Assembly: GCA_023544645.1 (NCBI GenBank)
Contig: JAMJFO010000010.1
Span: 1-64,000, forward strand
Origin: Desulfobulbaceae bacterium
GTDB lineage: Bacteria; Desulfobacterota; Desulfobulbia; Desulfobulbales; Desulfobulbaceae
Direction: 5' to 3'
Length of the DNA stretch: 64,000 bases
Part shown: positions 1 to 64,000 of the stretch, piece by piece
Layout of the letters: every line of letters starts with the position of its first letter
Position numbering within the stretch: position 1 is the stretch's first letter
Notes under the pieces: model-generated
The model's input: the letters and a program-made list of their open reading frames with translations, nothing else
What the model was told of the DNA's origin: nothing
The model's database searches: none
Made by a program: the position numbers and the translations under genes

Positions 1-529
1 GGCAAAACGATTGATCAAGGAAACATGTGAAAAACAGCAAATACCAGAAGGACAGTTGACTCTCCATGCAGACCGTGGCAGCAGCATGAAATCAAAGCTT
101 GTGGCACATCTGCTTGCGGATCTGGGTGTAAGCAAAACACACAACAGGCCGCATGTGAGCAATGACAATCCCTACTCGGAATCACAGTTCAAAACCTTAA
201 AGTACAGCCCGGGTTTTCCAGAACGGTTCGGATCCATTCAGGACGCCAGGGCATTCTGCAAGAGTTTTTTTGCCTGGTACAATACTGTACACAAACATTC
301 AGGAATCGGCCTGCTGACACCTGAACAGGTTCATTACGGCCATGCTCAGACAATTTGGCAACAGCGTGCGGTTGTGCTTAAATCAGCTTTCAAAGATCAT
401 GCAAAACGGTTTAAGGGCAAAATGCCCAAACCATTCCCGCTGCCAGAAGCAGCATGGATTAATAAGCCTGATGAGAGTCAGGCAATGCTACTTTAATTTA
501 CGACAATGGGTGTCTCGTTTTCATTGACA
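1..529 (+). mobile_element. IS3-family insertion sequence, right end only
   Basis: The right part of an IS3-family element enters from the left edge of the window. It carries the end of the DDE transposase. After the stop codon there is a terminal-repeat-like sequence at 509-529 (GGTGTCTCGTTTTCATTGAC followed by A), ending in CA, as expected for an IS3-type right inverted repeat with TG...CA ends. The left end, the orfA part and any target-site duplication lie outside the window, so whether the element is intact cannot be told. Confidence 0.75.
2..496 (+). CDS. IS3-family transposase, C-terminal part of the DDE integrase core (partial)
   Basis: The reading frame is open from the window edge, so this is the last roughly 164 residues of a longer orfB/orfAB product that catalyses cut-and-circularise transposition. 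The second catalytic Asp lies in the motif HADRG. The catalytic Glu lies in NPYSESQFKTLKY, exactly 35 residues later, the DD(35)E spacing of the IS3/rve family. Downstream are FFAWYNTVHKHSGIGLLTPE and a basic C-terminus, typical of this group. An internal TTG at position 11 is not a real start, because the family-like sequence (AKRLI) continues upstream of it. The first catalytic Asp is outside the window. Confidence 0.85.
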   Translation, partial: AKRLIKETCEKQQIPEGQLTLHADRGSSMKSKLVAHLLADLGVSKTHNRPHVSNDNPYSESQFKTLKYSPGFPERFGSIQDARAFCKSFFAWYNTVHKHSGIGLLTPEQVHYGHAQTIWQQRAVVLKSAFKDHAKRFKGKMPKPFPLPEAAWINKPDESQAMLL

Positions 530-585
530 TATTCCGAATAAGAGAGATAGTGAAACAAAGGAGTGTGGTTATTTCCAAGAAGTTG

Positions 586-1470
586 CTAACAGTGTTTACC
601 CAGTCTCTTTTCTTTAGAGGTAAAGAGTTTTGAAGTTATCTGGGTCATGGCAATGGCAAAGATCGCAGCGGCAACTCCGAGCAGGACATTGAAGTAGGCT
701 GGGGCAGAAAGGGCAAGTCGGATAATAAGTGTGGACAGGGCATAGCCTGAATTCCTGAATACAGAGAAAAACGAGGGTTGAAAGCACTGGGCGATCAAAA
801 CCAGTAGAATGTCCGTGATAATGAGCAGAGTATAAAAATCATGAAAAAAGTCTGACTGGGGAACTTCATTCAGCCAGTTATAAATTGTACTCCCCCCCAT
901 GTAGATAAAAATACCCAGGATGATCAGGGCAAGCCCTTTTTTTGCCGCAACAAAGCTGAAAAGATCAACTGGTCTTCCTTTTAAATCGTCGTGTTTTTGT
1001 TGCTCCTGGATGCGGTAATAATATCCGAGCAGGGCAAATATCAGAAGAGCTCCGAATCCGTCCGAAACGATTTCCAAAATGACCTTATAGTTCTCCTCAT
1101 TTACAGTTATAGGTTCCGGGAGAGAAGAGAGTTGTTTAAAGGCGTTCCGCATCAAGATCAGCGAGAGGATCTCAAATTGTTTACCCACTGATTTAGAAAA
1201 AGAGCAGGGGATGGTGAAGATCAGGCTGATGATCTCCATGATCAGGACGACCGTAAACGCTGCCTGAATAGCGAAAAAATGATTGTTGGGAATAGATGCT
1301 ACCAAGGAGCCGGTCAGTATTCCCTGCCGTTTAAGTTCGATAACCAGGAGGCTTCCGATAAAGAGCAACACGAGCATGACCGAAATCTTCCGGTGTATGC
1401 GTTCATGCTCCCAGTAGTAGTGCAGGGGGTCAAAAATAAATGTGCAGCGTTCGTAGATAAAATTCATCAT
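586..1470 (-). CDS. Polytopic membrane protein of unknown function
   Basis: This predicted 294-residue inner-membrane protein has about six hydrophobic segments, for example ISVMLVLLFIGSLLVI near residue 30, AIQAAFTVVLIMEIISLIF near 70, a long one near 140, GLALIILGIFIYMGG near 180, LLIITDILLVLIAQ near 215 and VLLGVAAAIFAIAM near 265. A charged soluble loop (KHDDLKGRPVD) separates the halves. I do not recognise the family. It sits alone between an IS remnant and a truncated ATPase, so it is probably part of an accessory insertion. The start could be either of two adjacent Met codons. Confidence 0.6.
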   Translation of the reverse strand: MMNFIYERCTFIFDPLHYYWEHERIHRKISVMLVLLFIGSLLVIELKRQGILTGSLVASIPNNHFFAIQAAFTVVLIMEIISLIFTIPCSFSKSVGKQFEILSLILMRNAFKQLSSLPEPITVNEENYKVILEIVSDGFGALLIFALLGYYYRIQEQQKHDDLKGRPVDLFSFVAAKKGLALIILGIFIYMGGSTIYNWLNEVPQSDFFHDFYTLLIITDILLVLIAQCFQPSFFSVFRNSGYALSTLIIRLALSAPAYFNVLLGVAAAIFAIAMTQITSKLFTSKEKRLGKHC

Positions 1471-1519
1471 TGATCTATCATATCAAGATTGCAGAAAAAA
1501 ATGCATATCATTTTTTGCC

Positions 1520-2077
1520 GTGAATGAAAACAATCTTCTTGTGATCCCTGCCGTTATGGAGACCAAGGGGAGAGGCATGCCTCTTATTACCCGCGTTCAG
1601 CACCATCTTGAATCGTTATCCAAAGGAGCCAGTCCACGGCACCCTGTTATTATCCTTGACGATGCACAGCTGGTTGAGAATGAATCTCTTTGGGACCTCT
1701 GCTCCCTTCTGTTCCAGACTTCCACGCAAACCGTGGCTGCTTCACTGATCCTGGTTGGCGATGAACTCCTGACCAAAAGATTGGAACTTTATGCTTTGCT
1801 CCCTATCCGAGCACGCCTCACCACTGTCATGAAACTTCAACCTATGAACGAATATGAGACCCGCCTGTTTCTTGAAAATAGATTAACCAATGGAGGAGCG
1901 CCGCCTGATCTGTTTGAAGACGATGTGATTGAAATTATTGCCGCTCACACCAGGGGAAACAGGCGCAATGTGATGAACATGGCAACCATGGCACTGGAAG
2001 AGGCATATTATAACGAAGAAAAAACCGTCACCGCCGGGATTATTTTTAACTCGGACTGGTTCAACGAATCCGAGTGA
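1520..2077 (+). pseudogene. ExeA/TniB-like AAA ATPase, 5'-truncated remnant
   Basis: The 185-residue frame resembles the C-terminal two-thirds of the ExeA-like ATPases that accompany transposase modules. It has a Walker B (VIILDDAQ), a sensor-1-like segment (SLILVGDELL), an arginine-containing segment (LLPIRARL) and a C-terminal helical lid (IIAAHTRGNRRNVMNMATMALEEA). The N-terminal region with the Walker A P-loop is missing; upstream sequence in this frame shows no P-loop and reaches a stop at 1454-1456. The only start is a GTG at 1520 without a convincing ribosome-binding site. I read it as a decayed transposition accessory gene rather than a working ATPase. Confidence 0.65.
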
Positions 2078-2147
2078 AACGGAGGCGCTTGCGAGGGGAC
2101 TCCAGTGTCAAGGAATAACTCGGTGCGGTAAACTGCAGTCTACTACA

Positions 2148-2179
2148 AAAGGGCGGAGGGAGTCATCTTTTCGCCCTTT
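2148..2179. terminator. Stem-loop terminator between convergent genes
   Basis: AAAGGGCG at 2148-2155 and CGCCCTTT at 2172-2179 form a perfect 8-bp stem with a 16-nt loop. A T-rich stretch follows on the plus side and A's precede it. It lies 70 bp after the ATPase remnant and just before the 3' end of the gene at 2217, so it could serve both strands. Confidence 0.5.
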
Positions 2180-2216
2180 CTTTGTTCCATTTGCTGACAG
2201 GAATTCGTGCTTGCGA

Positions 2217-2840
2217 TTATTGTTGGATTATTTTATGAGAATCTACAGTATCGAAAGCTTTCCCAATTTCTATCCTCTTTTCCTCCAAGATGGATATCAA
2301 CTGTTCTTGCGATATGACACCTTCCGCTTCGCCTTGCCTTAAGATTTTGAGAAATTTCGCGATAATGTTAGCAACTTCAGTGCTGTAGTCGGATATTTGT
2401 TTGTAAGTTGTTTCGTCGAAATAAATGGCATGATTTATTAATAAAGACGATAAACTGCTACATGCAGTATGAGCATTTTCAGCATGCTCTCGATAGAAAT
2501 TAATATGAACGTAATCATCTTCTGTAACAAACGGGGTACCAGCTATAATTCTTGATAATGGGTAGGAAATATCACACATGCTGGAATAAATTTTGTGTAT
2601 TGCTTCAGCTTTTTGGTTGTCTATTCGCTGGTTGGCAATATTTTGTTCTTCAGCATATATAGAGAGGGAAGTTTTTAAATAAGTAGTTTTTTCTTGCAGT
2701 TGAGATTTGTATTTTTCTAATTCTTTTTGCAGAAGCTGGTTTACTAAGCTTGAGCCAAGGAATTTAAGGGCAACCAAGACAATTCCGGAACTGATTAAGG
2801 CTGGTATGAGATATTCAGATATAAAAATTAATAAGTTCAT
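2217..2840 (-). CDS. Orphan membrane-anchored coiled-coil protein
   Basis: This 207-residue protein is of unknown family. Residues 1-30 form one hydrophobic segment (ISEYLIPALISSGIVLVALKFL). A charged, heptad-like stretch (LQKELEKYKSQLQEKTTYLK) follows, then a soluble mainly helical domain. The likely topology is a single N-terminal membrane anchor with a cytoplasmic coiled coil. The gene is clearly more AT-rich than the neighbouring translation operon, which together with its place between an IS remnant and a tRNA suggests horizontal acquisition. Such anchored proteins occur as orphans in defence or mobile islands, but nothing here fixes a function. Confidence 0.6.
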   Translation of the reverse strand: MNLLIFISEYLIPALISSGIVLVALKFLGSSLVNQLLQKELEKYKSQLQEKTTYLKTSLSIYAEEQNIANQRIDNQKAEAIHKIYSSMCDISYPLSRIIAGTPFVTEDDYVHINFYREHAENAHTACSSLSSLLINHAIYFDETTYKQISDYSTEVANIIAKFLKILRQGEAEGVISQEQLISILEEKRIEIGKAFDTVDSHKIIQQ

Positions 2841-3141
2841 ATTGTGCTAATTATTTATTGACATAACAAGTTGATAACCGGTTTCTGGATATCTACACAA
2901 AGCCCAGAAAGCCAACAACGTAATTTCAGTCATATAAAACATATTCCAACCTGATACCATTCATTATCGACTGGATATCAAGAAACCTGATAACCCGTTT
3001 GATCCAAATTTCTGTCCAGTTTACCAAATATATAATAGTTTCACTATATCATGATTGCAGCATAACCCAAAGAGGTTGCACACAGAGGGGCATCCATCCG
3101 GCAGGGATTCCTTTCTCTTTGTTGCAAAATTATTACACACC
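2841..3141. other. Intergenic stretch with no recognised gene
   Basis: About 300 bp of AT-rich DNA lie between the orphan coiled-coil gene and the terminator after tRNA-Pro. I see no convincing coding frame. The only open frame here runs through the tRNA on the minus strand and is a shadow. I looked for a copy of the tRNA 3' end that could be an attachment site and found none by eye. Confidence 0.4.
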
Positions 3142-3178
3142 AAAAAAAAAGGACTTAGAGAGTTACCTCTAAGTCCTT
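3142..3178 (-). terminator. Strong intrinsic terminator after tRNA-Pro
   Basis: Read on the minus strand, a perfect 12-bp stem (plus-strand arms AAGGACTTAGAG at 3149-3160 and CTCTAAGTCCTT at 3167-3178) with a 6-nt loop is followed by a run of nine T's. It lies immediately 3' of tRNA-Pro and is the probable end of the long thrS-to-tRNA-Pro transcription unit. Confidence 0.9.
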
Positions 3179-3185
3179 GATTTAT

Positions 3186-3262
3186 TGGTCGGGACGAGAG
3201 GATTTGAACCTCCGGCCCCCTGAACCCCATTCAGGTGCGCTACCAGACTGCGCTACGTCCCG
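3186..3262 (-). tRNA. tRNA-Pro (anticodon GGG)
   Basis: The minus strand folds as a complete cloverleaf. The 7-bp acceptor stem CGGGACG pairs with CGTCCCG. The D arm is AGCGCAGTCTGGTAGCGCA. The anticodon stem CCTGA/TCAGG encloses the loop ATGGGGT, giving anticodon GGG. The T arm is CCGGAGGTTCAAATCCTC-like, with TTCAAAT in the loop. CCA is encoded (3186-3188). It reads CCC/CCU proline codons. It follows merR by about 33 bp on the same strand and probably shares its transcript. Confidence 0.95.
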
Positions 3263-3295
3263 ACACTTATTTTTTTCTTACTTATTTAACTTTGC

Positions 3296-3697
3296 TTAAT
3301 ACCGGAGAGATTTCAGGGCAAGTATCTGCTGAATCCTCCGCAGCTCATTCTTGATGACGGCAAGCCGTTTTTCCGATGGCTGCTGATCCTGCTGGGCCGC
3401 CCTTTCCTCCTTTGCTTTTACTTCCTCCTTGCGGTCCGGATCCTGCAACAGCTTGCGCGCTCCGGAGATCGTGTACCCTTCATCGTGCAGCAGGGTCCTG
3501 ATCAGCAGCAGGTTCTCAACATCCTGCCTGCGGTACAGCCGCTGGTTGGACTTGGCCCGGTGCGGGCGGACAACCTTGAATTCCGTTTCCCAGTACCGCA
3601 GAACATGCGGGTCTACCCCGACGAGATCACTGACCTCGCCAATGCGAAAATATACCTTATCCGGAATATCCTTTCGCGCGGCAACCTGCTGTTTCAC
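3296..3697 (-). CDS. MerR-family transcriptional regulator
   Basis: This 133-residue protein has the winged-helix MerR DNA-binding domain at about residues 17-85: [22 protein letters not shown], then the wing [21 protein letters not shown], then [13 protein letters not shown]. The C-terminal 50 residues are a charged helix ([31 protein letters not shown]) with no cysteines for metal sensing, so it probably dimerises through a coiled coil without an obvious ligand domain. It begins 2 bp after the ihfA stop codon. The pheT-ihfA-merR order is a conserved arrangement in proteobacteria, in which this regulator's target is generally not known. Confidence 0.88.
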
Positions 3698-3699
3698 AT

Positions 3700-3984
3700 T
3701 TATTTATTCAACTGCTCACGTAACTGTTTGCTCGGCCTGAACGATACCATTTTCCGCTTGGTAATGGTCATGGCCTCACCGGTTCGCGGGTTACGGCCCT
3801 TGCGGGGCGACTTGTCACGAACAGTCAGGGTTCCGAACTGGACCAGCTTGACGGACTCTCCATCCACCAATGAGTCCTTGAGTACCGAAAAAACCGTATC
3901 TACAATGTCAGAGCTGTTGCGCTGAGATATCCCCAGCTGTTCATGCACCGCAACAGCGAGTTCCTTACGTGTAACATTACTCAT
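3700..3984 (-). CDS. ihfA: Integration host factor subunit alpha
   Basis: A 94-residue HU/IHF-family nucleoid protein that bends DNA as a dimer. It has the N-terminal helical dimerisation part ([22 protein letters not shown]), the conserved turn [26 protein letters not shown], whose GRNPRTGE arm inserts into the minor groove, and the ending [17 protein letters not shown]. The alpha assignment rests on position directly after pheT, as in many proteobacteria, and on similarity. An HU-like paralogue is the alternative. It starts 14 bp after pheT and is tightly followed by merR. Confidence 0.9.
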
Positions 3985-3997
3985 CTACCTTCTCCTC

Positions 3998-6439
3998 TCA
4001 TTCTCTATATCTTCCGCCGAAACGGGACATAAGGGTATTTACAATCTTATCATGAAGGATGTCAACCGTTTCGTCATCAAGAGTCTGCTCCGGGGATCTA
4101 TAGGTAACCGACAGGGCTACGCTTTTCATTCCCTTTTCAATGGGTTTTCCCTTGTAAATATCAAACAGTTCCACATTCTCCACATTGTCAACATTCAACT
4201 CGCGCACCGTCTGCAGCAGCTCGCCCGCAGCGACGTGTTCCGGCACAACAAGGGCGATATCCCGCTTAACCCAGGGATAGCGAGGCAGATGCCTGAATGT
4301 CTTGTCTACGGTCTTCAAACCATTCAAAATCGTCAGATCCATCTCCAGGAAATACACATCCTGCTTTATGCCGAATTCTTTCAGGACGCTGCCGGCAACC
4401 TTGCCAAGCATACCGACCTGTGATCCGGCGTTCAGTATATGCAGACTGAATTCGGGATGGCAATACGACTGCGGATCACTCTCCGGAACCTGGAACGTTA
4501 AAGCACCGGTATCTCCGGTCAGCCCCAGGGTGTCAATAAAGGTCTGGGCGATGCCCTTGAGGTCAAATATATCCGCCTGCAGGCCCGAGAAATACAAAGG
4601 AGTGCTCTCCGGGTAGCGCTGTCCGGTCATGACCGAGCAGAATTTCGTCGGCTCTTCGGGCAGCACCCCTTCTCCGTGCTGCAAAAACACCTTGCCGATT
4701 TCAAAGAGACTGACATCGGGCTTCTGGCGGTTGATGTTGTGCCGAACATTTTCCAGCAGCCCAGGAAGCAGCATGGTCCGCATCACCGACTGCTCCTCGG
4801 TCAAGGGATTGAGCAGCCTGGTTAAGTTTCTTCGTTCATCATCAGCCGGTATGTTGAGAAGATCCAGATGATTTTCCGAGGTAAAACTGTAGTTGATTGC
4901 CTCGGTAAAACCGCGTGAGGTCATTATACCGGCGATCTGATTGCGCAGCGCCCGGAGGCGGTCTCGCTGGGGATAATCCATGGTCATCTGCGGCATGGTG
5001 GTCGGGATATCATTGTATCCGACCATCCTGGCGATCTCTTCGATGAGGTCCACCTCCCGCTCGATATCAATACGGAAACTCGGAACATTGACCATCAGAA
5101 CGCCATCAGCTTCCGGCTGCACACCAAAATCAATACTCTTGAGATAAGCGGCTATCTCGCTGCCGCTGATATCTATGCCCAGCAGATCGCAGACCCTCTG
5201 CACCCGCAGGGAGAGAACCAGTTCGTTCTTTTGCCCGGGGTAGACATCAACGCCGCCCGCATCGGCGACTGCGCCGGCGTATTCAACCATCAGCCGGACA
5301 GCCCGCTCCATGGCAATATGCGCGCCATCGGGATCGACCCCCCGCTCAAAACGGTAGGATGCTTCGGAGGGGATATTCAGCTTTCGCGCTGTTTTGCGAA
5401 TGCTCACCGGATTGAAACAGGCGGATTCAAGCAGGATTTCGGTGGTTTCCGGGGAAACCTCCGATTCCAGCCCCCCCATTACTCCGGCCACGGCAACGGG
5501 GCCCTGCCCGTCGCAGATCATGAGCATGTCGTTATCAAGGGTGCGCTCATTGCCGTCCAGGGTGGCAAAGGTCTTCTCTTCAACAGATGGACAGCGGACG
5601 ATTATTTTGCCGCCGCGTATCCTGTTAAAATCAAAGGCGTGGAGAGGCTGGCCTGTTTCCAGCATGACATAGTTGGTAATGTCAACAATGTTGTTGATGG
5701 GCCGCATGCCGACAGCAAGAAGCCGCTGCTGCATCCATCTGGGAGATGGCCCGATGGCAACGCCGGTCAGTTTTCTTGCCGCATATCGGGGACAGAGTCC
5801 CGGCTCTTCGATGACAACGACAACATCCGTTTTGCCGCCGTCGAGAACGGGCAGGCTTGCCGGGTCAACGGGCCTGCTCACCTCCCTGCCGAAAAAACCG
5901 CCCACTTCCCTGGCAATCCCTAAAACGCTGGCGCAGTCAGGCCGGTTGGGAGTGAGGTCGATTTCAACCATGGTGTCATCAAGGCCGAGCTCTTCAACCA
6001 GTTCGACGCCTATCCGCACCTCTCCGTCAATTTCCAGGATGCCGCCATGGTCTTCGCTGATCCCCAGTTCCTTGCCGGAACAGAGCATGCCGTGGGAGTC
6101 CTGGCCCCGCACTTTGGCCTGTTTGATGGTCAACCCGCCGGGCAAGGTAACACCCGGGGGAACAAAGGCTGTCACCAGGCCCTCACGGGCATTGGGGGCG
6201 CCGCAGACGACCTGGACAACTTCAGTCCCGGTATCCACATCGCACAGGGTCAGCCGGTCCGCATCCGGATGCTTCCGGACTGTGGCGATCCGTGCGGTTT
6301 TTATGCCCGCAAGGCCGCTGGACATATCAACCACGGCATCAACCTCCAGCCCCAGCATGGTCAGACCATCGGCGATCTGCTCTGCGGTGAGGCCGTTGAG
6401 CGGCACGTATTCATTAAGCCATTTGAGGGTGATTTTCAT
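3998..6439 (-). CDS. pheT: Phenylalanyl-tRNA synthetase beta chain
   Basis: This 813-residue beta subunit of the (alpha-beta)2 enzyme charges tRNA-Phe. The N-terminus MKITLKWLNEYVPL leads into an EMAP/tRNA-binding domain (KHPDADRLTLCDVDTG, VVCGAPNAR, about residues 40-150). The B3/B4 editing module follows (NNIVDITNYVMLETGQPLHAFD near 250). The B5 domain, a catalytic-fold domain and a C-terminal ferredoxin-like anticodon-binding domain (RYPWVKRDIALVVPE to the end, about 710-813) complete the full-length arrangement. It starts 11 bp after pheS and precedes ihfA in the operon. Confidence 0.97.
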   Translation of the reverse strand: MKITLKWLNEYVPLNGLTAEQIADGLTMLGLEVDAVVDMSSGLAGIKTARIATVRKHPDADRLTLCDVDTGTEVVQVVCGAPNAREGLVTAFVPPGVTLPGGLTIKQAKVRGQDSHGMLCSGKELGISEDHGGILEIDGEVRIGVELVEELGLDDTMVEIDLTPNRPDCASVLGIAREVGGFFGREVSRPVDPASLPVLDGGKTDVVVVIEEPGLCPRYAARKLTGVAIGPSPRWMQQRLLAVGMRPINNIVDITNYVMLETGQPLHAFDFNRIRGGKIIVRCPSVEEKTFATLDGNERTLDNDMLMICDGQGPVAVAGVMGGLESEVSPETTEILLESACFNPVSIRKTARKLNIPSEASYRFERGVDPDGAHIAMERAVRLMVEYAGAVADAGGVDVYPGQKNELVLSLRVQRVCDLLGIDISGSEIAAYLKSIDFGVQPEADGVLMVNVPSFRIDIEREVDLIEEIARMVGYNDIPTTMPQMTMDYPQRDRLRALRNQIAGIMTSRGFTEAINYSFTSENHLDLLNIPADDERRNLTRLLNPLTEEQSVMRTMLLPGLLENVRHNINRQKPDVSLFEIGKVFLQHGEGVLPEEPTKFCSVMTGQRYPESTPLYFSGLQADIFDLKGIAQTFIDTLGLTGDTGALTFQVPESDPQSYCHPEFSLHILNAGSQVGMLGKVAGSVLKEFGIKQDVYFLEMDLTILNGLKTVDKTFRHLPRYPWVKRDIALVVPEHVAAGELLQTVRELNVDNVENVELFDIYKGKPIEKGMKSVALSVTYRSPEQTLDDETVDILHDKIVNTLMSRFGGRYRE

Positions 6440-6450
6440 GGTGGTCGTCG

Positions 6451-7458
6451 TTAAAACTGGGACAAAAAGCGAAGGTCATTTTCGTAAAACAGCCGGATGT
6501 CGTCAATACCATACTTGAGCATGGCGATTCTCTCTACCCCGAGCCCGAAAGCAAATCCACTGTACATGTCAGGATCATAGCCGACCATTTTCAGCACCTC
6601 GGGATCGATCAGTCCGGCGCCGAGGATCTCCAGCCACCCGGTCCGTTTGCAGACACGGCAGCCTGATCCCCCGCAGATGACGCAGGAAATATCAACTTCA
6701 GCGCTGGGCTCGGTGAAAGGGAAAAAACTGGGACGAAACCGCAGCGCCAGATCATCGGTAAACATCTTGCGGGTAAAACTTGTCAGAACCCCTTTCAGGT
6801 CGGCAAAGGAAACCTTGCGGTCTACCAGAAAGCCTTCAACCTGGTGAAACATGGGCGTATGGGTAATATCCGAATCACACCGGTAAACCTTGCCCGGGGC
6901 AATGTACCGCAGCGGTGGATCCTGCGCCTCCATGATCCTGGCCTGCATGGGCGAAGTGTGCGTCCGGAGCAGGATGGAATCGGACACGTAAAACGTGTCG
7001 TGCATATCACGGGCCGGATGATGCTCGGGGATATTAAGCGCCTCGAAATTGTACCGGTCCAGTTCCACGTCCGGACCCTCGGCAACGGCAAAGCCCATCC
7101 CTTCGAAGACGGAACAGATCTCTTCCATCACCTGGGTGACGGGATGCAATTTTCCGAAAGGCAGGCTGCGTCCGGGAAGGCTGAGGTCTACATCAGAGCC
7201 GGATGAGCCGGAAGGAGCGTTAATTTCGGCATTCTTCCGTTCAAACCGCTCTTCAATATTTTTTTTGATGACATTGGCAAGCTGGCCCAGACGAGGCCGG
7301 TCCTCTTTGGGAACCTGGCCGAGCCGGCGCATAACGGTCGAGAACAGACCCTTGCGGCCCAGGTATTTAACCCGAAATGATTCAAGGCCGGAGGGGTCAG
7401 ACAGTGCGTCAATTGCCGACGCAGCTTCCTGTTCAAGCCTTTTCAGCTCGTCTTCCAT
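6451..7458 (-). CDS. pheS: Phenylalanyl-tRNA synthetase alpha chain
   Basis: This 335-residue catalytic subunit of PheRS has an N-terminal coiled-coil arm (residues 1-85). The class II core has motif 2 around [14 protein letters not shown] and [22 protein letters not shown], and motif 3 at [37 protein letters not shown] lies between them. [17 protein letters not shown] holds four Cys in a zinc-like arrangement that some PheS proteins carry. It lies 7 bp after rplT and just before pheT, with which it forms the holoenzyme. Confidence 0.97.
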
Positions 7459-7465
7459 AAACCTG

Positions 7466-7816
7466 TCAGGAAGCTGAAACGGCCTTCACGACCTTGCTGA
7501 AGGCGTTGGGATCAACAATGGCCAGATTGGACAGAACCTTGCGGTCCAGCTCGACATCAGCGTTCTTCAGCCCATTGATCAAACGGCTGTAGCTGGTGCC
7601 GTTCATCTTGGCGGCAGCGCCTATCCGGGCAATCCACAGTCGGCGGAAATTTCTTTTTTTGGTGCGGCGGTCACGATAGGCGAAACACAGGGCACGATCG
7701 ACTGCCTCGGTGGCGGTCCTGTACAACCGGTGTTTTCCTCCGCGAAAACCCTTGGCCAACTTCAATACTTTATTTCTTCTGCGGCGAGCTTTAAAACCGC
7801 GAGTAACGCGTGCCAT
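7466..7816 (-). CDS. rplT: Ribosomal protein L20
   Basis: The 116-residue bL20 is full-length, with the very basic N-terminal extension [24 protein letters not shown] that threads into 23S rRNA and helps early 50S assembly. The conserved core [36 protein letters not shown] follows. In other bacteria L20 also represses its own operon by binding the rpmI-rplT leader RNA. The infC-rpmI-rplT order here would allow this, but I did not identify the leader structure. Confidence 0.97.
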
Positions 7817-7878
7817 CTTTCTACTCCAGTTAAAATAAACTTTTTTACATCAACAGGGCTGTTGCCCGTTCAATTTTC

Positions 7879-8076
7879 TTACAGATAGGGCAGCATACGC
7901 TTGACTGCCTTGCAATCCGACTCGGCAATCAAACCGGACTTGCGCAGGTTGCGTTTGCGTTTGGTCGATTTCTTGGTCAGGATATGGCTGCTGAACGCTT
8001 TGCTGCGCTTAATCTTGCCGGAACCGGTAGCTTTGAACCGCTTGGCCGCTCCCCTGTTTGACTTTACCTTGGGCAT
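7879..8076 (-). CDS. rpmI: Ribosomal protein L35
   Basis: This 65-residue basic bL35 begins [28 protein letters not shown] and ends KRMLPYL. It is the normal size and lies in its canonical place between infC and rplT. The plus-strand frame covering the same DNA is a shadow. Confidence 0.96.
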
Positions 8077-8154
8077 GATATTTCTCCTTCATTATACGGA
8101 CGGCATACCCGCCCGATCAGTATGAACTGTTAAACTATATATAAAGAACAATGA

Positions 8155-8697
8155 TTATTTGGGGCCAACAAACATGACCAGCTGTCGTCCTTCCATCATT
8201 GGTTCCTGCAAAATATTGCAATCCTCGCGCAGAGAATCGGCTATCTTGTTCAATGCATCAAGTCCGATGGACTGGGCATAGACAATTTCCCGGCCGCGGA
8301 AGCGCATGGTGACCTTGACCTTGTTTTTCTGGGCCAGGAACTTCTTGATCTGCTTGATCTTGAAGTTAAGATCATGCTCCTCGGTCTTGGGCCGGAACTT
8401 GATTTCCTTGGTTTCGACAGTTGTCTGCTTCTTCTTTGCTTCCTTCTGCTTCTTGATCAGTTCGTAACGGTACTTGTCAAAATCCATTATCCGACAGACC
8501 GGTGGATCCGCAGTGGCAGCCACCTCAACCAGGTCCAGCTGCTGATCATAGGCCTTTTTTATTGCATCCTCAATGGATACTACTCCCAATTGCTCGCCGT
8601 CAAAATTGATAAGACGTACTTCCCGAGCGGTAATTTCCTCGTTAACCCTTGTTTTTATTTCTTGTTTCGGCGGCGCCTTCCTGCCTCGTTTTTTAAT
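8155..8697 (-). CDS. infC: Translation initiation factor IF-3, starting at an AUU codon
   Basis: IF-3 keeps ribosomal subunits apart and checks start-codon pairing. An ATG/GTG/TTG-only view gives a truncated 144-residue protein from a TTG at 8589. The true frame extends 36 codons upstream to an ATT at 8695-8697, preceded by GGAGG (8705-8709) at a 7-nt spacing. This restores the N-terminus KKRGRKAPPKQEIKTRVNEE and a total of 180 residues, the E. coli length. An AUU start is the known autoregulatory device of infC, because IF-3 discriminates against its own non-canonical start. The conserved C-domain reads FRGREIVYAQ and ends GRQLVMFVGPK. thrS ends 40 bp upstream. Confidence 0.95.
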   Translation of the reverse strand: MKKRGRKAPPKQEIKTRVNEEITAREVRLINFDGEQLGVVSIEDAIKKAYDQQLDLVEVAATADPPVCRIMDFDKYRYELIKKQKEAKKKQTTVETKEIKFRPKTEEHDLNFKIKQIKKFLAQKNKVKVTMRFRGREIVYAQSIGLDALNKIADSLREDCNILQEPMMEGRQLVMFVGPK

Positions 8698-8737
8698 AAC
8701 CGTTCCTCCAGTAACCTTTCATGTTCCGATGGAAATC

Positions 8738-10672
8738 TCACTTGTTTCCATCCTTCCCCTCTTCACATTCACTTCGTATAAGTTCGACAAATTCCGCCGG
8801 GGTCATTGGCGGAAGATTTTCACCGCTGCGTTTGCGTACGGTGATGGTTCCGTCCTCTTTCTCGCGTTCACCGATAATGAGCATGTACGGCACCTTCATC
8901 ATCTGCGCTTCACGAATCTTATAGTTCAGTTTCTCGTTGCGCAGATCCTTGTCGACCCGCACCTCGGCCTTGCGGAGCTTGGCATAGACAGCCTCACAGT
9001 ACTGGGCCTGATCATCGGTGATGTTCATTATCCTAGCCTGTTCAGGGGCCATCCACAACGGAAAAGCGCCTGCGTAATGTTCTATCATTACCCCGACGAA
9101 ACGCTCCAGGGAACCCATGAGCGCCCTGTGGATCATAATGGGCTGGTGCTCCTGCCCGTCGTCACCGGTATAGGTCATCTCAAAACGTTCCGGCAGGTTG
9201 AAGTCCACCTGGATGGTCGAGCACTGCCAGGAACGCCCCAGCTGATCCTTGATCTTGATATCGATCTTGGGACCGTAAAAAACACCTTCACCCGGATCGA
9301 GCTGGAAAGCGAGCCCTTTCTTTTCCAGAGCCTTCTTCAGGGCATCGGTTGACAACTCCCAGTGCTCATCGCTTCCCACATACTTTTCCGGACGAGTGGA
9401 GAGATAGACATCGTACTGGTCAAATCCGAACGTTTTCAGGATATGCAGGTTCAGATCAAGGATATTATATATTTCTTCATCCAGTTGATCCGGACGGCAG
9501 AAAATATGGGCATCGTCCTGGGTAAAGCCGCGCACCCGCATCAATCCGTGCAGGGCTCCGGTCCGTTCGTAGCGGTACACCGTTCCCAGTTCACACCAGC
9601 GGATGGGAAACTCCCGGTAGCTGTGTTTGTGGCTCTTGTACACCCCGATATGAAAGGGGCAGTTCATCGGCTTGAGCTGGTACTTGACATCATCGATCTC
9701 CATGGCGGAATACATGTTCTCCCCATAGAAATCAAGATGCCCGCTGGTCTGCCACAGATCCTGCCTGGCTATATGCGGCGTATAAAGCAGTTCATAGCCG
9801 TGCCGGTAATGTTCTTTTTTCCAGTAGTCCTCAATCAGCTGACGAAGCATGGCGCCGCGGGGCTGCCAGAGAATCAGGCCGGGTCCGATCTGGTCCTGGA
9901 TGGTGAACAGGGACAACTCCTTGCCCAGACGGCGATGATCCCTTCTTTTAGCCTCTTCCAGCTGGTCAAGGTAGTGTTTGAGATCCTTCTTGTCAAAGAA
10001 CGCTGTGCCGTAAATACGCTGCAGCATCGGATTCTTTTCATCACCGCGCCAGTAGGAGCCGGCGACCCGGAGCAGCTTGAAAACCCTGAGCCAGGATGAG
10101 TCGGGCAGATGGGGCCCGCGGCACAGATCGGTAAACTCTCCCTGCCGGTACAGACTCACCGTATCCGCATCAATCTCCCTGAGAAGCTCAACCTTGTATT
10201 TTTCACCCTGTTTATCGAAAAATTCAATGGCTTCGGCAACAGAGGCCTCCCTTCGTTCAAAGGGGAGTCTGGCCGCGGCAATTTCCGCCATCCTGGCCTC
10301 GATTTTTTCGAAATCATCCGGGGTAAACGGTTCGGAGCGGTCAAAATCGTAATAAAACCCATCCTCAATGGCAGGACCGATGGCGACCTTGACTTCTTCG
10401 CCGAACAGCTGCCGCACCGCAAGGGCCATTACATGGGCAGCGCTGTGGCGAAGTATTTCCAGTCCTTCGTCGGAAGCAGCCGTGACCGGTTCGAGAACAC
10501 TATCCGCAGTGAGCTGCGCGGTGAGGTCCACGGGCTGATCATCCACCTTGACGGCAAGTATCTGTTTGCGGGCCTTGTTGGACACCAGCTTTTTCAGAGC
10601 ATCGGCAACAGTAATGCCCTGGTTAAGCTGCTGGGCCTCGCCGCCCTTTATGGTGACTGATATTTCCGGCAT
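8738..10672 (-). CDS. thrS: Threonyl-tRNA synthetase
   Basis: This 644-residue class II synthetase is of normal length. The TGS domain (residues 1-62, MPEISVTIKGGEAQQLNQGI) is followed by the editing domain with HSAAHVMALAV and GPAIEDGFYYDFD (about 75-225). The catalytic core has MNCPFHIGVYKS, YRYERTGALHGLMRVRGFTQDDAHIF and FYGPKIDIKIKD, and MIHRALMGSLERFVGVMIEHYAG carries motif 3. The C-terminal anticodon-binding domain (about 540-640) ends before infC. It is the first protein gene of the translation operon, 75 bp after tRNA-Val on the same strand. The long plus-strand frames across it are shadows. Confidence 0.97.
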   Translation of the reverse strand: MPEISVTIKGGEAQQLNQGITVADALKKLVSNKARKQILAVKVDDQPVDLTAQLTADSVLEPVTAASDEGLEILRHSAAHVMALAVRQLFGEEVKVAIGPAIEDGFYYDFDRSEPFTPDDFEKIEARMAEIAAARLPFERREASVAEAIEFFDKQGEKYKVELLREIDADTVSLYRQGEFTDLCRGPHLPDSSWLRVFKLLRVAGSYWRGDEKNPMLQRIYGTAFFDKKDLKHYLDQLEEAKRRDHRRLGKELSLFTIQDQIGPGLILWQPRGAMLRQLIEDYWKKEHYRHGYELLYTPHIARQDLWQTSGHLDFYGENMYSAMEIDDVKYQLKPMNCPFHIGVYKSHKHSYREFPIRWCELGTVYRYERTGALHGLMRVRGFTQDDAHIFCRPDQLDEEIYNILDLNLHILKTFGFDQYDVYLSTRPEKYVGSDEHWELSTDALKKALEKKGLAFQLDPGEGVFYGPKIDIKIKDQLGRSWQCSTIQVDFNLPERFEMTYTGDDGQEHQPIMIHRALMGSLERFVGVMIEHYAGAFPLWMAPEQARIMNITDDQAQYCEAVYAKLRKAEVRVDKDLRNEKLNYKIREAQMMKVPYMLIIGEREKEDGTITVRKRSGENLPPMTPAEFVELIRSECEEGKDGNK

Positions 10673-10747
10673 CTCACTGTTAAAAAATAAAGGCTACCGA
10701 GCAGGCGACAGCTTCCATTCACCGCATGCCTTATAGCCTTTGTATTC

Positions 10748-10822
10748 TGGTAGGCGCGGGCGGGATTGAACCGCCGACTTCTTCCGCGTCAGGGAAGCGC
10801 TCTCCCACTGAGCTACGCGCCT
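10748..10822 (-). tRNA. tRNA-Val (anticodon GAC)
   Basis: The minus strand gives a 75-nt cloverleaf. Acceptor AGGCGCG pairs with CGCGCCT. The D arm is GCTCAGTGGGAGAGC. The anticodon stem CTTCC/GGAAG encloses CTGACGC, giving anticodon GAC. The T arm is GGCGGTTCAATCCCGCC, and CCA is encoded at 10748-10750. It reads GUC/GUU. It lies just upstream of thrS on the same strand and may be cotranscribed with it. Confidence 0.95.
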
Positions 10823-10833
10823 ATGATTATCTT

Positions 10834-10974
10834 GTGCCCGTCCAGAAATGGTCTTTTTGCCCGATCTCTGCGTTATGCTCAAAAAATTATCCTCGGAATA
10901 TCAAATATATGCCTGCGGCAATTTTTTTCGCATGCCTTGATCTCGAACAAAAATCCTCGTTTCTGGATGGACAC
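10834..10974. repeat. Large imperfect foldback element, 141 bp
   Basis: The ends GTGCCCGTCCAGAAA (10834-10848) and TTTCTGGATGGACAC (10960-10974) are inverted copies with two mismatches. The similarity continues inward to the centre: GGAATATC...ATATATGCC around 10894-10912 is itself near-palindromic, and runs of T and A face each other. Almost the whole 141 bp can therefore fold back as one long imperfect hairpin. No protein is encoded. Such a structure is typical of a MITE-like or palindromic dispersed repeat. It sits 11 bp upstream of tRNA-Val. Confidence 0.7.
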
Positions 10975-11066
10975 TATCTGACTATGGCTGAATCATACAA
11001 TGTATATGATACACCAAAAAAACTCAAGACAAATACCAGCAAACATATTTCATGTCAAGAAAATTA

Positions 11067-11242
11067 CCCCGCATTTCTCACAAGGGTTGTAGCGAGAATC
11101 CGTAAAGTGCTGTGGATACAAGGCGCTGTACCGAAAACACTCGCAGGCATACAATACGTATGTCGAGAATGTTTTCGGTGCTGCAACGCAGTAGACATGG
11201 TGCTTTCCGGGTTCGCAGTAGATTCTTGTGAGAAATGCGGGG
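11067..11242. repeat. Large foldback element, 176 bp, with perfect 18-bp ends
   Basis: CCCCGCATTTCTCACAAG (11067-11084) has its exact reverse complement at 11225-11242. Inside, CCGAAAACA and TGTTTTCGG form another inverted pair around the core CATAC-AATAC-GTATG. A weaker pair (CGTAAAGTGC with GTGCTTTCCG) lies between the two. The whole interval can fold into a long, bulged hairpin. It is non-coding and lies downstream of recR. A 14-base copy of its end (CCCGCATTTCTCAC) recurs at 34355-34368. I interpret it as a MITE-like mobile or regulatory RNA-forming repeat. Confidence 0.75.
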
Positions 11243-11335
11243 CACCCGTATAACATGCCTGAAAAACAGGTTTTATCCGGACCATATTCAGCGCGGCCGC
11301 AATTCCTGTTGCCATGGCCGGTGCCTGGTTACGAA

Positions 11336-11941
11336 TCAGTCTCCCACCGTCCGCCTGGATTCTATGGCCCGGGCCAGGGTATGCTCGTCGGCATATTTAA
11401 TGTCCATCCCCATGGGTATGCCGCAGGCCAGCCGGGTGAGGCGCACCGGATATTTCCGCAGCCGGTCCATGAGAAACGATGCCGTCGCCTCGCCGGGCAC
11501 AGTGGAACTGGTGGCAATGAGAACTTCTTCGACATCGCCCTTCTCGATCCGCTCACAGAGCTCCTGCACCTTTATTTCCCTGGGCCCGATACCGTCCATG
11601 GGTGACAGAACGCCATGGAGGATATGATACACCCCTTTGAATGCGCCGGTCTTTTCAATGGACATCAGATCCCCGGGCTCCTCGACCACACACACGGTCC
11701 GGCGGTTGCGCCTGGCATCGCCGCAGATGGAACAGGGATCGGACTCGGAAAAGGCAAAACAGCCGCCGCACAATTTGATGGAACCGTGCAGAGCGGCAAG
11801 ACTTTCAGCAAGAGACCCGGCCTCGGAGGACGGACGCCGCAGAATGAACAGGGCCAGACGGGTTGCGGTTTTCTGCCCGATTCCGGGCAGTCTGGCCAGA
11901 TCTTTGATAAGCCGCTCAAGGGCCGGAGGCACAACCTGCAT
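11336..11941 (-). CDS. recR: Recombination mediator protein RecR
   Basis: RecR (201 residues) works with RecF and RecO to load RecA at single-strand gaps. It has the N-terminal helix-hairpin-helix (LARLPGIGQKTATRLALFIL, about 13-32), a four-Cys zinc module (CGGCFAFSESDPCSICGD, about 57-74) and the Toprim domain (VCVVEEPGDLMSIEKTGAF and GVLSPMDGIGP). The C-terminal Walker-like region has RLACGIPMGMDIKYADEHTL. It follows ebfC by 8 bp, part of the conserved dnaX-ebfC-recR operon. Confidence 0.96.
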   Translation of the reverse strand: MQVVPPALERLIKDLARLPGIGQKTATRLALFILRRPSSEAGSLAESLAALHGSIKLCGGCFAFSESDPCSICGDARRNRRTVCVVEEPGDLMSIEKTGAFKGVYHILHGVLSPMDGIGPREIKVQELCERIEKGDVEEVLIATSSTVPGEATASFLMDRLRKYPVRLTRLACGIPMGMDIKYADEHTLARAIESRRTVGD

Positions 11942-11949
11942 GGCCGGGG

Positions 11950-12258
11950 TTAAAACAGGCCGGGAATGTTCATACCGCCGGTCAGCTTGCCCATTTCAGT
12001 CTGCCCCAGCTGCTTGGACTTCACCAGGCCATCGTTGACAGCGGAGCGAACAAGATCCTGGAGCATCTGCACATCATCGGAGTTGACAACATCCGGCTCA
12101 ATACGAATATCAAGCAATTCACTGCGGCCGTTGAAGGTCGCCGTCACCATGCCCCCTCCGGCGGAACCGGTAACGGTTTTAGCTCCCAGCTCCTGCTGGA
12201 TCCTGCTCAGCTCCTGCTGGAACTGCTGAGCCTGCTTCATCAGATCACCCATCTTCAT
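11950..12258 (-). CDS. ebfC: YbaB/EbfC nucleoid-associated protein
   Basis: A 102-residue member of the YbaB/EbfC family, small dimeric proteins that coat DNA. Characteristic sequence is MGDLMKQAQQFQQELSRIQQELGAKTVTGSAGGGMVTATFNGRSE-like (helix, then the GGG turn) and VVNSDDVQMLQDLVRSAVNDGL. I chose the ATG at 12258 because a GGAG motif lies 10 nt upstream. A TTG at 12279 would place that motif inside the gene. The gene lies between dnaX and recR as in most bacteria. Confidence 0.9.
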   Translation of the reverse strand: MKMGDLMKQAQQFQQELSRIQQELGAKTVTGSAGGGMVTATFNGRSELLDIRIEPDVVNSDDVQMLQDLVRSAVNDGLVKSKQLGQTEMGKLTGGMNIPGLF

Positions 12259-12603
12259 ATCAATACATCTCCGACTCAACTTTTTGATTTGATCTATTTT
12301 CCTGAAATCATGAAGTATTTATATATTCATTATGTTGGAACAGGCTGTTAGCTGTTAAGGCTATAGGTTTTTAGGGGCGGTTTTTACAAGTAGCCTAATA
12401 GACTTCAGCCTACAGCCTGATCAATAAGCCAGTTGAATCCTCACACATTCTTTTTCTTTACAGTAAGTTAACATAAGTCAGAAAGTTGAGTCACTCACAT
12501 ACCTCTCTGCTGCTTTGCTTTCAGCGCAAACGGTGTTTATGGCTGCTTACAGGCAGAGGCGCGGGCGTGTTTCGTGTTTCGTTTTGCCATGCTCAATGAC
12601 CGC
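12259..12603. other. Intergenic stretch with an imperfect palindrome
   Basis: Between dnaX and ebfC there are about 345 bp without a gene. It contains an imperfect inverted repeat with ends CAGGCTGT (12341-12348) and ACAGCCTG (12412-12419) and further partial pairs (AGGCTA with TAGCCT), a GC-poor tract, and a T-rich end. Such a gap inside an otherwise tight operon suggests a separate promoter for ebfC-recR or an inserted palindromic repeat. Confidence 0.45.
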
Positions 12604-14493
12604 TCAATTTTCAGCAGGTCCGTCATTGTCGGCCTGTTCATTCTCATCCATGGTCTTGCGAAACCGCGGCCCGACCCTGATATCGCCGACCTCCCCGTTA
12701 AAAATATCCACCGCGGTCAAAACCAGGGAATCGCTGGCCAGCGCCTGGCGCTCCTGTTGCGGCGTTTTTCCGTTAATCTGATCGATTTCACATTGCTTGG
12801 CGTCGGGCAGCACAAATCTGATCTTGAAATTCTCCTGAAAAAAGTCCAGGGCGAATTCAGTCAGGGGGGTTATATGCTCCCGATTCTTTAACAGACCGCA
12901 GTCGGTGGCCGTGGGATAATGGATCAGCAACTGGTCGCCCTCAAGCTTTACCGCTGAAGCCAACTGCAAAGCCGAAGCCATCCATGGTTTGCGGTCCCGG
13001 ACATAGTGAATGAACTCGGCCCAGTGCTGGCGCACGTTTCTGCGCTGCCCTCCCGCGCCTGACCTCCTGCCGCCTCCACCTTCCCCGCCGGGCTCCTTCA
13101 CCGCGCCAGCTTCAGGCTTCTTTGTGTTCTCTGCCGGAATGTCGGCGGCATTGCCGCTGCCCTGTTCTTCCACCGCCTCTTCCACCGCCCGGGGGCTGTC
13201 AGGAGCCCCTGCTGCCTCTTGGCCTGGTCTGCTGACCAACACGCTTTCGCCTTCCGAGGCCTTCCCATGGTCAACAGCAACGGCCTTTTCCTCTATAATC
13301 TTCTCAGCACGCTCAACCGGCAGTTTTTTTTTATCCGTATCCGCAGATTCTGTTTCCAGGAGCTCGTCCAGGCGTCCCAGCAGGGTGGAAACCGGAACAA
13401 CCTCCCGGGCATGCACCGCCTTGATAAAAGCCATCTCCACTGCAAAACGGGGATGGGAGGAAAAACCGGCTTTTTCCAGGTTTTCCAGCAAGGCATTAAA
13501 CATCAGGGTCAGTGTCCGGGCAGGATACTTTGCGGCGGTCTTCTTTAATCCGGCAACGGAATCTTCCGGCAGGTCAAGCAGATCCTCGGGCCGGGCCGAA
13601 ACACTGCATACCACCAGGGACCTGAACCATGCCAGCAGATCGTTGATAAACCTTTTCAGGTCCAGTCCGTAGTCATACATCCCGTCCAGCTGACCAAGGG
13701 CATCATCAATGTTTCCGGCCAGCAGCGCGTCGGCTATGGAACTGATGGACTGCTGGCTCACCAGGCCCAGCATTTCGGTCACATCCTCCCCGCTGACCAC
13801 AGCGCCGCAATAGGAAAAAACCTGATCGAGCAGGCTGAGGCCGTCTCGGACACTGCCGCCTGCTTCACGGACGATTATATTGAGCGCCGCCTGGTCCATT
13901 TCGACTTTTTCACCGGCGGCGACGGCTTTGAAATGCGCGGCAAGCTCATTGGTGGCGATACGTTTGAGTTCATAGCGCTGGCAGCGGGAAAGAATGGTCA
14001 CCGGAACCCGGTGCATCTCGGTGGTGGCAAACATGAAATAGACGTGCTCCGGGGGCTCCTCCAGGGTCTTCAAAAGCGCGTTGAAGGCCTCCGTGGTGAG
14101 CATGTGCACCTCGTCAATGATGATGATCTTGTACCGGGAAGCGGTGGGCATGAAACGGATATTTTCCTTCAGTTCACGGATCTCCTGGATTCCGCGATTT
14201 GAAGCGCCGTCTATTTCAACGAGGTCAACACTGCCGCCGGAACTGATCTCCCTGCAGGACCGGCACTGGTTGCAGGGTTCGGATTCGGGAGCGTTCTGCT
14301 CACAGTTCAGGGCTTTGGCCATAATTCGCGCCAGGGTGGTCTTGCCCACTCCCCGCACTCCACTGAAAATCATGGCATGGGCGACGCGGTTCTGCGCCAG
14401 GGCGTTCTGCAGTGTCCGCACAACAGCCTTCTGGCCGACCACCTCGTTGAAAAGTGCGGGGCGGGATTTTCTGGCTAGAACAAGGTATGACAC
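12604..14493 (-). CDS. dnaX: DNA polymerase III subunits gamma and tau
   Basis: The 629-residue tau form of the clamp-loader ATPase. It has Walker A GVRGVGKTTLARIMAKAL (about 44-61), a zinc module (CEQNAPESEPCNQCRSC, about 64-80), Walker B IIIIDEVHMLTTEAFNALLKTLEEPP and the arginine-finger SRC motif (ILSRCQRYELKR). Domain III reaches about residue 370, followed by a Pro/Ala/Glu-rich linker and a C-terminal tau domain. Codons 388-390 are AAA AAA AAA (nine A's, plus-strand T's 13324-13332). A -1 slip there would add about ten residues and stop at TAG (13293-13295), giving a gamma-like protein of about 400 residues. The start is GTG. ffs lies just upstream. Confidence 0.95.
   Translation of the reverse strand: MSYLVLARKSRPALFNEVVGQKAVVRTLQNALAQNRVAHAMIFSGVRGVGKTTLARIMAKALNCEQNAPESEPCNQCRSCREISSGGSVDLVEIDGASNRGIQEIRELKENIRFMPTASRYKIIIIDEVHMLTTEAFNALLKTLEEPPEHVYFMFATTEMHRVPVTILSRCQRYELKRIATNELAAHFKAVAAGEKVEMDQAALNIIVREAGGSVRDGLSLLDQVFSYCGAVVSGEDVTEMLGLVSQQSISSIADALLAGNIDDALGQLDGMYDYGLDLKRFINDLLAWFRSLVVCSVSARPEDLLDLPEDSVAGLKKTAAKYPARTLTLMFNALLENLEKAGFSSHPRFAVEMAFIKAVHAREVVPVSTLLGRLDELLETESADTDKKKLPVERAEKIIEEKAVAVDHGKASEGESVLVSRPGQEAAGAPDSPRAVEEAVEEQGSGNAADIPAENTKKPEAGAVKEPGGEGGGGRRSGAGGQRRNVRQHWAEFIHYVRDRKPWMASALQLASAVKLEGDQLLIHYPTATDCGLLKNREHITPLTEFALDFFQENFKIRFVLPDAKQCEIDQINGKTPQQERQALASDSLVLTAVDIFNGEVGDIRVGPRFRKTMDENEQADNDGPAEN
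13324..13332 (-). promoter_or_regulatory. Nine-A slippery run in dnaX, candidate gamma frameshift site
   Basis: On the minus strand nine consecutive A's sit in frame after GAT at the start of the linker, just beyond the ATPase core. The -1 frame continues NCRLSVLRRL and then meets a TAG at 13293-13295. In Thermus thermophilus a run of nine A's in dnaX is the known slippage site that yields gamma. In E. coli a shorter slippery heptamer does so. Whether slippage happens here is inferred. Confidence 0.6.
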
Positions 14494-14596
14494 TCTACGA
14501 TACCGCTGATGAAAAAGTACAATTCAGACTCTCAAGGGGCAAAAGACCGGGGGGCTCCGGATGAGCGGAATTTTGCTTCCATCTTCTCAAAAAAAG

Positions 14597-14698
14597 GATA
14601 GCCAGGCACCCCTGCGGCACACAAAGAGGTTCACTACCGCTGCTTCCTCCCGGACCTGACGGAGTTCGTGATTCTTTGTTGCGCAGGACCCGGCTATC
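14597..14698 (-). ncRNA. ffs: Signal recognition particle RNA (4.5S type)
   Basis: The minus strand contains the universal SRP apical motif GTCAGGTCCGGGAGGAAGCA followed by GCGG, flanked by long complementary arms. The ends GATAGCC (5') and GGCTATC (3') pair to close a rod about 102 nt long. A run of seven T's follows directly (plus-strand A's 14589-14595), so the closing stem doubles as the terminator. This RNA binds Ffh and targets nascent membrane proteins. Its position between tRNA-Ser and dnaX is a common deltaproteobacterial arrangement. Confidence 0.95.
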
Positions 14699-14716
14699 AC
14701 ACCTAAGTCAAATGGC

Positions 14717-14802
14717 TGGCGGAGAGGGTGAGATTCGAACTCACGGTACTTGCGTACACACGCGTTCCAGGCGTGCACCTTAAGCCACTCGGTCACCTCT
14801 CC
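14717..14802 (-). tRNA. tRNA-Ser (anticodon GGA)
   Basis: A class II tRNA on the minus strand. Acceptor GGAGAGG pairs with CCTCTCC. The D arm is ACCGAGTGGCTTAAGGT. The anticodon stem CACGC/GCGTG encloses CTGGAAC, giving anticodon GGA. A short variable arm (TGTACGCAAGTAC) follows, then the T arm GTGAGTTCGAATCTCAC, and CCA is encoded (14717-14719). It reads UCC/UCU codons. Confidence 0.94.
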
Positions 14803-14915
14803 GTAACAAGAGGTTGTCAACCGGAAGGCCAGTCCCGGCAAGGCAGCCTTCTCTTCCTCTTCAAAAGAGGTATACTTAAACGGTACGCGTTTTTTTGACA
14901 AGTGAAAAATACTAT

Positions 14916-15365
14916 TCACCGCCTCTTTTGAAAGAAATCCCTGAGCACCCCGCCGCACTCTTCCGCCAGGACACCGCCGGTGACACTGAACGAGTGGTTC
15001 AGCAGCCCGTCGCTGCCGATTGTATATTTTGAAACAACAGCGCCGGTCTTGGGGTCTGTTGCCCCGAAAACCAGCCGCGCAATACGGGCATGCAGCATGG
15101 CGGCGGCACACATGACGCAGGGTTCCAGGGTCACATAGAGAGTGGTGTGCGGCAGCCGATAATTCCCGGCCTCCCCGGCGGCAATCCGCAGCGCCCGGAT
15201 TTCGGCATGACCCACCGGATCGTGCGCGCAAACGGTTTCATTCCCTGCCGAGGCGATCACAACACCTTCACTATCCACCAGAACAGCGCCGACAGGCACT
15301 TCGCCCTTTGCTGCCGACTCTTCCGCCCTTGTCAGGGCTATCCGCATGTAATCACTATCCGTCAT
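14916..15365 (-). CDS. tadA: tRNA-specific adenosine deaminase
   Basis: This 149-residue zinc deaminase converts A34 to inosine in tRNA-Arg(ACG). The zinc and catalytic motif HAEIRAL (His53, Glu55) and PCVMC (Cys83, Cys86) are intact. The N-terminal helix YMRIALTRAEESAAKGEVPVGAV and GATDPKTGAVVSKYTIGSDGLLNHSFSVTGG are typical of TadA rather than cytidine deaminases. It is upstream of tRNA-Ser and ffs on the same strand. Confidence 0.95.
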   Translation of the reverse strand: MTDSDYMRIALTRAEESAAKGEVPVGAVLVDSEGVVIASAGNETVCAHDPVGHAEIRALRIAAGEAGNYRLPHTTLYVTLEPCVMCAAAMLHARIARLVFGATDPKTGAVVSKYTIGSDGLLNHSFSVTGGVLAEECGGVLRDFFQKRR

Positions 15366-15523
15366 CTCTGCCGGCCAATTATTCAGTCAATGCTTGCGCC
15401 TGCTTTTTTGAAAAATGAACAAAAATCAAATTTCGCTGTTTACATTTACCAGCAATATATTATCTTACGAAAAAGAAATTATGTTGACGAATTTGAAATT
15501 AAACCTTGCCGACTGGGTAGCCG

Positions 15524-16891
15524 ATGTCATCTTCCAAATATTCCATACTTGTGTATAAATGCCTTGACGCCTGCTCCAACAATCTCACCGAAGCCCTGGA
15601 GGAGGCGGCTAAACTTGTTTTCCTCAACGACCCCAAATCATTCAAGCAGAAAATCAAAAAGAATCACTTTGATGTCATTATCCTCAATGTCTCCCCCAAC
15701 GACAACGAAGCATTCAACCTGCTTAAATACACTGTCAAACAGCTGCCCTTTACCCCCGTGATCATCACCAGCAAATCGGACAAGGCCGAATTTATCGTCG
15801 AAGCGGTCAAGGAGGGGGCCTTTGATTTCGTCACCCAGCCCTTTTCCGCCGCCAGGCTGCAGCTGGTAGTCCAGCGGGCCATCAAGCAGAGGGAACTGCA
15901 GAACGAGATCGACTACCTGCGGGGCAAGCAGGACATCATCTACGACTTTGACATGATCGTAGCAGAAAGCCCGTCAATAAAAAAGGTTATTAAAAGCCTG
16001 AGAAAATTTTCCGGCACCGACTCGACCATCCTGATCACCGGGGACACCGGCACAGGCAAGAGCTTCCTGTCCGGATCCATCCATTACAACAGTCACCGCC
16101 GCAATCACCCGTTTATAAAGATCAACTGCGCCAATATCCCTGAAGCGCTGCTGGAAAGTGAACTGTTCGGCCACGAGAAAGGTTCTTTCACCGGCGCTGA
16201 AAAACAGCGGATCGGCCGGTTTGAGCAGGCCAACGGGGGCACGATTTTCCTGGATGAGATCGGGGAGATAAACATGGACATCCAGACCAAGCTGCTCCGG
16301 GTGCTGGAGGAAAAATCATTTGAACGGGTTGGCGGCAACAAGACCATCACGGTGAATGTCCGGGTCATCGCCGCAACCAACAAGGATCTTGCCAAACAGA
16401 TTGCCCAGGGAAAATTCCGGGAAGATCTTTATTACCGCATCAATGTCCTTCCCGTTCATCTGCCGTCTCTGAAGGAGAGGCAGGAATGCATCGAACCCCT
16501 GTCAATGGTCATGCTCAAAAAAGGGTGCGCAGTGCTGAAAAAGAAAATCGTCGGTTTTTCCCCCACTGCCATGGAGATCATTCAGAGCTATAACTGGCCG
16601 GGCAATATAAGGCAGCTGGCAAATACCATCGAACGGGCGATCATCCTGGAAGAAGACGACATCATCGGACCGGACAGTATTTCCATCCCTAATTTTCACC
16701 AGCCCACTATTCCCCCCGGTTCGCATGAACCGCTGATCGCCCATGAAAAGGAGCTGATTCTCCGGGCCCTGAAAGACAATCTCTGGGTGCAGAAAAATGC
16801 CGCCAAACGACTGGGCATAAGCCCCAGGGCGCTTAACTACAAGGTCAAAAAGTTCGGCATCACCCATCCCAACTGGCGAAAAAACCGCTAA
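15524..16891 (+). CDS. Sigma-54-dependent activator with a degenerate receiver domain
   Basis: This 455-residue NtrC-family protein has a receiver-like domain (1-125), an AAA+ domain (about 150-385) and a C-terminal Fis-type HTH ([28 protein letters not shown], 425-452). The AAA+ part has Walker A GDTGTGKS at residue 173, the sigma-54 contact loop as GSFTGA (usually GAFTGA), Walker [13 protein letters not shown] and an R-finger region, so open-complex activation of sigma-54 RNA polymerase is expected. The receiver lacks the key residues: the usual acidic pair is YKC, the phospho-acceptor Asp is Asn55 (IILNVSP), and the conserved Lys is Gln105 (VTQPF). It is probably controlled by something other than phosphorylation. 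No partner kinase is adjacent. Confidence 0.92.
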
Positions 16892-16939
16892 CCGCCGGGA
16901 CCTGCCCCGGGCTGAAGACCTCATGACGGGAGCGCCGCC

Positions 16940-17254
16940 CTACTTGGGACCCTCATCAGGCGGTGGCTCGCCATACCGCTCATCGTAATCTTTGTAGTAC
17001 CGGTGTCCTGTTTCAACCTTATCCGCCTGCTCGGACAGTTTCCGGTCAACACTGCCCGGCAGGTTGAAAATGCTGTTGCCGGTCACCAGTTCATACCCGG
17101 CGATCAACACGAAAACTACCGCAAAAGTGATCACTCCCTTTTTCAGATACCCGCGAAATATTTCGCTGAAGTAACTGAATACGGCGCACAGCGCTCCGAT
17201 TCCGGCCAGATATATCCAGTTGGCTGCAAGAAAATCCGGCATTGTATAGATCAT
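16940..17254 (-). CDS. Small inner-membrane protein of unknown function
   Basis: A 104-residue protein with two hydrophobic segments (ANWIYLAGIGALCAVFSYF, about 10-30, and GVITFAVVFVLIAGYELV, about 40-57) and a charged soluble tail with DEDR-rich sequence (HRYYKDYDERYGEPPPDEGP). I do not recognise the family. It is convergent with the sigma-54 activator and follows nikR by 36 bp on the same strand, so it may be in its transcript. Confidence 0.55.
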   Translation of the reverse strand: MIYTMPDFLAANWIYLAGIGALCAVFSYFSEIFRGYLKKGVITFAVVFVLIAGYELVTGNSIFNLPGSVDRKLSEQADKVETGHRYYKDYDERYGEPPPDEGPK

Positions 17255-17289
17255 GGCTTATCCCCTGTTGCTGGTGGATGTTGTTACAT

Positions 17290-17700
17290 TCAATGCAGTT
17301 CTCCTCCGGTGCTGGACATGGTCAGGCTGCCGTCCTTGACGCCGCGCAGGGCGATCAACCCCTGGGCCAGCTCCTGGACATCCGAGGCCCTGCCCTTGGC
17401 AATGGTGACTTCCAGGCAGTTGTGATGATCCATATGGACATGGGTGGTGGACGTTATAATGTGGTAGAATCGGTGCTGCAGATCGGTCACCCTCTCCTGT
17501 AGCTGGGGCTTGTGATGATCATAAACCAGGGTAACAACGCCGACAACCCTGCTGTTGCGGTCCCATTCCTGCTTGACCAGACCTTTGCGGATGAGATCCC
17601 TTACCGCCTCAGATCTGTTACTGTATCCGTGCTCCTGTATATATGCATCAAATTTGGCCAGCAGGCCGCTATCCAGGGAGATGGAAAATCGCTGCAGCAT
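17290..17700 (-). CDS. nikR: Nickel-responsive regulator NikR
   Basis: This 136-residue ribbon-helix-helix repressor has a C-terminal ACT-like nickel-binding domain. The N-terminus LQRFSISLDSGLLAKFDAYI and SNRSEAVRDLIRKGL form the RHH fold. The nickel ligands fall at His76, His87, His89 and Cys95 (DLQHRFYHII, THVHMDHHNC), the same numbers as in E. coli NikR. With nickel it represses nickel uptake genes. The gene follows a BepA-like protease by 13 bp. No nickel transporter is recognisable in the window except possibly the peptide/nickel-type ABC ATPase at 19373, and I did not find the GTATGA-N16-TCATAC operator. Confidence 0.93.
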   Translation of the reverse strand: MLQRFSISLDSGLLAKFDAYIQEHGYSNRSEAVRDLIRKGLVKQEWDRNSRVVGVVTLVYDHHKPQLQERVTDLQHRFYHIITSTTHVHMDHHNCLEVTIAKGRASDVQELAQGLIALRGVKDGSLTMSSTGGELH

Positions 17701-17713
17701 GGATCAACTCCTC

Positions 17714-19123
17714 TTATTTCTCTAATCGATCAAGACGCTCGAGCAGCACATCGGCTTCGTCGCGAACCGATTCGGTCACGACCGGATCTTTTTTCACCTT
17801 AACCAGGTACTCCCTGGCAAATTCCAGCTTTCCCTCGTACAGGTAATACTTGGCCAGATAAAAATTACTTGTCCCGATCTGCCCCTGATCTGATTTAATC
17901 CTGCCCAGCTCAAAATAGACCTGCGGATATTCAGGCAAGGCCTGCATCACTTTCCGGTATAACTGCTCCCCCGCCTGGAGCTTGCCGGTTTTCGCGTATG
18001 CCCGGGCAAGGTGAAAGGCGCCATACATATCGTCCGGGTCAGCCTTGACCGCTGCTTCAAAAAGCCGGGCCGCCTGTTCAGTTTCTCCGGAATCCAGGTA
18101 CATGATCCCGGCATCCACGTCGAGGATGGGACGTTCAGGATAATATTCACGCACCCTGGCCAGATGCTCCAGGGCCTTGCTGAAATTCAATTCCCTGGCC
18201 TCCAACATAGCCAGACCATAGGTAGCCATCATTCGTTCACCCGAATCGGAGCCGGCGGCCAGTATGCTGGAGAAATAGGACCTGGCCTTCTGCGGATCAG
18301 CCACCGTGACCATAATCCGGTGTTTCATCCGCAGAAAATCAAAATTATCGGTTTGGGCATAATACCCTTCATCCACCTTGTTCTCCTGGTAATCGAGAAG
18401 GGATTGCACATATTCCAGCCGGGCTTCGGGATTGGGATGGGTGAGGAGATATGGTGGAATCTGGTCGGACCGGTAGCGGGCGATGCGGCGCATGGTCCTG
18501 AGCATGCCTTCCATGGCCCGCGGATCGCGGCGCATGGACTGCATCCATTTGTAGGAAAGCCGGTCCGCCTGCTCCTCGTCTATCCTGCTGAAATGAAGGC
18601 TTGCGGCAAGGCCGGCCGCCTGAAAACCGGTAAACAGTCCCGCGGCAAGCGAGGGATCCCCCAGCGCCAGACTGGCCATGGCCAGGGCCATGGATATTGC
18701 CCCGACTTTGGCGTTCTTGTCCGTACGGGAGGCAATATGCCTGCTTTCCACATGCGCGACCTCATGGGCCAGAACACTGAGCAGTTCATCCTCGCTCTTC
18801 ATGGTTTCGATGAGTCCGGTATAGAAAAAGATCAGGCCGGACGGAGCGGCAAAGGCGTTGAACTGGTCGTTGGGCACCACATAAAAACGATAATCAAAGT
18901 AATGCGGTCCGCTCTGTGACAAAACCTGCCGGCCAAGCCGGTTGATATACTGGGAGACATCCGGGTCGTCGATCAGGCTGAATTCTGTCCTGATTTTATA
19001 GAGAAGCTTTTCCCCTATTTCGCGCTCTTCACCGATGGTCATACCGGCGATGCCGGTGCTGACCAGCAGCATTGAACAAACATGGAAGAAAAGGATAAAA
19101 CGGAGTATTTTATGTGAAATCAT
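17714..19123 (-). CDS. Periplasmic M48 metalloprotease with TPR repeats (BepA-like)
   Basis: This 469-residue protein has an N-terminal signal sequence (LRFILFFHVCSMLLVSTGIAG). The M48 core has DDPDVSQYINRLGRQVL and FNAFAAPSGLIFFYTGLIE, the zinc motif HEVAH (His120, Glu121, His124) and the third-ligand region DEEQADRLSYKWM. The C-terminal half (about 260-460) is tetratricopeptide helices (MYLDSGETEQAARLFEAAVKADPDDMYGAFHLARAY). In E. coli BepA degrades stalled LptD and BamA clients. A similar outer-membrane quality-control role is likely here but inferred. It reads away from the ABC ATPase gene and precedes nikR. Confidence 0.9.
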   Translation of the reverse strand: MISHKILRFILFFHVCSMLLVSTGIAGMTIGEEREIGEKLLYKIRTEFSLIDDPDVSQYINRLGRQVLSQSGPHYFDYRFYVVPNDQFNAFAAPSGLIFFYTGLIETMKSEDELLSVLAHEVAHVESRHIASRTDKNAKVGAISMALAMASLALGDPSLAAGLFTGFQAAGLAASLHFSRIDEEQADRLSYKWMQSMRRDPRAMEGMLRTMRRIARYRSDQIPPYLLTHPNPEARLEYVQSLLDYQENKVDEGYYAQTDNFDFLRMKHRIMVTVADPQKARSYFSSILAAGSDSGERMMATYGLAMLEARELNFSKALEHLARVREYYPERPILDVDAGIMYLDSGETEQAARLFEAAVKADPDDMYGAFHLARAYAKTGKLQAGEQLYRKVMQALPEYPQVYFELGRIKSDQGQIGTSNFYLAKYYLYEGKLEFAREYLVKVKKDPVVTESVRDEADVLLERLDRLEK

Positions 19124-19372
19124 TTTTTGCCGGCTGGACTCAATTTTCTGTTACTATTTGATATTACTCTTTAAGCTCTGTCGAGGCAAGCACCATGCAC
19201 TTTTAAGAAGTATAATACCTCTGGACTCAAAGGAAACAGCTCATTTCAATTTTTGCATATTTTTTCCAAAATACAATCCCCACAGCCCGAGGCTGGTAAA
19301 GGTTGCTGATAAATAAACTATACATTACATAAGAATATGGCTTTAACAAAAATGCATACGGTCTACATCTGA

Positions 19373-21004
19373 ATGATGCCCTCTCAACTGCTCTCGATAC
19401 ACAATCTGTCCCTTTCCTTTCTCAGCGACCAGAACCCGGAGGGCGCGGACAAGGTTCTCGACGATGTCAACCTGACCATCCATCCCGCATCGACCCATGC
19501 CCTGGTCGGCGAATCCGGCTCGGGCAAATCAGTGACCGCCCTGTCCATCCTCCGCCTTCTGGAAGATATTTCCCGGGTGCGCACCACCGGCCGAATCATG
19601 TTTCAGGGACGGGACATGCTCACCCTTGACAAGGATGAACTGCTTCAGGTGCGGGGCAACAAGATCGCCATGATCTTTCAGGAGCCCATGACCTCACTCA
19701 ACCCGGTGTATACCATCGGCAACCAGCTCCTGGAACCCCTGATGCTGCATCAGGGCCTGCGTCGCGGAGAAGCCGAAGCAAAGGCCGTTCAGCTCCTGGA
19801 CCGCACCGGAATCACCCAGCCGGAATACCGGGTCAATTCATATCCGCACCAGCTGTCCGGCGGTCAGCGACAGCGGGTCATGATCGCCATGGCCCTTGCC
19901 TGCCGCCCTACCCTGCTCATCGCCGATGAACCGACCACGGCCCTGGACGTCACCATCCAGGCGCAGATCCTTTCTCTGATAAAGGATCTGCAGGAGGAAT
20001 ACAACATGGCGGTGCTGATGATCACCCATCACCTGCCCATGGTCGAGAAAATAGCCGACACCGTTTCGATCATGCACCGGGGAAAAATCGTTGAACAGGG
20101 CGAAACGAAGACAATTCTGGCTTCCCCGCAGCATGAATATACCAGGCACCTGCTGTCCTCCGTGCCCCATGGCCGCCCGGAACCTGTTTCCGGCACAAAG
20201 AACCTGGTGGCCATGGACAACATCCGCTGTGAATTCGTGATGAAAACCGGATCGAAATGGCTGTTCAAAACCAGAAAATCCGTGGTCAAGGCTGTTGACA
20301 ATGTATCTTTGAACGTCCGGCAGGGAGCGACGCTGGGCATTGTCGGCGAATCCGGTTCTGGCAAATCCACGCTCGGCATGTGCCTGCTCCGGCTCACCCC
20401 CTGCTCCGGGGCCATCCGCTTCCAGGGAAAAGAGGGGATCATTAATCTTGCCGAATTATCCGGCAGGCAGCTGCGGCCCCTGCGCAAAGATCTGCAGGTC
20501 GTTTTCCAGGATCCCTATTCTTCGCTGTCACCCCGCATGTCCATTGAACAGATCGTCGGCGAAGGGCTCAAGGTGAACAGGATCGGCAGAACCAGAGCGG
20601 AACGCCGGAAACTGGTGGAGCAAGCCATGATGGAGGTGGACCTGCAGCCGGACATGATCCACCGCTATCCCCACGAGTTCTCCGGAGGGCAGCGCCAGCG
20701 GATTGCCATCGCCCGGGCCATCATCCTGCAGCCGGAGCTGCTCATCCTGGATGAGCCGACCAGCGCCCTGGACATGACCGTCCAGGCGCAGATCATTGAA
20801 CTTCTCAAACGACTGCAGAAACGGTACGGCATGACCTATATTTTCATCAGCCACGACCTCAGGGTTATCCGGGCCCTGGCCAATGACATCGCGGTCATGC
20901 AGGACGGCCGCATCGTGGAAAGCGGACCGGCCAATGAAGTTTTTGACCACCCGAAACAAGAGTATACCAAAAAACTGTTCCAGGCCGCCTTCCTCGAAAA
21001 TTGA
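19373..21004 (+). CDS. ABC transporter with two fused ATP-binding domains (YejF/Dpp type)
   Basis: This 543-residue protein has two complete ABC ATPase modules in tandem. The first has Walker [16 protein letters not shown] (about 46), signature [15 protein letters not shown] and Walker [15 protein letters not shown]. The second has Walker [16 protein letters not shown] (about 325), signature [15 protein letters not shown] and Walker [15 protein letters not shown]. The order and the [10 protein letters not shown] and [13 protein letters not shown]-loops match the oligopeptide/dipeptide/nickel subfamily in which both ATPases are one chain (YejF, DdpF). Permease and binding-protein genes are not adjacent. 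uvrC starts 8 bp after the stop, on the same strand. Confidence 0.92.
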
Positions 21005-21011
21005 ACGATCC

Positions 21012-22835
21012 ATGCCAGCGGCAGAACCATTATCACCCGAATTTCTCAAGTCCGTCAGCACCGGTCCCGGTGTGTACCAGATGCTCGCCAGGAAGGAAGT
21101 CCTGTATGTCGGCAAAGCGGTAAACCTGCGCAAACGGCTTGCATCCTACAAACGCTTCAGCGGGGCCGACCATTCCAAGACAGGGATGATGCTTGCCCGG
21201 GTGCGGCGGATTGAAACGATCCTGACAACCACTGAAAAGGAAGCGCTGATCCTTGAAGCCTCCCTGATCAAAAAACACCGGCCGCGTTACAATGTCATCC
21301 TCCGCGACGACAAGAATTATCCCCTGATCAAGGTAACGGTCAAGGATCAGTGGCCCCGGGTTCTCGTCACCCGCAAAAGGGTCCGGGACGGCAGCCGCTA
21401 CTTCGGCCCCTATTCTTCCGCCTCTTCCATGCGCGAAGTCCTGAAGCTGCTGCAGTCGCTTTTTCCCCTTCGCCGCTGCCGCAAAGTGCAACCCCGGAGC
21501 CGGCCCTGCCTCAATTACCAGATCGGCAACTGTCTGGCCCCATGCGCCATGCCGGTGGATAAAGGGGCATATAAAGAAATGGTCGATAATATCCTGATGA
21601 TCCTCGAGGGAAAAAATCATGAGCTTATCACAGTCCTGCGAAACAAGATGCAGACAGCGGCACAAGCACGGAAATACGAGGAAGCAGCCCTGTACCGGGA
21701 CCAGATCCGGGAACTTGAAAAGACCCTGGAGCGCCAGGTGGTGGTTGCCGAGCACCATCTTGATCAGGATGTGTTCGGACTGTCGCGCAAGGACGCCTCG
21801 GTGGGCATTGCCATCCTTTTTGTCCGCGCCGGCATTGTCAGCGGCGCGCAGACCTTCCACCTGAACGACCCCCTCGGTTCGGACGAGGCGATCCTGGCCG
21901 CAACCATTATCCAGTATTACTCGGACCAACGCCAGCCGCCCGCCGAAATCCTGCTGCCCCGGCAGCCTGACGATGCCGGGCTGCTCCGGGAGCGATTGAG
22001 CGAACTTCGCGGCAGCAGCGTCAAACTGCTCGTTCCCAGGAGGGGAAACCGTGTACAGTTGATGACCATGGCCAGGCAGAACGCCGAGCAGATATTTACC
22101 GACCAGGAACAGCAGAAAAAATCATGGGACAACCTTGCATCAATGCTGCAGAAAATATTGCATCTCGGCCGCGAGCCGGATCATATCGAATGCGTTGACA
22201 TATCAAATATCGGCGGCAGACAGGCTGTGGGATCGCTGGTCTGCTACAAGGACGGCGCGCCGTACAAAGCAGGGTACCGCCATTACCGGATCAGGGGGAA
22301 AGAGACCCCTGATGATTACGCCATGATGCGCGAGGTCCTGGAACGAAGGCTGGAAAAAGGGATGGTTGAGCAAAACCTGCCGGATCTGCTCCTTCTCGAC
22401 GGCGGCAAAGGTCAGCTCAGCCTGGCAGTAGATGTTCTGGATCAACTCGGGATCACCGACGCGATCGATCTGGTGGCCATTGCCAAGGAAAAAGAACTGG
22501 AAGGAGAAAAACTCTTCCGGCCGGGCAGGAAGAACCCGATTCTGCTTCCCGGGCATTCACCTGTTCTGCTTTTTCTCATGCGGGTGCGTGATGAGGCCCA
22601 CCGGTTCGGCATTACCCATCACCGCAAACTGCGATCCAAAAGCACCCTGGCCTCGGAGCTTGATGCATTGCAGGGCATCGGTCCCCAGCGCAAAAAGCTT
22701 CTGCTCAAGATCTTCGGCAGCCTGACCAGGCTCAAACAGGCCACCGCCGCGGAGATTGAGCATGTTCCCGGCATAGGGGCCGTACTTGCCGGATCAATTC
22801 ATCAGCAGCTGCACCAGAACGATGAAACCCGATGA
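21012..22835 (+). CDS. uvrC: Excinuclease ABC subunit C
   Basis: This 607-residue endonuclease makes both incisions in nucleotide excision repair. The N-terminal GIY-YIG nuclease reads TGPGVYQMLARKEVLYVGKAVNLRKRL. The UVR domain (NKMQTAAQARKYEEAALYRDQI, about 205-230) binds UvrB. The RNase H-like nuclease has ECVDISNIGGRQAVGSLV and LLLLDGGKGQLSLA, and the C-terminal tandem helix-hairpin-helix has LDALQGIGPQRKKLLLKIFG and HVPGIGAVLAGSI. I chose ATG 21012; the frame is open 43 codons further upstream inside the ABC gene, but that part has no family similarity. Confidence 0.95.
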   Translation: MPAAEPLSPEFLKSVSTGPGVYQMLARKEVLYVGKAVNLRKRLASYKRFSGADHSKTGMMLARVRRIETILTTTEKEALILEASLIKKHRPRYNVILRDDKNYPLIKVTVKDQWPRVLVTRKRVRDGSRYFGPYSSASSMREVLKLLQSLFPLRRCRKVQPRSRPCLNYQIGNCLAPCAMPVDKGAYKEMVDNILMILEGKNHELITVLRNKMQTAAQARKYEEAALYRDQIRELEKTLERQVVVAEHHLDQDVFGLSRKDASVGIAILFVRAGIVSGAQTFHLNDPLGSDEAILAATIIQYYSDQRQPPAEILLPRQPDDAGLLRERLSELRGSSVKLLVPRRGNRVQLMTMARQNAEQIFTDQEQQKKSWDNLASMLQKILHLGREPDHIECVDISNIGGRQAVGSLVCYKDGAPYKAGYRHYRIRGKETPDDYAMMREVLERRLEKGMVEQNLPDLLLLDGGKGQLSLAVDVLDQLGITDAIDLVAIAKEKELEGEKLFRPGRKNPILLPGHSPVLLFLMRVRDEAHRFGITHHRKLRSKSTLASELDALQGIGPQRKKLLLKIFGSLTRLKQATAAEIEHVPGIGAVLAGSIHQQLHQNDETR

Positions 22836-23052
22836 CAGCATAATGGCCCGCCTCAAACCGGGCTGCATCTGCATGGGGATCAAACTGCACCGCATCCTGG
22901 AAGCCATTGACAGCGGCGCCGCATCATTTGAGGAAATCGCCCGGCTGACCGGCATCGGACAAGGCGACTGCGGCGGCAGGCGATGCGGACAAAAAGTTGA
23001 GGATCTGTTGCGGCAACGCGCTTCAAGCAAGGATGAGGATCTTCCGGCATGA
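22822..23052 (+). CDS. BFD-like (2Fe-2S)-binding domain protein
   Basis: A 76-residue protein with the Cys arrangement of bacterioferritin-associated ferredoxin-like domains: GCICMGIK (CxC), a helix IDSGAASFEEIARLTGIGQG, then DCGGRRC (CxxxxC). This fold usually binds a 2Fe-2S cluster and appears as a small stand-alone redox protein or as a domain in reductases. The start overlaps the uvrC stop by 14 bp and the end lies 22 bp before the MBL hydrolase gene, so the three are probably one transcript. A Met six codons downstream is an alternative start. Confidence 0.75.
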   Translation: MKPDDSIMARLKPGCICMGIKLHRILEAIDSGAASFEEIARLTGIGQGDCGGRRCGQKVEDLLRQRASSKDEDLPA

Positions 23053-23074
23053 ACCATTTCACCTCAGGAGGAGC

Positions 23075-23740
23075 ATGAACGTGGAACCAGCTGTATATCG
23101 AATCGTCACCGGTGAGTACCAGGTCAACACCTATATCCTCTCCTGCCCGGAAACCGGGGAGGGGGCAATAATCGATCCGGGCGGGGACGGAAACAAGATC
23201 CTTGCCCTGCTCAAAGAAAAACGCATCAGGGCCAGATACATCCTCAACACCCATGGCCATGCCGACCACATCATTGCCAACAGGGAGCTGAAAAAAGCCC
23301 TTGACCTGCAGATCTGCATGCACGAAGAAGACGCGGCGTTTTTCAGCAGGCCGGATATCCTGAAAACCGAGGAAAAAGAACTGGGCCTGTCCACACCCGG
23401 CAAGGCAGACATCAAGTTGAAAGACGGAGACACGATTACCGTCGGCAAGCTGACGATCCGGGTCATCCACACTCCCGGACACTCACCGGGCTCGGTCTGC
23501 TACCTGGCAGGGGGCAGCCTCTTCACCGGGGACACCCTGTTTGTCGGCGACGTGGGACGGTCGGATCTCAGCGGCGGTTCCTTTGCAACCCTGCTCAATT
23601 CGATAAAGGAAAAAATCATCGTCCTGCCGCTGGACACAAAAATATTACCCGGCCACGACTACGGAGAAACACCTGACTCCACCCTGGCCTGGGAAATGGA
23701 GGAAAATCCCTACATTACCGACTTCATCCTGGCAGAATAA
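23075..23740 (+). CDS. Metallo-beta-lactamase-fold hydrolase (glyoxalase II-like)
   Basis: A 221-residue MBL-fold enzyme. The metal-binding residues are visible in order: THGHADHI (HxHxDH, about 62), HTPGHSPGSVCYL (His about 134), TGDTLFVGDVGRSD (bridging Asp) and LPGHDYGET (last His). Unlike true glyoxalase II there is no long C-terminal domain, so it matches the shorter subfamily that includes hydroxyacylglutathione hydrolase-like and persulfide-dioxygenase-like proteins. The substrate is not clear. Start ATG 23075 has a strong AGGAGG site 5 nt upstream; the longer frame beginning at 22997 lies inside the preceding gene. Confidence 0.9.
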   Translation: MNVEPAVYRIVTGEYQVNTYILSCPETGEGAIIDPGGDGNKILALLKEKRIRARYILNTHGHADHIIANRELKKALDLQICMHEEDAAFFSRPDILKTEEKELGLSTPGKADIKLKDGDTITVGKLTIRVIHTPGHSPGSVCYLAGGSLFTGDTLFVGDVGRSDLSGGSFATLLNSIKEKIIVLPLDTKILPGHDYGETPDSTLAWEMEENPYITDFILAE

Positions 23741-23755
23741 ATATCCGGCAGGATC

Positions 23756-25138
23756 CTACTTCCTTTTATCGAATAACAAGGTAATAATTTTCCTTATTTG
23801 TGCAGGTGGAGACAAAACATATTTTATGTGTTTAGCGTCAGCTATTTTGCCAATCACGTCGCTCACATGGGTCACGTCGACAAAATAGGTAGCAACTATC
23901 AGTGTATCATCCTTCATTGCTATGGGCAGAATTTCATGATGTATAATCAGACTCTGCGGCAGAGCGGCAAAAGACGTCCTGGAGAATTTTCTCCCGGTTA
24001 AGTCGACGAATGGCATCCTGTGCTTCTCTGCAAGAGAGATATAAACCTCTTTCTCCCCCACAATCCCTTTATCTATAAGGAACTCACCTATTTTTATTTT
24101 CTGGACATATTCAAAATGTTCAAGGGCATCAAGAATCTCTTCTTCATTAAAAAGTCCTGAAATCAACAGGATCTCTGCTGTCTGCAACCCCAGCATCTGA
24201 TTCTGTTGGGCCTGGGCCAGGGTCGCCTCAATTTCTGCCAGAGGCGTACGTGTTTTCTGGGCAATAATTTTTTCAACGGTGGCGCTTTTAATCTGTTCAA
24301 ACTCCTGCAGGGCTTTCTGAAGTATTGCTTTACTGATGAAGCGTTTTTCCAACAGGATGTCAGTTAACAGCTTATCCCGGTATCTTTTTTTGATGTTTGA
24401 TTTCGGAAAAAGAATGACAGGGAAACGGGCCTGTTCTTCGGTGGAAAAACACAGGAGGGTGTCGCCCAACTCATGCTCGGAAGGGACAAGTTCATGATAA
24501 ATATTTCCATCAACGGTTTCGATGATTTCTTTTACGCCGGATTTTTCCCGCTTGCCGGATATACCTGCCGGAAGGCCTGAGACCCGTATGCACGCTAATT
24601 GATCAAAAACAACGACCTGCTCATCATTTGTTTCTTCATCAATAATTACAAGGGTGTCTTCCCTGGGTTCAAAAACTTTTACCCGGGGCGCTTCCTGACG
24701 CATACCCCCCAGATGTTCAAGCATTGCTGAACAAACTTCTGGTTCGATGGAATGGGGCGCGGTTTCCTCTGAAATTTGTTCATCTCCTGTTTCTTCGCCT
24801 GAAAATGGTTCCTCATGGAAATCCGTATCGCGTTCAAACTGGAGGTCTTCTGTTTCAGAGGTTTGTTCGCTCCATAATTCACCCGAAGAGTTGTCATCAT
24901 CATCATCATGAAGATGATCGTCGAGTCCAAACAGGTCGTCATCAGTTTCGGAGCTTTCTTCGGATAACAGCGTAGCCCAGATATCCTCAACGTCCTGCAG
25001 ATTATACTTCTCGATAATTCTTTGTTTTTTATTTGCTTTATCGTTTTTCATATTAATGGCGTCAGTTGTTTGATGTCCATCTTCCCTTGGCAATTGATTC
25101 GGCAGGATCAGGCTTTCCCCATGACTATTATATGCCAC
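23756..25138 (-). CDS. GspE/MshE N-terminal-domain protein without an ATPase
   Basis: A 460-residue protein in three parts. Residues about 30-170 are very acidic and low complexity (DDDLFGLDDHLHDDDDD, repeated SEESSETDDD / SEQTSETEDL). A middle region (about 180-330, KVFEPREDTLVIIDEE and FPKSNIKKRYRDKLLTDILLEKRFISKAILQKAL) follows. The C-terminal 130 residues match the GSPII_E_N/MshEN fold: KIGEFLIDKGIVGEKEVYISLAEKHRMPFVDL, LPQSLIIHHEILPIAMKDD and VIGKIADAKHIKYVLSPP. MshEN domains bind cyclic-di-GMP in some secretion ATPases. Here no Walker motifs follow, so it is a stand-alone sensor or adaptor. The start is uncertain (GTG 25138 or ATG 25051). Confidence 0.75.
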   Translation of the reverse strand: MAYNSHGESLILPNQLPREDGHQTTDAINMKNDKANKKQRIIEKYNLQDVEDIWATLLSEESSETDDDLFGLDDHLHDDDDDNSSGELWSEQTSETEDLQFERDTDFHEEPFSGEETGDEQISEETAPHSIEPEVCSAMLEHLGGMRQEAPRVKVFEPREDTLVIIDEETNDEQVVVFDQLACIRVSGLPAGISGKREKSGVKEIIETVDGNIYHELVPSEHELGDTLLCFSTEEQARFPVILFPKSNIKKRYRDKLLTDILLEKRFISKAILQKALQEFEQIKSATVEKIIAQKTRTPLAEIEATLAQAQQNQMLGLQTAEILLISGLFNEEEILDALEHFEYVQKIKIGEFLIDKGIVGEKEVYISLAEKHRMPFVDLTGRKFSRTSFAALPQSLIIHHEILPIAMKDDTLIVATYFVDVTHVSDVIGKIADAKHIKYVLSPPAQIRKIITLLFDKRK

Positions 25139-25189
25139 GCGGCAGCCGGAACCTGATTCAACAATTTTAACAAGCCATCTTTTAGTGTG

Positions 25190-25214
25190 TGATGGACTTT
25201 TTACGAGTCCATCA
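25190..25214. repeat. Short perfect palindrome, 9-bp arms
   Basis: TGATGGACT (25190-25198) and AGTCCATCA (25206-25214) pair perfectly around TTTTACG. It lies in the divergent gap between the MshEN-like gene and the lipoprotein gene, without a following T run, so it fits a dispersed palindromic repeat or operator better than a terminator. Confidence 0.5.
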
Positions 25215-25304
25215 AGTATAATCTTTTGCTATCTTTTCACATGCTATTTTACTGCTTTTTACATTGTCTACGATAAATAAGAGAGAAAATAAAGGGAGTA
25301 AAGA

Positions 25305-25865
25305 ATGGAAAAAAAATATCTGTGCCTGCTCATAGGCGCCCTCTTGCTTTTTGCCGGCTGCGGCGGAGATGACCAAAACAGGGAAAACAGTTCGGGAAAA
25401 CAGGCGGAAGTCCGGACTTCCAGAGGACACGCTGCCGACTCCGGACTCAAAGAACCCTGTGAACTCATTACCAGGGCAGAGGCAGGCAGGCTGATCGGGG
25501 AAGATGTCAACGACGGGCAATATGGTGAACAGAAGGTGGTGGGTTTAAAAAAATGCTTCTACGAGGCCGCCAATTCAGATAAATTTCTGCAGGTCACGGT
25601 GCAGCAGCCTGCATTCATGCCGCGGCAGACACTGGAAGCGGGACAGAGCCCCAGGGTCATCTTTGCTGAAACCAAAAAGATGCTTGCCGACGGCAGAGAC
25701 GATCTGAGCGGCATGGGGGATGAAGCCTTTATCGGCACCGGCGGCCTGCACATGCTCACCGGTGACTATTATATCACCATCGGCGTTGGCACCCCGGACC
25801 GGGAAGGAAACAGGCAGATACTTGAAGCAGCAGGCCGGCTGGTTCTGGACAAACTGCAGCGTTGA
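25305..25865 (+). CDS. Putative lipoprotein of unknown function
   Basis: This 186-residue exported protein has an N-terminal lipoprotein signal (KKYLCLLIGALLLFAGC, lipobox LFAGC, Cys19), so it is probably anchored to the inner or outer membrane. A short disordered linker (residues 20-50) precedes a compact domain (CELITRAEAGRLIGEDVNDG to the end). Its layout, with two Cys around residues 52 and 83 and LSGMGDEAFIG, resembles DUF3558-like small lipoproteins, but I am not certain. It stands alone, convergent with tamB. Confidence 0.7.
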   Translation: MEKKYLCLLIGALLLFAGCGGDDQNRENSSGKQAEVRTSRGHAADSGLKEPCELITRAEAGRLIGEDVNDGQYGEQKVVGLKKCFYEAANSDKFLQVTVQQPAFMPRQTLEAGQSPRVIFAETKKMLADGRDDLSGMGDEAFIGTGGLHMLTGDYYITIGVGTPDREGNRQILEAAGRLVLDKLQR

Positions 25866-25951
25866 GAGGCGCGGGTCTCTCAGGGGAATCTCCTGGGGGA
25901 AAGCCGTGTATCAGCCTGCCGGAACACATGCCGAGCTGGTGCACCACCCTT

Positions 25952-28900
25952 TCATCTGTCTATTTCATACATCAGGTCAGCGCCGCTCTGGGTGGGGCCG
26001 GTTTCCGTTTCCAGGAAAAAACCATGGCCAAGGATGTACCGGGTGTTAAAATTCCCCGACTCCTTGAGCAGGTTTTTGCCATAACTGATGTAGAGTCTCG
26101 GACTCAACCACGTTCCTATGACCAGCGCCAGATCATCGCCGGCCTTGCCGGATTCGATCTTGACATCGTCCACATGAAGGCCTTCCTTGATATCCTGAAA
26201 CGTTGATGCAACCGGGTCCATGCCGGCATCCGACGCAACGCTTCCCAGGAATCCTTCCTCCTTGGACGAGCCGACAAGAGAGGTGTTCAGCAGGAGCCGC
26301 CTGATGATTTCATCCTGCTCCATGGGCGGTGTCGAGTAAAAAGCTAGATCCGGTTCCCGTAAAAACCCGCTGACCTCGATGCCGGTTGTTACCCCGCTGG
26401 AAGTATTTTCCGCCCGAACCTCGATGCCGGGATTATCCAGAGGATTGCCGCTGTACAGTAATCGGCCCTTCACGATCTGCAGCTGCCGGCCGTACACGGT
26501 GAACGTCCCCTCACGCACCTCCAGATCTCCATCGCCGGTTGCGGTTTTGTGCGGCTGCTCCGAAATCTTCAACCGCCCTTCAATTTTTCCCCTCAGCCCG
26601 AAGGCGTTCACCCGGACATTCTCTCCTGCGGCAACGGTGATGCTTGCATGAAGCGGCCAGGCTGTCTCCTGTTCGCCATCCTGGCTGTCCACAAAAACTA
26701 TATCCCTGGACGGAGCTACGGCGCCGCTGATTTTCTGCGTTGAAATATAGGCCTCGGTTACCAGAATATCTCCCTGGATCATTCCCCGCTGTTTGGTGAC
26801 ATTCATCTGCAGATCAGGGGAGATTCGGATTTTCGCATCAGGCAAATTGACAATTTCAAATCCATCTCCCTTAATATCCAACACCAGGGGCGAGGCTTCC
26901 TCCCGGTCAAAAACATAATCTCCTTCAGCATGCATCGTACCCTCCCCGGAGGTTGCGTTTACCTCAAGGTGGACACCACGTTCCTTGCTGTTCATGTTCA
27001 TTTCGACATCTCTGATGGTAATCCCCAGGGCGGGAACAATCATTTTCCCCTGTCCGAGCCCGACAGTTCCCAGAAAATCCGGCCGCGCCAGCCTGCCCCT
27101 CAACTCCAGGCCTCCCTGCAGCGTGCCCGATGCTTCAACAGCCGGAAAAGTGAGAGCGTTCACAGGCTGCAAATCTCGAAGATCGACATCCACCCTTCCC
27201 TGGACCAGGGCAGTTTCAATGGCATAGGGAAAGATCCCGATTTCGGTTATTGCTGCTTTTGCAGTGATGGAGCTTCCATCCTGCAGGATACTGCTGATAT
27301 TTACTTCAGCATCGTTTCCATCAAGCACGGCATGGACTTCATTGCTCCGCCAGACGATCTCCCGATTATATTCCTCCGGAAAATCGAGGAGCAGCGAAAG
27401 CTCATCCGTTGACAGATCCAGGACTCCTCCGGTAATAACGCTTCCCTGACCCTGGAAATCCGCGCTCCCGGCCAGAAACCCGTCAAGTTCGCTGAACCTG
27501 TTCTGCATGCTTTCAAACAGGTCCACGGGCAGCGCGGTTATGTCCGCCGCGGCGCTCCAGTGTCCGGACTGTTCATATTTCCCCTCCACACAGACAAGAG
27601 CAGATTGTGCACCGGTCAGGCAGAAAGTATCAATATCGACCATACCGGCAGACAAAGCCACGGGAACAGAATGCTGCAATTGCCAGTCACCCATCTGCCC
27701 GGTCTCGATCGACCCGCTGCTGATATGTCCTCTCCAAGACCTCTCGGCGTATCCGCCGATGAATCCGAACATGAACGAGGAGGCAGCACTGTTCACCCGA
27801 GCTTCAAAGGAATGATCCCCGAGCATTCCGACGACATCCAGAGAAATGGTTTCGAGCAAAGTTCCGCCGACAGTAACCCCTGCCGCGGCCAATGAAGCGG
27901 TGAGCGAACCTTCCGGAGCCAGGGTGCCGGTACCGGATGCATGCACACTATCCACCCGCGTTTCTCCCTGGATTACGGTGTCTCCGGATATGTCGAACGT
28001 AAAGGCGGGCTGCTGCCTGGCGCCGGTTATCCGGGCCTCTGCCTCCATGCTGCCGGCAAGATCCGGCCATACTGTATTGAGGTCCGAAGCCTCGACTTCA
28101 AGAGAAAGGTCAACAGTATCTGCTATATATCCGGAAGCTCGCAAAACAGAATCAGAGCTCCGGACAACCAACGTATCAATGTCAATATCATTATCATCAA
28201 CCTTCACCTTCCCTTTGCCGTGTAAAGGAAATCCCCTTAATTCACCGTCGAGCCTGGCCAGATCAATAACGGCGGCCACACCCTTGTCGGTCTGTTGGCC
28301 GGAAGTGTATGCCTCAATTTCAAGATGACCCGGCCAGCGGGAATCATATATTACGGGATTAATGTTCCTGCCGACGACCTCGGCCTGCCAGGCCAGCCTG
28401 TCTTTCCATCCAAAGTAACCGTTAAGAGTCACGGACGAATCAGAACTCTGAATTATGAAGGAATCGGCAACAAGTTTATCACCTTCCACATGCATTTTCC
28501 CTCCGGCCTGCACAGGATATCCCTTTAATTCACCGGCCAGATCGACCAGATCAATAGCTGCGGTCAAGCCCTTGTCGGTCTGCCGGCCGGAAGCGTTAAC
28601 CTCCACATTAAGGAGGCCCGGCCAGCGGGAGTCATATACAGCGGGATCAATATTGCTGCCGACGAGTTTCCCCTGCCAGGCAAGCGTATCCTTCCAGCCG
28701 ACCTGACCATTGATATTGACAGCCATGTCCCCATGGTCCAAACGGGCGGCGGTTAATTCCAGACCGTCGGCATCACCGTGCAAATTCACCCCAATATGTA
28801 TATCACGATATTGATCAAATGAGGCCAGGGCTGCTGCATTCAGCGAATATGAGGAAAAGGTCCCCTCGCCCGAGGCCTGGAATTGGGTCAACATCAGCTC

Positions 28901-29719
28901 CGGCCACTCTGGGGAAAGTTCGGATACATTTATCGCATTGGCCCGCAGGCTCCCCTGCCAGCTCAGGTTGCCTGCGAGATCGGAAACAACACCTTTCGCG
29001 GTGGCCGCAAATGGTGTGACAATATTTGCTTCGTACGCGAGTTCATCAAGCGACCCATTCAGGACGCCTTTGCCGCTTACAATCGGGAGGCCGTCGTTAT
29101 TGAACGAATAATCGACATCCAGCCGGGCAGTATACACTTGGCCGGTTTGCAGCTGCCCACGAGCACCGATCCGGTACTGTTCGGCTGTAACAGCAAAATT
29201 TGCCACCCGGATCATGCTCCCTTTGCCGGAAAAATCTTCTGCAACAAGGGTGGACAGCTGAAATATTGGAGTGTCTTCCGATGTTTTCACCATAAGGGTG
29301 TCAACAGCTCCGTTTTCCATGGTTATGGCTAACGGCAGGACAAAAGGAGGAAAGGGAGTGTCTTCACTGCCGGGATCATCCGCTTCTCCGGCGGGAACTA
29401 CCAGGGAAACACCTTTTAACAGCAGGGACTCGATTGCCAGCTCCTTGCGCCACAGCGAAGCCGGATTCCAGGAGAGCTCGACGCGGTCTATGGAAACAAC
29501 ATCGGATCCATCCACATAATTGAATCCTTCAAGAACAAAGTGATCAACCAGGCGCCCCTGGACCGACTCAACCGAAAACTGCCCCGGCAGGAATCGGTCA
29601 GCCAGCCGGATAGCCATCTTCATCCCTTCCGTTGTTGCCAGAAGGATGCCAAGGCTTGCAGCAATACAAATCAGAGCGGATAGGATTAGCAGGCCGCCTG
29701 CAACAACCCATTTTTTCAC
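25952..29719 (-). CDS. tamB: Translocation and assembly module subunit TamB
   Basis: This 1255-residue inner-membrane-anchored periplasm-spanning protein has an N-terminal membrane anchor (VAGGLLILSALICIAASLGILLA), then AsmA/TamB-like sequence (LLATTEGMKMAIRLADRFLP, VQGRLVDHFVLEGF) and repeated beta-taco units. The conserved C-terminal TamB/DUF490 domain is about 900-1255 (FTVYGRQLQIVKGRLLYSGNPLDNPGIEVRA, DEIIRRLLLNTSLVGSSKEE and a final YILGHGFFLETETG). With TamA it supports outer-membrane protein or lipid transport. A 96-residue tandem duplication is visible around 28273-28850. It overlaps the tamA stop by 4 bp. Confidence 0.93.
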   Translation of the reverse strand: MKKWVVAGGLLILSALICIAASLGILLATTEGMKMAIRLADRFLPGQFSVESVQGRLVDHFVLEGFNYVDGSDVVSIDRVELSWNPASLWRKELAIESLLLKGVSLVVPAGEADDPGSEDTPFPPFVLPLAITMENGAVDTLMVKTSEDTPIFQLSTLVAEDFSGKGSMIRVANFAVTAEQYRIGARGQLQTGQVYTARLDVDYSFNNDGLPIVSGKGVLNGSLDELAYEANIVTPFAATAKGVVSDLAGNLSWQGSLRANAINVSELSPEWPELMLTQFQASGEGTFSSYSLNAAALASFDQYRDIHIGVNLHGDADGLELTAARLDHGDMAVNINGQVGWKDTLAWQGKLVGSNIDPAVYDSRWPGLLNVEVNASGRQTDKGLTAAIDLVDLAGELKGYPVQAGGKMHVEGDKLVADSFIIQSSDSSVTLNGYFGWKDRLAWQAEVVGRNINPVIYDSRWPGHLEIEAYTSGQQTDKGVAAVIDLARLDGELRGFPLHGKGKVKVDDNDIDIDTLVVRSSDSVLRASGYIADTVDLSLEVEASDLNTVWPDLAGSMEAEARITGARQQPAFTFDISGDTVIQGETRVDSVHASGTGTLAPEGSLTASLAAAGVTVGGTLLETISLDVVGMLGDHSFEARVNSAASSFMFGFIGGYAERSWRGHISSGSIETGQMGDWQLQHSVPVALSAGMVDIDTFCLTGAQSALVCVEGKYEQSGHWSAAADITALPVDLFESMQNRFSELDGFLAGSADFQGQGSVITGGVLDLSTDELSLLLDFPEEYNREIVWRSNEVHAVLDGNDAEVNISSILQDGSSITAKAAITEIGIFPYAIETALVQGRVDVDLRDLQPVNALTFPAVEASGTLQGGLELRGRLARPDFLGTVGLGQGKMIVPALGITIRDVEMNMNSKERGVHLEVNATSGEGTMHAEGDYVFDREEASPLVLDIKGDGFEIVNLPDAKIRISPDLQMNVTKQRGMIQGDILVTEAYISTQKISGAVAPSRDIVFVDSQDGEQETAWPLHASITVAAGENVRVNAFGLRGKIEGRLKISEQPHKTATGDGDLEVREGTFTVYGRQLQIVKGRLLYSGNPLDNPGIEVRAENTSSGVTTGIEVSGFLREPDLAFYSTPPMEQDEIIRRLLLNTSLVGSSKEEGFLGSVASDAGMDPVASTFQDIKEGLHVDDVKIESGKAGDDLALVIGTWLSPRLYISYGKNLLKESGNFNTRYILGHGFFLETETGPTQSGADLMYEIDR

Positions 29720-31464
29720 AGGTCGGCCCCCACATTAAAATGAATGCGCCAGGAAGTTTTGCCCTCACTGACCGCATTGGCAACATCCAGCCGCACCTGA
29801 CCAAATGGCGCGTTCCAGCGAATACCGACGCCGGCGCCGTTCTTCATGTTCAGGTCGGTAAGCGCGTTGGGCGCGTCACCACTGTCAAAAAAAAGGGCCC
29901 CGCTCCAATTGCCAAAGAGCTTCCTCTCCAGTTCAAGGCTGTAACTTACCAGATGTTTGGCGCCGACAATATTTCCCGCCGAATCAGCCGGCCCGATGGA
30001 TTTGTACGCAAAACCCCGGACGCTCTGGTCGCCGCCGGCATAAAAACGAAGTGAGGGGGGCAGATCCGAAACAGTGTCAACCAGGGTTCCACCGACCTGG
30101 GCCCTGCCGATAATCCTCCACTGCCGCCAAAAAGTAAATATACCTTTTGAATACAGGGATGCCTGGAGAAAAGTGACATCCGAGGCAATGTCCTCATTCG
30201 CACCGGTGACATTGAGTGTGGCTGAAATGCCCTTCCTTGTTTTCAACCGGTCATCAGCCACTCTCCAGGTTAAACTCATACCAGGTTTCAGCAAAGTGGC
30301 ATGTCCGGTTTCCAGGCCAATCTCGTAATCTTCATCCAGGAATTCCAGGTAAATGCTGTATTCGCCGTTTTCCGCTATATGATCATAGGAAATCGAAGTT
30401 CTCCACGCTTCGGTCTCGGTATTATCGTAATATTCCCTCAACCAATTCCCGAGCAGCGACAGCCGGTCCCTTCGCGGATCATTAACCGGGATCGTATACA
30501 CCATCCCATACTCACTTTTTCTCTCGGAAGGCTGGAGCCGCAGTTTAAACTGGTGACCATAGCGGTTAACCAGCCGATCAGTCCATTCCAGCGTTCCCCT
30601 GATCCCCGTATCAGTACCATAACCAATACCAAGTCCATATTTATGGCGATTTTTCGGAGTCAGGTCGATGAACACCGGTACTGCAGCCTCACCGGTTCCA
30701 GCGTCACCGGTCCGGACCTCGACCTGGCTGAAATAATCGGAATTGAGAAAGGACTGGCGCATCTGAACAATTTTCCTGGGCGAGAAAGGATCTCCCTCAG
30801 AGTAGGGGAGCATCCTCCGCAACAGTTTTTCGCTCAGGAAATCCGCCGCAAAGGTTGTTTCGCCGAAGAGATATCGCGGCCCGGTATCAAGGGTCAGAAA
30901 AATCCGTGCGGTTCGCTCCTGCCTGTCAACCTCTACAATACTCCTGCTGAAGGACGCGTCACGGTATCCTTCGGCAACAGCTGCTGACGACAATCCTGCC
31001 TTGCCTTTTTTATAGCGCTGATGGTCGAGAATGTCCCCCTGCTGCAAAGGGAAACTGGAGGCGGCATCGACAAGGGTCCGGTTATCCCTTCCTTCGCCTT
31101 CCAATTGGAGATCGCGCTCGACAACAGACACAGGGGGGCCCGGGACCACTGAAATCCGAACCTGCCAAAGGTTGCCGTCCCGGGTTATCGACTTATCGAC
31201 AACAGGCGAATAATAGCCGAAAGGTTCGAGTGCTGTGCGGATCTCCTCCTCGGACTTGCCGTAACTTCCCTGCACCATGCTTTCCGTTACTTCCTCACTG
31301 TTTTGCAGACGCATGAGGGAGAGTCGGGAAAGAACGTTTTCCAGAAGCGCTCCGTCGATACCGGAGACCGATACATCCACTACCCTGTTTTGCTGACCGG
31401 CGGCCGGGATGGCCGCGATCACCAGGACAAATACAAAAAAGGATAATAAATGCAGTTTTTTCAA
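29716..31464 (-). CDS. tamA: Translocation and assembly module subunit TamA (BamA superfamily)
   Basis: This 582-residue outer-membrane protein has a signal peptide (LHLLSFFVFVLVIAAIPAAG). Three POTRA-like domains (about 28-270) include VSGIDGALLENVLSRL, PVSVVERDLQLEGEG and GPRYLFGETTFAAD. The 16-stranded barrel shows the KYGLGIGYGTDTGIRGTLEW strand, the conserved GGDQSVRGFAYKSIGP (VRGF/Y loop) and terminal strand TSWRIHFNVGADL. tamB follows with a 4-bp overlap, the usual tamAB order. It starts just after the small sulfite reductase gene. Confidence 0.93.
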   Translation of the reverse strand: MKKLHLLSFFVFVLVIAAIPAAGQQNRVVDVSVSGIDGALLENVLSRLSLMRLQNSEEVTESMVQGSYGKSEEEIRTALEPFGYYSPVVDKSITRDGNLWQVRISVVPGPPVSVVERDLQLEGEGRDNRTLVDAASSFPLQQGDILDHQRYKKGKAGLSSAAVAEGYRDASFSRSIVEVDRQERTARIFLTLDTGPRYLFGETTFAADFLSEKLLRRMLPYSEGDPFSPRKIVQMRQSFLNSDYFSQVEVRTGDAGTGEAAVPVFIDLTPKNRHKYGLGIGYGTDTGIRGTLEWTDRLVNRYGHQFKLRLQPSERKSEYGMVYTIPVNDPRRDRLSLLGNWLREYYDNTETEAWRTSISYDHIAENGEYSIYLEFLDEDYEIGLETGHATLLKPGMSLTWRVADDRLKTRKGISATLNVTGANEDIASDVTFLQASLYSKGIFTFWRQWRIIGRAQVGGTLVDTVSDLPPSLRFYAGGDQSVRGFAYKSIGPADSAGNIVGAKHLVSYSLELERKLFGNWSGALFFDSGDAPNALTDLNMKNGAGVGIRWNAPFGQVRLDVANAVSEGKTSWRIHFNVGADL

Positions 31465-31471
31465 ACCAGGC

Positions 31472-32095
31472 CTATTCTACGGAAAAAGGAAAATCAGGTT
31501 CATCAAGCAACTTGAACATGCGCTGTTTTTTCAGGGTCCTGGCGGCGTGAAAATCAACAAGTTTACCCACTGCCTCGAGAACTTCATCCTCGCTTAACCC
31601 TGCTGCCACTTTCCTGCCGACTCTGGGCAGGGCGCCGCCCTTGCCGCCAACATACAGATCATAGCCCTTCCGGGTGGCGACAATGCCGATGTCGACCAGC
31701 CTGGACCCGGCACAGGATGCAGGACAACCGGAAATGGCGATCTTGTACTTGGGTTTGACCCCGGTCCGATCACCGAAACGGGCCAGGATTTTTTCACAAA
31801 GAGCAAAAGTATCCACCAATCCAAGATTGCAGTACGGCATGCCGACACAGGCCTTGGGCACAGGAAATTTTCCCGGTCCCTTGAGTTGCAGTCCAAGATC
31901 GAGAAGTTCCTGCTTAATCGTGTCCAAATTTTCCTCGGAAGCTCCCAGGAGCCTGAGGTTCTGTGCCATGGTTAAATAAAAGGTAAGATTGTACTTTACG
32001 GCAATGGCATTGATCGCCTCCATCACGGCGGGCTCAATCAACCCGCCGGCAAGAAGAACGGTTACGTGTTTGGAATATTCCGTGCTTTGAGTCAT
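31472..32095 (-). CDS. Small siroheme [4Fe-4S] sulfite reductase (low-spin assimilatory type)
   Basis: This 207-residue protein has one half-repeat of the nitrite/sulfite reductase fold. Residues 1-90 are the ferredoxin-like half (AINAIAVKYNLTFYLTMAQNLRLLG). The cofactor-binding part has C-X5-C (KACVGMPYCNLG) and C-X3-C (SGCPASCAG), the four Cys that hold the [4Fe-4S]-siroheme centre. Full sulfite reductases carry two such halves and are over 550 residues; the single-half form matches the small low-spin sulfite reductase known from Desulfovibrio vulgaris. Its physiological electron donor and role are uncertain. It lies 7 bp upstream of tamA. Confidence 0.82.
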   Translation of the reverse strand: MTQSTEYSKHVTVLLAGGLIEPAVMEAINAIAVKYNLTFYLTMAQNLRLLGASEENLDTIKQELLDLGLQLKGPGKFPVPKACVGMPYCNLGLVDTFALCEKILARFGDRTGVKPKYKIAISGCPASCAGSRLVDIGIVATRKGYDLYVGGKGGALPRVGRKVAAGLSEDEVLEAVGKLVDFHAARTLKKQRMFKLLDEPDFPFSVE

Positions 32096-32531
32096 GTCTG
32101 TTCCTGTTGAAAATTATCCTCGGGTTTAACAAAAAAAACAATTATATAGTGCCGCATTTGCATAAAACAACAACAACGGATCAGCGAGGCCGCTGACACA
32201 AGCAGCGGAGGATCCGCCCGGCATTCCTGTTTGACGGGATTATCATCCAGTCTGCCCAGGGTTTTGCCGCCTCCCCTCCCGGCAAAAAGATCTCGTCTGG
32301 TGAACGCAGGGAAAACAAAACAGACAAAATTAAAAAAATAACCAAGATACACCTTGAGTCAAGAAAGACAAAGGTGGAAAAGAAAAATGGCGTTGTCAAA
32401 CATGCAAAACGGTATATTATCGTTGCCGGCGACCGGTTGCGCGCCTGTTCCACATACCTGCCGTTCACAACTCCGGAGCAGTCCACCATGTTGCGATAAG
32501 GCTTTCCAGTCACCATGCAGAACTATTCCAA
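32096..32531. other. Divergent intergenic region
   Basis: About 435 bp separate the sulfite reductase gene (minus) from the sensor kinase (plus). I see no convincing gene. It contains one small hairpin (CCGCT...AGCGG near 32190-32210) and an A-rich stretch around 32320-32385. The only promoter-like signal is the one listed at 32532. Confidence 0.35.
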
Positions 32532-32559
32532 TTGACTTTTGTTGCGGCATTGATACACT
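32532..32559 (+). promoter_or_regulatory. Sigma-70-like promoter for the signalling cluster
   Basis: TTGACT (32532-32537) and TACACT (32554-32559) are separated by 16 bp, a fair sigma-70 match, and lie about 50 bp before the ATG of the first sensor gene. This is weak evidence from consensus only. Confidence 0.4.
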
Positions 32560-32609
32560 TAACACCATGTTATCATGTTATTTTCTCCCGCTCAACGAAA
32601 TACGACCCC

Positions 32610-33635
32610 ATGAAGATACTTCTATGCGAAACAACACCCCGGATAAACGGGGAATTTGAACAAGCTTTAGCGGAATCAGGTCACACTGTCGCGACAGTGG
32701 TTACAGCAGCCGATGATATTGTTCATGCTGTCTCCGTCACCCAACCTGAACTTGTCTTTGTTTCATTGAAGATGCTCGGGCAGTATTGTTTTGAAATAAT
32801 ACAGCGGATTCACCATGTCGCCCACGTGCCGGTGATAATCAAGACTGCCCGGAGAACCGATGCACTTTTGCGCCAGGCATCCGCATCAGGAGCCGGCTGG
32901 GTACTGGAAACGCCCGCTGATGCCGCAGCCATTGACCTGGCCATACGCATTGCCCTCCTCCGGCATCAGGACTTTCTTCAACTCCGGAAATTACGGGAAA
33001 GCACAGAAAGAGCTGTCAGGGAATTTTTGCACAGGATAAAAAACGACCTGGCAGTAATCGCCTCGCTCATGCATCTTCAGGCCGGCTGCAGCAGCCATCC
33101 GGAAACGGCCGGGGCCATCCTTGAGAGCGCTGACAGGGTAAGAGTTGTCGCGGCGCTGTATGATATTATCCGTTCGTCGGAATACAAAGACGCCCTTCGT
33201 CTCGATGATTACTTTGAGCTGTTGATCAGCAAACTGTGCCACGGAACAGCCCGGGAAAAGGGTTATTCGCTGGAGGTTTCCACGGAATACATCATTGCCG
33301 ACGGCATGACTTCGCTCAATTGCGGCCTCCTTGTTAATGAACTTGTCAGCAATGCCTTGAAATATGCCTCTCCGGACGATGAAAAAAATATCCTGATCCA
33401 GGTTACCGTTAAAAAAACAGCGGGCAACGGCTCCATTGAAATATGCGTCAACGACAATGGAGCAGGCCTGCCCCGGAATATTGAACCGGCCCGGGCAGCC
33501 ACCTTCGGCTTCCAGCTGATTTCCCTCCTGGTTGATCAACTGAAGGGAAATATGAAAATCTCCCGATCCGGAGGAACGGAATTCATCCTTACCTTCCCAA
33601 ATCCGCAATTAAATGATGTGATAGCGGAAAAGTGA
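32610..33635 (+). CDS. Sensor histidine kinase (HisKA_2) with a degenerate receiver
   Basis: This 341-residue soluble kinase has an N-terminal receiver-like domain (1-115) that lacks the phospho-acceptor: the Asp position reads FVSLKML and the Lys position ETPAD, so it cannot be a normal receiver. The phospho-acceptor His is His141 in EFLHRIKNDLAVIASLMHLQ, the HisKA_2 signature. HATPase_c follows (NCGLLVNELVSNALKYA N box, VNDNGAGLP G1 box). I chose ATG 32610 because MKILLCETT begins the fold; an upstream TTG is not supported. The next gene encodes a NarL-type regulator, its likely partner. Confidence 0.88.
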   Translation: MKILLCETTPRINGEFEQALAESGHTVATVVTAADDIVHAVSVTQPELVFVSLKMLGQYCFEIIQRIHHVAHVPVIIKTARRTDALLRQASASGAGWVLETPADAAAIDLAIRIALLRHQDFLQLRKLRESTERAVREFLHRIKNDLAVIASLMHLQAGCSSHPETAGAILESADRVRVVAALYDIIRSSEYKDALRLDDYFELLISKLCHGTAREKGYSLEVSTEYIIADGMTSLNCGLLVNELVSNALKYASPDDEKNILIQVTVKKTAGNGSIEICVNDNGAGLPRNIEPARAATFGFQLISLLVDQLKGNMKISRSGGTEFILTFPNPQLNDVIAEK

Positions 33636-33721
33636 CGGATCATGTATTATCTCGACTCAAATACAGCCCGCCGGCTGACCAATGAACTGCATTGCTGAAG
33701 GGCAGAACAGCCATACGTGCC

Positions 33722-34354
33722 ATGGGATATAAAATACTCATCGTTGATGATCATGTTCTGTTGCGCAAAGGCATCAGGAGCATCCTTGAAAATTCACCCT
33801 CCATCGAATTCGTTGCGGAAGCCGGTGACGGATTCGAGGCCATCGAAGCGGCCAGGGATCAGGAATTCGACCTGGTCCTTCTGGATATCTCCATGCCCAA
33901 TAAGGATGGAATCGATACGCTGAAACAGCTCAAATATGAATTTCCCCGGCTGAAGGTTCTGATGCTCTCGATGTATCCCGAGGAAAGCTATGCCATCCGG
34001 GCGCTCAGGGCAGGAGCATCCGGCTATCTGGAAAAAGACTGCCGGCCCGAACAGCTTGAACAGGCAATCAACGATGTCATCACCCTGGGCAAGTACATCT
34101 CGCCGACCATTGTTCTGGCCCTTGCCAATACCATAGACTCCACCTCCAAGGCGTCCTCCTACGATCTGCTATCCGACCGGGAAGTACAGGTCATGCGTCT
34201 TCTGGCATCGGCAAATACGGTCAGCGAAATAGCGGAGCAGCTGCACATCAGCGCCAAAACGGTGACCACGTACAAATCACGGATCCTGGAAAAACTGAAC
34301 CTCAAAAATACCGCCGAGCTCATCCGCTACGCCCTGGAAAAGAAGGTCTGTTAA
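33722..34354 (+). CDS. NarL/LuxR-type response regulator
   Basis: This 210-residue response regulator has a receiver with acidic pair DD (LIVDDHVLLRKGI), phospho-acceptor Asp55 (LVLLDISMPNKDG) and Lys (YLEKDC), followed by a LuxR-type HTH (LLSDREVQVMRLLASANTVSEIAEQLHISAKTVTTYKSRILEKLNL). It is the likely target of the adjacent HisKA_2 kinase. The start ATG 33722 fits the domain edge. A palindrome TGTAGGGA-TT-TCCCTACA lies 33 bp after the stop. Confidence 0.92.
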   Translation: MGYKILIVDDHVLLRKGIRSILENSPSIEFVAEAGDGFEAIEAARDQEFDLVLLDISMPNKDGIDTLKQLKYEFPRLKVLMLSMYPEESYAIRALRAGASGYLEKDCRPEQLEQAINDVITLGKYISPTIVLALANTIDSTSKASSYDLLSDREVQVMRLLASANTVSEIAEQLHISAKTVTTYKSRILEKLNLKNTAELIRYALEKKVC

Positions 34355-34368
34355 CCCGCATTTCTCAC
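34355..34368. repeat. Solo copy of the foldback-element end
   Basis: CCCGCATTTCTCAC directly after the stop codon of the NarL-type gene is identical over 14 bases to the end of the 176-bp foldback element at 11067. Only this end is present; no matching inverted arm is visible nearby. It may be a remnant or a coincidence. Confidence 0.35.
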
Positions 34369-34386
34369 CTCTTCCCGCATCCCCCA

Positions 34387-34404
34387 TGTAGGGATTTCCC
34401 TACA
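34387..34404. promoter_or_regulatory. Perfect palindrome, candidate operator
   Basis: TGTAGGGA (34387-34394) and TCCCTACA (34397-34404) are perfect inverted arms with a 2-bp centre. It lies 157 bp before the next gene of the cluster and just after a NarL/LuxR-type regulator gene. Symmetric sites of this size suit a dimeric regulator of that family. A second pair, AGTGG (34448-34452) and CCACT (34460-34464), follows. Which protein binds is unknown. Confidence 0.45.
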
Positions 34405-34560
34405 CACTGCAGGCGCAAGCTGTCAAAACAAACCCGTAATCCCCGATAGTGGAATTTTGCCACTTTGCTATGCTTGCTTCCAATGAAAGCATTTCACCCA
34501 TTGCACTCGTGCCGTGGATGGAATCAGCGGAATTGACAAGCAAATCTTCCCGGGGTCATC

Positions 34561-35289
34561 ATGTTTGCAGCAACACCAGAAAATATAAAGGCTGAAAAAA
34601 AGCTGCTCGCAGCGAAATATATTGCCGGATCATCGCTTGTGGACATCCTTTTCACCTGTGGAGGTTTCACCCTCCTGTCAATAGTGCTTTTCCCGGTGAC
34701 CGACCGCAAGACCCTGCTGATCTGGATGCTGATAAACGGCGGGGCGTTGCTTGTGCGATACATTACATTCCTGTCCTTCAGGAACTCGAAGAAGCATGCT
34801 CTTCGTGAACGAGCCGGAACATATCTTTTCCTTTTCTTCAGCACCATTATCCTTACCTCGCTGTTTTTCGGCTCTGCCGGATTATTTATCCTTCCGCTGG
34901 AAAATATCTTTCACCCCCTGCTCATCACGATCATCCTCTGGGGCACATCCATTCTGTCGGTGGACTCCACGGTTCCATCCTACTGGATCGCTGTTGCCCA
35001 CCCTCTTTGCATGGTTCTGCCGGTAACCACGGCTTCGCTTCTCAGCGCAAAAAATGACCATATATTCATAGGCGCCCTGGGGGTGGTCTTTCTCGGTGTT
35101 CATCTCCTGTTCTCCATGAAACTGAACAGGTTTTTTGCAAACAACCTCTGTCTTCAACTGGACAACACTGATCTTACCGCCGGGCTGATCCAGGAAGTAA
35201 AACACAGAATAGAGGTTGAAAATAAATACGCAGACATTACCAACACATCAATCAGAGAGAAGTGTTATGAACAAAAACAAGCACGATAA
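34561..35289 (+). CDS. Integral membrane sensor-like protein without output domain
   Basis: This 242-residue protein has six predicted membrane helices (for example LVDILFTCGGFTLLSIVLF, LLIWMLINGGALLVRYITFL, LFLFFSTIILTSLFFG, PLLITIILWGTSILSV, WIAVAHPLCMVLPVTTASL and IFIGALGVVFLGVHLLF). A helical tail follows (LQLDNTDLTAGLIQEVKHRIEVENKYADI) like the linker before a kinase or GGDEF domain. It looks like a MASE-type sensor module whose catalytic part is missing. No output domain follows in this frame. It overlaps the short frame at 35267 and may work with the hybrid kinase next to it. Confidence 0.7.
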   Translation: MFAATPENIKAEKKLLAAKYIAGSSLVDILFTCGGFTLLSIVLFPVTDRKTLLIWMLINGGALLVRYITFLSFRNSKKHALRERAGTYLFLFFSTIILTSLFFGSAGLFILPLENIFHPLLITIILWGTSILSVDSTVPSYWIAVAHPLCMVLPVTTASLLSAKNDHIFIGALGVVFLGVHLLFSMKLNRFFANNLCLQLDNTDLTAGLIQEVKHRIEVENKYADITNTSIREKCYEQKQAR

Positions 35290-35404
35290 GTCAATGGTCC
35301 TCAAAGAACAGGAAACGCTGACCACCATGTTCATAGTGCGCAATATTGCCCCTGATGCTGTCTCTTGCGGAAAAAATTCCCTGGAGCAAGGGATTAATGG
35401 ATAA
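35267..35404 (+). CDS. Possible 45-residue coupling ORF
   Basis: A short frame (begins MNKNKHDKSMVLKEQE, ends LEQGING) starts inside the last 23 bases of the membrane-sensor gene, after a GAGAGAAG site, and ends overlapping the kinase start by 8 bases. No family is recognised. The overlaps on both sides suggest a translational-coupling role or a genuine small protein, but it could also be chance. Confidence 0.35.
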   Translation: MNKNKHDKSMVLKEQETLTTMFIVRNIAPDAVSCGKNSLEQGING

Positions 35405-38400
35405 CTCTTTCATGCTGCTTACCGTTATTTTTCTCACCCTGTCAGGGATGACAGCCGTTGTTTTGAAACGTCACCGCGACAGCAATGTGGTCCTTCTTCC
35501 ACAGCGCCTGAGGAAAAGAGTGCATCCCCTGTTTATAGGGGTGATCGTTTTCCTGCTGCAGTTAACCCTGATGATGACCCTGCATCCCTTCTGCAAGGAC
35601 TGGTCATCGCCCATGTCGGGCACACTTGAGGCAGCGCTGTTTCTGCTGCTCATCACGCCCATACTGTATTATCTGCTGGTCGTACCCCTTGTTGAGGTGA
35701 TTGCGGACAAACGGGAGATGGAGAAATCACTGCGCCAAAGCGAGGAGTTCTTTAGAACAACCTTTTATGACGCTCCTCTTGGCGCGGCCATCGTAAATCT
35801 GGACGGCACAATCTCCAATGCCAACGCCAAACTGGCCGATTTTCTTGGCTATGCGGTGGAAGAACTTTCAGGCAGGCATATTACCGACCTTGTTCATCCG
35901 GACTGCAGGGAGGGGTGCCGGGAGCAAATAGCCAAGCTGATATCCGGAGAGAACCGGGAATATAATAAGGATAAACAGTTTGTCACCAAAGAAGGCCGTT
36001 TCTCGTGGGGATACCTGTCGGTAAAAGTTATCACCGACCATTCCGACATGCCGCAATACCTCCTGCCGATGATTGAAGATATCAATGCCAGGAAAGACAT
36101 GGAGCAGGAGTTGACATTTGCCTGGGAAGACTGGCAGGAAACCTTTGCCCATATTCCGGACGGTGTCGTCATTCTCAACCAAGAATTTGAAATTGTCCGG
36201 GCCAATCCCGCTTTCAAAAAACTGCTGAACACGGAAAACGAACGAGGGAGAAAATTCTACAATATCATTCCCTGCAAACGGCGCCGTACCTGTGAACATT
36301 ATGCGCTTTTCAAACAATCCACTTCCGGCAGCGGGACTCTCCCTTATTTTCCCTACACCTATGAATGTTACAACGACGTTCTGGAGAAATTTCTGGAACT
36401 GACTGTGAATACCATCCGTTCCGACGATGCACGGTCATCCGGCTATGTCTTTGTTGTACGTGATGTAACTGAACGAAAAATGGCGGATCAGCGGCTCCGT
36501 TTGCTTGAAAAAGCTGTCAACACCACGCGGACAGGCGTAACCTTCATGGATACGGACAATATTATCCGCTACATCAACCCTGCCGATGCAGCAATGCATG
36601 GATATAGACCGGAAGAACTGCTGGGACAGCACATACGCATTATTGCGCCGTATAAATATATCAAAACCCTTGATCGTGACAAGATGGCATCTCTCACAAC
36701 CTGGTCCAGGGAAATCAAGAATCTGCGCAAAGACGGCAGCGAGTTTCCGGTCTCCCTGGTGTCGGATGTGGTCCGGGATGAATCAGGGGAGGTGCTGGGA
36801 ATCATCACCACGTGTGAGGATATCACCGAGCGTATACAAATAGAAGAAGAGCTGCGCAAACTGTCCAGGGCAATCGAGCAGAGCCCGGTTTCCGTTGTCA
36901 TTACCAACCAGCAGGGCGCCATAGAATATGTCAATCCCGCTTTCTGCGCCAATACCGGATACAGTTTTGCCGAAGCGATTGGACAGAATCCGCGAATCCT
37001 CAAGTCAGGCAACCAGCCGGCGGAAGTGTACCAGGACCTGTGGCAAACTATTTCAACGGGGAATATCTGGCGGGGAGAGCTTTCCAACAAAACCCGCGCC
37101 GGGGAAATTTTCTGGGAAAACGTTGCTATTTCGCCGATCAAGGACCATGACGGAAATATAACAAGCTATATCGCGGTCAAGGAAAACATCACCGAGCAGA
37201 AAAAAGCCAAGGATGCAATACTCAACAGCGAAGCCAGGCTGCGCTCCATCATGGACGGGGTTACCGACAGCCTGATTACCGTCGATGAAAACGGCGTTAT
37301 TGAATCCTGCAATCCGGCAACGGAAAAAATATTCGGGTATCCGGTTGATGAACTGGTCGGGGAAAATGTTCAACTCCTTCTTCCGCAGGTATATCACAGG
37401 AGATTGGATAAATTTTTTCAGCAGCGCCCGGATACGGCTGTTACCATCGGCAACACGCTCACCTTCCGGGGGCGGCGCAAAGACGGAAATTCTTTTCCCC
37501 TGTCCTTGTCACTGGGCATGGCACAACTCGCCGACCGCACCCTTTTTGCTGCAACAATAAGAGATATCAGTGAAATAAAAGAGAATCAGCGGGCGCTTCT
37601 TGAAGCAAAGGCCAATGCCGAGATGGCAAACATGGCCAAGAGTGACTTCCTGGCCCGAATGAGTCACGAGATCCGCACACCGATGAATGCCATCATCGGC
37701 ATGAGCAATCTTGTCAGAATGACCTCGCTTGGTTCGCAGCAGGTACATTATGTCAACAATATTTACAGCGCCTCCAAGAGTCTTTTGCGAATAATTAATG
37801 ACATCCTTGATTTCTCCAAAATCGAAGCAGGTCTTCTCTCCCTGGAGTCCATCGGATTCAGGCTCGATGATCTTTTCAACAACCTGAAGAATATTGTCGG
37901 CCTTCCCGCCTATGACAAGGGGATCGAGTTGATGTTCGATCTTGACGACGCGCTGCCCGAAATTCTCATTGGCGATCCCCTCAGGGTTGAACAGGTACTG
38001 ATCAACCTTGTCAACAATGCGGTCAAATTCACCAGTGATGGCCAGATAATCGTCAAGGCCCGGGCAATATCCGTTGAGGCGGAAAAAGCGGTCATAGAAT
38101 TCACTGTTTCGGACACCGGAATCGGCATGGATCCGGCACAGGTCGAGTCACTCTTTCTCCCCTTCACCCAGGCTGACGGTTCCATCAGCAGGCAATACGG
38201 CGGGACCGGTCTCGGCCTGACCATATGTAAACGGCTGGTGGAGATGATGGGAGGGGAAATCCGGGTAACCAGTGTAATCGACAAGGGAAGTACTTTCAAT
38301 TTCACCCTGGAACTGCCCTGCCAGGAAAACATCTCCGCAACAAACCGCAGCCTCCATGGCGTAAAAGCAATTGTCATTGATGCAAACCCTGAATCACGGC

Positions 38401-39572
38401 GACTGCTGGATCACTTCCTCAAAAGCGCTGATATACGCACGGTCTCTGCCGGCGCCATTGAAGAAGCTGATGAAGCATTTAGTGACAATGGCGGCGGCGG
38501 GACAAAACAGCCGGACCTCCTGGTTGTCGACGCCACTTCTTCCGCCTTCAGGGTAACACCTGTTTATGACTGGCTGAAAGATCATCCAAAGGTCAAAACC
38601 ATATTCATTACCGGCCTGGCCATCAACCCGGAATTAAAAGAAAATAAAACTGTATACGCCGCATACCTGAGTAAACCGGTTATCAAGTCCCAACTCCTTG
38701 ATACCGTACAGAGGGTAATGCAATTGTCCACGCCCAATGAAAAACTGATCATCGGCCCGGCTGAAAACATGGATACAATGCAGATCATTGGCGGCAGGAA
38801 GGTTCTGCTTGCCGAGGATAATTCGATAAACCAGCTCTATGCGGTCAAAATCCTGGAAAATATAGGCCTGGACGTGCATACCGTAAAAAACGGCAGGGAA
38901 GCCCTGGAAGCGGTTTGCGCCAACAAATACGATCTGGTCCTCATGGATATGGAAATGCCGGTCATGGACGGCCTGAAAGCAACGGCGGAAATCCGGCGTA
39001 TTGAGGGATGCCGGGATCTGCCCATTGTCGCGATGACCGCTCATGCCATGGAGGAACACAAACAGCTGGCATTGAATTCCGGCATGAATGACTACATCTC
39101 CAAGCCGATAGAAATGAAGGATCTGAACCAGGTCCTTCAAAAATGGCTGGCCCAGGACAATCAGGAACTGAACGGAATCACCCACGGCGGCACAGGAAAA
39201 ACCGACACCAGACCTGATCATTTTCCAGGCATTGATTTTACCGGCGGCCTGTCAAGACTGGCCGGAGACAGAGATCTTTACCTGCAGGTGCTCTCTTTTT
39301 TTTATGAAACCTATTCCCGGGCCGCAGGAACACTTTCCACTACTTTGCGGCAGGGGAAGAAAAAGGATGCCATTATTTTTGTTCATTCCATGAACGGCGC
39401 TGCCGGAAACATCGGAGCGCACCAATTGTGTGTGACCGGAAAAGAAATTGAATTGGTTCTCTCGCACAGCAAGGACAACCTGTCGATGGAACTCATTCAA
39501 CGTTTTGAAAATGAATTGGCACGGGTTCTGGGCGGCCTGGCAGCCCTGTCCGGGGAAGAACCTGAAAAATGA
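35397..39572 (+). CDS. Hybrid histidine kinase: 3 TM, 5 PAS, HisKA, HATPase, two receivers, HPt
   Basis: This 1391-residue sensor has three membrane helices in the first 105 residues. Five PAS domains (about 115-750) follow, several ending in the D-I-T-E-R/Q linker (VRDVTERK, CEDITERI, KENITEQK). HisKA has His757 in [15 protein letters not shown]. HATPase has the N box VLINLVNNAVKF, and SDTGIGMD and GGTGLGLTICK. The first receiver-like domain (about 1000-1110) keeps an Asp (LLVVDAT) and Lys (LSKPV). The second receiver has Asp1184 (LVLMDMEMP). HPt has His1330 in FVHSMNGAAGN. The start ATG 35397 is preceded by GGAG/AGGG. The built-in HPt can hand phosphate to separate receivers; the HD-GYP and PP2C regulators downstream are candidates. 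Confidence 0.93.
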   Translation: MDNSFMLLTVIFLTLSGMTAVVLKRHRDSNVVLLPQRLRKRVHPLFIGVIVFLLQLTLMMTLHPFCKDWSSPMSGTLEAALFLLLITPILYYLLVVPLVEVIADKREMEKSLRQSEEFFRTTFYDAPLGAAIVNLDGTISNANAKLADFLGYAVEELSGRHITDLVHPDCREGCREQIAKLISGENREYNKDKQFVTKEGRFSWGYLSVKVITDHSDMPQYLLPMIEDINARKDMEQELTFAWEDWQETFAHIPDGVVILNQEFEIVRANPAFKKLLNTENERGRKFYNIIPCKRRRTCEHYALFKQSTSGSGTLPYFPYTYECYNDVLEKFLELTVNTIRSDDARSSGYVFVVRDVTERKMADQRLRLLEKAVNTTRTGVTFMDTDNIIRYINPADAAMHGYRPEELLGQHIRIIAPYKYIKTLDRDKMASLTTWSREIKNLRKDGSEFPVSLVSDVVRDESGEVLGIITTCEDITERIQIEEELRKLSRAIEQSPVSVVITNQQGAIEYVNPAFCANTGYSFAEAIGQNPRILKSGNQPAEVYQDLWQTISTGNIWRGELSNKTRAGEIFWENVAISPIKDHDGNITSYIAVKENITEQKKAKDAILNSEARLRSIMDGVTDSLITVDENGVIESCNPATEKIFGYPVDELVGENVQLLLPQVYHRRLDKFFQQRPDTAVTIGNTLTFRGRRKDGNSFPLSLSLGMAQLADRTLFAATIRDISEIKENQRALLEAKANAEMANMAKSDFLARMSHEIRTPMNAIIGMSNLVRMTSLGSQQVHYVNNIYSASKSLLRIINDILDFSKIEAGLLSLESIGFRLDDLFNNLKNIVGLPAYDKGIELMFDLDDALPEILIGDPLRVEQVLINLVNNAVKFTSDGQIIVKARAISVEAEKAVIEFTVSDTGIGMDPAQVESLFLPFTQADGSISRQYGGTGLGLTICKRLVEMMGGEIRVTSVIDKGSTFNFTLELPCQENISATNRSLHGVKAIVIDANPESRRLLDHFLKSADIRTVSAGAIEEADEAFSDNGGGGTKQPDLLVVDATSSAFRVTPVYDWLKDHPKVKTIFITGLAINPELKENKTVYAAYLSKPVIKSQLLDTVQRVMQLSTPNEKLIIGPAENMDTMQIIGGRKVLLAEDNSINQLYAVKILENIGLDVHTVKNGREALEAVCANKYDLVLMDMEMPVMDGLKATAEIRRIEGCRDLPIVAMTAHAMEEHKQLALNSGMNDYISKPIEMKDLNQVLQKWLAQDNQELNGITHGGTGKTDTRPDHFPGIDFTGGLSRLAGDRDLYLQVLSFFYETYSRAAGTLSTTLRQGKKKDAIIFVHSMNGAAGNIGAHQLCVTGKEIELVLSHSKDNLSMELIQRFENELARVLGGLAALSGEEPEK

Positions 39573-40783
39573 AAGGAAAGACATCGATGGAAACAATACA
39601 GCGCGAGACCGGAGACCAGGGGCTGGCGAATCCCGGAAATACCATGACCCTTGAGCAGCAGGATCTGTCCGGCAGCAGAATTCTTATAGTTGACGACACC
39701 AGGATCAACCTCCAGATACTCGAGGGACTCCTGAAGAAATCATATAACGTATACACCGCAATGGACGGCCAAAAAGGCCTGGAACTTGCCCGGGAAACCA
39801 ATCCCGACCTCATACTTCTCGATGTCATGATGCCGGGAATGGATGGCTTTGAAATGTGCCGGCTTTTGAAAGAGGATGACCGGACAGAACAGATCCCGGT
39901 AATCTTTTTGACGTCTCTTTGCGAAAGCGAGCACAAGAGCAAGGGCTTCAGCCTCGGTGCGGTTGACTACATCCTGAAGCCCTTTGATGCCCTGGAGGTG
40001 GAGGCGCGGATCAGAACGCATCTCTCCCTGCGCAGAACCACTCTGGAGCTTCGGCACCAGAACATCATCCTTGAACAGAAAGTCCGGGAAAGAACCAGGG
40101 AAATTGTCCTGACCCAGGAGGCGACCATAGAAAGCCTTGCCAACCTTGCTGAATACCGCGACCCGGAAACCGGCGGACATATCCTGCGAACAAAAACATA
40201 TATCCGGGTCCTTGCTTCACAGCTGCGGTCCCATTCCAGATTCAGGGATTTATTAAGCGACAACTACATCGATCTGCTCGAAAAATGCGCGCCGCTTCAT
40301 GACATCGGTAAGGTAGGCGTCCCTGACCTGATACTGCAGAAACCCGGCCGACTCTCCCGAGAAGAAATGGAAATAATGAAAAAGCATACCTTTTTCGGTC
40401 ATAATTCCATCATGGCCGCCCAGCAGAAAATAGAAATGGACGTCCCTTTTCTGATGGTTGCCGGCGAGATAGCTCTTACCCACCATGAACGATGGGACGG
40501 GACAGGCTATCCCTATGGGCTGGAAGAAAATGATATCCCTGTGTCAGGCCGCCTGATGGCCATTGCCGACGTGTACGACGCCCTGATCAGTAAAAGGGTC
40601 TATAAGCCGCCGTTCTCCCATGCCAAGGCAGTTGAAATCATCGCAAAAGGAGATGGCCGGACTCTGCCCAAACACTTTGATCCGGCAATATTAGAGGCAT
40701 TTCTCCAGGTGGAAAAAAATTTTTATCAGGCAGCGCTCAAGTATGCCGACAGTGATGAAGAGCGCCATATCCTGGTCGGCTGA
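39569..40783 (+). CDS. Response regulator with HD-GYP cyclic-di-GMP phosphodiesterase output
   Basis: This 404-residue two-domain protein has a receiver (about 30-155) with VDDTRINLQ and phospho-acceptor in LILLDVMMPGMDG, then the HD-GYP domain (about 190-375). The latter has HDIGKVGVPDLILQKPG, HHERWDGTGYP (the GYP motif) and AIADVYDALISKRVYK. HD-GYP enzymes hydrolyse cyclic-di-GMP to pGpG or GMP. The start overlaps the kinase stop by 4 bp (ATGA), which implies coupled translation. ATG 39587 is an alternative start. It lowers cyclic-di-GMP when phosphorylated, if it follows the usual behaviour of such regulators. Confidence 0.92.
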   Translation: MKGKTSMETIQRETGDQGLANPGNTMTLEQQDLSGSRILIVDDTRINLQILEGLLKKSYNVYTAMDGQKGLELARETNPDLILLDVMMPGMDGFEMCRLLKEDDRTEQIPVIFLTSLCESEHKSKGFSLGAVDYILKPFDALEVEARIRTHLSLRRTTLELRHQNIILEQKVRERTREIVLTQEATIESLANLAEYRDPETGGHILRTKTYIRVLASQLRSHSRFRDLLSDNYIDLLEKCAPLHDIGKVGVPDLILQKPGRLSREEMEIMKKHTFFGHNSIMAAQQKIEMDVPFLMVAGEIALTHHERWDGTGYPYGLEENDIPVSGRLMAIADVYDALISKRVYKPPFSHAKAVEIIAKGDGRTLPKHFDPAILEAFLQVEKNFYQAALKYADSDEERHILVG

Positions 40784-40862
40784 GCCCATGGCGCTGGAAA
40801 AAATAACGGCAGACGGCATGGACATCCGGAAACGACAGCAATTTATCCGGAGCTGATTGATC

Positions 40863-42227
40863 ATGATCAAAATAACGCCACAGGAAATGGTTGACTTCTC
40901 ACGATACATCAACGATATATCAGGCATATCCGTCATGGAGAGCAAGAGATATCTGCTGGAAAACAGGCTGCAGTCACTGTTAACAGAACAGGGTTGCAAT
41001 TCCTTTCATGAACTGCTGTGCAAGGCAAAAAACAACCATAATTCCACCCTGCGTTGCAAAATAATTGACGCCATCGCCACCAATGAGACCTATTTCTTCA
41101 GGGACCAGGCCCCCTTTGAAATCCTGAAACATAAAATAATTCCGGACATCCTTGACCGGAACAAGGGACCGACTTCTTCGGACAATGCGCGGATACGCAT
41201 CTGGTGCGCCGCATGTTCAACCGGGCAGGAAGTGTACAGCGTTATCATGTCAATCCTGGAAATACTTCCTGATGCCGGAAAATACGATATCCGTGTGCTG
41301 GGAACCGACATCTCCAACAGGGTTATCAGCCAGGCAAGCTCGGGCCGCTATTCGGCGCATGAGATAGAACGGGGACTGCCGGCTGACCTGCGTAACAAAT
41401 ATTTTGTGGAGGAAAACGGTTCCTGGCGGATACAGGACGAGGTCCGCATTATGGCCGAGTTCAAACGGATGAATCTCCTTGAACCGTTTCACGGTACAGG
41501 TCTATTTGATATTATTTTCTGCCGAAACGTATCCATCTATTTTTCCGAAGAAAACAAATCAAAACTGTTCAAGAAACTCGCCGGAATCCTTGAAAAAGAC
41601 GGATACCTGATCGTCGGCGGTTCGGAGAGCCTGTGCGATGTGGCCCCTCAATTCAGCCACCAGCGGCATTTGAAAGGGATTTTCTATCAACGCAAAGATG
41701 CGTCCCGGCGTTCGGTGAAAAAAAATGCCCAGGCGCCTGCTTACAGCCCGATTGTTGCTGTAAAAAAGACCACTTTGGCGGCAGGATTGTCCGCCCGACC
41801 GAAAAACAACCGTTCTCTGCCGGCTGTTGCCGGACCAGGAAAGAAAAAGGATGCGGCAGCCGGAGCAGATTTATTCAGGCAGCAGAACCGTCCCGGATTT
41901 CCCGGGCAGGATTCGGGCAGCCGCCCTGCGGCCACTCCCCCTGAAAATGCCGGCGCGAAATCCATTTCCACCCTTTTTACCGGCCACGAGGATATTGCCG
42001 CGGGTGAACCGCAAACCCTGCTGGGAGCCATTCAGGGCAGGCGGGAAAAAATACACTCCCCGGCGCAGTGGAACACGGTGAAAAATGATGAACAACAAAA
42101 GTCCCTCCTGCAAATTATCCAGGAAAATATTGAAAAGATGGAACAGAACGCATCCATAACACAAAAAAAAATGAGTTTGGAATCCTGCACCTTGCCGGAC
42201 AGCGGAAATCCAGACACTGAGAAATGA
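40863..42227 (+). CDS. cheR: CheR-type methyltransferase with a long disordered tail
   Basis: This 454-residue protein has the CheR N-terminal helical domain (about 1-75) and an S-adenosylmethionine-dependent methyltransferase domain (about 76-275) with ATNETYFFRD, WCAACSTGQEVYSV, LGTDISNRVISQASSGRYS and DIIFCRNVSIYF. It methylates glutamates of chemoreceptors. The last 170 residues are low-complexity basic and Pro/Ala-rich with no TPR or other fold, unusual for CheR. GGAG precedes ATG 40863. It precedes the PP2C regulator with a 4-bp overlap. Confidence 0.92.
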   Translation: MIKITPQEMVDFSRYINDISGISVMESKRYLLENRLQSLLTEQGCNSFHELLCKAKNNHNSTLRCKIIDAIATNETYFFRDQAPFEILKHKIIPDILDRNKGPTSSDNARIRIWCAACSTGQEVYSVIMSILEILPDAGKYDIRVLGTDISNRVISQASSGRYSAHEIERGLPADLRNKYFVEENGSWRIQDEVRIMAEFKRMNLLEPFHGTGLFDIIFCRNVSIYFSEENKSKLFKKLAGILEKDGYLIVGGSESLCDVAPQFSHQRHLKGIFYQRKDASRRSVKKNAQAPAYSPIVAVKKTTLAAGLSARPKNNRSLPAVAGPGKKKDAAAGADLFRQQNRPGFPGQDSGSRPAATPPENAGAKSISTLFTGHEDIAAGEPQTLLGAIQGRREKIHSPAQWNTVKNDEQQKSLLQIIQENIEKMEQNASITQKKMSLESCTLPDSGNPDTEK

Positions 42228-43351
42228 TTATGCTGAAGGAAAAGTATACACTCCTGCTCATCGATGACGAAAGGATCAATCTCGTCATCCTGCAAGCCCT
42301 CCTCCAGAAAGAAGGGTATTCAGTTTATACGGCTTTAAACGGCAGAGAAGGCATTGCCCTCGCCCATCAGCTCCGCCCCAACCTGATACTCCTGGATGTG
42401 ATGATGCCCGGAGAAGACGGTTTTGAGGTCTGCCGGAAACTGAAACAGGATCCGGTGACCGCATCAATTCCCGTCATCTTCATCACCGGGTTGACTGACA
42501 CTGAAAATCGTATCAAAGGGTTGACTATCGGCGGTTTGGACTATATTTCCAAGCCCTTTGAAAAGAAAGAAGTCTTCATGCGGGTACGAAACATCCTGCT
42601 CCTCAATTATTCATTCCAGCGAATCATTGATGAGCAGACCGAGCGCCTTTGCCGGTTGAGAGATGCTCAGCGAGCCATTCTGGTCGATCCCGAGGAGGTG
42701 CCTGGAGGAAAATTCAGTGTATATTTCCAACCCCTGCTAGATGCCGGCGGTGACTTTTATGATGTTTTTGAAGTCGCCAATAATGTCTGTGATTATTTTA
42801 TTGCCGATATCAGCGGCCATGATCTTGCCGCCTCATTTACAACCTCGGCCCTGAAAGCCCTGGTCAGGTACAACTCTTCCCAGATCCTCACCGTCGAGGA
42901 ATCCATGACCATTATCAACCGCGTCCTGCAGAGCGTGCTCAGTGAAGACCAGCATATCACCGCCATCTATGTCCGGCTCAACCGGAACACCATGAAAATG
43001 CACGTTGTTAATGCAGCAAACCCGCCGGTGCTTTTTATCCCGTCCAGAGGAGAATCCTGCTGGATAAACGGCAACAGCGATCCCCTGGGGGCATTTGCCG
43101 GTGGCGTATTTGCGGCCAGGGAAATAGATGTTGCCCGGGATGACCGTTTTTTTCTGTTTACAGACGGAATCGTTGAGACCCCCCTCTCCAACCACAACAG
43201 GGAAAGGGGACTTGAACTCCTGTACAGAGAGTGCACAACAGGGAGCTCAGGCTCCTATCTGCCGGCAGGCCTGCATGAAATTGTCCAAAAACTTTTTCCC
43301 GGGGGAAAGCAGGCAGATGATGACGTCCTGCTTCTTTCTGCTCAGGTATGA
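42224..43351 (+). CDS. Response regulator with PP2C/SpoIIE phosphatase output (RsbU/HsbR-like)
   Basis: This 375-residue protein has a receiver (about 8-125; IDDERINLVILQ, LILLDVMMPGEDG with Asp58, ISKPFEKK) followed by a SpoIIE/PP2C serine phosphatase (about 160-372). The metal-binding acids lie in DAGGDFYDVFE, FIADISGHDLAA, FLFTDGIVETP and ADDDVLLLS. Such regulators dephosphorylate a STAS anti-anti-sigma factor. The receiver could be fed by the HPt or the CheA. It is followed by an RsbW-like kinase and a STAS protein, the rest of a partner switch. Confidence 0.9.
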   Translation: MIMLKEKYTLLLIDDERINLVILQALLQKEGYSVYTALNGREGIALAHQLRPNLILLDVMMPGEDGFEVCRKLKQDPVTASIPVIFITGLTDTENRIKGLTIGGLDYISKPFEKKEVFMRVRNILLLNYSFQRIIDEQTERLCRLRDAQRAILVDPEEVPGGKFSVYFQPLLDAGGDFYDVFEVANNVCDYFIADISGHDLAASFTTSALKALVRYNSSQILTVEESMTIINRVLQSVLSEDQHITAIYVRLNRNTMKMHVVNAANPPVLFIPSRGESCWINGNSDPLGAFAGGVFAAREIDVARDDRFFLFTDGIVETPLSNHNRERGLELLYRECTTGSSGSYLPAGLHEIVQKLFPGGKQADDDVLLLSAQV

Positions 43352-43442
43352 CCAGATTCGGAGAGGTGTTCGCGGAAGGCGGCAGGGAAAAAAAAATGGG
43401 TCATGCTGCCATACCGTCAATCCCCAATTGAGAAGGAACCGG

Positions 43443-43868
43443 ATGTATCTGCTGTGCACGAAACAAACAAATGAATATTTCATGGTATTTTCCGCCTCCT
43501 TTGAAAATATCAACCTTGCCTGCTCCCGTATTGATGACTTTCTGCAAAGTCTCCGGCTGGAAAAATATGGATTTGCCGTCAAACTGGGAGCACGTGAGAT
43601 TTTAAATAATGCGGTAATTCACGGTTCCAAAAACAACCAGGCAAGAAAAATACGGTTCAAGATTACATTGCACGGCAACCGGTTATTTCTAAAGGCCAGG
43701 GATGAAGGAACCGGCTACGTATCTTCAAGGGCAGGCCGGGAATCCGGCAGGGTTCTTCAGGAATCAGGCCGCGGCCTCGCCATTTTGCATAAATACTTTG
43801 ATAGCGTGTCATTCAATGAATCCGGCAACGAAATCAAACTGGAACTGAATACCACCGGTTCACCATGA
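43443..43868 (+). CDS. RsbW-like anti-sigma factor / serine kinase
   Basis: A 141-residue GHKL-fold protein with the N box LGAREILNNAVIHGSKN (about residues 50-65), the G1 box DEGTGY and the G2 box SGRGLAILHKYFD. These are the ATP-binding motifs of RsbW/SpoIIAB kinases, which phosphorylate a STAS partner and bind a sigma factor. The start ATG 43443 has AAGGA 6 nt upstream. The DNA between the PP2C gene and this ATG (43352-43442) holds no gene. No sigma factor lies in the window. Confidence 0.85.
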   Translation: MYLLCTKQTNEYFMVFSASFENINLACSRIDDFLQSLRLEKYGFAVKLGAREILNNAVIHGSKNNQARKIRFKITLHGNRLFLKARDEGTGYVSSRAGRESGRVLQESGRGLAILHKYFDSVSFNESGNEIKLELNTTGSP

Positions 43869-43931
43869 ATGAAGAGAACCAGGCGGATGCGTATCACAAG
43901 GGCTTGGGGATTTTTATTGGAGAGAAAAAAT

Positions 43932-44243
43932 ATGAGCAACGCAAAAGAGACGCAAGAAATGATCACCATAAAACCGGGCAGGGACATTGTCAGTTCAATG
44001 GTGCTGGAATTCAGGGAGGAGCTCAGGGAGGTAGTTGACCGGAAAGATCTCCTGCTCACCCTGGACCTTGACGGGGTGCAAATGATCGACTCCATGGGAC
44101 TGGGGGTTCTGATCGGCGCCCACAACTCCCTGGCGAAAAGAAATGCCAGGCTCGAATTGACCAATATCTGCGATGATATCTTCAACCTGATGAAAAACAT
44201 GCGCCTGGACAAGCATTTTTCCATCAGGCAGAGCGCAAAGTAA
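43932..44243 (+). CDS. STAS-domain anti-anti-sigma factor (RsbV/SpoIIAA-like)
   Basis: A 103-residue single STAS domain. The phosphorylatable serine lies in MIDSMGLGVLIGAHNSL, as in RsbV/SpoIIAA, followed by the helix LTNICDDIFNLMKNMRLDKHF. Its phosphorylation would be set by the RsbW-like kinase upstream and removed by the PP2C regulator. GGAGAG precedes ATG 43932. Together 42224-44243 encode a complete phosphatase-kinase-antagonist module. Confidence 0.9.
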   Translation: MSNAKETQEMITIKPGRDIVSSMVLEFREELREVVDRKDLLLTLDLDGVQMIDSMGLGVLIGAHNSLAKRNARLELTNICDDIFNLMKNMRLDKHFSIRQSAK

Positions 44244-44347
44244 TGTCGGGAAAAAATCGGCACACAGCAATGGAGAACTGCTTCATTGGGCAGCCTGTCA
44301 TGCTGGTCCGTCGGCAGGACAAATATTTATGCAACCGTCGAAAATGA
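44243..44347 (+). CDS. Possible 34-residue ORF in the STAS-cheA gap
   Basis: ATG 44243 overlaps the STAS stop codon (TAATG). The frame MSGKNRHTAMENCFIGQPVM, continuing to NRRK, ends at 44347, 24 bp before cheA. No family is recognised and there is no independent evidence that it is expressed. Confidence 0.2.
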   Translation: MSGKNRHTAMENCFIGQPVMLVRRQDKYLCNRRK

Positions 44348-44371
44348 GAACAGCCACCTGGAGCGCCTGTC

Positions 44372-47300
44372 ATGTCTGATGATTTATCCCTTGATGATAT
44401 CCTGATAATGTATGTCCAGGAATCAAAGGAACACCTGGAAAACATAGAAAACGACCTCCTTAACCTTGAACGCGAGGGTATCGACAGTGACGACGAATCT
44501 ATAAACAAGATGTTCCGGGCGGCCCATTCAATAAAGGGCGGCAGCGGATTCTGGGGCCTGGACACCATAAAAAACCTGTCGCACAAAACGGAAAATGTCC
44601 TGGATATGATCCGTAAACGGCAAATGGAACCTTCTCCCCATGTTGTCAGCATCATTCTCAGGGCCTTTGACCGCCTGGGGGAACTCCTCAATGATCCGCA
44701 TAACAGCAACACCATGGACATTTCCGCCGAGGCCGCGGACCTGGAGAATCTGACCGCCGGCAGCCTGCCGGAAGGGGAAAAAAAATCCGTCACCCGCAAG
44801 GTTGTCCTCGACCACCCTGCTGTGCCGGTAGAATTCGAGGTGTCGGAGTTTGACGCGCGTATCGGCAGTCAGGACGGCCGCAACCTGTATATCCTTGAAT
44901 TTGACCTGCTCAAGGATGTACATCGCCGGAAAAAATCCCCCCTGGACTTCCTCAACACCTTGAATGAAAACGGCACCATCGTTGATATCATATATGACCT
45001 GTCGGTCATGGGAGATCTTGACAGCGATACAATATTTTCACGTTTCCCGGTCTTTGTTCTCTTCAGCACAATAATAGAATCCGATCTGATCGGAACGCTC
45101 ATGGGGCTGGACCCGAAATATGTGCATCCGGTCAGCGATGAGGCCGGAAACGGAGAAACCGACAGTGAAACTCAGGAACACGCGTCTTCACCAAAGCAAG
45201 AACCGGGGGAAGATATCCCCCGGAAAAAACAATCCCCGGACCAGGCTCCCCCCCGCTCCTCTGCCAGGGGGCTGAAGGTCCAGTCCGATTCCCTGCGTGT
45301 CCAGGTCCATGTGCTGGACAAGCTGATCAACCGGGCCGGCGAACTCGTTCTGGCCCGCAACCAGCTCCTCCAGTCTTTTGCCGGAGGGGACAAATCTTCC
45401 CTGAAAGCGGCATGCCAGCGGATTGATGCGATCACCTCTGAACTGCAGGAATCAATAATGCTGACCCGCATGCAGCCGATCAATAACATTTTCAGTAAAT
45501 TTCCGCGGGTGATCAGGGACATGTCACAACAGCTGGGCAAGCGGATTGAGCTGCGGATAGAAGGCAGGGAGGTGGAGGTCGACAAGACTATCATAGAGGG
45601 ATTGAGCGATCCCCTCACCCACCTGGTGCGCAACTCCGTCGACCACGGCATAGAGATGCCGGAAGAACGACAGAAAAACGGTAAACCCGAGACAGGGGTA
45701 ATCAGCTTAAAGGCGTTTCATGAGTCCGGGCAGATCATCATTGAAATTTCCGACGACGGCAGGGGGATGGACGGCAGCCACATTGGCGCCAGAGCACTTG
45801 AAAAAGGGTTGATCAGCGCGGAATATCTGCAGACCATGACAACGGATAAGGAAAAACTCAATCTGATAATGCTGCCGGGATTCACCACCGCCGAATCGAT
45901 CACCGACATCTCGGGACGCGGGGTGGGGATGGATGTGGTCAAGACCAACCTTGATAAAATGGGCGGTTACCTCGAGTTTGATTCCCAACCCGGCAAAGGG
46001 TCCATGGTCAGGGTAAAACTGCCCCTGACCCTGGCGATCATTCCAAGCCTGCTGGTTTCTTCAAGCGGTGAGCGCTTTGCCCTGCCCCAGGTCAATGTCG
46101 GCGAACTGCTTCGAATCCCTGCCGCCGAGGTCAGGGAGAAGGTGAAAAAGGTGAGCGGCGCCGATGTCCTTATCCTGCGCGGAGAGCTCATCCCATTGCT
46201 GCAGCTGAACAATCTCCTCGATCTGCAGCGGATCTATTTTGATCCCCGCACCGGCGAGTTCAGACCTGACAGGAGGGGAAAACTCAGCGATGAAAGACTC
46301 CTGCAGGATACGGTTTCCTGTCAGGCAGATGCGGGAAAGGGAGAAAACATCCCGGCATACTCGTCAATGCCCCAAGATAGACGAAATCATCCCCGGAGCG
46401 ATGTCAATATCGTCGTGCTCCAGGCTGGTTTTCTCCGTTATGCGCTGGTGGTCGATGATGTGCATGACACTGTGGAAATCGTTGTCAAGCCCCTGGGACG
46501 TCATATCAACCAATGCCCCTTTTACGCCGGGGCCACAATAATGGGAGACGGCCGGGTAGCCCTGATCCTTGATGTGCCGGGACTTGGCCGCCTGGCCAGG
46601 CTCAAGGAGACAACCGATCCCGTCCGGGCAATCCAACACGAAGCAGAAGAGACAGGAAGGGGAACAGGCGGAGTTAACCAGTCGCTTCTGATTTTTCATA
46701 ACGGTCCGGGAGAATACTGCGGAGCGCCTCTCCACCAGGTTCTGAGAGTCGAGCAGATACGGGTCGATGCCATCGAAATGACAAGCAACCGGAAAGTGAT
46801 CAGATACCGGGGCGGAGTTCTGTCGGTATTTGCCCTTGAGGAAGTTGCCGAGGTTGAAAAAATAGCACAATGCAGCGAACTGGTGGTGATAATCTTCGAG
46901 GTCGCAGGCCGTGAGGTAGGTCTGCTGGCGGTCCCGCCCCTGGATGTAATTGAACAGCGCCTTGTTATCGATGAAAAAACGCTCAGACAGCCGGGCATTT
47001 GCGGCTCCACCATTATCGGCGACAGAACCACCATGATCGTGGACATTGTTGAATTCATCCGGACCGTCAATCCGTCATGGTTTGAACAATCCGCCCAGGC
47101 CCGGGTCCCGGGGGATGGTGTGCCGGGTAAAGGCACAATCCTCCTGGTAGAGGATTCAACCTTTTTCCGCACCCAGGTGAAAAGGTTTATCGAGGATGAA
47201 GGATTCTCGGTACGGGAAGCTGAAAACGGCAAAGAGGCCTGGAAAATGCTGGCAGGGTCGCCGGGCAATATTGAAATGGTCATAACCGATATTGAAATGC

Positions 47301-47554
47301 CGGAGATGGATGGCTTTGAGCTTCTCGAGCAGATCAAGAATGATAATCGCTTCATCCATCTCCCGGTCATTGTGCTGACAACCCTGGCAGAGGAAGCGGA
47401 GATTGCCAGGGGAAAGAATCTGGGCGCGGCAGCCTATCTCATCAAACTGGACAGGGAGAGGCTTGTCCGGAACATCAAAGAGATATTTAAAGAAAACCAG
47501 ACATACAGGCAACAGGAAGATCCTGTGGCCGGTGAGGCTACCAACAGGGAATGA
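44372..47554 (+). CDS. cheA: CheA histidine kinase with two CheW-like domains and a C-terminal receiver
   Basis: This 1060-residue kinase has the P1 HPt with His52 (FRAAHSIKGGSGFWG). A second variable domain follows (about 150-260). The dimerisation helices (VQVHVLDKLINRAGELVLARNQLLQ, about 310-335) precede HATPase (THLVRNSVDHGIEMPE, ISDDGRGMDG, DISGRGVGMDVVK). Two CheW-like domains come next, the first about 550-740 and the second about 765-905. A receiver ends it (about 920-1045; LLVEDSTFFRTQV, MVITDIEMPEMDG). The REC-terminated, double-CheW form is typical of non-flagellar chemosensory systems. The start ATG follows an intergenic gap after STAS. It overlaps cheW by 4 bp. Confidence 0.93.
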   Translation: MSDDLSLDDILIMYVQESKEHLENIENDLLNLEREGIDSDDESINKMFRAAHSIKGGSGFWGLDTIKNLSHKTENVLDMIRKRQMEPSPHVVSIILRAFDRLGELLNDPHNSNTMDISAEAADLENLTAGSLPEGEKKSVTRKVVLDHPAVPVEFEVSEFDARIGSQDGRNLYILEFDLLKDVHRRKKSPLDFLNTLNENGTIVDIIYDLSVMGDLDSDTIFSRFPVFVLFSTIIESDLIGTLMGLDPKYVHPVSDEAGNGETDSETQEHASSPKQEPGEDIPRKKQSPDQAPPRSSARGLKVQSDSLRVQVHVLDKLINRAGELVLARNQLLQSFAGGDKSSLKAACQRIDAITSELQESIMLTRMQPINNIFSKFPRVIRDMSQQLGKRIELRIEGREVEVDKTIIEGLSDPLTHLVRNSVDHGIEMPEERQKNGKPETGVISLKAFHESGQIIIEISDDGRGMDGSHIGARALEKGLISAEYLQTMTTDKEKLNLIMLPGFTTAESITDISGRGVGMDVVKTNLDKMGGYLEFDSQPGKGSMVRVKLPLTLAIIPSLLVSSSGERFALPQVNVGELLRIPAAEVREKVKKVSGADVLILRGELIPLLQLNNLLDLQRIYFDPRTGEFRPDRRGKLSDERLLQDTVSCQADAGKGENIPAYSSMPQDRRNHPRSDVNIVVLQAGFLRYALVVDDVHDTVEIVVKPLGRHINQCPFYAGATIMGDGRVALILDVPGLGRLARLKETTDPVRAIQHEAEETGRGTGGVNQSLLIFHNGPGEYCGAPLHQVLRVEQIRVDAIEMTSNRKVIRYRGGVLSVFALEEVAEVEKIAQCSELVVIIFEVAGREVGLLAVPPLDVIEQRLVIDEKTLRQPGICGSTIIGDRTTMIVDIVEFIRTVNPSWFEQSAQARVPGDGVPGKGTILLVEDSTFFRTQVKRFIEDEGFSVREAENGKEAWKMLAGSPGNIEMVITDIEMPEMDGFELLEQIKNDNRFIHLPVIVLTTLAEEAEIARGKNLGAAAYLIKLDRERLVRNIKEIFKENQTYRQQEDPVAGEATNRE

Positions 47555-48033
47555 GAATGGAACAGACAAATCGTAACAAGAAGGAGGGAGCCGGCGGAAC
47601 CAAACGCTTCGCAACCTTTTTCATAGATGAAACCCTCCTCGGGGTGGATATCCGGATGGTCCGGGAAATCAATGAAGAGCCTGCAGTCACCAGGGTGCCG
47701 CTGGCCACTAAGTATGTCAAAGGCATAATGAACCTGCGGGGGCAGATCATCACCATAATCGACCTGCGCAGGAAAATGGGTTTTGCCTCCTCCCCACAAA
47801 CTGAACCCTGCAACGGTGTGGTGATTGTCAACTGGCACAATGAACAAATCGGCCTCATGTTTGACAGGATCGGTGACGTGATCGAATCGCCTGAAATCGA
47901 TATTGAAAGACCTCCTTCAAATATCAGCGGAGTAAATGGTGAACTCTTTCAGGGAGTTCTCCGTACGGATAAGAATAAAATTGTTGCCGTCCTGGATATC
48001 GATTCGGTACTGGCAGACGAAACCTCATCATAA
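47551..48033 (+). CDS. cheW: CheW coupling protein
   Basis: A 160-residue CheW that bridges receptor tips and CheA. It has FATFFIDETLLGVDIRMVREI, YVKGIMNLRGQIITIIDLRRKMG (the NLRG core motif) and a matching second subdomain (FDRIGDVIESPEIDIERPPSNI). The start overlaps the cheA stop by 4 bp, so CheA and CheW are probably translated together. Confidence 0.93.
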   Translation: MRMEQTNRNKKEGAGGTKRFATFFIDETLLGVDIRMVREINEEPAVTRVPLATKYVKGIMNLRGQIITIIDLRRKMGFASSPQTEPCNGVVIVNWHNEQIGLMFDRIGDVIESPEIDIERPPSNISGVNGELFQGVLRTDKNKIVAVLDIDSVLADETSS

Positions 48034-48112
48034 CAGGCTGTTGCATATATAATTTTCAATAACTTAAACTTTATTTACAAAAATATACGATTTTTAATAC
48101 ATGGAGGGAATC

Positions 48113-50413
48113 ATGCAGCTGACAGCGGTGAAAAATTGGAAAATCGGGACGAAAATTGGTCTGGGATTCGGCCTCGTACTGTTGCTTTTACTTATTGTAA
48201 TGGGAATTTACCACACAACCGTCCTCAATGTTATCAATAACTATGACGATTTGATTTCAAGTGATATTGCCATTGGTCAGCTCGCCCGGGATATTCAGTC
48301 TGAAATGCTTGAATGCCGACGCAATGAAAAGGATTTTCTGCTCCGCAAGGATAAAAAATACCTCAGCCTGCTCATGGATACCAGCAACAGGCTTATCAGC
48401 CATGCCCAAACCTTAGGCGATATCGCCAGGGACCGGGGGTATGACGTCATAACAAACAGTGCCGAAGACATTGTCAACAAGATCACCACATACCGGGATA
48501 TTTTTGCCCGGGTTGTTGAGTCTTCCGAAAAAATGGGTCTTGACCATTTGTCGGGACACCAGGGAATGTTCAGAAATGCCGCCCTGAAACTGGAGGAGGA
48601 TTTGCGTGAACATGCGGTGGATGACCTTTATTTCAACCTGCTCATGCTGCGGCGCTGGGAAAAGGATTATCTACGGACCGGAAGTGACAGCTACAAGGAG
48701 CGTCTGACAGGCGCTATCGCAGCCTATAAAAAAGCCCTGTCTCTGAGCGAGAGCGAACCAACGGCAAAAAAGACCCAGGTTGATGCCATCGTTCGTTACG
48801 AAACTGCTGCTGTCGGGCTGATAAACAATTACAGCGATCAAGCCGGGAAAAACCAACTCTACGAGGAGATGCGAAAAGAGGCGCACATCATCGAGGATGC
48901 GCTGCAGAACACTTTGATTCCGCAGGCAGAAATTCTTGTTCAGGATATACGGCGACAGGAAAAGGATTACCTGCAGCGCCACGATCCGGAAAAAATCAAA
49001 CTCGTCCACGGGGCGATACAGCGGCTCAAAGAGCAGGCCGGCAACTCCGGCATTCATCAGGAACATATAACCGCGGTTGTCGACAAACTGACCCAATATG
49101 AACAGGCCTTTCTCAACCTGGTGAGCGCGTACGATGCCATGACCGCGGACATTGAAACAATGCGTAATGTCGTCCACCAGGTGGAGCCCGCGGTGGCGGC
49201 CATCGTTACCCTGGCAGGGGAAAATGCGTCGGCAATGGATCTGCAGACAGATGAGGGAGCGTCCTTTCGTCTCAATCTTTCCCTCATGATCGGCATCCTG
49301 TCTGTTGTTTTCGGCAGCGGCTTTGCCTTTTTCATCGTCCGTTCCATAACCGTGCCGATAAACAGGGCTGTTGATTTTTCCTCAAAAATCGCCGAGGGAG
49401 ATCTGACCCACAGCCTCAATATCGACCAGGAGGATGAAGTGGGTATCCTGACTGTCACCTTGAACAATATGGCTGCCACCCTGGCACAGATGATCAGGAA
49501 AATAAGCGATACGGTCAGTTCCATCAGCGCCTCTTCGGCGGAAATGGCTTCTGTTGCCGATCAGATGGCCTCGGCATCGGAAACCGCGGTGGTGAAATCA
49601 CACGGCGTTGCAACAGCTGCCGAAGAAATGAATCAGAATATGATTTCCGTAGCTTCAGCCATGGATCAGGCCTCGACAAATGTTGCCACGGTTGCCGCAT
49701 CCATCGAGGAAATGAACACCAGCATCGCCGGCATCGTCCAGAATACCGAGAAAGGCAAGGCCGTAGCGGAGAAAACCGTAATTCAGGCTCAGCAGACTTC
49801 CGAACAGGTCAATCAGCTTGGCCGGGACGCCAACGAGATCAATGAAGTTACGGAAACCATCAAGGCCATCTCGGACAAGACAAATCTGCTGGCCCTGAAT
49901 GCCACCATAGAAGCAGCGCGGGCCGGAGATGCGGGCAAAGGGTTTGCCGTTGTGGCAAATGAGATCAAGGAGCTTGCCCAGCAAACGGCGGATGCAACCG
50001 GTGATATAGCCAGAAAGCTTTCAGGCATTCAGACATCGACCATCAATACCGTCTCCGATATCACTGAGATCACGGATGCTATTAACGAAATGAACAGTTT
50101 TATCAGTATAATTTCTGATGCGGTTGATCAACAGAGCGATGCCACCGCCGAAATCACTGAAAATATCACCCAGGCTGCCCAAGGATTGAATGAAATCAAC
50201 ACCAATACCAGTCAGACCGCGGAGGCGGCTGCGCTCGTTGCCAAGGATATCGGCGATGTCAGCGAAACCGCCAACGAAACCAGCAATTCCGGGGCCCAGG
50301 TGCAGCAGAGCGCCAACGAACTGAGTAAAATGGCCGAGCAATTGAAACTCATGGTCAACAAATTCAAGATTACCAATGACCATTCTCCGGAAATCTGGAC
50401 CGACCGACAATAG
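48113..50413 (+). CDS. Methyl-accepting chemotaxis protein with an HBM-type sensor domain
   Basis: This 766-residue receptor has an N-terminal membrane helix ([21 protein letters not shown]), a periplasmic helical-bimodular-like domain (about 40-390), a second membrane helix ([18 protein letters not shown]), HAMP and a long signalling domain. Its tip [20 protein letters not shown] continues [20 protein letters not shown]. The sensor carries three copies of a motif RRxEKDYLxR ([30 protein letters not shown]), characteristic of HBM domains. The C-terminus WTDRQ lacks the CheR-docking pentapeptide. GGAGG lies 6 nt before ATG 48113. It is the only receptor in the cluster. Confidence 0.92.
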
Positions 50414-50416
50414 TAT

Positions 50417-51535
50417 ATGCCTGTTGCCGAAATTAATAAGGATTTTCAGTTGAAAATAAAAGCGCTTGTCGTGGACGACACGATATTTTACCGGAAAATC
50501 ATCAGCGAAATTCTGGCATCATTTCCCTTTGTCGAAGTGGTTGGCACCGCGAACAACGGCGAGATAGCCATGTCGCGGATCCGCCTGCTGAAACCGGATC
50601 TGCTGACCCTCGATGTCGAAATGCCGGTAATGAACGGTCTTTCGGTGCTGCAGGAGATCCGGCGGCAGAACCTTCCCATCGACTGCCTGATGCTGAGCAG
50701 CAAGACTTTGCAAGGATGCGAGATCACCATGCAGGCCCTGGAGCTCGGCGCCTTTGACTTCATCACCAAGCCTGATGATATCTCTCCCAGGGCCAATCTG
50801 CAGATGCTGACCAGGGAACTGCGCAGGAAATTAACCATATTTCATGAACGCCTGAAAATGCTGGACCACCGAAGGAACAAGCCCCTGGGCTGTCCTTCGT
50901 CATCTAAACGGCCGGCAGGGAGAGTTGCTATTGCCGAGCCTGCCGCCGCCGGGAAAAGAAAAGAAAAATCCCACGCGGTTGCCATCGGTATTTCCACGGG
51001 CGGTCCGTACGCGTTGGGAAGAGTGCTGCCATCCTTTCCCGCTGACCTAGGCGTGCCGATTTTTCTCGTTCAGCACATGCCTCCCCTGTTCACCGAATCA
51101 CTGGCCAACAGCTTGAACAATAAATGCAGGCTCACCGTCAAAGAAGCGGTTGACGGGGAACAGGTAAGAAAAAATCACGTCTACGTTGCTCCGGGCGGGA
51201 AACAGATGAAGGTTGCAAGCGGTCTTGACCATACCAAGTTGATACGGATTACCGATGCGCCCCCCGAAAACAACTGCCGGCCGTCAGTCGACTATCTGTT
51301 CCGTTCCGTGGCCAGGGAGTACGGCTCCAAGGCCACCTGTGTAGTCATGACCGGAATGGGGACTGACGGGAAATCAGGCCTTGCGGTTGCCCGGGCGAGC
51401 GGCGCGGTGAACATCGCCCAGAACGAGGAAACCTGTGTGGTTTACGGAATGCCCAAGGCGGCCATTGACTCCGGTTTGATTAATATTGTCGCCCCGCTTG
51501 AAAAAATAGCCGAAGCAATTCTCAAAACAGTGTAG
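50417..51535 (+). CDS. cheB: CheB methylesterase response regulator
   Basis: This 372-residue protein has a receiver (about 14-130; VVDDTIFYRKII, LLTLDVEMPVMNG, TKPDD) and a methylesterase/deamidase domain (about 180-372). The catalytic triad is visible: Ser in IGISTGGPYALG, His in LVQHMPPLFTESLA and Asp in MTGMGTDGKSG. It removes methyl groups added by CheR and is usually activated by CheA phosphorylation. It starts 3 bp after the receptor gene. Confidence 0.94.
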   Translation: MPVAEINKDFQLKIKALVVDDTIFYRKIISEILASFPFVEVVGTANNGEIAMSRIRLLKPDLLTLDVEMPVMNGLSVLQEIRRQNLPIDCLMLSSKTLQGCEITMQALELGAFDFITKPDDISPRANLQMLTRELRRKLTIFHERLKMLDHRRNKPLGCPSSSKRPAGRVAIAEPAAAGKRKEKSHAVAIGISTGGPYALGRVLPSFPADLGVPIFLVQHMPPLFTESLANSLNNKCRLTVKEAVDGEQVRKNHVYVAPGGKQMKVASGLDHTKLIRITDAPPENNCRPSVDYLFRSVAREYGSKATCVVMTGMGTDGKSGLAVARASGAVNIAQNEETCVVYGMPKAAIDSGLINIVAPLEKIAEAILKTV

Positions 51536-51597
51536 CCCTTGATTTTCGCCGCACAGGAATTCAGAACATACACGCTCATCGACTACAGGAGATTATG

Positions 51598-51999
51598 ATG
51601 AAAATACTTATAGTTGAAGATGAATTCACCAGCCGGGTTATCATGCAGAAACTTCTTCTGCCCTATGGTGAAGCGCATGTTGCCGTAAACGGTCAGGAGG
51701 CGGTTGAAGTATTTTCACGGGCCCTGGCCGACAACGAGCCCTATGATCTTATCTGCCTGGACATCATGATGTCGGGGATGGATGGACTGCAGGTTCTCAA
51801 GGAGATCAGAAAGCTTGAGGGTGAGAATGGTATTGTCGGTCCGTACTGGGTAAAAATTATCATGACAACGTCGGTGGATGAACCGAAGAGCATCCTGGAA
51901 GCCTTTAATTCTCAATGCGAAGCATATCTGATCAAACCGATTGAACGCCGAAAGTTCATTGAACAACTGCGGAAATTCGATTTCATCCTGAATCCGTAA
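51598..51999 (+). CDS. Single-domain response regulator (CheY-like)
   Basis: A 133-residue receiver with acidic pair (IVEDEFTSRVIMQ), phospho-acceptor Asp in DLICLDIMMSGMDGL, Thr (IMTTS) and Lys (YLIKPI). MSG replaces the usual MPG after the acceptor. The start ATG 51598 suits the AGGAG site better than ATG 51595. With CheA-REC next to it, this may be the diffusible output or a phosphate sink. No flagellar motor gene is near. Confidence 0.9.
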   Translation: MKILIVEDEFTSRVIMQKLLLPYGEAHVAVNGQEAVEVFSRALADNEPYDLICLDIMMSGMDGLQVLKEIRKLEGENGIVGPYWVKIIMTTSVDEPKSILEAFNSQCEAYLIKPIERRKFIEQLRKFDFILNP

Positions 52000-52117
52000 G
52001 CGATCTTGCGCACCCCGTCTGAAAGCGCTCACGAAATCAGGTTCATGAAATAATTTTCAAGCGCCGCTCCTTTTTCCGCCTGCCCGGTCCCGGGAGGAGG
52101 ATCAGGAACCCTGTTCA

Positions 52118-55100
52118 TCATTTTTTCTCTCCTATCCTCTTGTCGGCCTCTGTCGGTGATCGCCGGGATACAGCGAGGTGTATGATACTCAACACTTCAT
52201 CGGGCTTAAAGGGTTTGGTCACATAATCATTCATTCCGGCCTCGATGCATTTCCGTCGATCATCCGCCATTGCATGGGCGGTCATGGCAACAATGGGTAT
52301 GGCGGCGCCATGCATGTTGCCTTGAACCTGTTCAAGGAGTTCCCGGAGCTGATGACCGGAAAAATCCGTTTGTTTTTCACAGGCCCTGATCAAACGTGTG
52401 GTTTCCAGCCCATCCAGCTGCGGCATCTGGACATCCATTAAAATAACATCAAAGGATTCCGCGGAGAGTTTTTCCAGCACCTCAATGCCGTTTTCCGCTT
52501 CAACCACTGTATGCTTCTGCTGTTCAAGCACGGTTTTGGCAAAAAACCGGTTAAACTGATTGTCTTCGGCGAGAAGGATATGCAGGGGAGCAGCCGATTT
52601 TTTGCGCTGCCCGACTTTGGGTGTATCCGCGCTTTTTGCCGGAAGGTGGGTTGCAAAATTGCAGGTAAAATAAAATGCGCTGCCTTTGCCGGGCTGACTT
52701 TCAACCCGGATTTCACCGCCCAACAGCTCGATAAGTTTTTTGGTGATTGCCAGCCCCAGACCGGTGCCGCCGAATTTTCTCGCGGTGGTGCTGTCTTCCT
52801 GGGAAAACTTTTCAAAAAGACGCTGCTGGAATTCCTCGGATATGCCGATGCCGCTGTCCCTGACCATGAATTGAAACCGGATATTCTCCCCGTCATAATG
52901 CAACTCCTCCACCTCAATGGAGATTTTTCCGGACGGGGTGAACTTGAGTGCGTTGCCGACCAGGTTGACAAGAATCTGCCGCAGCCGGTCTTCATCGCCG
53001 ACCAGCAGCGCACACCGCAAAGGGGGAAGCGTATAGGATAATTCCACTCCTTTTTGCCGCGCAGCACCGGAAAAGATCCGCACAACATCCTTCACCACCT
53101 TTTTCAAGGGAAACGGCCGTTTTTTCAGGTCGATCTGGCCTGCTTCAATTTTTGAAAAATCAAGGATGTCGTCAAGGAGGGAAAGAAGCGACTCCGCTGA
53201 CAACTGTACGGTTTCCAGGTATTCTTTTTGCCGGGGGTCACTGTCATACTCAAGGGCCAGCTGGTTCATGCCGATTATGACATTCATCGGCGTTCTGATT
53301 TCATGGCTCATGTTGGCCAGAAATTCACTTTTGGCCTGATTTGATTTTTCCGCCGCGGCTTTTGCATTCAACAGTTCCTGCTCCGACTGTTTCCTCTGCA
53401 GCGCGTGAGCAAAAATCTGGCCGACAATATTCAGCAGCATGATTTCTCCATCAACCCACTGGCGAGGCCCACGCGACGAACTGAACCCGAAAAACCCCTG
53501 AATTCTATTTTCATACACCATGGGGATATCAATGATGGCACCAATCCTCTGCTCTTCAATGATTGTCTTCTCAACGGCTGCCTGCTCGGGCAGATCATCA
53601 ATGGAGGAAACGGCAATTACCCTGTTGTTCAGGATCTGATCGAACCACCACGGCATTGCAGCAACATCGAGTTTCTGCAAAGATTCTTTTCTGGTGAGAA
53701 GCGCTTCCGTTTTCCAGAGATGCGTCATGCTGAATGTGGCATTCTCTTCGGAAAACCTGAACAGGTAGCCCGAATCCGTTCCTGTAAAAGAACATATTTC
53801 ACCCAGCGCCTGTTCAATATTCTCGTCGACATATTCCGGAGGCAGGTTGATGAAGCGGGAAGAAATCTCCATCACCAGTGTTTCAAACTGAATTCGCTCC
53901 CTGACCAGTTCCTCCAGATGATCCCGGTGATGTTTCAGCTCAAGTTCATTCTTTTTGGCTGCGGAGACGTCGACCAGGGCAAAAACAAGAGCCGCAGCTT
54001 TTCCATGATCATCCTTGACGGGATACAGGGACCAGTCCCAGTAGGTGGTTCCACGTTCAGGTTGATCAGGGAAGTCAAATGATTTGGCATTGCAGGTAAA
54101 AGGTTCACCCGTATCAACTACCTGCTGGAAGATTGCCTGGTTTTCCCGGTGGGGAAAGAGTTCAAAATGATTCTTGCCGGGGAAGAAATCAATGGGATAG
54201 CCGCAGGAATCGGCATACGCCTTGTTTACCCGGATAAAATTAAAATCAGTGTCAAGAAAAACAAGACTGAAGTGAGTATTGGAGAATATACTTTCAAGCT
54301 GCTCATTGGTTCGATATAATTTTTTTTCCGCCGCTTCCCGGACCAGCCTGTTTCGCAGGTCAACTATGGAAAAGGCGCACAGGGAGAGAAACGGCTGCAG
54401 GAAATCAGCAATATCATCGTCATATCCTCCGGGTCGGTTTGCCGTTCCGACCATGCCGACCAGTTCCTCGCCATGGTAAAAGGGCAGACCGAGAAAGGCA
54501 TTGAGCGGCGGATGGCCCGGCGGCAGACCGCCCCGCCTGGGGTCAGTGGTTGGACTGTTGCAGATTACCGGCTCCCCGGTTTGAATTACCTCACCGAAAA
54601 GGGTATGCAGATTTCTGAATTCCAGGCCGGACGGGGCGTTGTGCTCATAAAACTCCAGGGTCTCACGGTTCCAGGCAATATTGGTGACAGCGCGCATTTT
54701 GAGATAAGGTTTACCGGCGCCATTGTTCAGTATCTCACCAATGAAACCATATTCGCTTTCGGTAAGCGAAAGAAGCGTGCCCAGCAATTTTTCATAAAAT
54801 TGCTGCACATCTCCTTCGAAAATAAATTGCGTCTGCAGCCTGTTGATGGATTCCAGCAGCTCACGCTTTTTGATCAATTGCGACTCAACCTGATGCCGGC
54901 GGCGAAATTCCTTTTTTAAATCCTCATTGATCTCCTGAAGTCTCCGGTTGGACGCTTCCAGTTCAGCGGTTCTGTCGGCCACCATTTCTTCGAGCTGATC
55001 ACGGTATTTTTTTATTACCTCTTCCGCGGCCTGCCGCTCCTGTATCTCTTCCTGCAGTTCTGCCGTCCGTTCGGCAACCCGCAGTTCAAGCCGTTCATTT

Positions 55101-55648
55101 GCCTCCTGCAGATCGCGGAGGAAAAGCAGGTTGCCCAGAGCCTCTCCGGTCATCACTCCGATTATATGAAAAAGATTGATCTCCTGTTCCTGCCACCGAC
55201 GGCCATAAGCACACTGATGAATACCGAACTGCCAGGGCTTCCCTGCCCGGGGATGGATTGCCATGGACAACTGGGACTTGACACCGAATTTTTCAGTGCC
55301 TGCCATAAGAGGCAGACCGCCCGGCCCGTATATTACCGGGCCGTCACTCTCCAGGGCATGTTGAAATATTTCCGCTGTATCAGGAGTCATCGCAAAACTG
55401 CGTTTTCCGGCGCCAGCTCCGGGATACTCGGGAACGGTTTGTTCTATGGGCACTTCCCAGGAAGGCGCGCCTGGGTCACAGGGATACAGCAGCCAGGCCC
55501 GATCGCATTGAAAAATTTCCAGGGTTTTACGGCAAAGATTCCGGAGCAGTTTTTCAACATCCTTTTCTTCCTGTATGAGTTTGGCGACAGCTCCAATCTT
55601 CTCGAAACAGGAAAAATGAGTGGCAGATTTTTCAGTTGATGATGTCAT
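52118..55648 (-). CDS. Soluble hybrid histidine kinase: GAF, coiled coil, GAF, PAS, GAF, HisKA, HATPase, receiver
   Basis: This 1176-residue sensor has no membrane helix. A first GAF domain (about 10-190) is followed by a coiled coil ([28 protein letters not shown], 190-270). A second GAF (about 270-430), a PAS domain (about 440-570; [19 protein letters not shown]) and a third GAF (about 590-755) follow. HisKA has His782 in [15 protein letters not shown]. HATPase has [10 protein letters not shown] and [12 protein letters not shown], and the receiver has Asp1072 ([12 protein letters not shown]). An insertion of about 20 residues ([17 protein letters not shown]) in the receiver is unusual. It is convergent with the chemosensory cluster. 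Confidence 0.92.
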
Positions 55649-55669
55649 CGCTCCCCAATGTTTCCGTTG

Positions 55670-58330
55670 TTATTTCAAGCTTTTTTCAACTACTTCGGCA
55701 ACATCGCCGGAAACGTCCTTCACCGCCATTATACGCTCAAGCTGCCGCCGCATCAACGTCTGCCGGTCAAGATCATAACGTTTCCAGGTCGTCAGCGGCG
55801 TGAGCAGTCTTGCCGCGATCTGCGGATTCATGCCATTGAGCAGGATGACGTGATCAGCCAGAAAAGCATATCCCCTGCCCTCCGGCTCATGAAACCGGAC
55901 CGGATTGGCCTGGCAGAATGCGCCGATCAGGGCCCTGACTTTGTTGGGATTTTTGATAACAAAGGCCGGATGCTCCGTCAGCTCCCGCACCCTTGCCAAT
56001 GTTCCGGGCAGGGTGCACAGCGCCTGCATGGTCAGCCACTTGTCCACCACCAGGGGATCATCTTTCCAGAGGGCATAAAAATCAGCCAGCAGCTCATCCC
56101 CTTGCCTGCGGTCGCAGTTCACCACGGCCTTCAGGGCGGCTGTCTTGTCGGTCATATTATCCGCCTGGCGATACTGCTGGATTGCCAGATCAAGCAGGTC
56201 CGCGGAAACTTCACCCCGGTCGTCCGGAGAAAGCAGGTAGCCGAGGCAGGTATTTTTCAGGCTGCGGCGGCCGGCATGTTCCGCTGAATAGGAATAGGGA
56301 CCGGTCATGATATTTTTCCGATAGATATGCAGCAGCTCCGGCTGGAGCTGCTGGGCCAGCTGTCGCCGGAAAAACCGGAGCACTGAAAAAATAGCGTCGG
56401 GATCAATCACCTTCAGCTGCTCGCCGATCCAGTTCTCCATGGGCAGGCTGAGGGCCAGGGCGATAAAAGCCGGATCCGCGTCCCTGTCTGTCAGCAGTTC
56501 CCTGCAGGACCTTACAAATATTTCCGGCACATGCAAATCGCCTCCCTGCCGCCAAACTTCGACCTGCTGCAGGATATACTTGAGGCTCAGCTGCTGCCCG
56601 GCATCCCAGCGATTGAATGCGTCGGAGTCATGGGCCATGAGAAAGGCCAGTTCCTCGTCACTCCTGGTCATATCCACCTTGACCGGGGCGGAAAAATTCC
56701 TCAGCACGGAAAGTACCGGCGCCTCGGCGATATCTGTAAAAACAAAGGTGTGATGTTTGTCGCGGAAATGGATGATCGGCGTGGTTGCCGGAGGCCCGTC
56801 ATGGTCCTGGAGCCGGAGAAGCATATCATTGCCGCCACTGTCAAGCAGCCCCACGGCAACCGGCATCAGCAAAGGCTCTTTCTTCTCCTGGCCGGGAGTG
56901 GGCGGACATGTCTGGGTCAGCTCCAGGATATATTTTCTCTCCTGCCTGTTATATTCACCACTCACCCTGAGCACCGGGGTACCGGCCTGGCTGTACCAGA
57001 GCTTGAAACCTTCCAGGTCCGCGTCATTGGCATCGACCATGGCCGAGAAAAAATCATCACAGGTAACGGCTTGGCCGTCATGCCGCTGAAAATAGAGATC
57101 CAATCCTTTCCTGAACCCTTGCCGGCCCAAAAAGGTATGGAGCATCCGGATCACCTCCGCCCCTTTATCGTACACCGTCAGGGTATAAAAATTATTGATC
57201 TCCCTGTAGGAGTCAGGCCGCACCGGATGGGCCATGGGACCGGCATCTTCACGGAACTGGTAGTTGCGCATGATCTGGACGTCATGGATTCGCTTGACCG
57301 CACGGGAGGTCATGTCGGCGGAAAACTCCTGGTCCCTGAAGACGGTCAGCCCTTCCTTGAGGCTCAGCTGGAACCAGTCCCGGCAGGTCACCCGGTTGCC
57401 GGTCCAGTTATGGAAATACTCGTGGGCAACGACCCCTTCGATCCCCTCGTAATCAACGTCGGTGGCTGTTTCCGGCCGGGCCAGAACATACTTGGAGTTA
57501 AAGACATTGAGCCCCTTGTTCTCCATGGCGCCCATGTTGAAGTCATCCACCGCCACGATCATGTACACATCAAGATCATATTCCAGGCCGAAAACCTCTT
57601 CGTCCCATTTCATCGCCTTTTTCAGAGATTCCAGGGCATGGGCGCATTTATCCCGGTTGCGCGGCTCGACATAGATATGCAGACCTACATCCCTGCCGGA
57701 CATGCTCGTGAATGTATCCTGAATCCGCACCAGGTTGCCGGCCACAAGGGCGAACAGGTAGCACGGCTTTTTAAACGGATCATGCCAGACCGCAAAATGT
57801 CGCTCATTGTCCAGCATCCCCTGCTCCACCAGGTTGCCGTTGGCAAGCAGCACCGGATATTTTTTGCGGTCCGCGACAATGGTCGTAGTGAACTCAGCCA
57901 TCACATCGGGACGGTCAGGGAAACAGGTAATCCGGCGGAATCCTTCCGCCTCGCACTGGGTGCAGAAATTGCCGCTGGAAAGATACAAACCCTCCAGTTC
58001 GGTGTTGTCGACCGGATTGATGGTATTTATGACTTCAAGGCAAAATTCATCCGGGACAGTATCGATCCGCAGCATCCTGCCGTCATAGGTGTAATCTTTT
58101 TTGTCCAGCTCCTGGCCGCTCACCCTGACCGAATCAATGGATAATTTTTCCGCGTTCAGCTCCAGGGGGAGATTATCGCCCACGGCCTCCCGGTTCCTGG
58201 ACAAAGCCAGGGTGGCATGCACCCTGGTGGCATACTCATCCAACTCAAATCGAAGGTCAACGGTTGTAACAAGATACGGAGGTGGTGTATAATTTTTCAG
58301 ATAGATCGTTCGGTGGTTCTTGTCATGCAT
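55670..58330 (-). CDS. pepN: Aminopeptidase N
   Basis: This 886-residue M1 metalloaminopeptidase of the gamma-proteobacterial PepN subfamily has the exopeptidase motif GAMEN (FNMGAMENKGLNVF) and zinc site HEYFHNWTGNR with the third ligand Glu in LKEGLTVFRDQEF. A C-terminal helical bundle ends TTWKRYDLDRQTLMRRQLER. It degrades peptides in the cytoplasm. I chose ATG 58330, which has AGGA upstream. A frame open 20 codons further has no family match. The long plus-strand frames across it are shadows. It reads away from the universal stress gene. Confidence 0.94.
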   Translation of the reverse strand: MHDKNHRTIYLKNYTPPPYLVTTVDLRFELDEYATRVHATLALSRNREAVGDNLPLELNAEKLSIDSVRVSGQELDKKDYTYDGRMLRIDTVPDEFCLEVINTINPVDNTELEGLYLSSGNFCTQCEAEGFRRITCFPDRPDVMAEFTTTIVADRKKYPVLLANGNLVEQGMLDNERHFAVWHDPFKKPCYLFALVAGNLVRIQDTFTSMSGRDVGLHIYVEPRNRDKCAHALESLKKAMKWDEEVFGLEYDLDVYMIVAVDDFNMGAMENKGLNVFNSKYVLARPETATDVDYEGIEGVVAHEYFHNWTGNRVTCRDWFQLSLKEGLTVFRDQEFSADMTSRAVKRIHDVQIMRNYQFREDAGPMAHPVRPDSYREINNFYTLTVYDKGAEVIRMLHTFLGRQGFRKGLDLYFQRHDGQAVTCDDFFSAMVDANDADLEGFKLWYSQAGTPVLRVSGEYNRQERKYILELTQTCPPTPGQEKKEPLLMPVAVGLLDSGGNDMLLRLQDHDGPPATTPIIHFRDKHHTFVFTDIAEAPVLSVLRNFSAPVKVDMTRSDEELAFLMAHDSDAFNRWDAGQQLSLKYILQQVEVWRQGGDLHVPEIFVRSCRELLTDRDADPAFIALALSLPMENWIGEQLKVIDPDAIFSVLRFFRRQLAQQLQPELLHIYRKNIMTGPYSYSAEHAGRRSLKNTCLGYLLSPDDRGEVSADLLDLAIQQYRQADNMTDKTAALKAVVNCDRRQGDELLADFYALWKDDPLVVDKWLTMQALCTLPGTLARVRELTEHPAFVIKNPNKVRALIGAFCQANPVRFHEPEGRGYAFLADHVILLNGMNPQIAARLLTPLTTWKRYDLDRQTLMRRQLERIMAVKDVSGDVAEVVEKSLK

Positions 58331-58457
58331 GATAAATGTCCTTAAGATGTATTTTGGTACAAGAATAATCAATATCCTGAAAAAAACCACCGGGAAAGGT
58401 TGAACAGAAAGAACCCGAAATGAATAATGTTTACCGCCAGCTTATCAAGGGGAGAAA

Positions 58458-59384
58458 ATGAATAAAAAAGTCCTGGTCGCCATTGATGGTTCAGTTTACA
58501 GCCTCAACAGTATCGACTACCTGATCCGCCTGTTTCATGACGACAAGTCCTTTTCCCTGCATCTGTTTGCTGTGGTATCTCAAACAGGCGCAGGGCAGAA
58601 CTGGATGTATGAGGTGGATCCGCACCGGGAGCATACCCCGTTGACCGAGCAGCGCCGGATAACCGCGGAAAAATACCTGCGGGATGCCAAAGCGCGGCTC
58701 ATGCGCAACGGATTCAGCGAGGAACAGATTTCATTCACGGCGCATATCACCGGTTCCCAGCTAACACACGCCATTCACCATGAAGCCAACAAAGGAGGAT
58801 ATGACGCGCTGGTCATCGGCCGCCGGGGCATGGGCAAGGTCGGGGAACTTTTTTTCGGCAGCGTTTCCGCATTTCTCGTTGAAAAATGTCACGAAATACC
58901 GATCTGGCTCGTTGACGGGGAAATAAGCTCCAACCGTTTCCTGCTGGCGGTTCATTGCCAACCGCAATCCCTTCTGGCAGCCGACCATGTTGCGTTTATG
59001 GCCAAATCAAATCCGGAAGCCGAAATCCTCCTCTATCACTCCAACATCCTTTTCGGCAAGGACCAGTTGGCCAATCCGGAAGATTTTTATGAGATATGGG
59101 GAAAAGAATGGTGCGACCAGTACCTTGATCCGGAGAACTACCTCTTCTACGCCCATGCCCAGGTCCTTAAGGACCACGGCATAGACCCCAAACGAATCAC
59201 CCAACTCCCCATGGGCAGGAACCTGTATGTCAGCCGCGACCTGATAAAGCAGGCTAAAAAACACAAATGCGGCACCATTGTCATGGGCCGCCGGCCACGC
59301 GCGGCGGAAAAAGGAATTTTCGGCGGCGTATCGGACCAGACCCTGCAGCAGGCTCAGAATCTGGCGCTATGGCTGGTGGGGTGA
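58458..59384 (+). CDS. Tandem universal stress protein
   Basis: This 308-residue protein has two UspA-like domains. The first (1-155) has KVLVAIDGSVYSLNSIDYL and the nucleotide-binding signature GRRGMGKVGELFFGSVSAF (G-2x-G-9x-G-S). The second (160-308) has GTIVMGRRPRAAEKGIFGG, a less regular signature. Such proteins bind ATP or nucleotides and support stress survival; the exact role is not known. GGGGAG precedes ATG 58458. A small frame overlaps its stop. Confidence 0.88.
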   Translation: MNKKVLVAIDGSVYSLNSIDYLIRLFHDDKSFSLHLFAVVSQTGAGQNWMYEVDPHREHTPLTEQRRITAEKYLRDAKARLMRNGFSEEQISFTAHITGSQLTHAIHHEANKGGYDALVIGRRGMGKVGELFFGSVSAFLVEKCHEIPIWLVDGEISSNRFLLAVHCQPQSLLAADHVAFMAKSNPEAEILLYHSNILFGKDQLANPEDFYEIWGKEWCDQYLDPENYLFYAHAQVLKDHGIDPKRITQLPMGRNLYVSRDLIKQAKKHKCGTIVMGRRPRAAEKGIFGGVSDQTLQQAQNLALWLVG

Positions 59385-59530
59385 ACAAGGATATCCGCAC
59401 CATTGCACCTTCATCCCTGTTTATTACGGAGGATATGGAACAGGGACTGAAAACATACCGCAGGCAATCTCCATTCTGTCGCGAGGCGGAAAACTGGAGA
59501 GAAATGCGGGCTAAGGGGTTGCGTTTGTAG
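59381..59530 (+). CDS. Possible 49-residue protein coupled to the Usp gene
   Basis: A GTG overlaps the Usp stop (GTGA). The frame VNKDIRTIAPSSLFITEDME, then GLKTYRRQSPFCREAENWRE to MRAKGLRL, reads like a real soluble protein with no low-complexity stretch. It ends inside the 3' end of the Kelch gene on the other strand. No family is recognised. The overlap suggests translational coupling. Confidence 0.45.
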   Translation: MNKDIRTIAPSSLFITEDMEQGLKTYRRQSPFCREAENWREMRAKGLRL

Positions 59531-61906
59531 TCATGGCCGGCAGGAACATTGCCCATGGAAATCTATAAAAATTTGCCATGCAGCTTAAATCCCCGGTCAT
59601 GGTTACAACTCCATCTTCGCAGTCGTCATCACCTGACCAACCGGTGAATCTGGAATTTGCATCCGGCGTAGCGGTCAGCGTGACTTGAACGGAATCTTCA
59701 TAGAGCCATTCACAATCAGAACCGCAGTCAATCCCCGACGGATCGCTGGTCACCGTGCCGCTGCCCCTGCCATCCACGGCAATGCTCAACAACCAGGTTG
59801 AAGTGGTGGTAAAAAATATTTCATTGCCATATGCCGTACCGGCGCTGTTGGCAGCGTAAGCCCGTGCATAATATGTTGTGCCGGGGGCAAGGCTGCTGAG
59901 AATGGTTGCAAAGCTGCCGGTTCCGGAGCTCTCACTCATGCAGGCATCGGCGAGTGTAGGCGATCCGCTTTCATTCCAGCAAATACCGCGTTCCGTAACC
60001 GGAGCACCGCCTTCAGATTTCACCTCACCGCCGCACAAAGCCGCAGTAGCACTTACACTGGAAGGATCAATGGTTGTTATTTCTGGAAGAACCGGGGAAA
60101 TGACAAATGTTCCGGAGGCCATTCCCGAATAATTGATGTTATTGATGACGCCCACAACAACATAGCTGCCTGCAGTTATCGGCGCGACCGGAGAGCCGTC
60201 ATAGGCAAACTCGACACTCAGTCCCGTTGGCGATGTGATTGCCGTTGCCGCTCTCACCGTCCCGTCATAGGCCTGGCTCAGGCTGCCAAGGATCACCGTT
60301 GCGGGCAGTTTTTCATTAGTGGCTACTTTTTCAACAACAACATGCCTGGCAATACTGGGAATGCCATTGACAAAAACGGTAATCCGGGCAGGACCGACGG
60401 GAAAACTGCCTAGAGGTTCTGCCGTATATCCCGCGGCGGTAAAATTCTGCGGCGCCAACCAGTGTGTTTGTCCGTTTGCACTGCTCCTGATCTGCGCCAA
60501 TGGAAAATTGGTGGCAGAATTGTTTGTTCCCCCTGATGAAGCTTCTGTATTACCCACACCCTTGAAACCTGAGCCGGTAAAGGAAAATGATTCAAGGAGT
60601 GTAACGGGTGAAGCTATGGGCGCTATTGCGGGGCGCCAATCTTCGTCAAAGCCAAGCTCTTTATGGTAGCGATCGGCGCTGTCGAGATAAGCAAAATTAT
60701 AATTTCCTCCTGCAATCAGTATCCGGCCGTCACCAAGCAGGGTGGCGCTGTGAAAACGCCGGGCAGGCGTGAGGTCACCGGCAGGGGACCAGGTGTCAGT
60801 GGCGGGGTCATACAGTTCCGCGCTGGAGAGATACCCTTTGGTATTATTATACCCGCCGGCAACCAGGACCCGGCCGTCACCAAGCAGGGTGGCGGCATGA
60901 AAAAACCGTGCGGCCGCGGGGGGAGGATTGACGACTGACCAGGTTTCTTCGACAGGATTATAAAGCTCCGCGCTGTTGAGAGCTTCGCCATCAGTCCCCC
61001 CAATAACCAACACCTGACCGCCGGGGAGAAGGGTTGCGGAATGATACCGCCTGGCAGTGGCCAAGGAAGCAATATCTAAGCTGGTTCCATGGGCAGGATC
61101 ATACAGTTCTGTGCTGCTGAGATACCCCGTAGCGCCTTCCCCCCCCCTGCGATCATCACTTTGCCGCCGACAGGCAGGGTCGCCGTGTGGCCGGATCTGG
61201 CAGTGTCGAGGATACCGGCGGAGTAAGACCAGGTTTCTTCGGCAGGATTGTACAACTCCACACTGTCGAGATATCCACCATTACTTCCCCCGGCAAACAG
61301 CACCCGGCCGTCGGCAAGAAGAGTCGCGGTGTGGTCATACCTGGCAGCGGCAAGAGCGTCTTCGATCACAGTCCAACTGTTAAAGACAGGGTCGTACAGC
61401 TCCGCAGTGGCAAGAGCGTTTCCATCACTCTCCCCGGCAACCAGCACCCGGCCATCGGCAAGAAGAGTCGCGGTATGATGCCGCCTGGCAGTGGCGAGGT
61501 TACCGGCATCAGACCAGGTATCGGTGGCGGGATCGTACAGTTCTGCACTGTTGAGCGGACCGGAGCTGCCAGATCATCCTGTAACCAATATCCGACCATC
61601 GGGAAGCATGGTGGCGGTATGATGGTAGCGTGCAACTGTGAGGTTATCTGTTGCAGCAGACCAGGTATCAGTGGAAGGATCATACAGCTCTGCGCTGTTA
61701 AGAGCGCCCGCACTGCTATTATATCCACCGGCAACCAGGACCCTGCCGTCACCAAGCAGGATGGCGGTGTGATAGGATCTTTCTGTGTCAAGGGCTTGGG
61801 CAGGAAACCAACCTGCAGCATGTGCGGCGCCATTCAGCAAGGCGAAAAACAGAAAAAATAACAGACAGGCTAATAGCTTCCCATGTTGCTTCAAAAAATT
61901 ACGCAT
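59511..61906 (-). pseudogene. Exported Kelch-repeat protein, interrupted by an in-frame TGA and a frameshift
   Basis: If continuous this would be an exported protein of about 800 residues: a signal peptide (LLACLLFFLFFALLNGAAHA), about eight Kelch repeats (pattern RYHHTATMLPDGRILVAGG...NSAELYDPATDTW), an MBG-like region (LSQAYDGTVRAATAIT), FN3-like sequence (YYARAYAANSAGTAYG) and a C-terminal InlB-B-repeat-like domain (GTVTSDPSGIDCG...FTGWSGDDDC). Two lesions interrupt it. A TGA at 61574-61576 stands where a Gly codon is expected (GGA to TGA by one base). A run of nine G's (plus-strand C's 61139-61147) breaks the frame; ten would restore it. Open frames 61574-61906, 61076-61447 and 59511-61064 are its pieces. 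The product is predicted to bind surface or extracellular partners. Confidence 0.8.
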
Positions 61907-62558
61907 TATACAACGACCCCTACTCTCTTGATTCAGGTTTAATTTTGGCCGCGGGCCCTCTATAAGAACAAAACAATGTGATGAAATATAAAGATATGCT
62001 CTGGATCACTTTACAGATTAAGCAACCTTGCCTCTCAGCAGTCCCGGCACCCCAATAACAAAAATGAAATTAGGATATTGTTTGCAAGCGACAAACCAGC
62101 ACAGAAAAAAAACACGATTATGTGTAATTTTAGGAAAGTATCTCTGAATTTGATATGATGGAGGGTAAAGCAGGTGGGAGGAAGTGGTGATATGCCCAGG
62201 TGGGGTTGGTGATTTCACCAGATTTTCGATGCATAACTCAAATTATTCTGCACGGGTGAATACCGAAATTCAAACAGACAATCTCAACCTGGTTACAGTT
62301 GAAGCTGTTCGGGTGAGATCGTGACCCTTCAAATACAATGGCGGGTACCCGCGGGTACGTTAAAACTGTTGGCGGCGGGGTTCGCAAAAAAAGGGGCTGT
62401 TTTTCACGAAAACGCCCCTTCCGTCTTTGCAGCGCTCGCCATGACGATTGCTCCTGGACAGGTATGTCTCCATTTACCTCTGACCAGCATCAGGTATATA
62501 TTTCCGCCCGCCTTCTTCTATCGTTTCGCATAACTGCGAAACCGTTTTTTTACAGGGC
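61907..62558. other. Gene-free stretch between the Kelch and PilZ genes
   Basis: No convincing gene is seen over about 650 bp. It holds a perfect 14-bp palindrome GTACCCGCGGGTAC (62345-62358) and a terminator on the minus strand at 62384-62420. The open frames crossing 62321-62700 are short and look like chance. Confidence 0.45.
62384..62420 (-). terminator. Intrinsic terminator after the PilZ gene
   Basis: The plus-strand arms AAGGGGC-T-GTTTT (62391-62403) and AAAAC-GCCCCTT (62409-62420) form a stem of about 12 bp with one bulged T. On the minus strand it is followed by seven T's. It is 139 bp after the PilZ stop. Confidence 0.65.
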
Positions 62559-63050
62559 TCAGGCAGGTGCGGAATTGACCCTCCGGATAGTACCCTCCAC
62601 CAGTGTATTCCACTCAGAAGGTGCTCCCTGGATTGCGGCGCCGATTGCATATCCCTTGTCAGTCAGTTTTTTCCATGACGGCCTGGCCAGCAAAATGTAG
62701 TCCCTGCGCCGGGTCCTGAAAAGGACTCTCAGCTGGTCACTTTCCGGATTGACATTGCCGTTGATTTCTTTCAGACAAATGCCATCCTTTGAAATGTCCT
62801 CGACAGCGGCTTCATAGCAACCATTTTCCTCATCAACATAGGCCCTTCCCTCTTCCAGGCGGATCCGCTCCAGGCGCCTTTTCTCCGGCCCGGGTGCATC
62901 TGCCGTTACATATCCTCTGATATCAGCCAGCCGTGATTGTTCAAGCCGAGTATAGAACAACCGGAACAGGGACCAGAGCAACGGAACGAAAATCAGGCCT
63001 GCAACAGGAACAAGCCACATCAATACGATAAAATCTTGCAGAGTGGTCAT
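62559..63050 (-). CDS. Membrane-anchored PilZ-domain protein
   Basis: A 163-residue protein with one N-terminal membrane helix (FIVLMWLVPVAGLIFVPLLWSLF, about 7-30) and a cytoplasmic PilZ domain (about 56-150). The cyclic-di-GMP-binding residues are visible as RRLER (RxxxR) and EDISKDGICL (D-x-S-x-x-G). It is a likely receptor for the cyclic-di-GMP that the HD-GYP regulator would degrade. GGAGG lies 6 nt before ATG 63050. The gene stands alone. Confidence 0.82.
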   Translation of the reverse strand: MTTLQDFIVLMWLVPVAGLIFVPLLWSLFRLFYTRLEQSRLADIRGYVTADAPGPEKRRLERIRLEEGRAYVDEENGCYEAAVEDISKDGICLKEINGNVNPESDQLRVLFRTRRRDYILLARPSWKKLTDKGYAIGAAIQGAPSEWNTLVEGTIRRVNSAPA

Positions 63051-63287
63051 GACATCCTCCCCTTGACAGCTCTATTATGCACAACCTGCGTTCATGCCTC
63101 CTCCATACGAGTGAAACAAATTGCACATAATAATTTACACGTTAAGGCCACTTCATTTTCCCATCACCTCCCTTTTTATCGGCTTTGCCGGTTCAAATTA
63201 CCAACGCCGGCTATCAAATAACATGCATATGACAACTTGCTGTTTTCACTGGATATTCCTTCCTGCCCATACTTTAATTATCTGACT

Positions 63288-63302
63288 TGGCACGGGAGTT
63301 GT
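63288..63302 (+). promoter_or_regulatory. Sigma-54-like promoter candidate
   Basis: TGGCACGGGAGTTGT matches the sigma-54 -24/-12 consensus (TGGCAC-N5-TTGC) except for T instead of C in the -12 GC. It lies 155 bp before the Cys-rich gene, next to a perfect palindrome. Weak by itself. Confidence 0.35.
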
Positions 63303-63310
63303 CAAGGGGA

Positions 63311-63331
63311 CTGATTACATTATGTAATCAG
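63311..63331. promoter_or_regulatory. Perfect palindrome, candidate operator
   Basis: The arms CTGATTACAT (63311-63320) and ATGTAATCAG (63322-63331) are perfect inverted repeats around a single T. It has no T run, so it suits a dimeric repressor or activator site rather than a terminator. It lies 126 bp before the Cys-rich gene and 260 bp before the PilZ start. Confidence 0.55.
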
Positions 63332-63457
63332 GCTGCCGTCACACGTTTATTTATATTGAAAAAGTTGTCCAATCAGGAGGTTTTTGACTTAGGTCATACT
63401 TTTCCCTGCATGGAGGCAGTATATTGGATGTAAACCTCAAAAAAAGGAGAAAGACAT

Positions 63458-63691
63458 ATGAAACTTCTTCATGACCTGGGCAGCAGCAATATAAAGGACG
63501 TTATCAAGACCCATCCGAAGATCGGAGAAATCCTTGACAAGCATGAGATTGGCTGCACCAGATGCACGGTCGGCACCTGTCTGCTGCAGGACGTGGTAAC
63601 GGTGCATTTTCTGGGCGATGAGACAGAGGCGCAGATTGAACAGGAGATCAACGCCTACCTTGAGACCCGGCAAGAAGTTTCATTTTGCTGA
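63458..63691 (+). CDS. Small Cys-rich DUF1858/ScdA-N-like redox protein
   Basis: A 77-residue protein with the fold NIKDVIKTHPKIGEILDKHEIGC followed by TRCTVGTC. It is similar to the DUF1858/DUF542 domains that precede hybrid-cluster and iron-sulfur repair proteins. Three Cys (GCTRCTVGTC) and a fourth at the C-terminus suggest a redox disulfide or metal site. A GGAG site lies 9 nt before the ATG. It stands alone between PilZ and the C-GCAxxG-C-C gene. Confidence 0.75.
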   Translation: MKLLHDLGSSNIKDVIKTHPKIGEILDKHEIGCTRCTVGTCLLQDVVTVHFLGDETEAQIEQEINAYLETRQEVSFC

Positions 63692-63716
63692 GAAAAACGG
63701 AGCCGCGTTATTGCAG

Positions 63717-64000
63717 TCAACAGGATTCCTCTTTCTGCCCCGCTGCTTCGCCCTCAAGCAATAGGCCCAGGGCATAGGCAGCATCACCGACCAGCTGGGC
63801 GCACACCTTGCGGCTGCTTTCCGGGTTGGTATAGTATTCCTTGACCGCGTCCCTGTCTTTCCAGTCGACCCCGGCAATATCCCTGCAGTTGATTCCTCCG
63901 TAATCCTTTGTCAGCTCCTCAAACTGACGCATGAATTTGGCACTCAAGGCCCAGAGGCGGGGATTTTCCTTTTCATCCAGGCTTGCCCTGCTGTAGATGC
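63717..64000 (-). CDS. C-GCAxxG-C-C family redox protein, C-terminal part (partial)
   Basis: The frame is open to the window edge; the shorter frame starting at a TTG at 63947 is only its end. The visible residues (YSRASLDEKENPRLWALSAK, FMRQFEELTKDYGGINCRDI, VCAQLVGDAAYALGLLLEGE) match the second half of the C-GCAxxG-C-C family. It has Cys in INCRDIAG and KVCAQLV; the C-GCAxxG part is outside the window. Members are Cys-rich putative redox or metal-binding proteins common in anaerobes. The exact function is unknown. Confidence 0.75.
   Translation of the reverse strand, partial: IYSRASLDEKENPRLWALSAKFMRQFEELTKDYGGINCRDIAGVDWKDRDAVKEYYTNPESSRKVCAQLVGDAAYALGLLLEGEAAGQKEESC

Follow-up and report, generated by a model that had tools for sequence, protein, structure and literature searches.

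A candidate chemosensory and partner-switch module built on an F5-like CheA in a Desulfobulbaceae bacterium

The window examined here is a stretch of 64,000 nt from a Desulfobulbaceae bacterium (positions 1 to 64,000 of contig JAMJFO010000010.1, assembly GCA_023544645.1). Pfam searches found chemosensory and partner-switch genes and domains on the plus strand at 32610–51999, and the genes, strand and domains of the co-directional cluster described in the initial annotation were borne out except for the HBM domain assigned to its receptor (see below). A gene for a REC-LuxR response regulator (33692–34354) flanks the cluster and is possibly a member of it, and a REC-LuxR gene is also found upstream of the corresponding cluster (L119) of a second species in the genus, the two proteins being 80% identical. 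It is followed by the genes for a hybrid histidine kinase with five PAS domains, HisKA, HATPase, REC and HPt (35346–39572), a REC-HD-GYP protein predicted to be a cyclic-di-GMP phosphodiesterase (39569–40783), and a CheR methyltransferase whose C-terminal tail is long (40857–42227). The core genes specify a REC-PP2C protein, a serine phosphatase of the SpoIIE/RsbU type (42224–43351), an RsbW/SpoIIAB-like serine kinase that is a predicted anti-sigma protein (43443–43868), a STAS anti-sigma antagonist (43932–44243), CheA (44372–47554) and CheW (47551–48033). A membrane chemoreceptor (MCP, 48101–50413), a CheB methylesterase with a REC domain (50417–51535), whose gene is conserved near the core, and a single-domain receiver that is conserved in L119 (51595–51999) complete the set. 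The assignments of CheA and CheB rest on sequence motifs as well as on Pfam. The 4 bp overlaps noted earlier are present between the genes for the hybrid kinase and HD-GYP (39569–39572), CheR and PP2C (42224–42227), and CheA and CheW (47551–47554), while the PP2C and RsbW genes are separated by 91 bp and have no overlap coupling. Promoter and terminator scans of the cluster gave results near the shuffled expectation, and operon boundaries are not claimed.

The MCP has a large N-terminal sensory region and is 73% identical to its counterpart in L119. Pfam does not support the HBM ligand domain previously assigned to it, giving only a sub-threshold 4HB match. The hybrid kinase does have five PAS stretches and ends in an HPt that is barely above the Pfam cut-off, and both the HD and HHExxDGxGYP motifs of the REC-HD-GYP protein are intact. 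At this place, the only other locus with HD-GYP and five-PAS kinase genes is L119 of the same genus, so that cyclic-di-GMP hydrolysis, at first taken as part of the system, is by gene distribution a genus-level accessory outside the conserved part.

All three partner-switch proteins carry the residues expected of their families. The PP2C protein matches the SpoIIE family in Pfam, and its metal-binding phosphatase aspartates are complete and invariant in 15 relatives. The most likely start of the RsbW-like gene is at 43443 and that of the STAS gene at 43932, in neither case the longest-ORF start. The RsbW-like protein matches HATPase_c_2, scores under the TIGR01925 cut-off, and has intact N, G1 and G2 boxes that are invariant in relatives; its nearest solved relatives are SpoIIAB and RsbW. 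The STAS protein has TM1442, SpoIIAA and RsbV as its nearest solved relatives, and its Asp-Ser pair aligns with D57-S58 of SpoIIAA and is invariant in 15 relatives. A partner-switching module is thus recognizable by sequence, with phosphatase aspartates, the boxes of a GHKL serine kinase and a phosphorylatable STAS serine.

The gene order is not peculiar to this genome. Within the genus, a second species (L119) has the full cluster as well, and the core order REC-PP2C, RsbW-like kinase, STAS, CheA (42224–47554) is found in the window, in L119 and at 16 further loci, which belong to five other families of the phylum (f13, f15, f51, f53 and f80) and show 40–54% identity. CheW adjoining CheA is conserved in relatives, and CheR lies near the core in L119, L179, L180 and L231. 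Some of the proteins are joined elsewhere, as PP2C-RsbW in L178 (the CrsR/HsbR architecture), RsbW-STAS in L228, L293 and L294, and PP2C-RsbW-STAS in L230. The recurrence of the core order in so many other genomes indicates that the arrangement is more than chance, and supports reading the che and rsb genes as a single conserved module. They could instead be mere neighbors, with the array working in chemotaxis or in the control of pili and the switch taking its input from a different kinase, for example the PAS hybrid kinase; MCP genes do separate the rsb genes from cheA in L181 and L188, a close REC-PP2C is missing from five of the seven sampled same-genus genomes, and rsb genes are absent beside the CheA usual in the family. 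Given the retention of order across five families at this level of identity, the co-occurrence of P2X and STAS described below, and the lack of any flagellin gene in the genome (99.92% complete), we regard this explanation as very improbable.

CheA was originally described as CheA-CheW-CheW-REC, and Pfam confirms HPt, P3, P4, two CheW domains (the first split by an insertion of about 49 residues) and a terminal REC, but both the initial annotation and Pfam missed a divergent P2 domain between HPt and P3, here called P2X (44813–45139). Searches of P2X with HMMER against Pfam returned no family match, and a sequence search of the PDB gave no credible chain. The domain was delineated in an alignment of 22 sequences. 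A profile comparison with few sequences gave a 35% probability of a match to P2; with larger sets the match to Pfam P2 reached 93.7% probability (E 1.9e-7), while controls were at or below 2.2%. P2X is therefore related to P2, as a divergent form of this response-regulator docking domain. A structure predicted by single-sequence AlphaFold2 had a mean pLDDT of 42 and was discarded. Stand-alone HPt-P2X-CheW proteins also exist, and a scan of genome contigs for CheA recovered mostly distant CheAs lacking P2X.

When loci were found by P2X alone, a STAS gene neighbored CheA/P2X in 16 of 21, compared with 2 of 97 CheA loci without P2X, and CheAs of the same clade that lack P2X also lack rsb genes. 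Joint gain or loss of P2X and the switch is backed by only three phylogenetically independent pairs and is not significant. On our preferred reading, P2X would hold the receiver of REC-PP2C for CheA. In L280–L286 the P2X-CheA has a STAS gene close by but neither PP2C nor RsbW, and P2X may therefore have a role other than serving PP2C. It might instead dock STAS, or a STAS complex, with STAS either belonging to the array or being set free when CheA is active, and with the part of PP2C and RsbW limited to setting STAS phosphorylation. STAS being the closest partner of P2X would fit such docking, as would the nearby presence of PP2C or RsbW in only 7 of the 21 P2X loci and the HPt-P2X-STAS fusion proteins of L225, L228 and L230, yet we consider it unlikely because P2X is related to domains known as receiver binders (PMC10782961), PP2C has a receiver in need of a phosphodonor, and PP2C adjoins STAS and CheA in most full loci.

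Coupling of chemosensory and partner-switch parts has already been described, and the cluster is not, as first proposed, an undescribed system. In Shewanella oneidensis, the che1 locus encodes six Che proteins and two MCPs together with CrsR/CrsA, whose partner switching controls RpoS (PMC9855816); Che1 is thought to govern RpoS rather than chemotaxis (PMC9855816; PMC6482189). Like the window, the Che1 locus combines CheA, CheW, CheR, CheB, MCPs, REC-PP2C-kinase functions and a STAS antagonist, but CrsR is one fused protein while PP2C and RsbW are separate here (and fused in L178), Che1, which that paper calls an F7 array, has CheD, CheY and Aer2 (PMC9855816), and no RpoS equivalog is named in the window's genome. 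Anti-sigma antagonists and a serine phosphatase are also found inside F7 stage-1/2 clusters (Ortega et al. 2020), whose gene set is cheY-cheA-cheW, an aer2-like receptor, cheR, cheD and cheB with STAS and phosphatase (PMC7184735). The window differs from these in gene order and content, having no cheD, no receptor positive as aer2-like, a separate RsbW gene and a CheA of another architecture. The HptB-HsbR-HsbA system of Pseudomonas, offered earlier as a partial parallel, likewise has a REC-PP2C-kinase and a STAS protein with an HPt as their input, the STAS phospho-serine controlling partners (PMC6482189). Che1-CrsR-CrsA is the closer analogue: in P. aeruginosa the pathway is fed by hybrid kinases via HptB, not by an array, and its partners FlgM, HsbD and RpoS were not found near the window cluster.

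The duplicated CheW and C-terminal REC are the architecture of F5-class CheAs, as in Rhodospirillum, Azospirillum and Azorhizobium; in the CheA tree, alphaproteobacterial two-CheW CheAs serve as the outgroup and the tips carry no class labels. A survey describes the same CheW insertion of about 50 residues in Desulfobacteraceae, and the F5 systems studied there control chemotaxis, with no mention of a partner switch (PMC10782961). P2X is absent from the alphaproteobacterial CheAs with which the window CheA was compared. The Che3 cluster of Rhodospirillum centenum (CheA3-CheS3), a further parallel, is not known to include STAS, RsbW or PP2C proteins. Its Che-like cascade, in which hybrid kinases take part, governs development instead of motility (PMC3868531). 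What is new in the window is the variant of the coupling on an F5-like CheA.

No sigma-70 region-2 gene occurs on the window's contig, in agreement with the lack of a nearby sigma factor reported at the outset, and none of the genome's sigma factors is specific to switch-bearing species. A second RpoD-like sigma factor was considered as a switch-specific client and rejected, since almost every genome tested carries it, whether the switch is there or not. The most probable client would be a sigma factor or some other regulator. Alternatively, the target of the STAS or RsbW-like protein could be a cyclic-di-GMP enzyme or a different kind of protein, as in HsbA-HsbD and SiaC-SiaD of Pseudomonas; HsbD, a diguanylate cyclase, is bound by HsbA (PMC6482189). 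The REC-HD-GYP within this cluster would fit this reading, as would the lack of a nearby sigma factor and the near-universal presence in the order of the only second RpoD-like sigma factor. It seems somewhat unlikely, given that the anti-sigma kinases SpoIIAB and RsbW are the nearest solved relatives of the RsbW-like protein and that HD-GYP is not retained along with the module.

Of the pathway put forward originally, CheA to REC-PP2C to STAS to RsbW remains the best reading, and the HD-GYP/PAS-kinase arm, not being conserved with the module, falls away from it. We infer the phosphotransfers, protein contacts, client and sign of the output from gene content, catalytic residues, gene order and co-occurrence. 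Receptors, CheW and CheA would form an array, adapted at the receptors by CheR and CheB, in which the receptors drive CheA to autophosphorylate on its own HPt. With P2X holding the receiver of the neighboring REC-PP2C, its phosphorylation by CheA would be efficient, and active PP2C would strip the phosphate off the conserved STAS serine; dephosphorylated STAS would then bind the RsbW-like kinase and the client would be let go. Once PP2C is off, the kinase would re-phosphorylate STAS and recapture its client. The CheA-terminal REC and the single REC are likely to be phosphate sinks or adaptation parts, and the HD-GYP and PAS hybrid kinase, as a genus-level add-on, may lower cyclic-di-GMP. The array thus probably has the partner switch as its output, instead of or besides a motor; since a receptor-kinase machine is encoded with a conserved partner switch, what it controls is probably gene expression or lifestyle and not swimming.

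Chemosensory arrays are mainly regarded as steering devices. More tentatively, P2X, which occurs in CheA and in stand-alone HPt-P2X-STAS and HPt-P2X-CheW proteins, might be a distinct P2 subtype and a dedicated coupler of chemosensory kinases to the partner switch, and the pairing on both F5-like and F7 lineages might mean that arrays became coupled to switches of the anti-sigma type on more than one occasion. P2X would then be a sequence marker for locating such array-switch modules, and a conserved module of this kind would give non-flagellated bacteria an adapting, memory-bearing input into gene expression.

Analysis of ORFs and Pfam domains bore out the plus-strand cluster of the initial annotation, which comprises genes for a LuxR-type regulator, a five-PAS hybrid kinase with REC and HPt domains, REC-HD-GYP, CheR, REC-SpoIIE (PP2C), an RsbW-like HATPase_c_2 kinase, STAS, CheA, CheW, an MCP, REC-CheB and a single REC. 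The 4-bp overlaps between neighboring genes were confirmed in the sequence, and the MCP, previously called an HBM receptor, was not recognized as such. Homologs and upstream sequence place the starts of the RsbW-like and STAS genes at 43443 and 43932, respectively. The GC content of the cluster is not distinct from that of the surrounding DNA. Just upstream of the hybrid kinase is a 242-residue predicted membrane protein (34561-35289) that has no match in Pfam or NCBIfam and no counterpart at L119, the corresponding locus of a same-genus relative (G015). The end of the cluster is faced by a two-receiver GAF-PAS hybrid kinase (52118-55648, minus strand), and the same neighbor is found in L119.

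Alignments of each protein with 15 relatives showed that the PP2C aspartates and receiver phospho-acceptor, the N-, G1- and G2-box residues of the RsbW-like kinase, and the Asp-Ser pair of the STAS protein, which we take to be D57-S58 of B. subtilis SpoIIAA, are all invariant. By sequence, the kinase has SpoIIAB and RsbW as its closest solved relatives, and the STAS protein has TM1442, SpoIIAA and RsbV. Motif checks found the HPt histidine motif, kinase boxes and C-terminal receiver aspartate of CheA, and intact motifs in the HD-GYP, CheR, CheB and hybrid kinase proteins. The core of the pathway proposed initially, in which the receiver-bearing PP2C would set the phosphorylation of the STAS protein and so the freedom of the anti-sigma factor, stands, and the predicted wiring is well motivated.

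The core system is real and conserved. L119 preserves the entire cluster and its gene order, with the LuxR regulator, hybrid kinase, HD-GYP, CheR, CheB and single REC all present and a CheA 71% identical to that of the window; a close REC-PP2C is absent from the other five sampled genomes of the genus. The order PP2C-RsbW-STAS-CheA, with CheW nearby, recurs as in the window in L178-L190 (f13 and f15, two families in the order), where an MCP gene interrupts the series in L181 and L188. L229 and L231 (f51, f80) share this order and have MCP and CheW with it, L231 also having CheB and CheR; the order is found in L274 (f53) too. Fusions join PP2C to RsbW in L178 and RsbW to STAS in L228, L293 and L294; in L230 a single fusion combines PP2C, RsbW and STAS. 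Among the compared loci, the HD-GYP and PAS kinase pair was seen at the core only in the window and L119; the cyclic-di-GMP arm is therefore lineage-specific, and its place in the original proposal was overstated. The majority of the window's own family carry another CheA (about 50% identical) near the ribosomal S6 and FKBP genes, accompanied by CheW, CheB, CheR, MCP and a receiver, and no rsb gene. The window's genome has a second CheA with a double CheW and REC (L137:9185-11836, contig C68), which lacks P2X (see below) and STAS and is neighbored by CheW, CheB, CheR, MCP and receivers; this type also occurs in three same-genus genomes (L138-L140).

The rsb-linked CheAs match the CheA profile over its full length, partly by construction, as the profile was built from them. 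In the family's rsb-free CheAs a Pro/Glu/Ala-rich linker takes the place of model positions 130-260, and this missing length is not an effect of profile construction. The corresponding segment between HPt and P3 in the window (P2X, 44813-45139) has no Pfam match. In profile-profile comparison with P2/CheY-binding domains (a set of PF07194 hits and one further CheA segment assigned to P2 by eye) it scored 93.7% probability (E 1.9e-7), and seven unrelated control domains gave 2.2% or less; one distant CheA place matched both P2X and P2 models weakly. P2X was present in 48 of 395 genomes in the phylum search. A STAS gene lies within 2.5 kb in 16 of 21 P2X-CheA loci (found by P2X search, with enough flank) and in 2 of 97 CheAs that lack P2X (collected by similarity to CheA), and PP2C or RsbW in 7/21 and 0/97, respectively; the STAS association has a Fisher p of about 1e-13, not corrected for kinship. 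In L280-L286 a STAS gene is directly upstream of P2X-CheA with no PP2C or RsbW nearby, a minimal STAS-CheA pair, beside which L285 and L286 have an extra HPt gene.

P2X is not confined to CheA. In L225-L230, HPt-P2X proteins whose C-terminus is STAS-like adjoin PP2C-RsbW-STAS. The L230 fusion is a single 637-residue REC-PP2C-RsbW-STAS protein (9417-11330) and the RsbW-STAS fusion of L228 lies at 10456-11214; each is followed by an HPt-P2X-STAS protein, with no CheA nearby, the entire partner switch being held within one or two polypeptides. HPt-P2X-CheW proteins are encoded at L295:7367-8770, L296:7079-8461, L297:7684-9069, L298:7350-8732, L299:145-1536 and L303:6993-8333. In L296-L298 they adjoin a separate CheA carrying its own P2-like segment, together with STAS, CheR, CheB, REC-PP2C and REC-RsbW, an arrangement that recalls F7 stage 1. 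A chemosensory-partner-switch linkage without P2X is seen in Nitrospira sp. (L065:19169-22442), where CheA, CheW-REC, CheB, CheR and MCP are followed by two STAS, REC-PP2C and REC-RsbW.

In a CheA tree of the kinase-to-C-terminus part, the family's P2X-less CheAs nest inside the P2X group, and the grouping of all P2X-CheAs in one clade is rejected (AU p about 2e-49); the quick-mode support calls for caution. Joint loss, or joint gain, of P2X and the rsb genes has therefore probably taken place on more than one occasion, change counts on the tree not distinguishing the two. With just three independent pairs, about two in agreement and none in conflict, the evidence for joint change is suggestive and not significant.

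Besides RpoD and RpoH, the genome's sigma-70 region-2 proteins comprise one ECF sigma and a second RpoD-like protein, which is near-universal in the order; none of the four is encoded on the window's contig. The genome has no flagellin gene, and it is therefore unlikely that the array steers flagella.

The claim of an undescribed system was too strong, as similar coupling is found in known clusters. The che1 cluster of S. oneidensis encodes CheA, CheY, CheW, CheR, CheD, CheB, two MCPs, CrsR and CrsA, of which CrsR-CrsA control RpoS by partner switching, with possible Che1 involvement stated by the authors (PMC9855816), and F7 stage-1 clusters include a serine phosphatase along with two genes for anti-sigma antagonists (PMC7184735). 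The Pseudomonas counterpart is HsbR-HsbA, with partners RpoS, FlgM and HsbD (PMC6482189). In a survey of CheA architectures, two CheW domains were found almost only in class F5, and a 50-residue insertion in the first CheW was described in Desulfobacteraceae (PMC10782961); in the window CheA this domain is split in the same way, by about 49 residues. Since the coupling is already known from che1 and F7, and the CheA architecture and P2 differ, the window system would be new as a variant only: it appears to be a known kind of array-switch coupling, but with a different CheA architecture and a distinctive P2.
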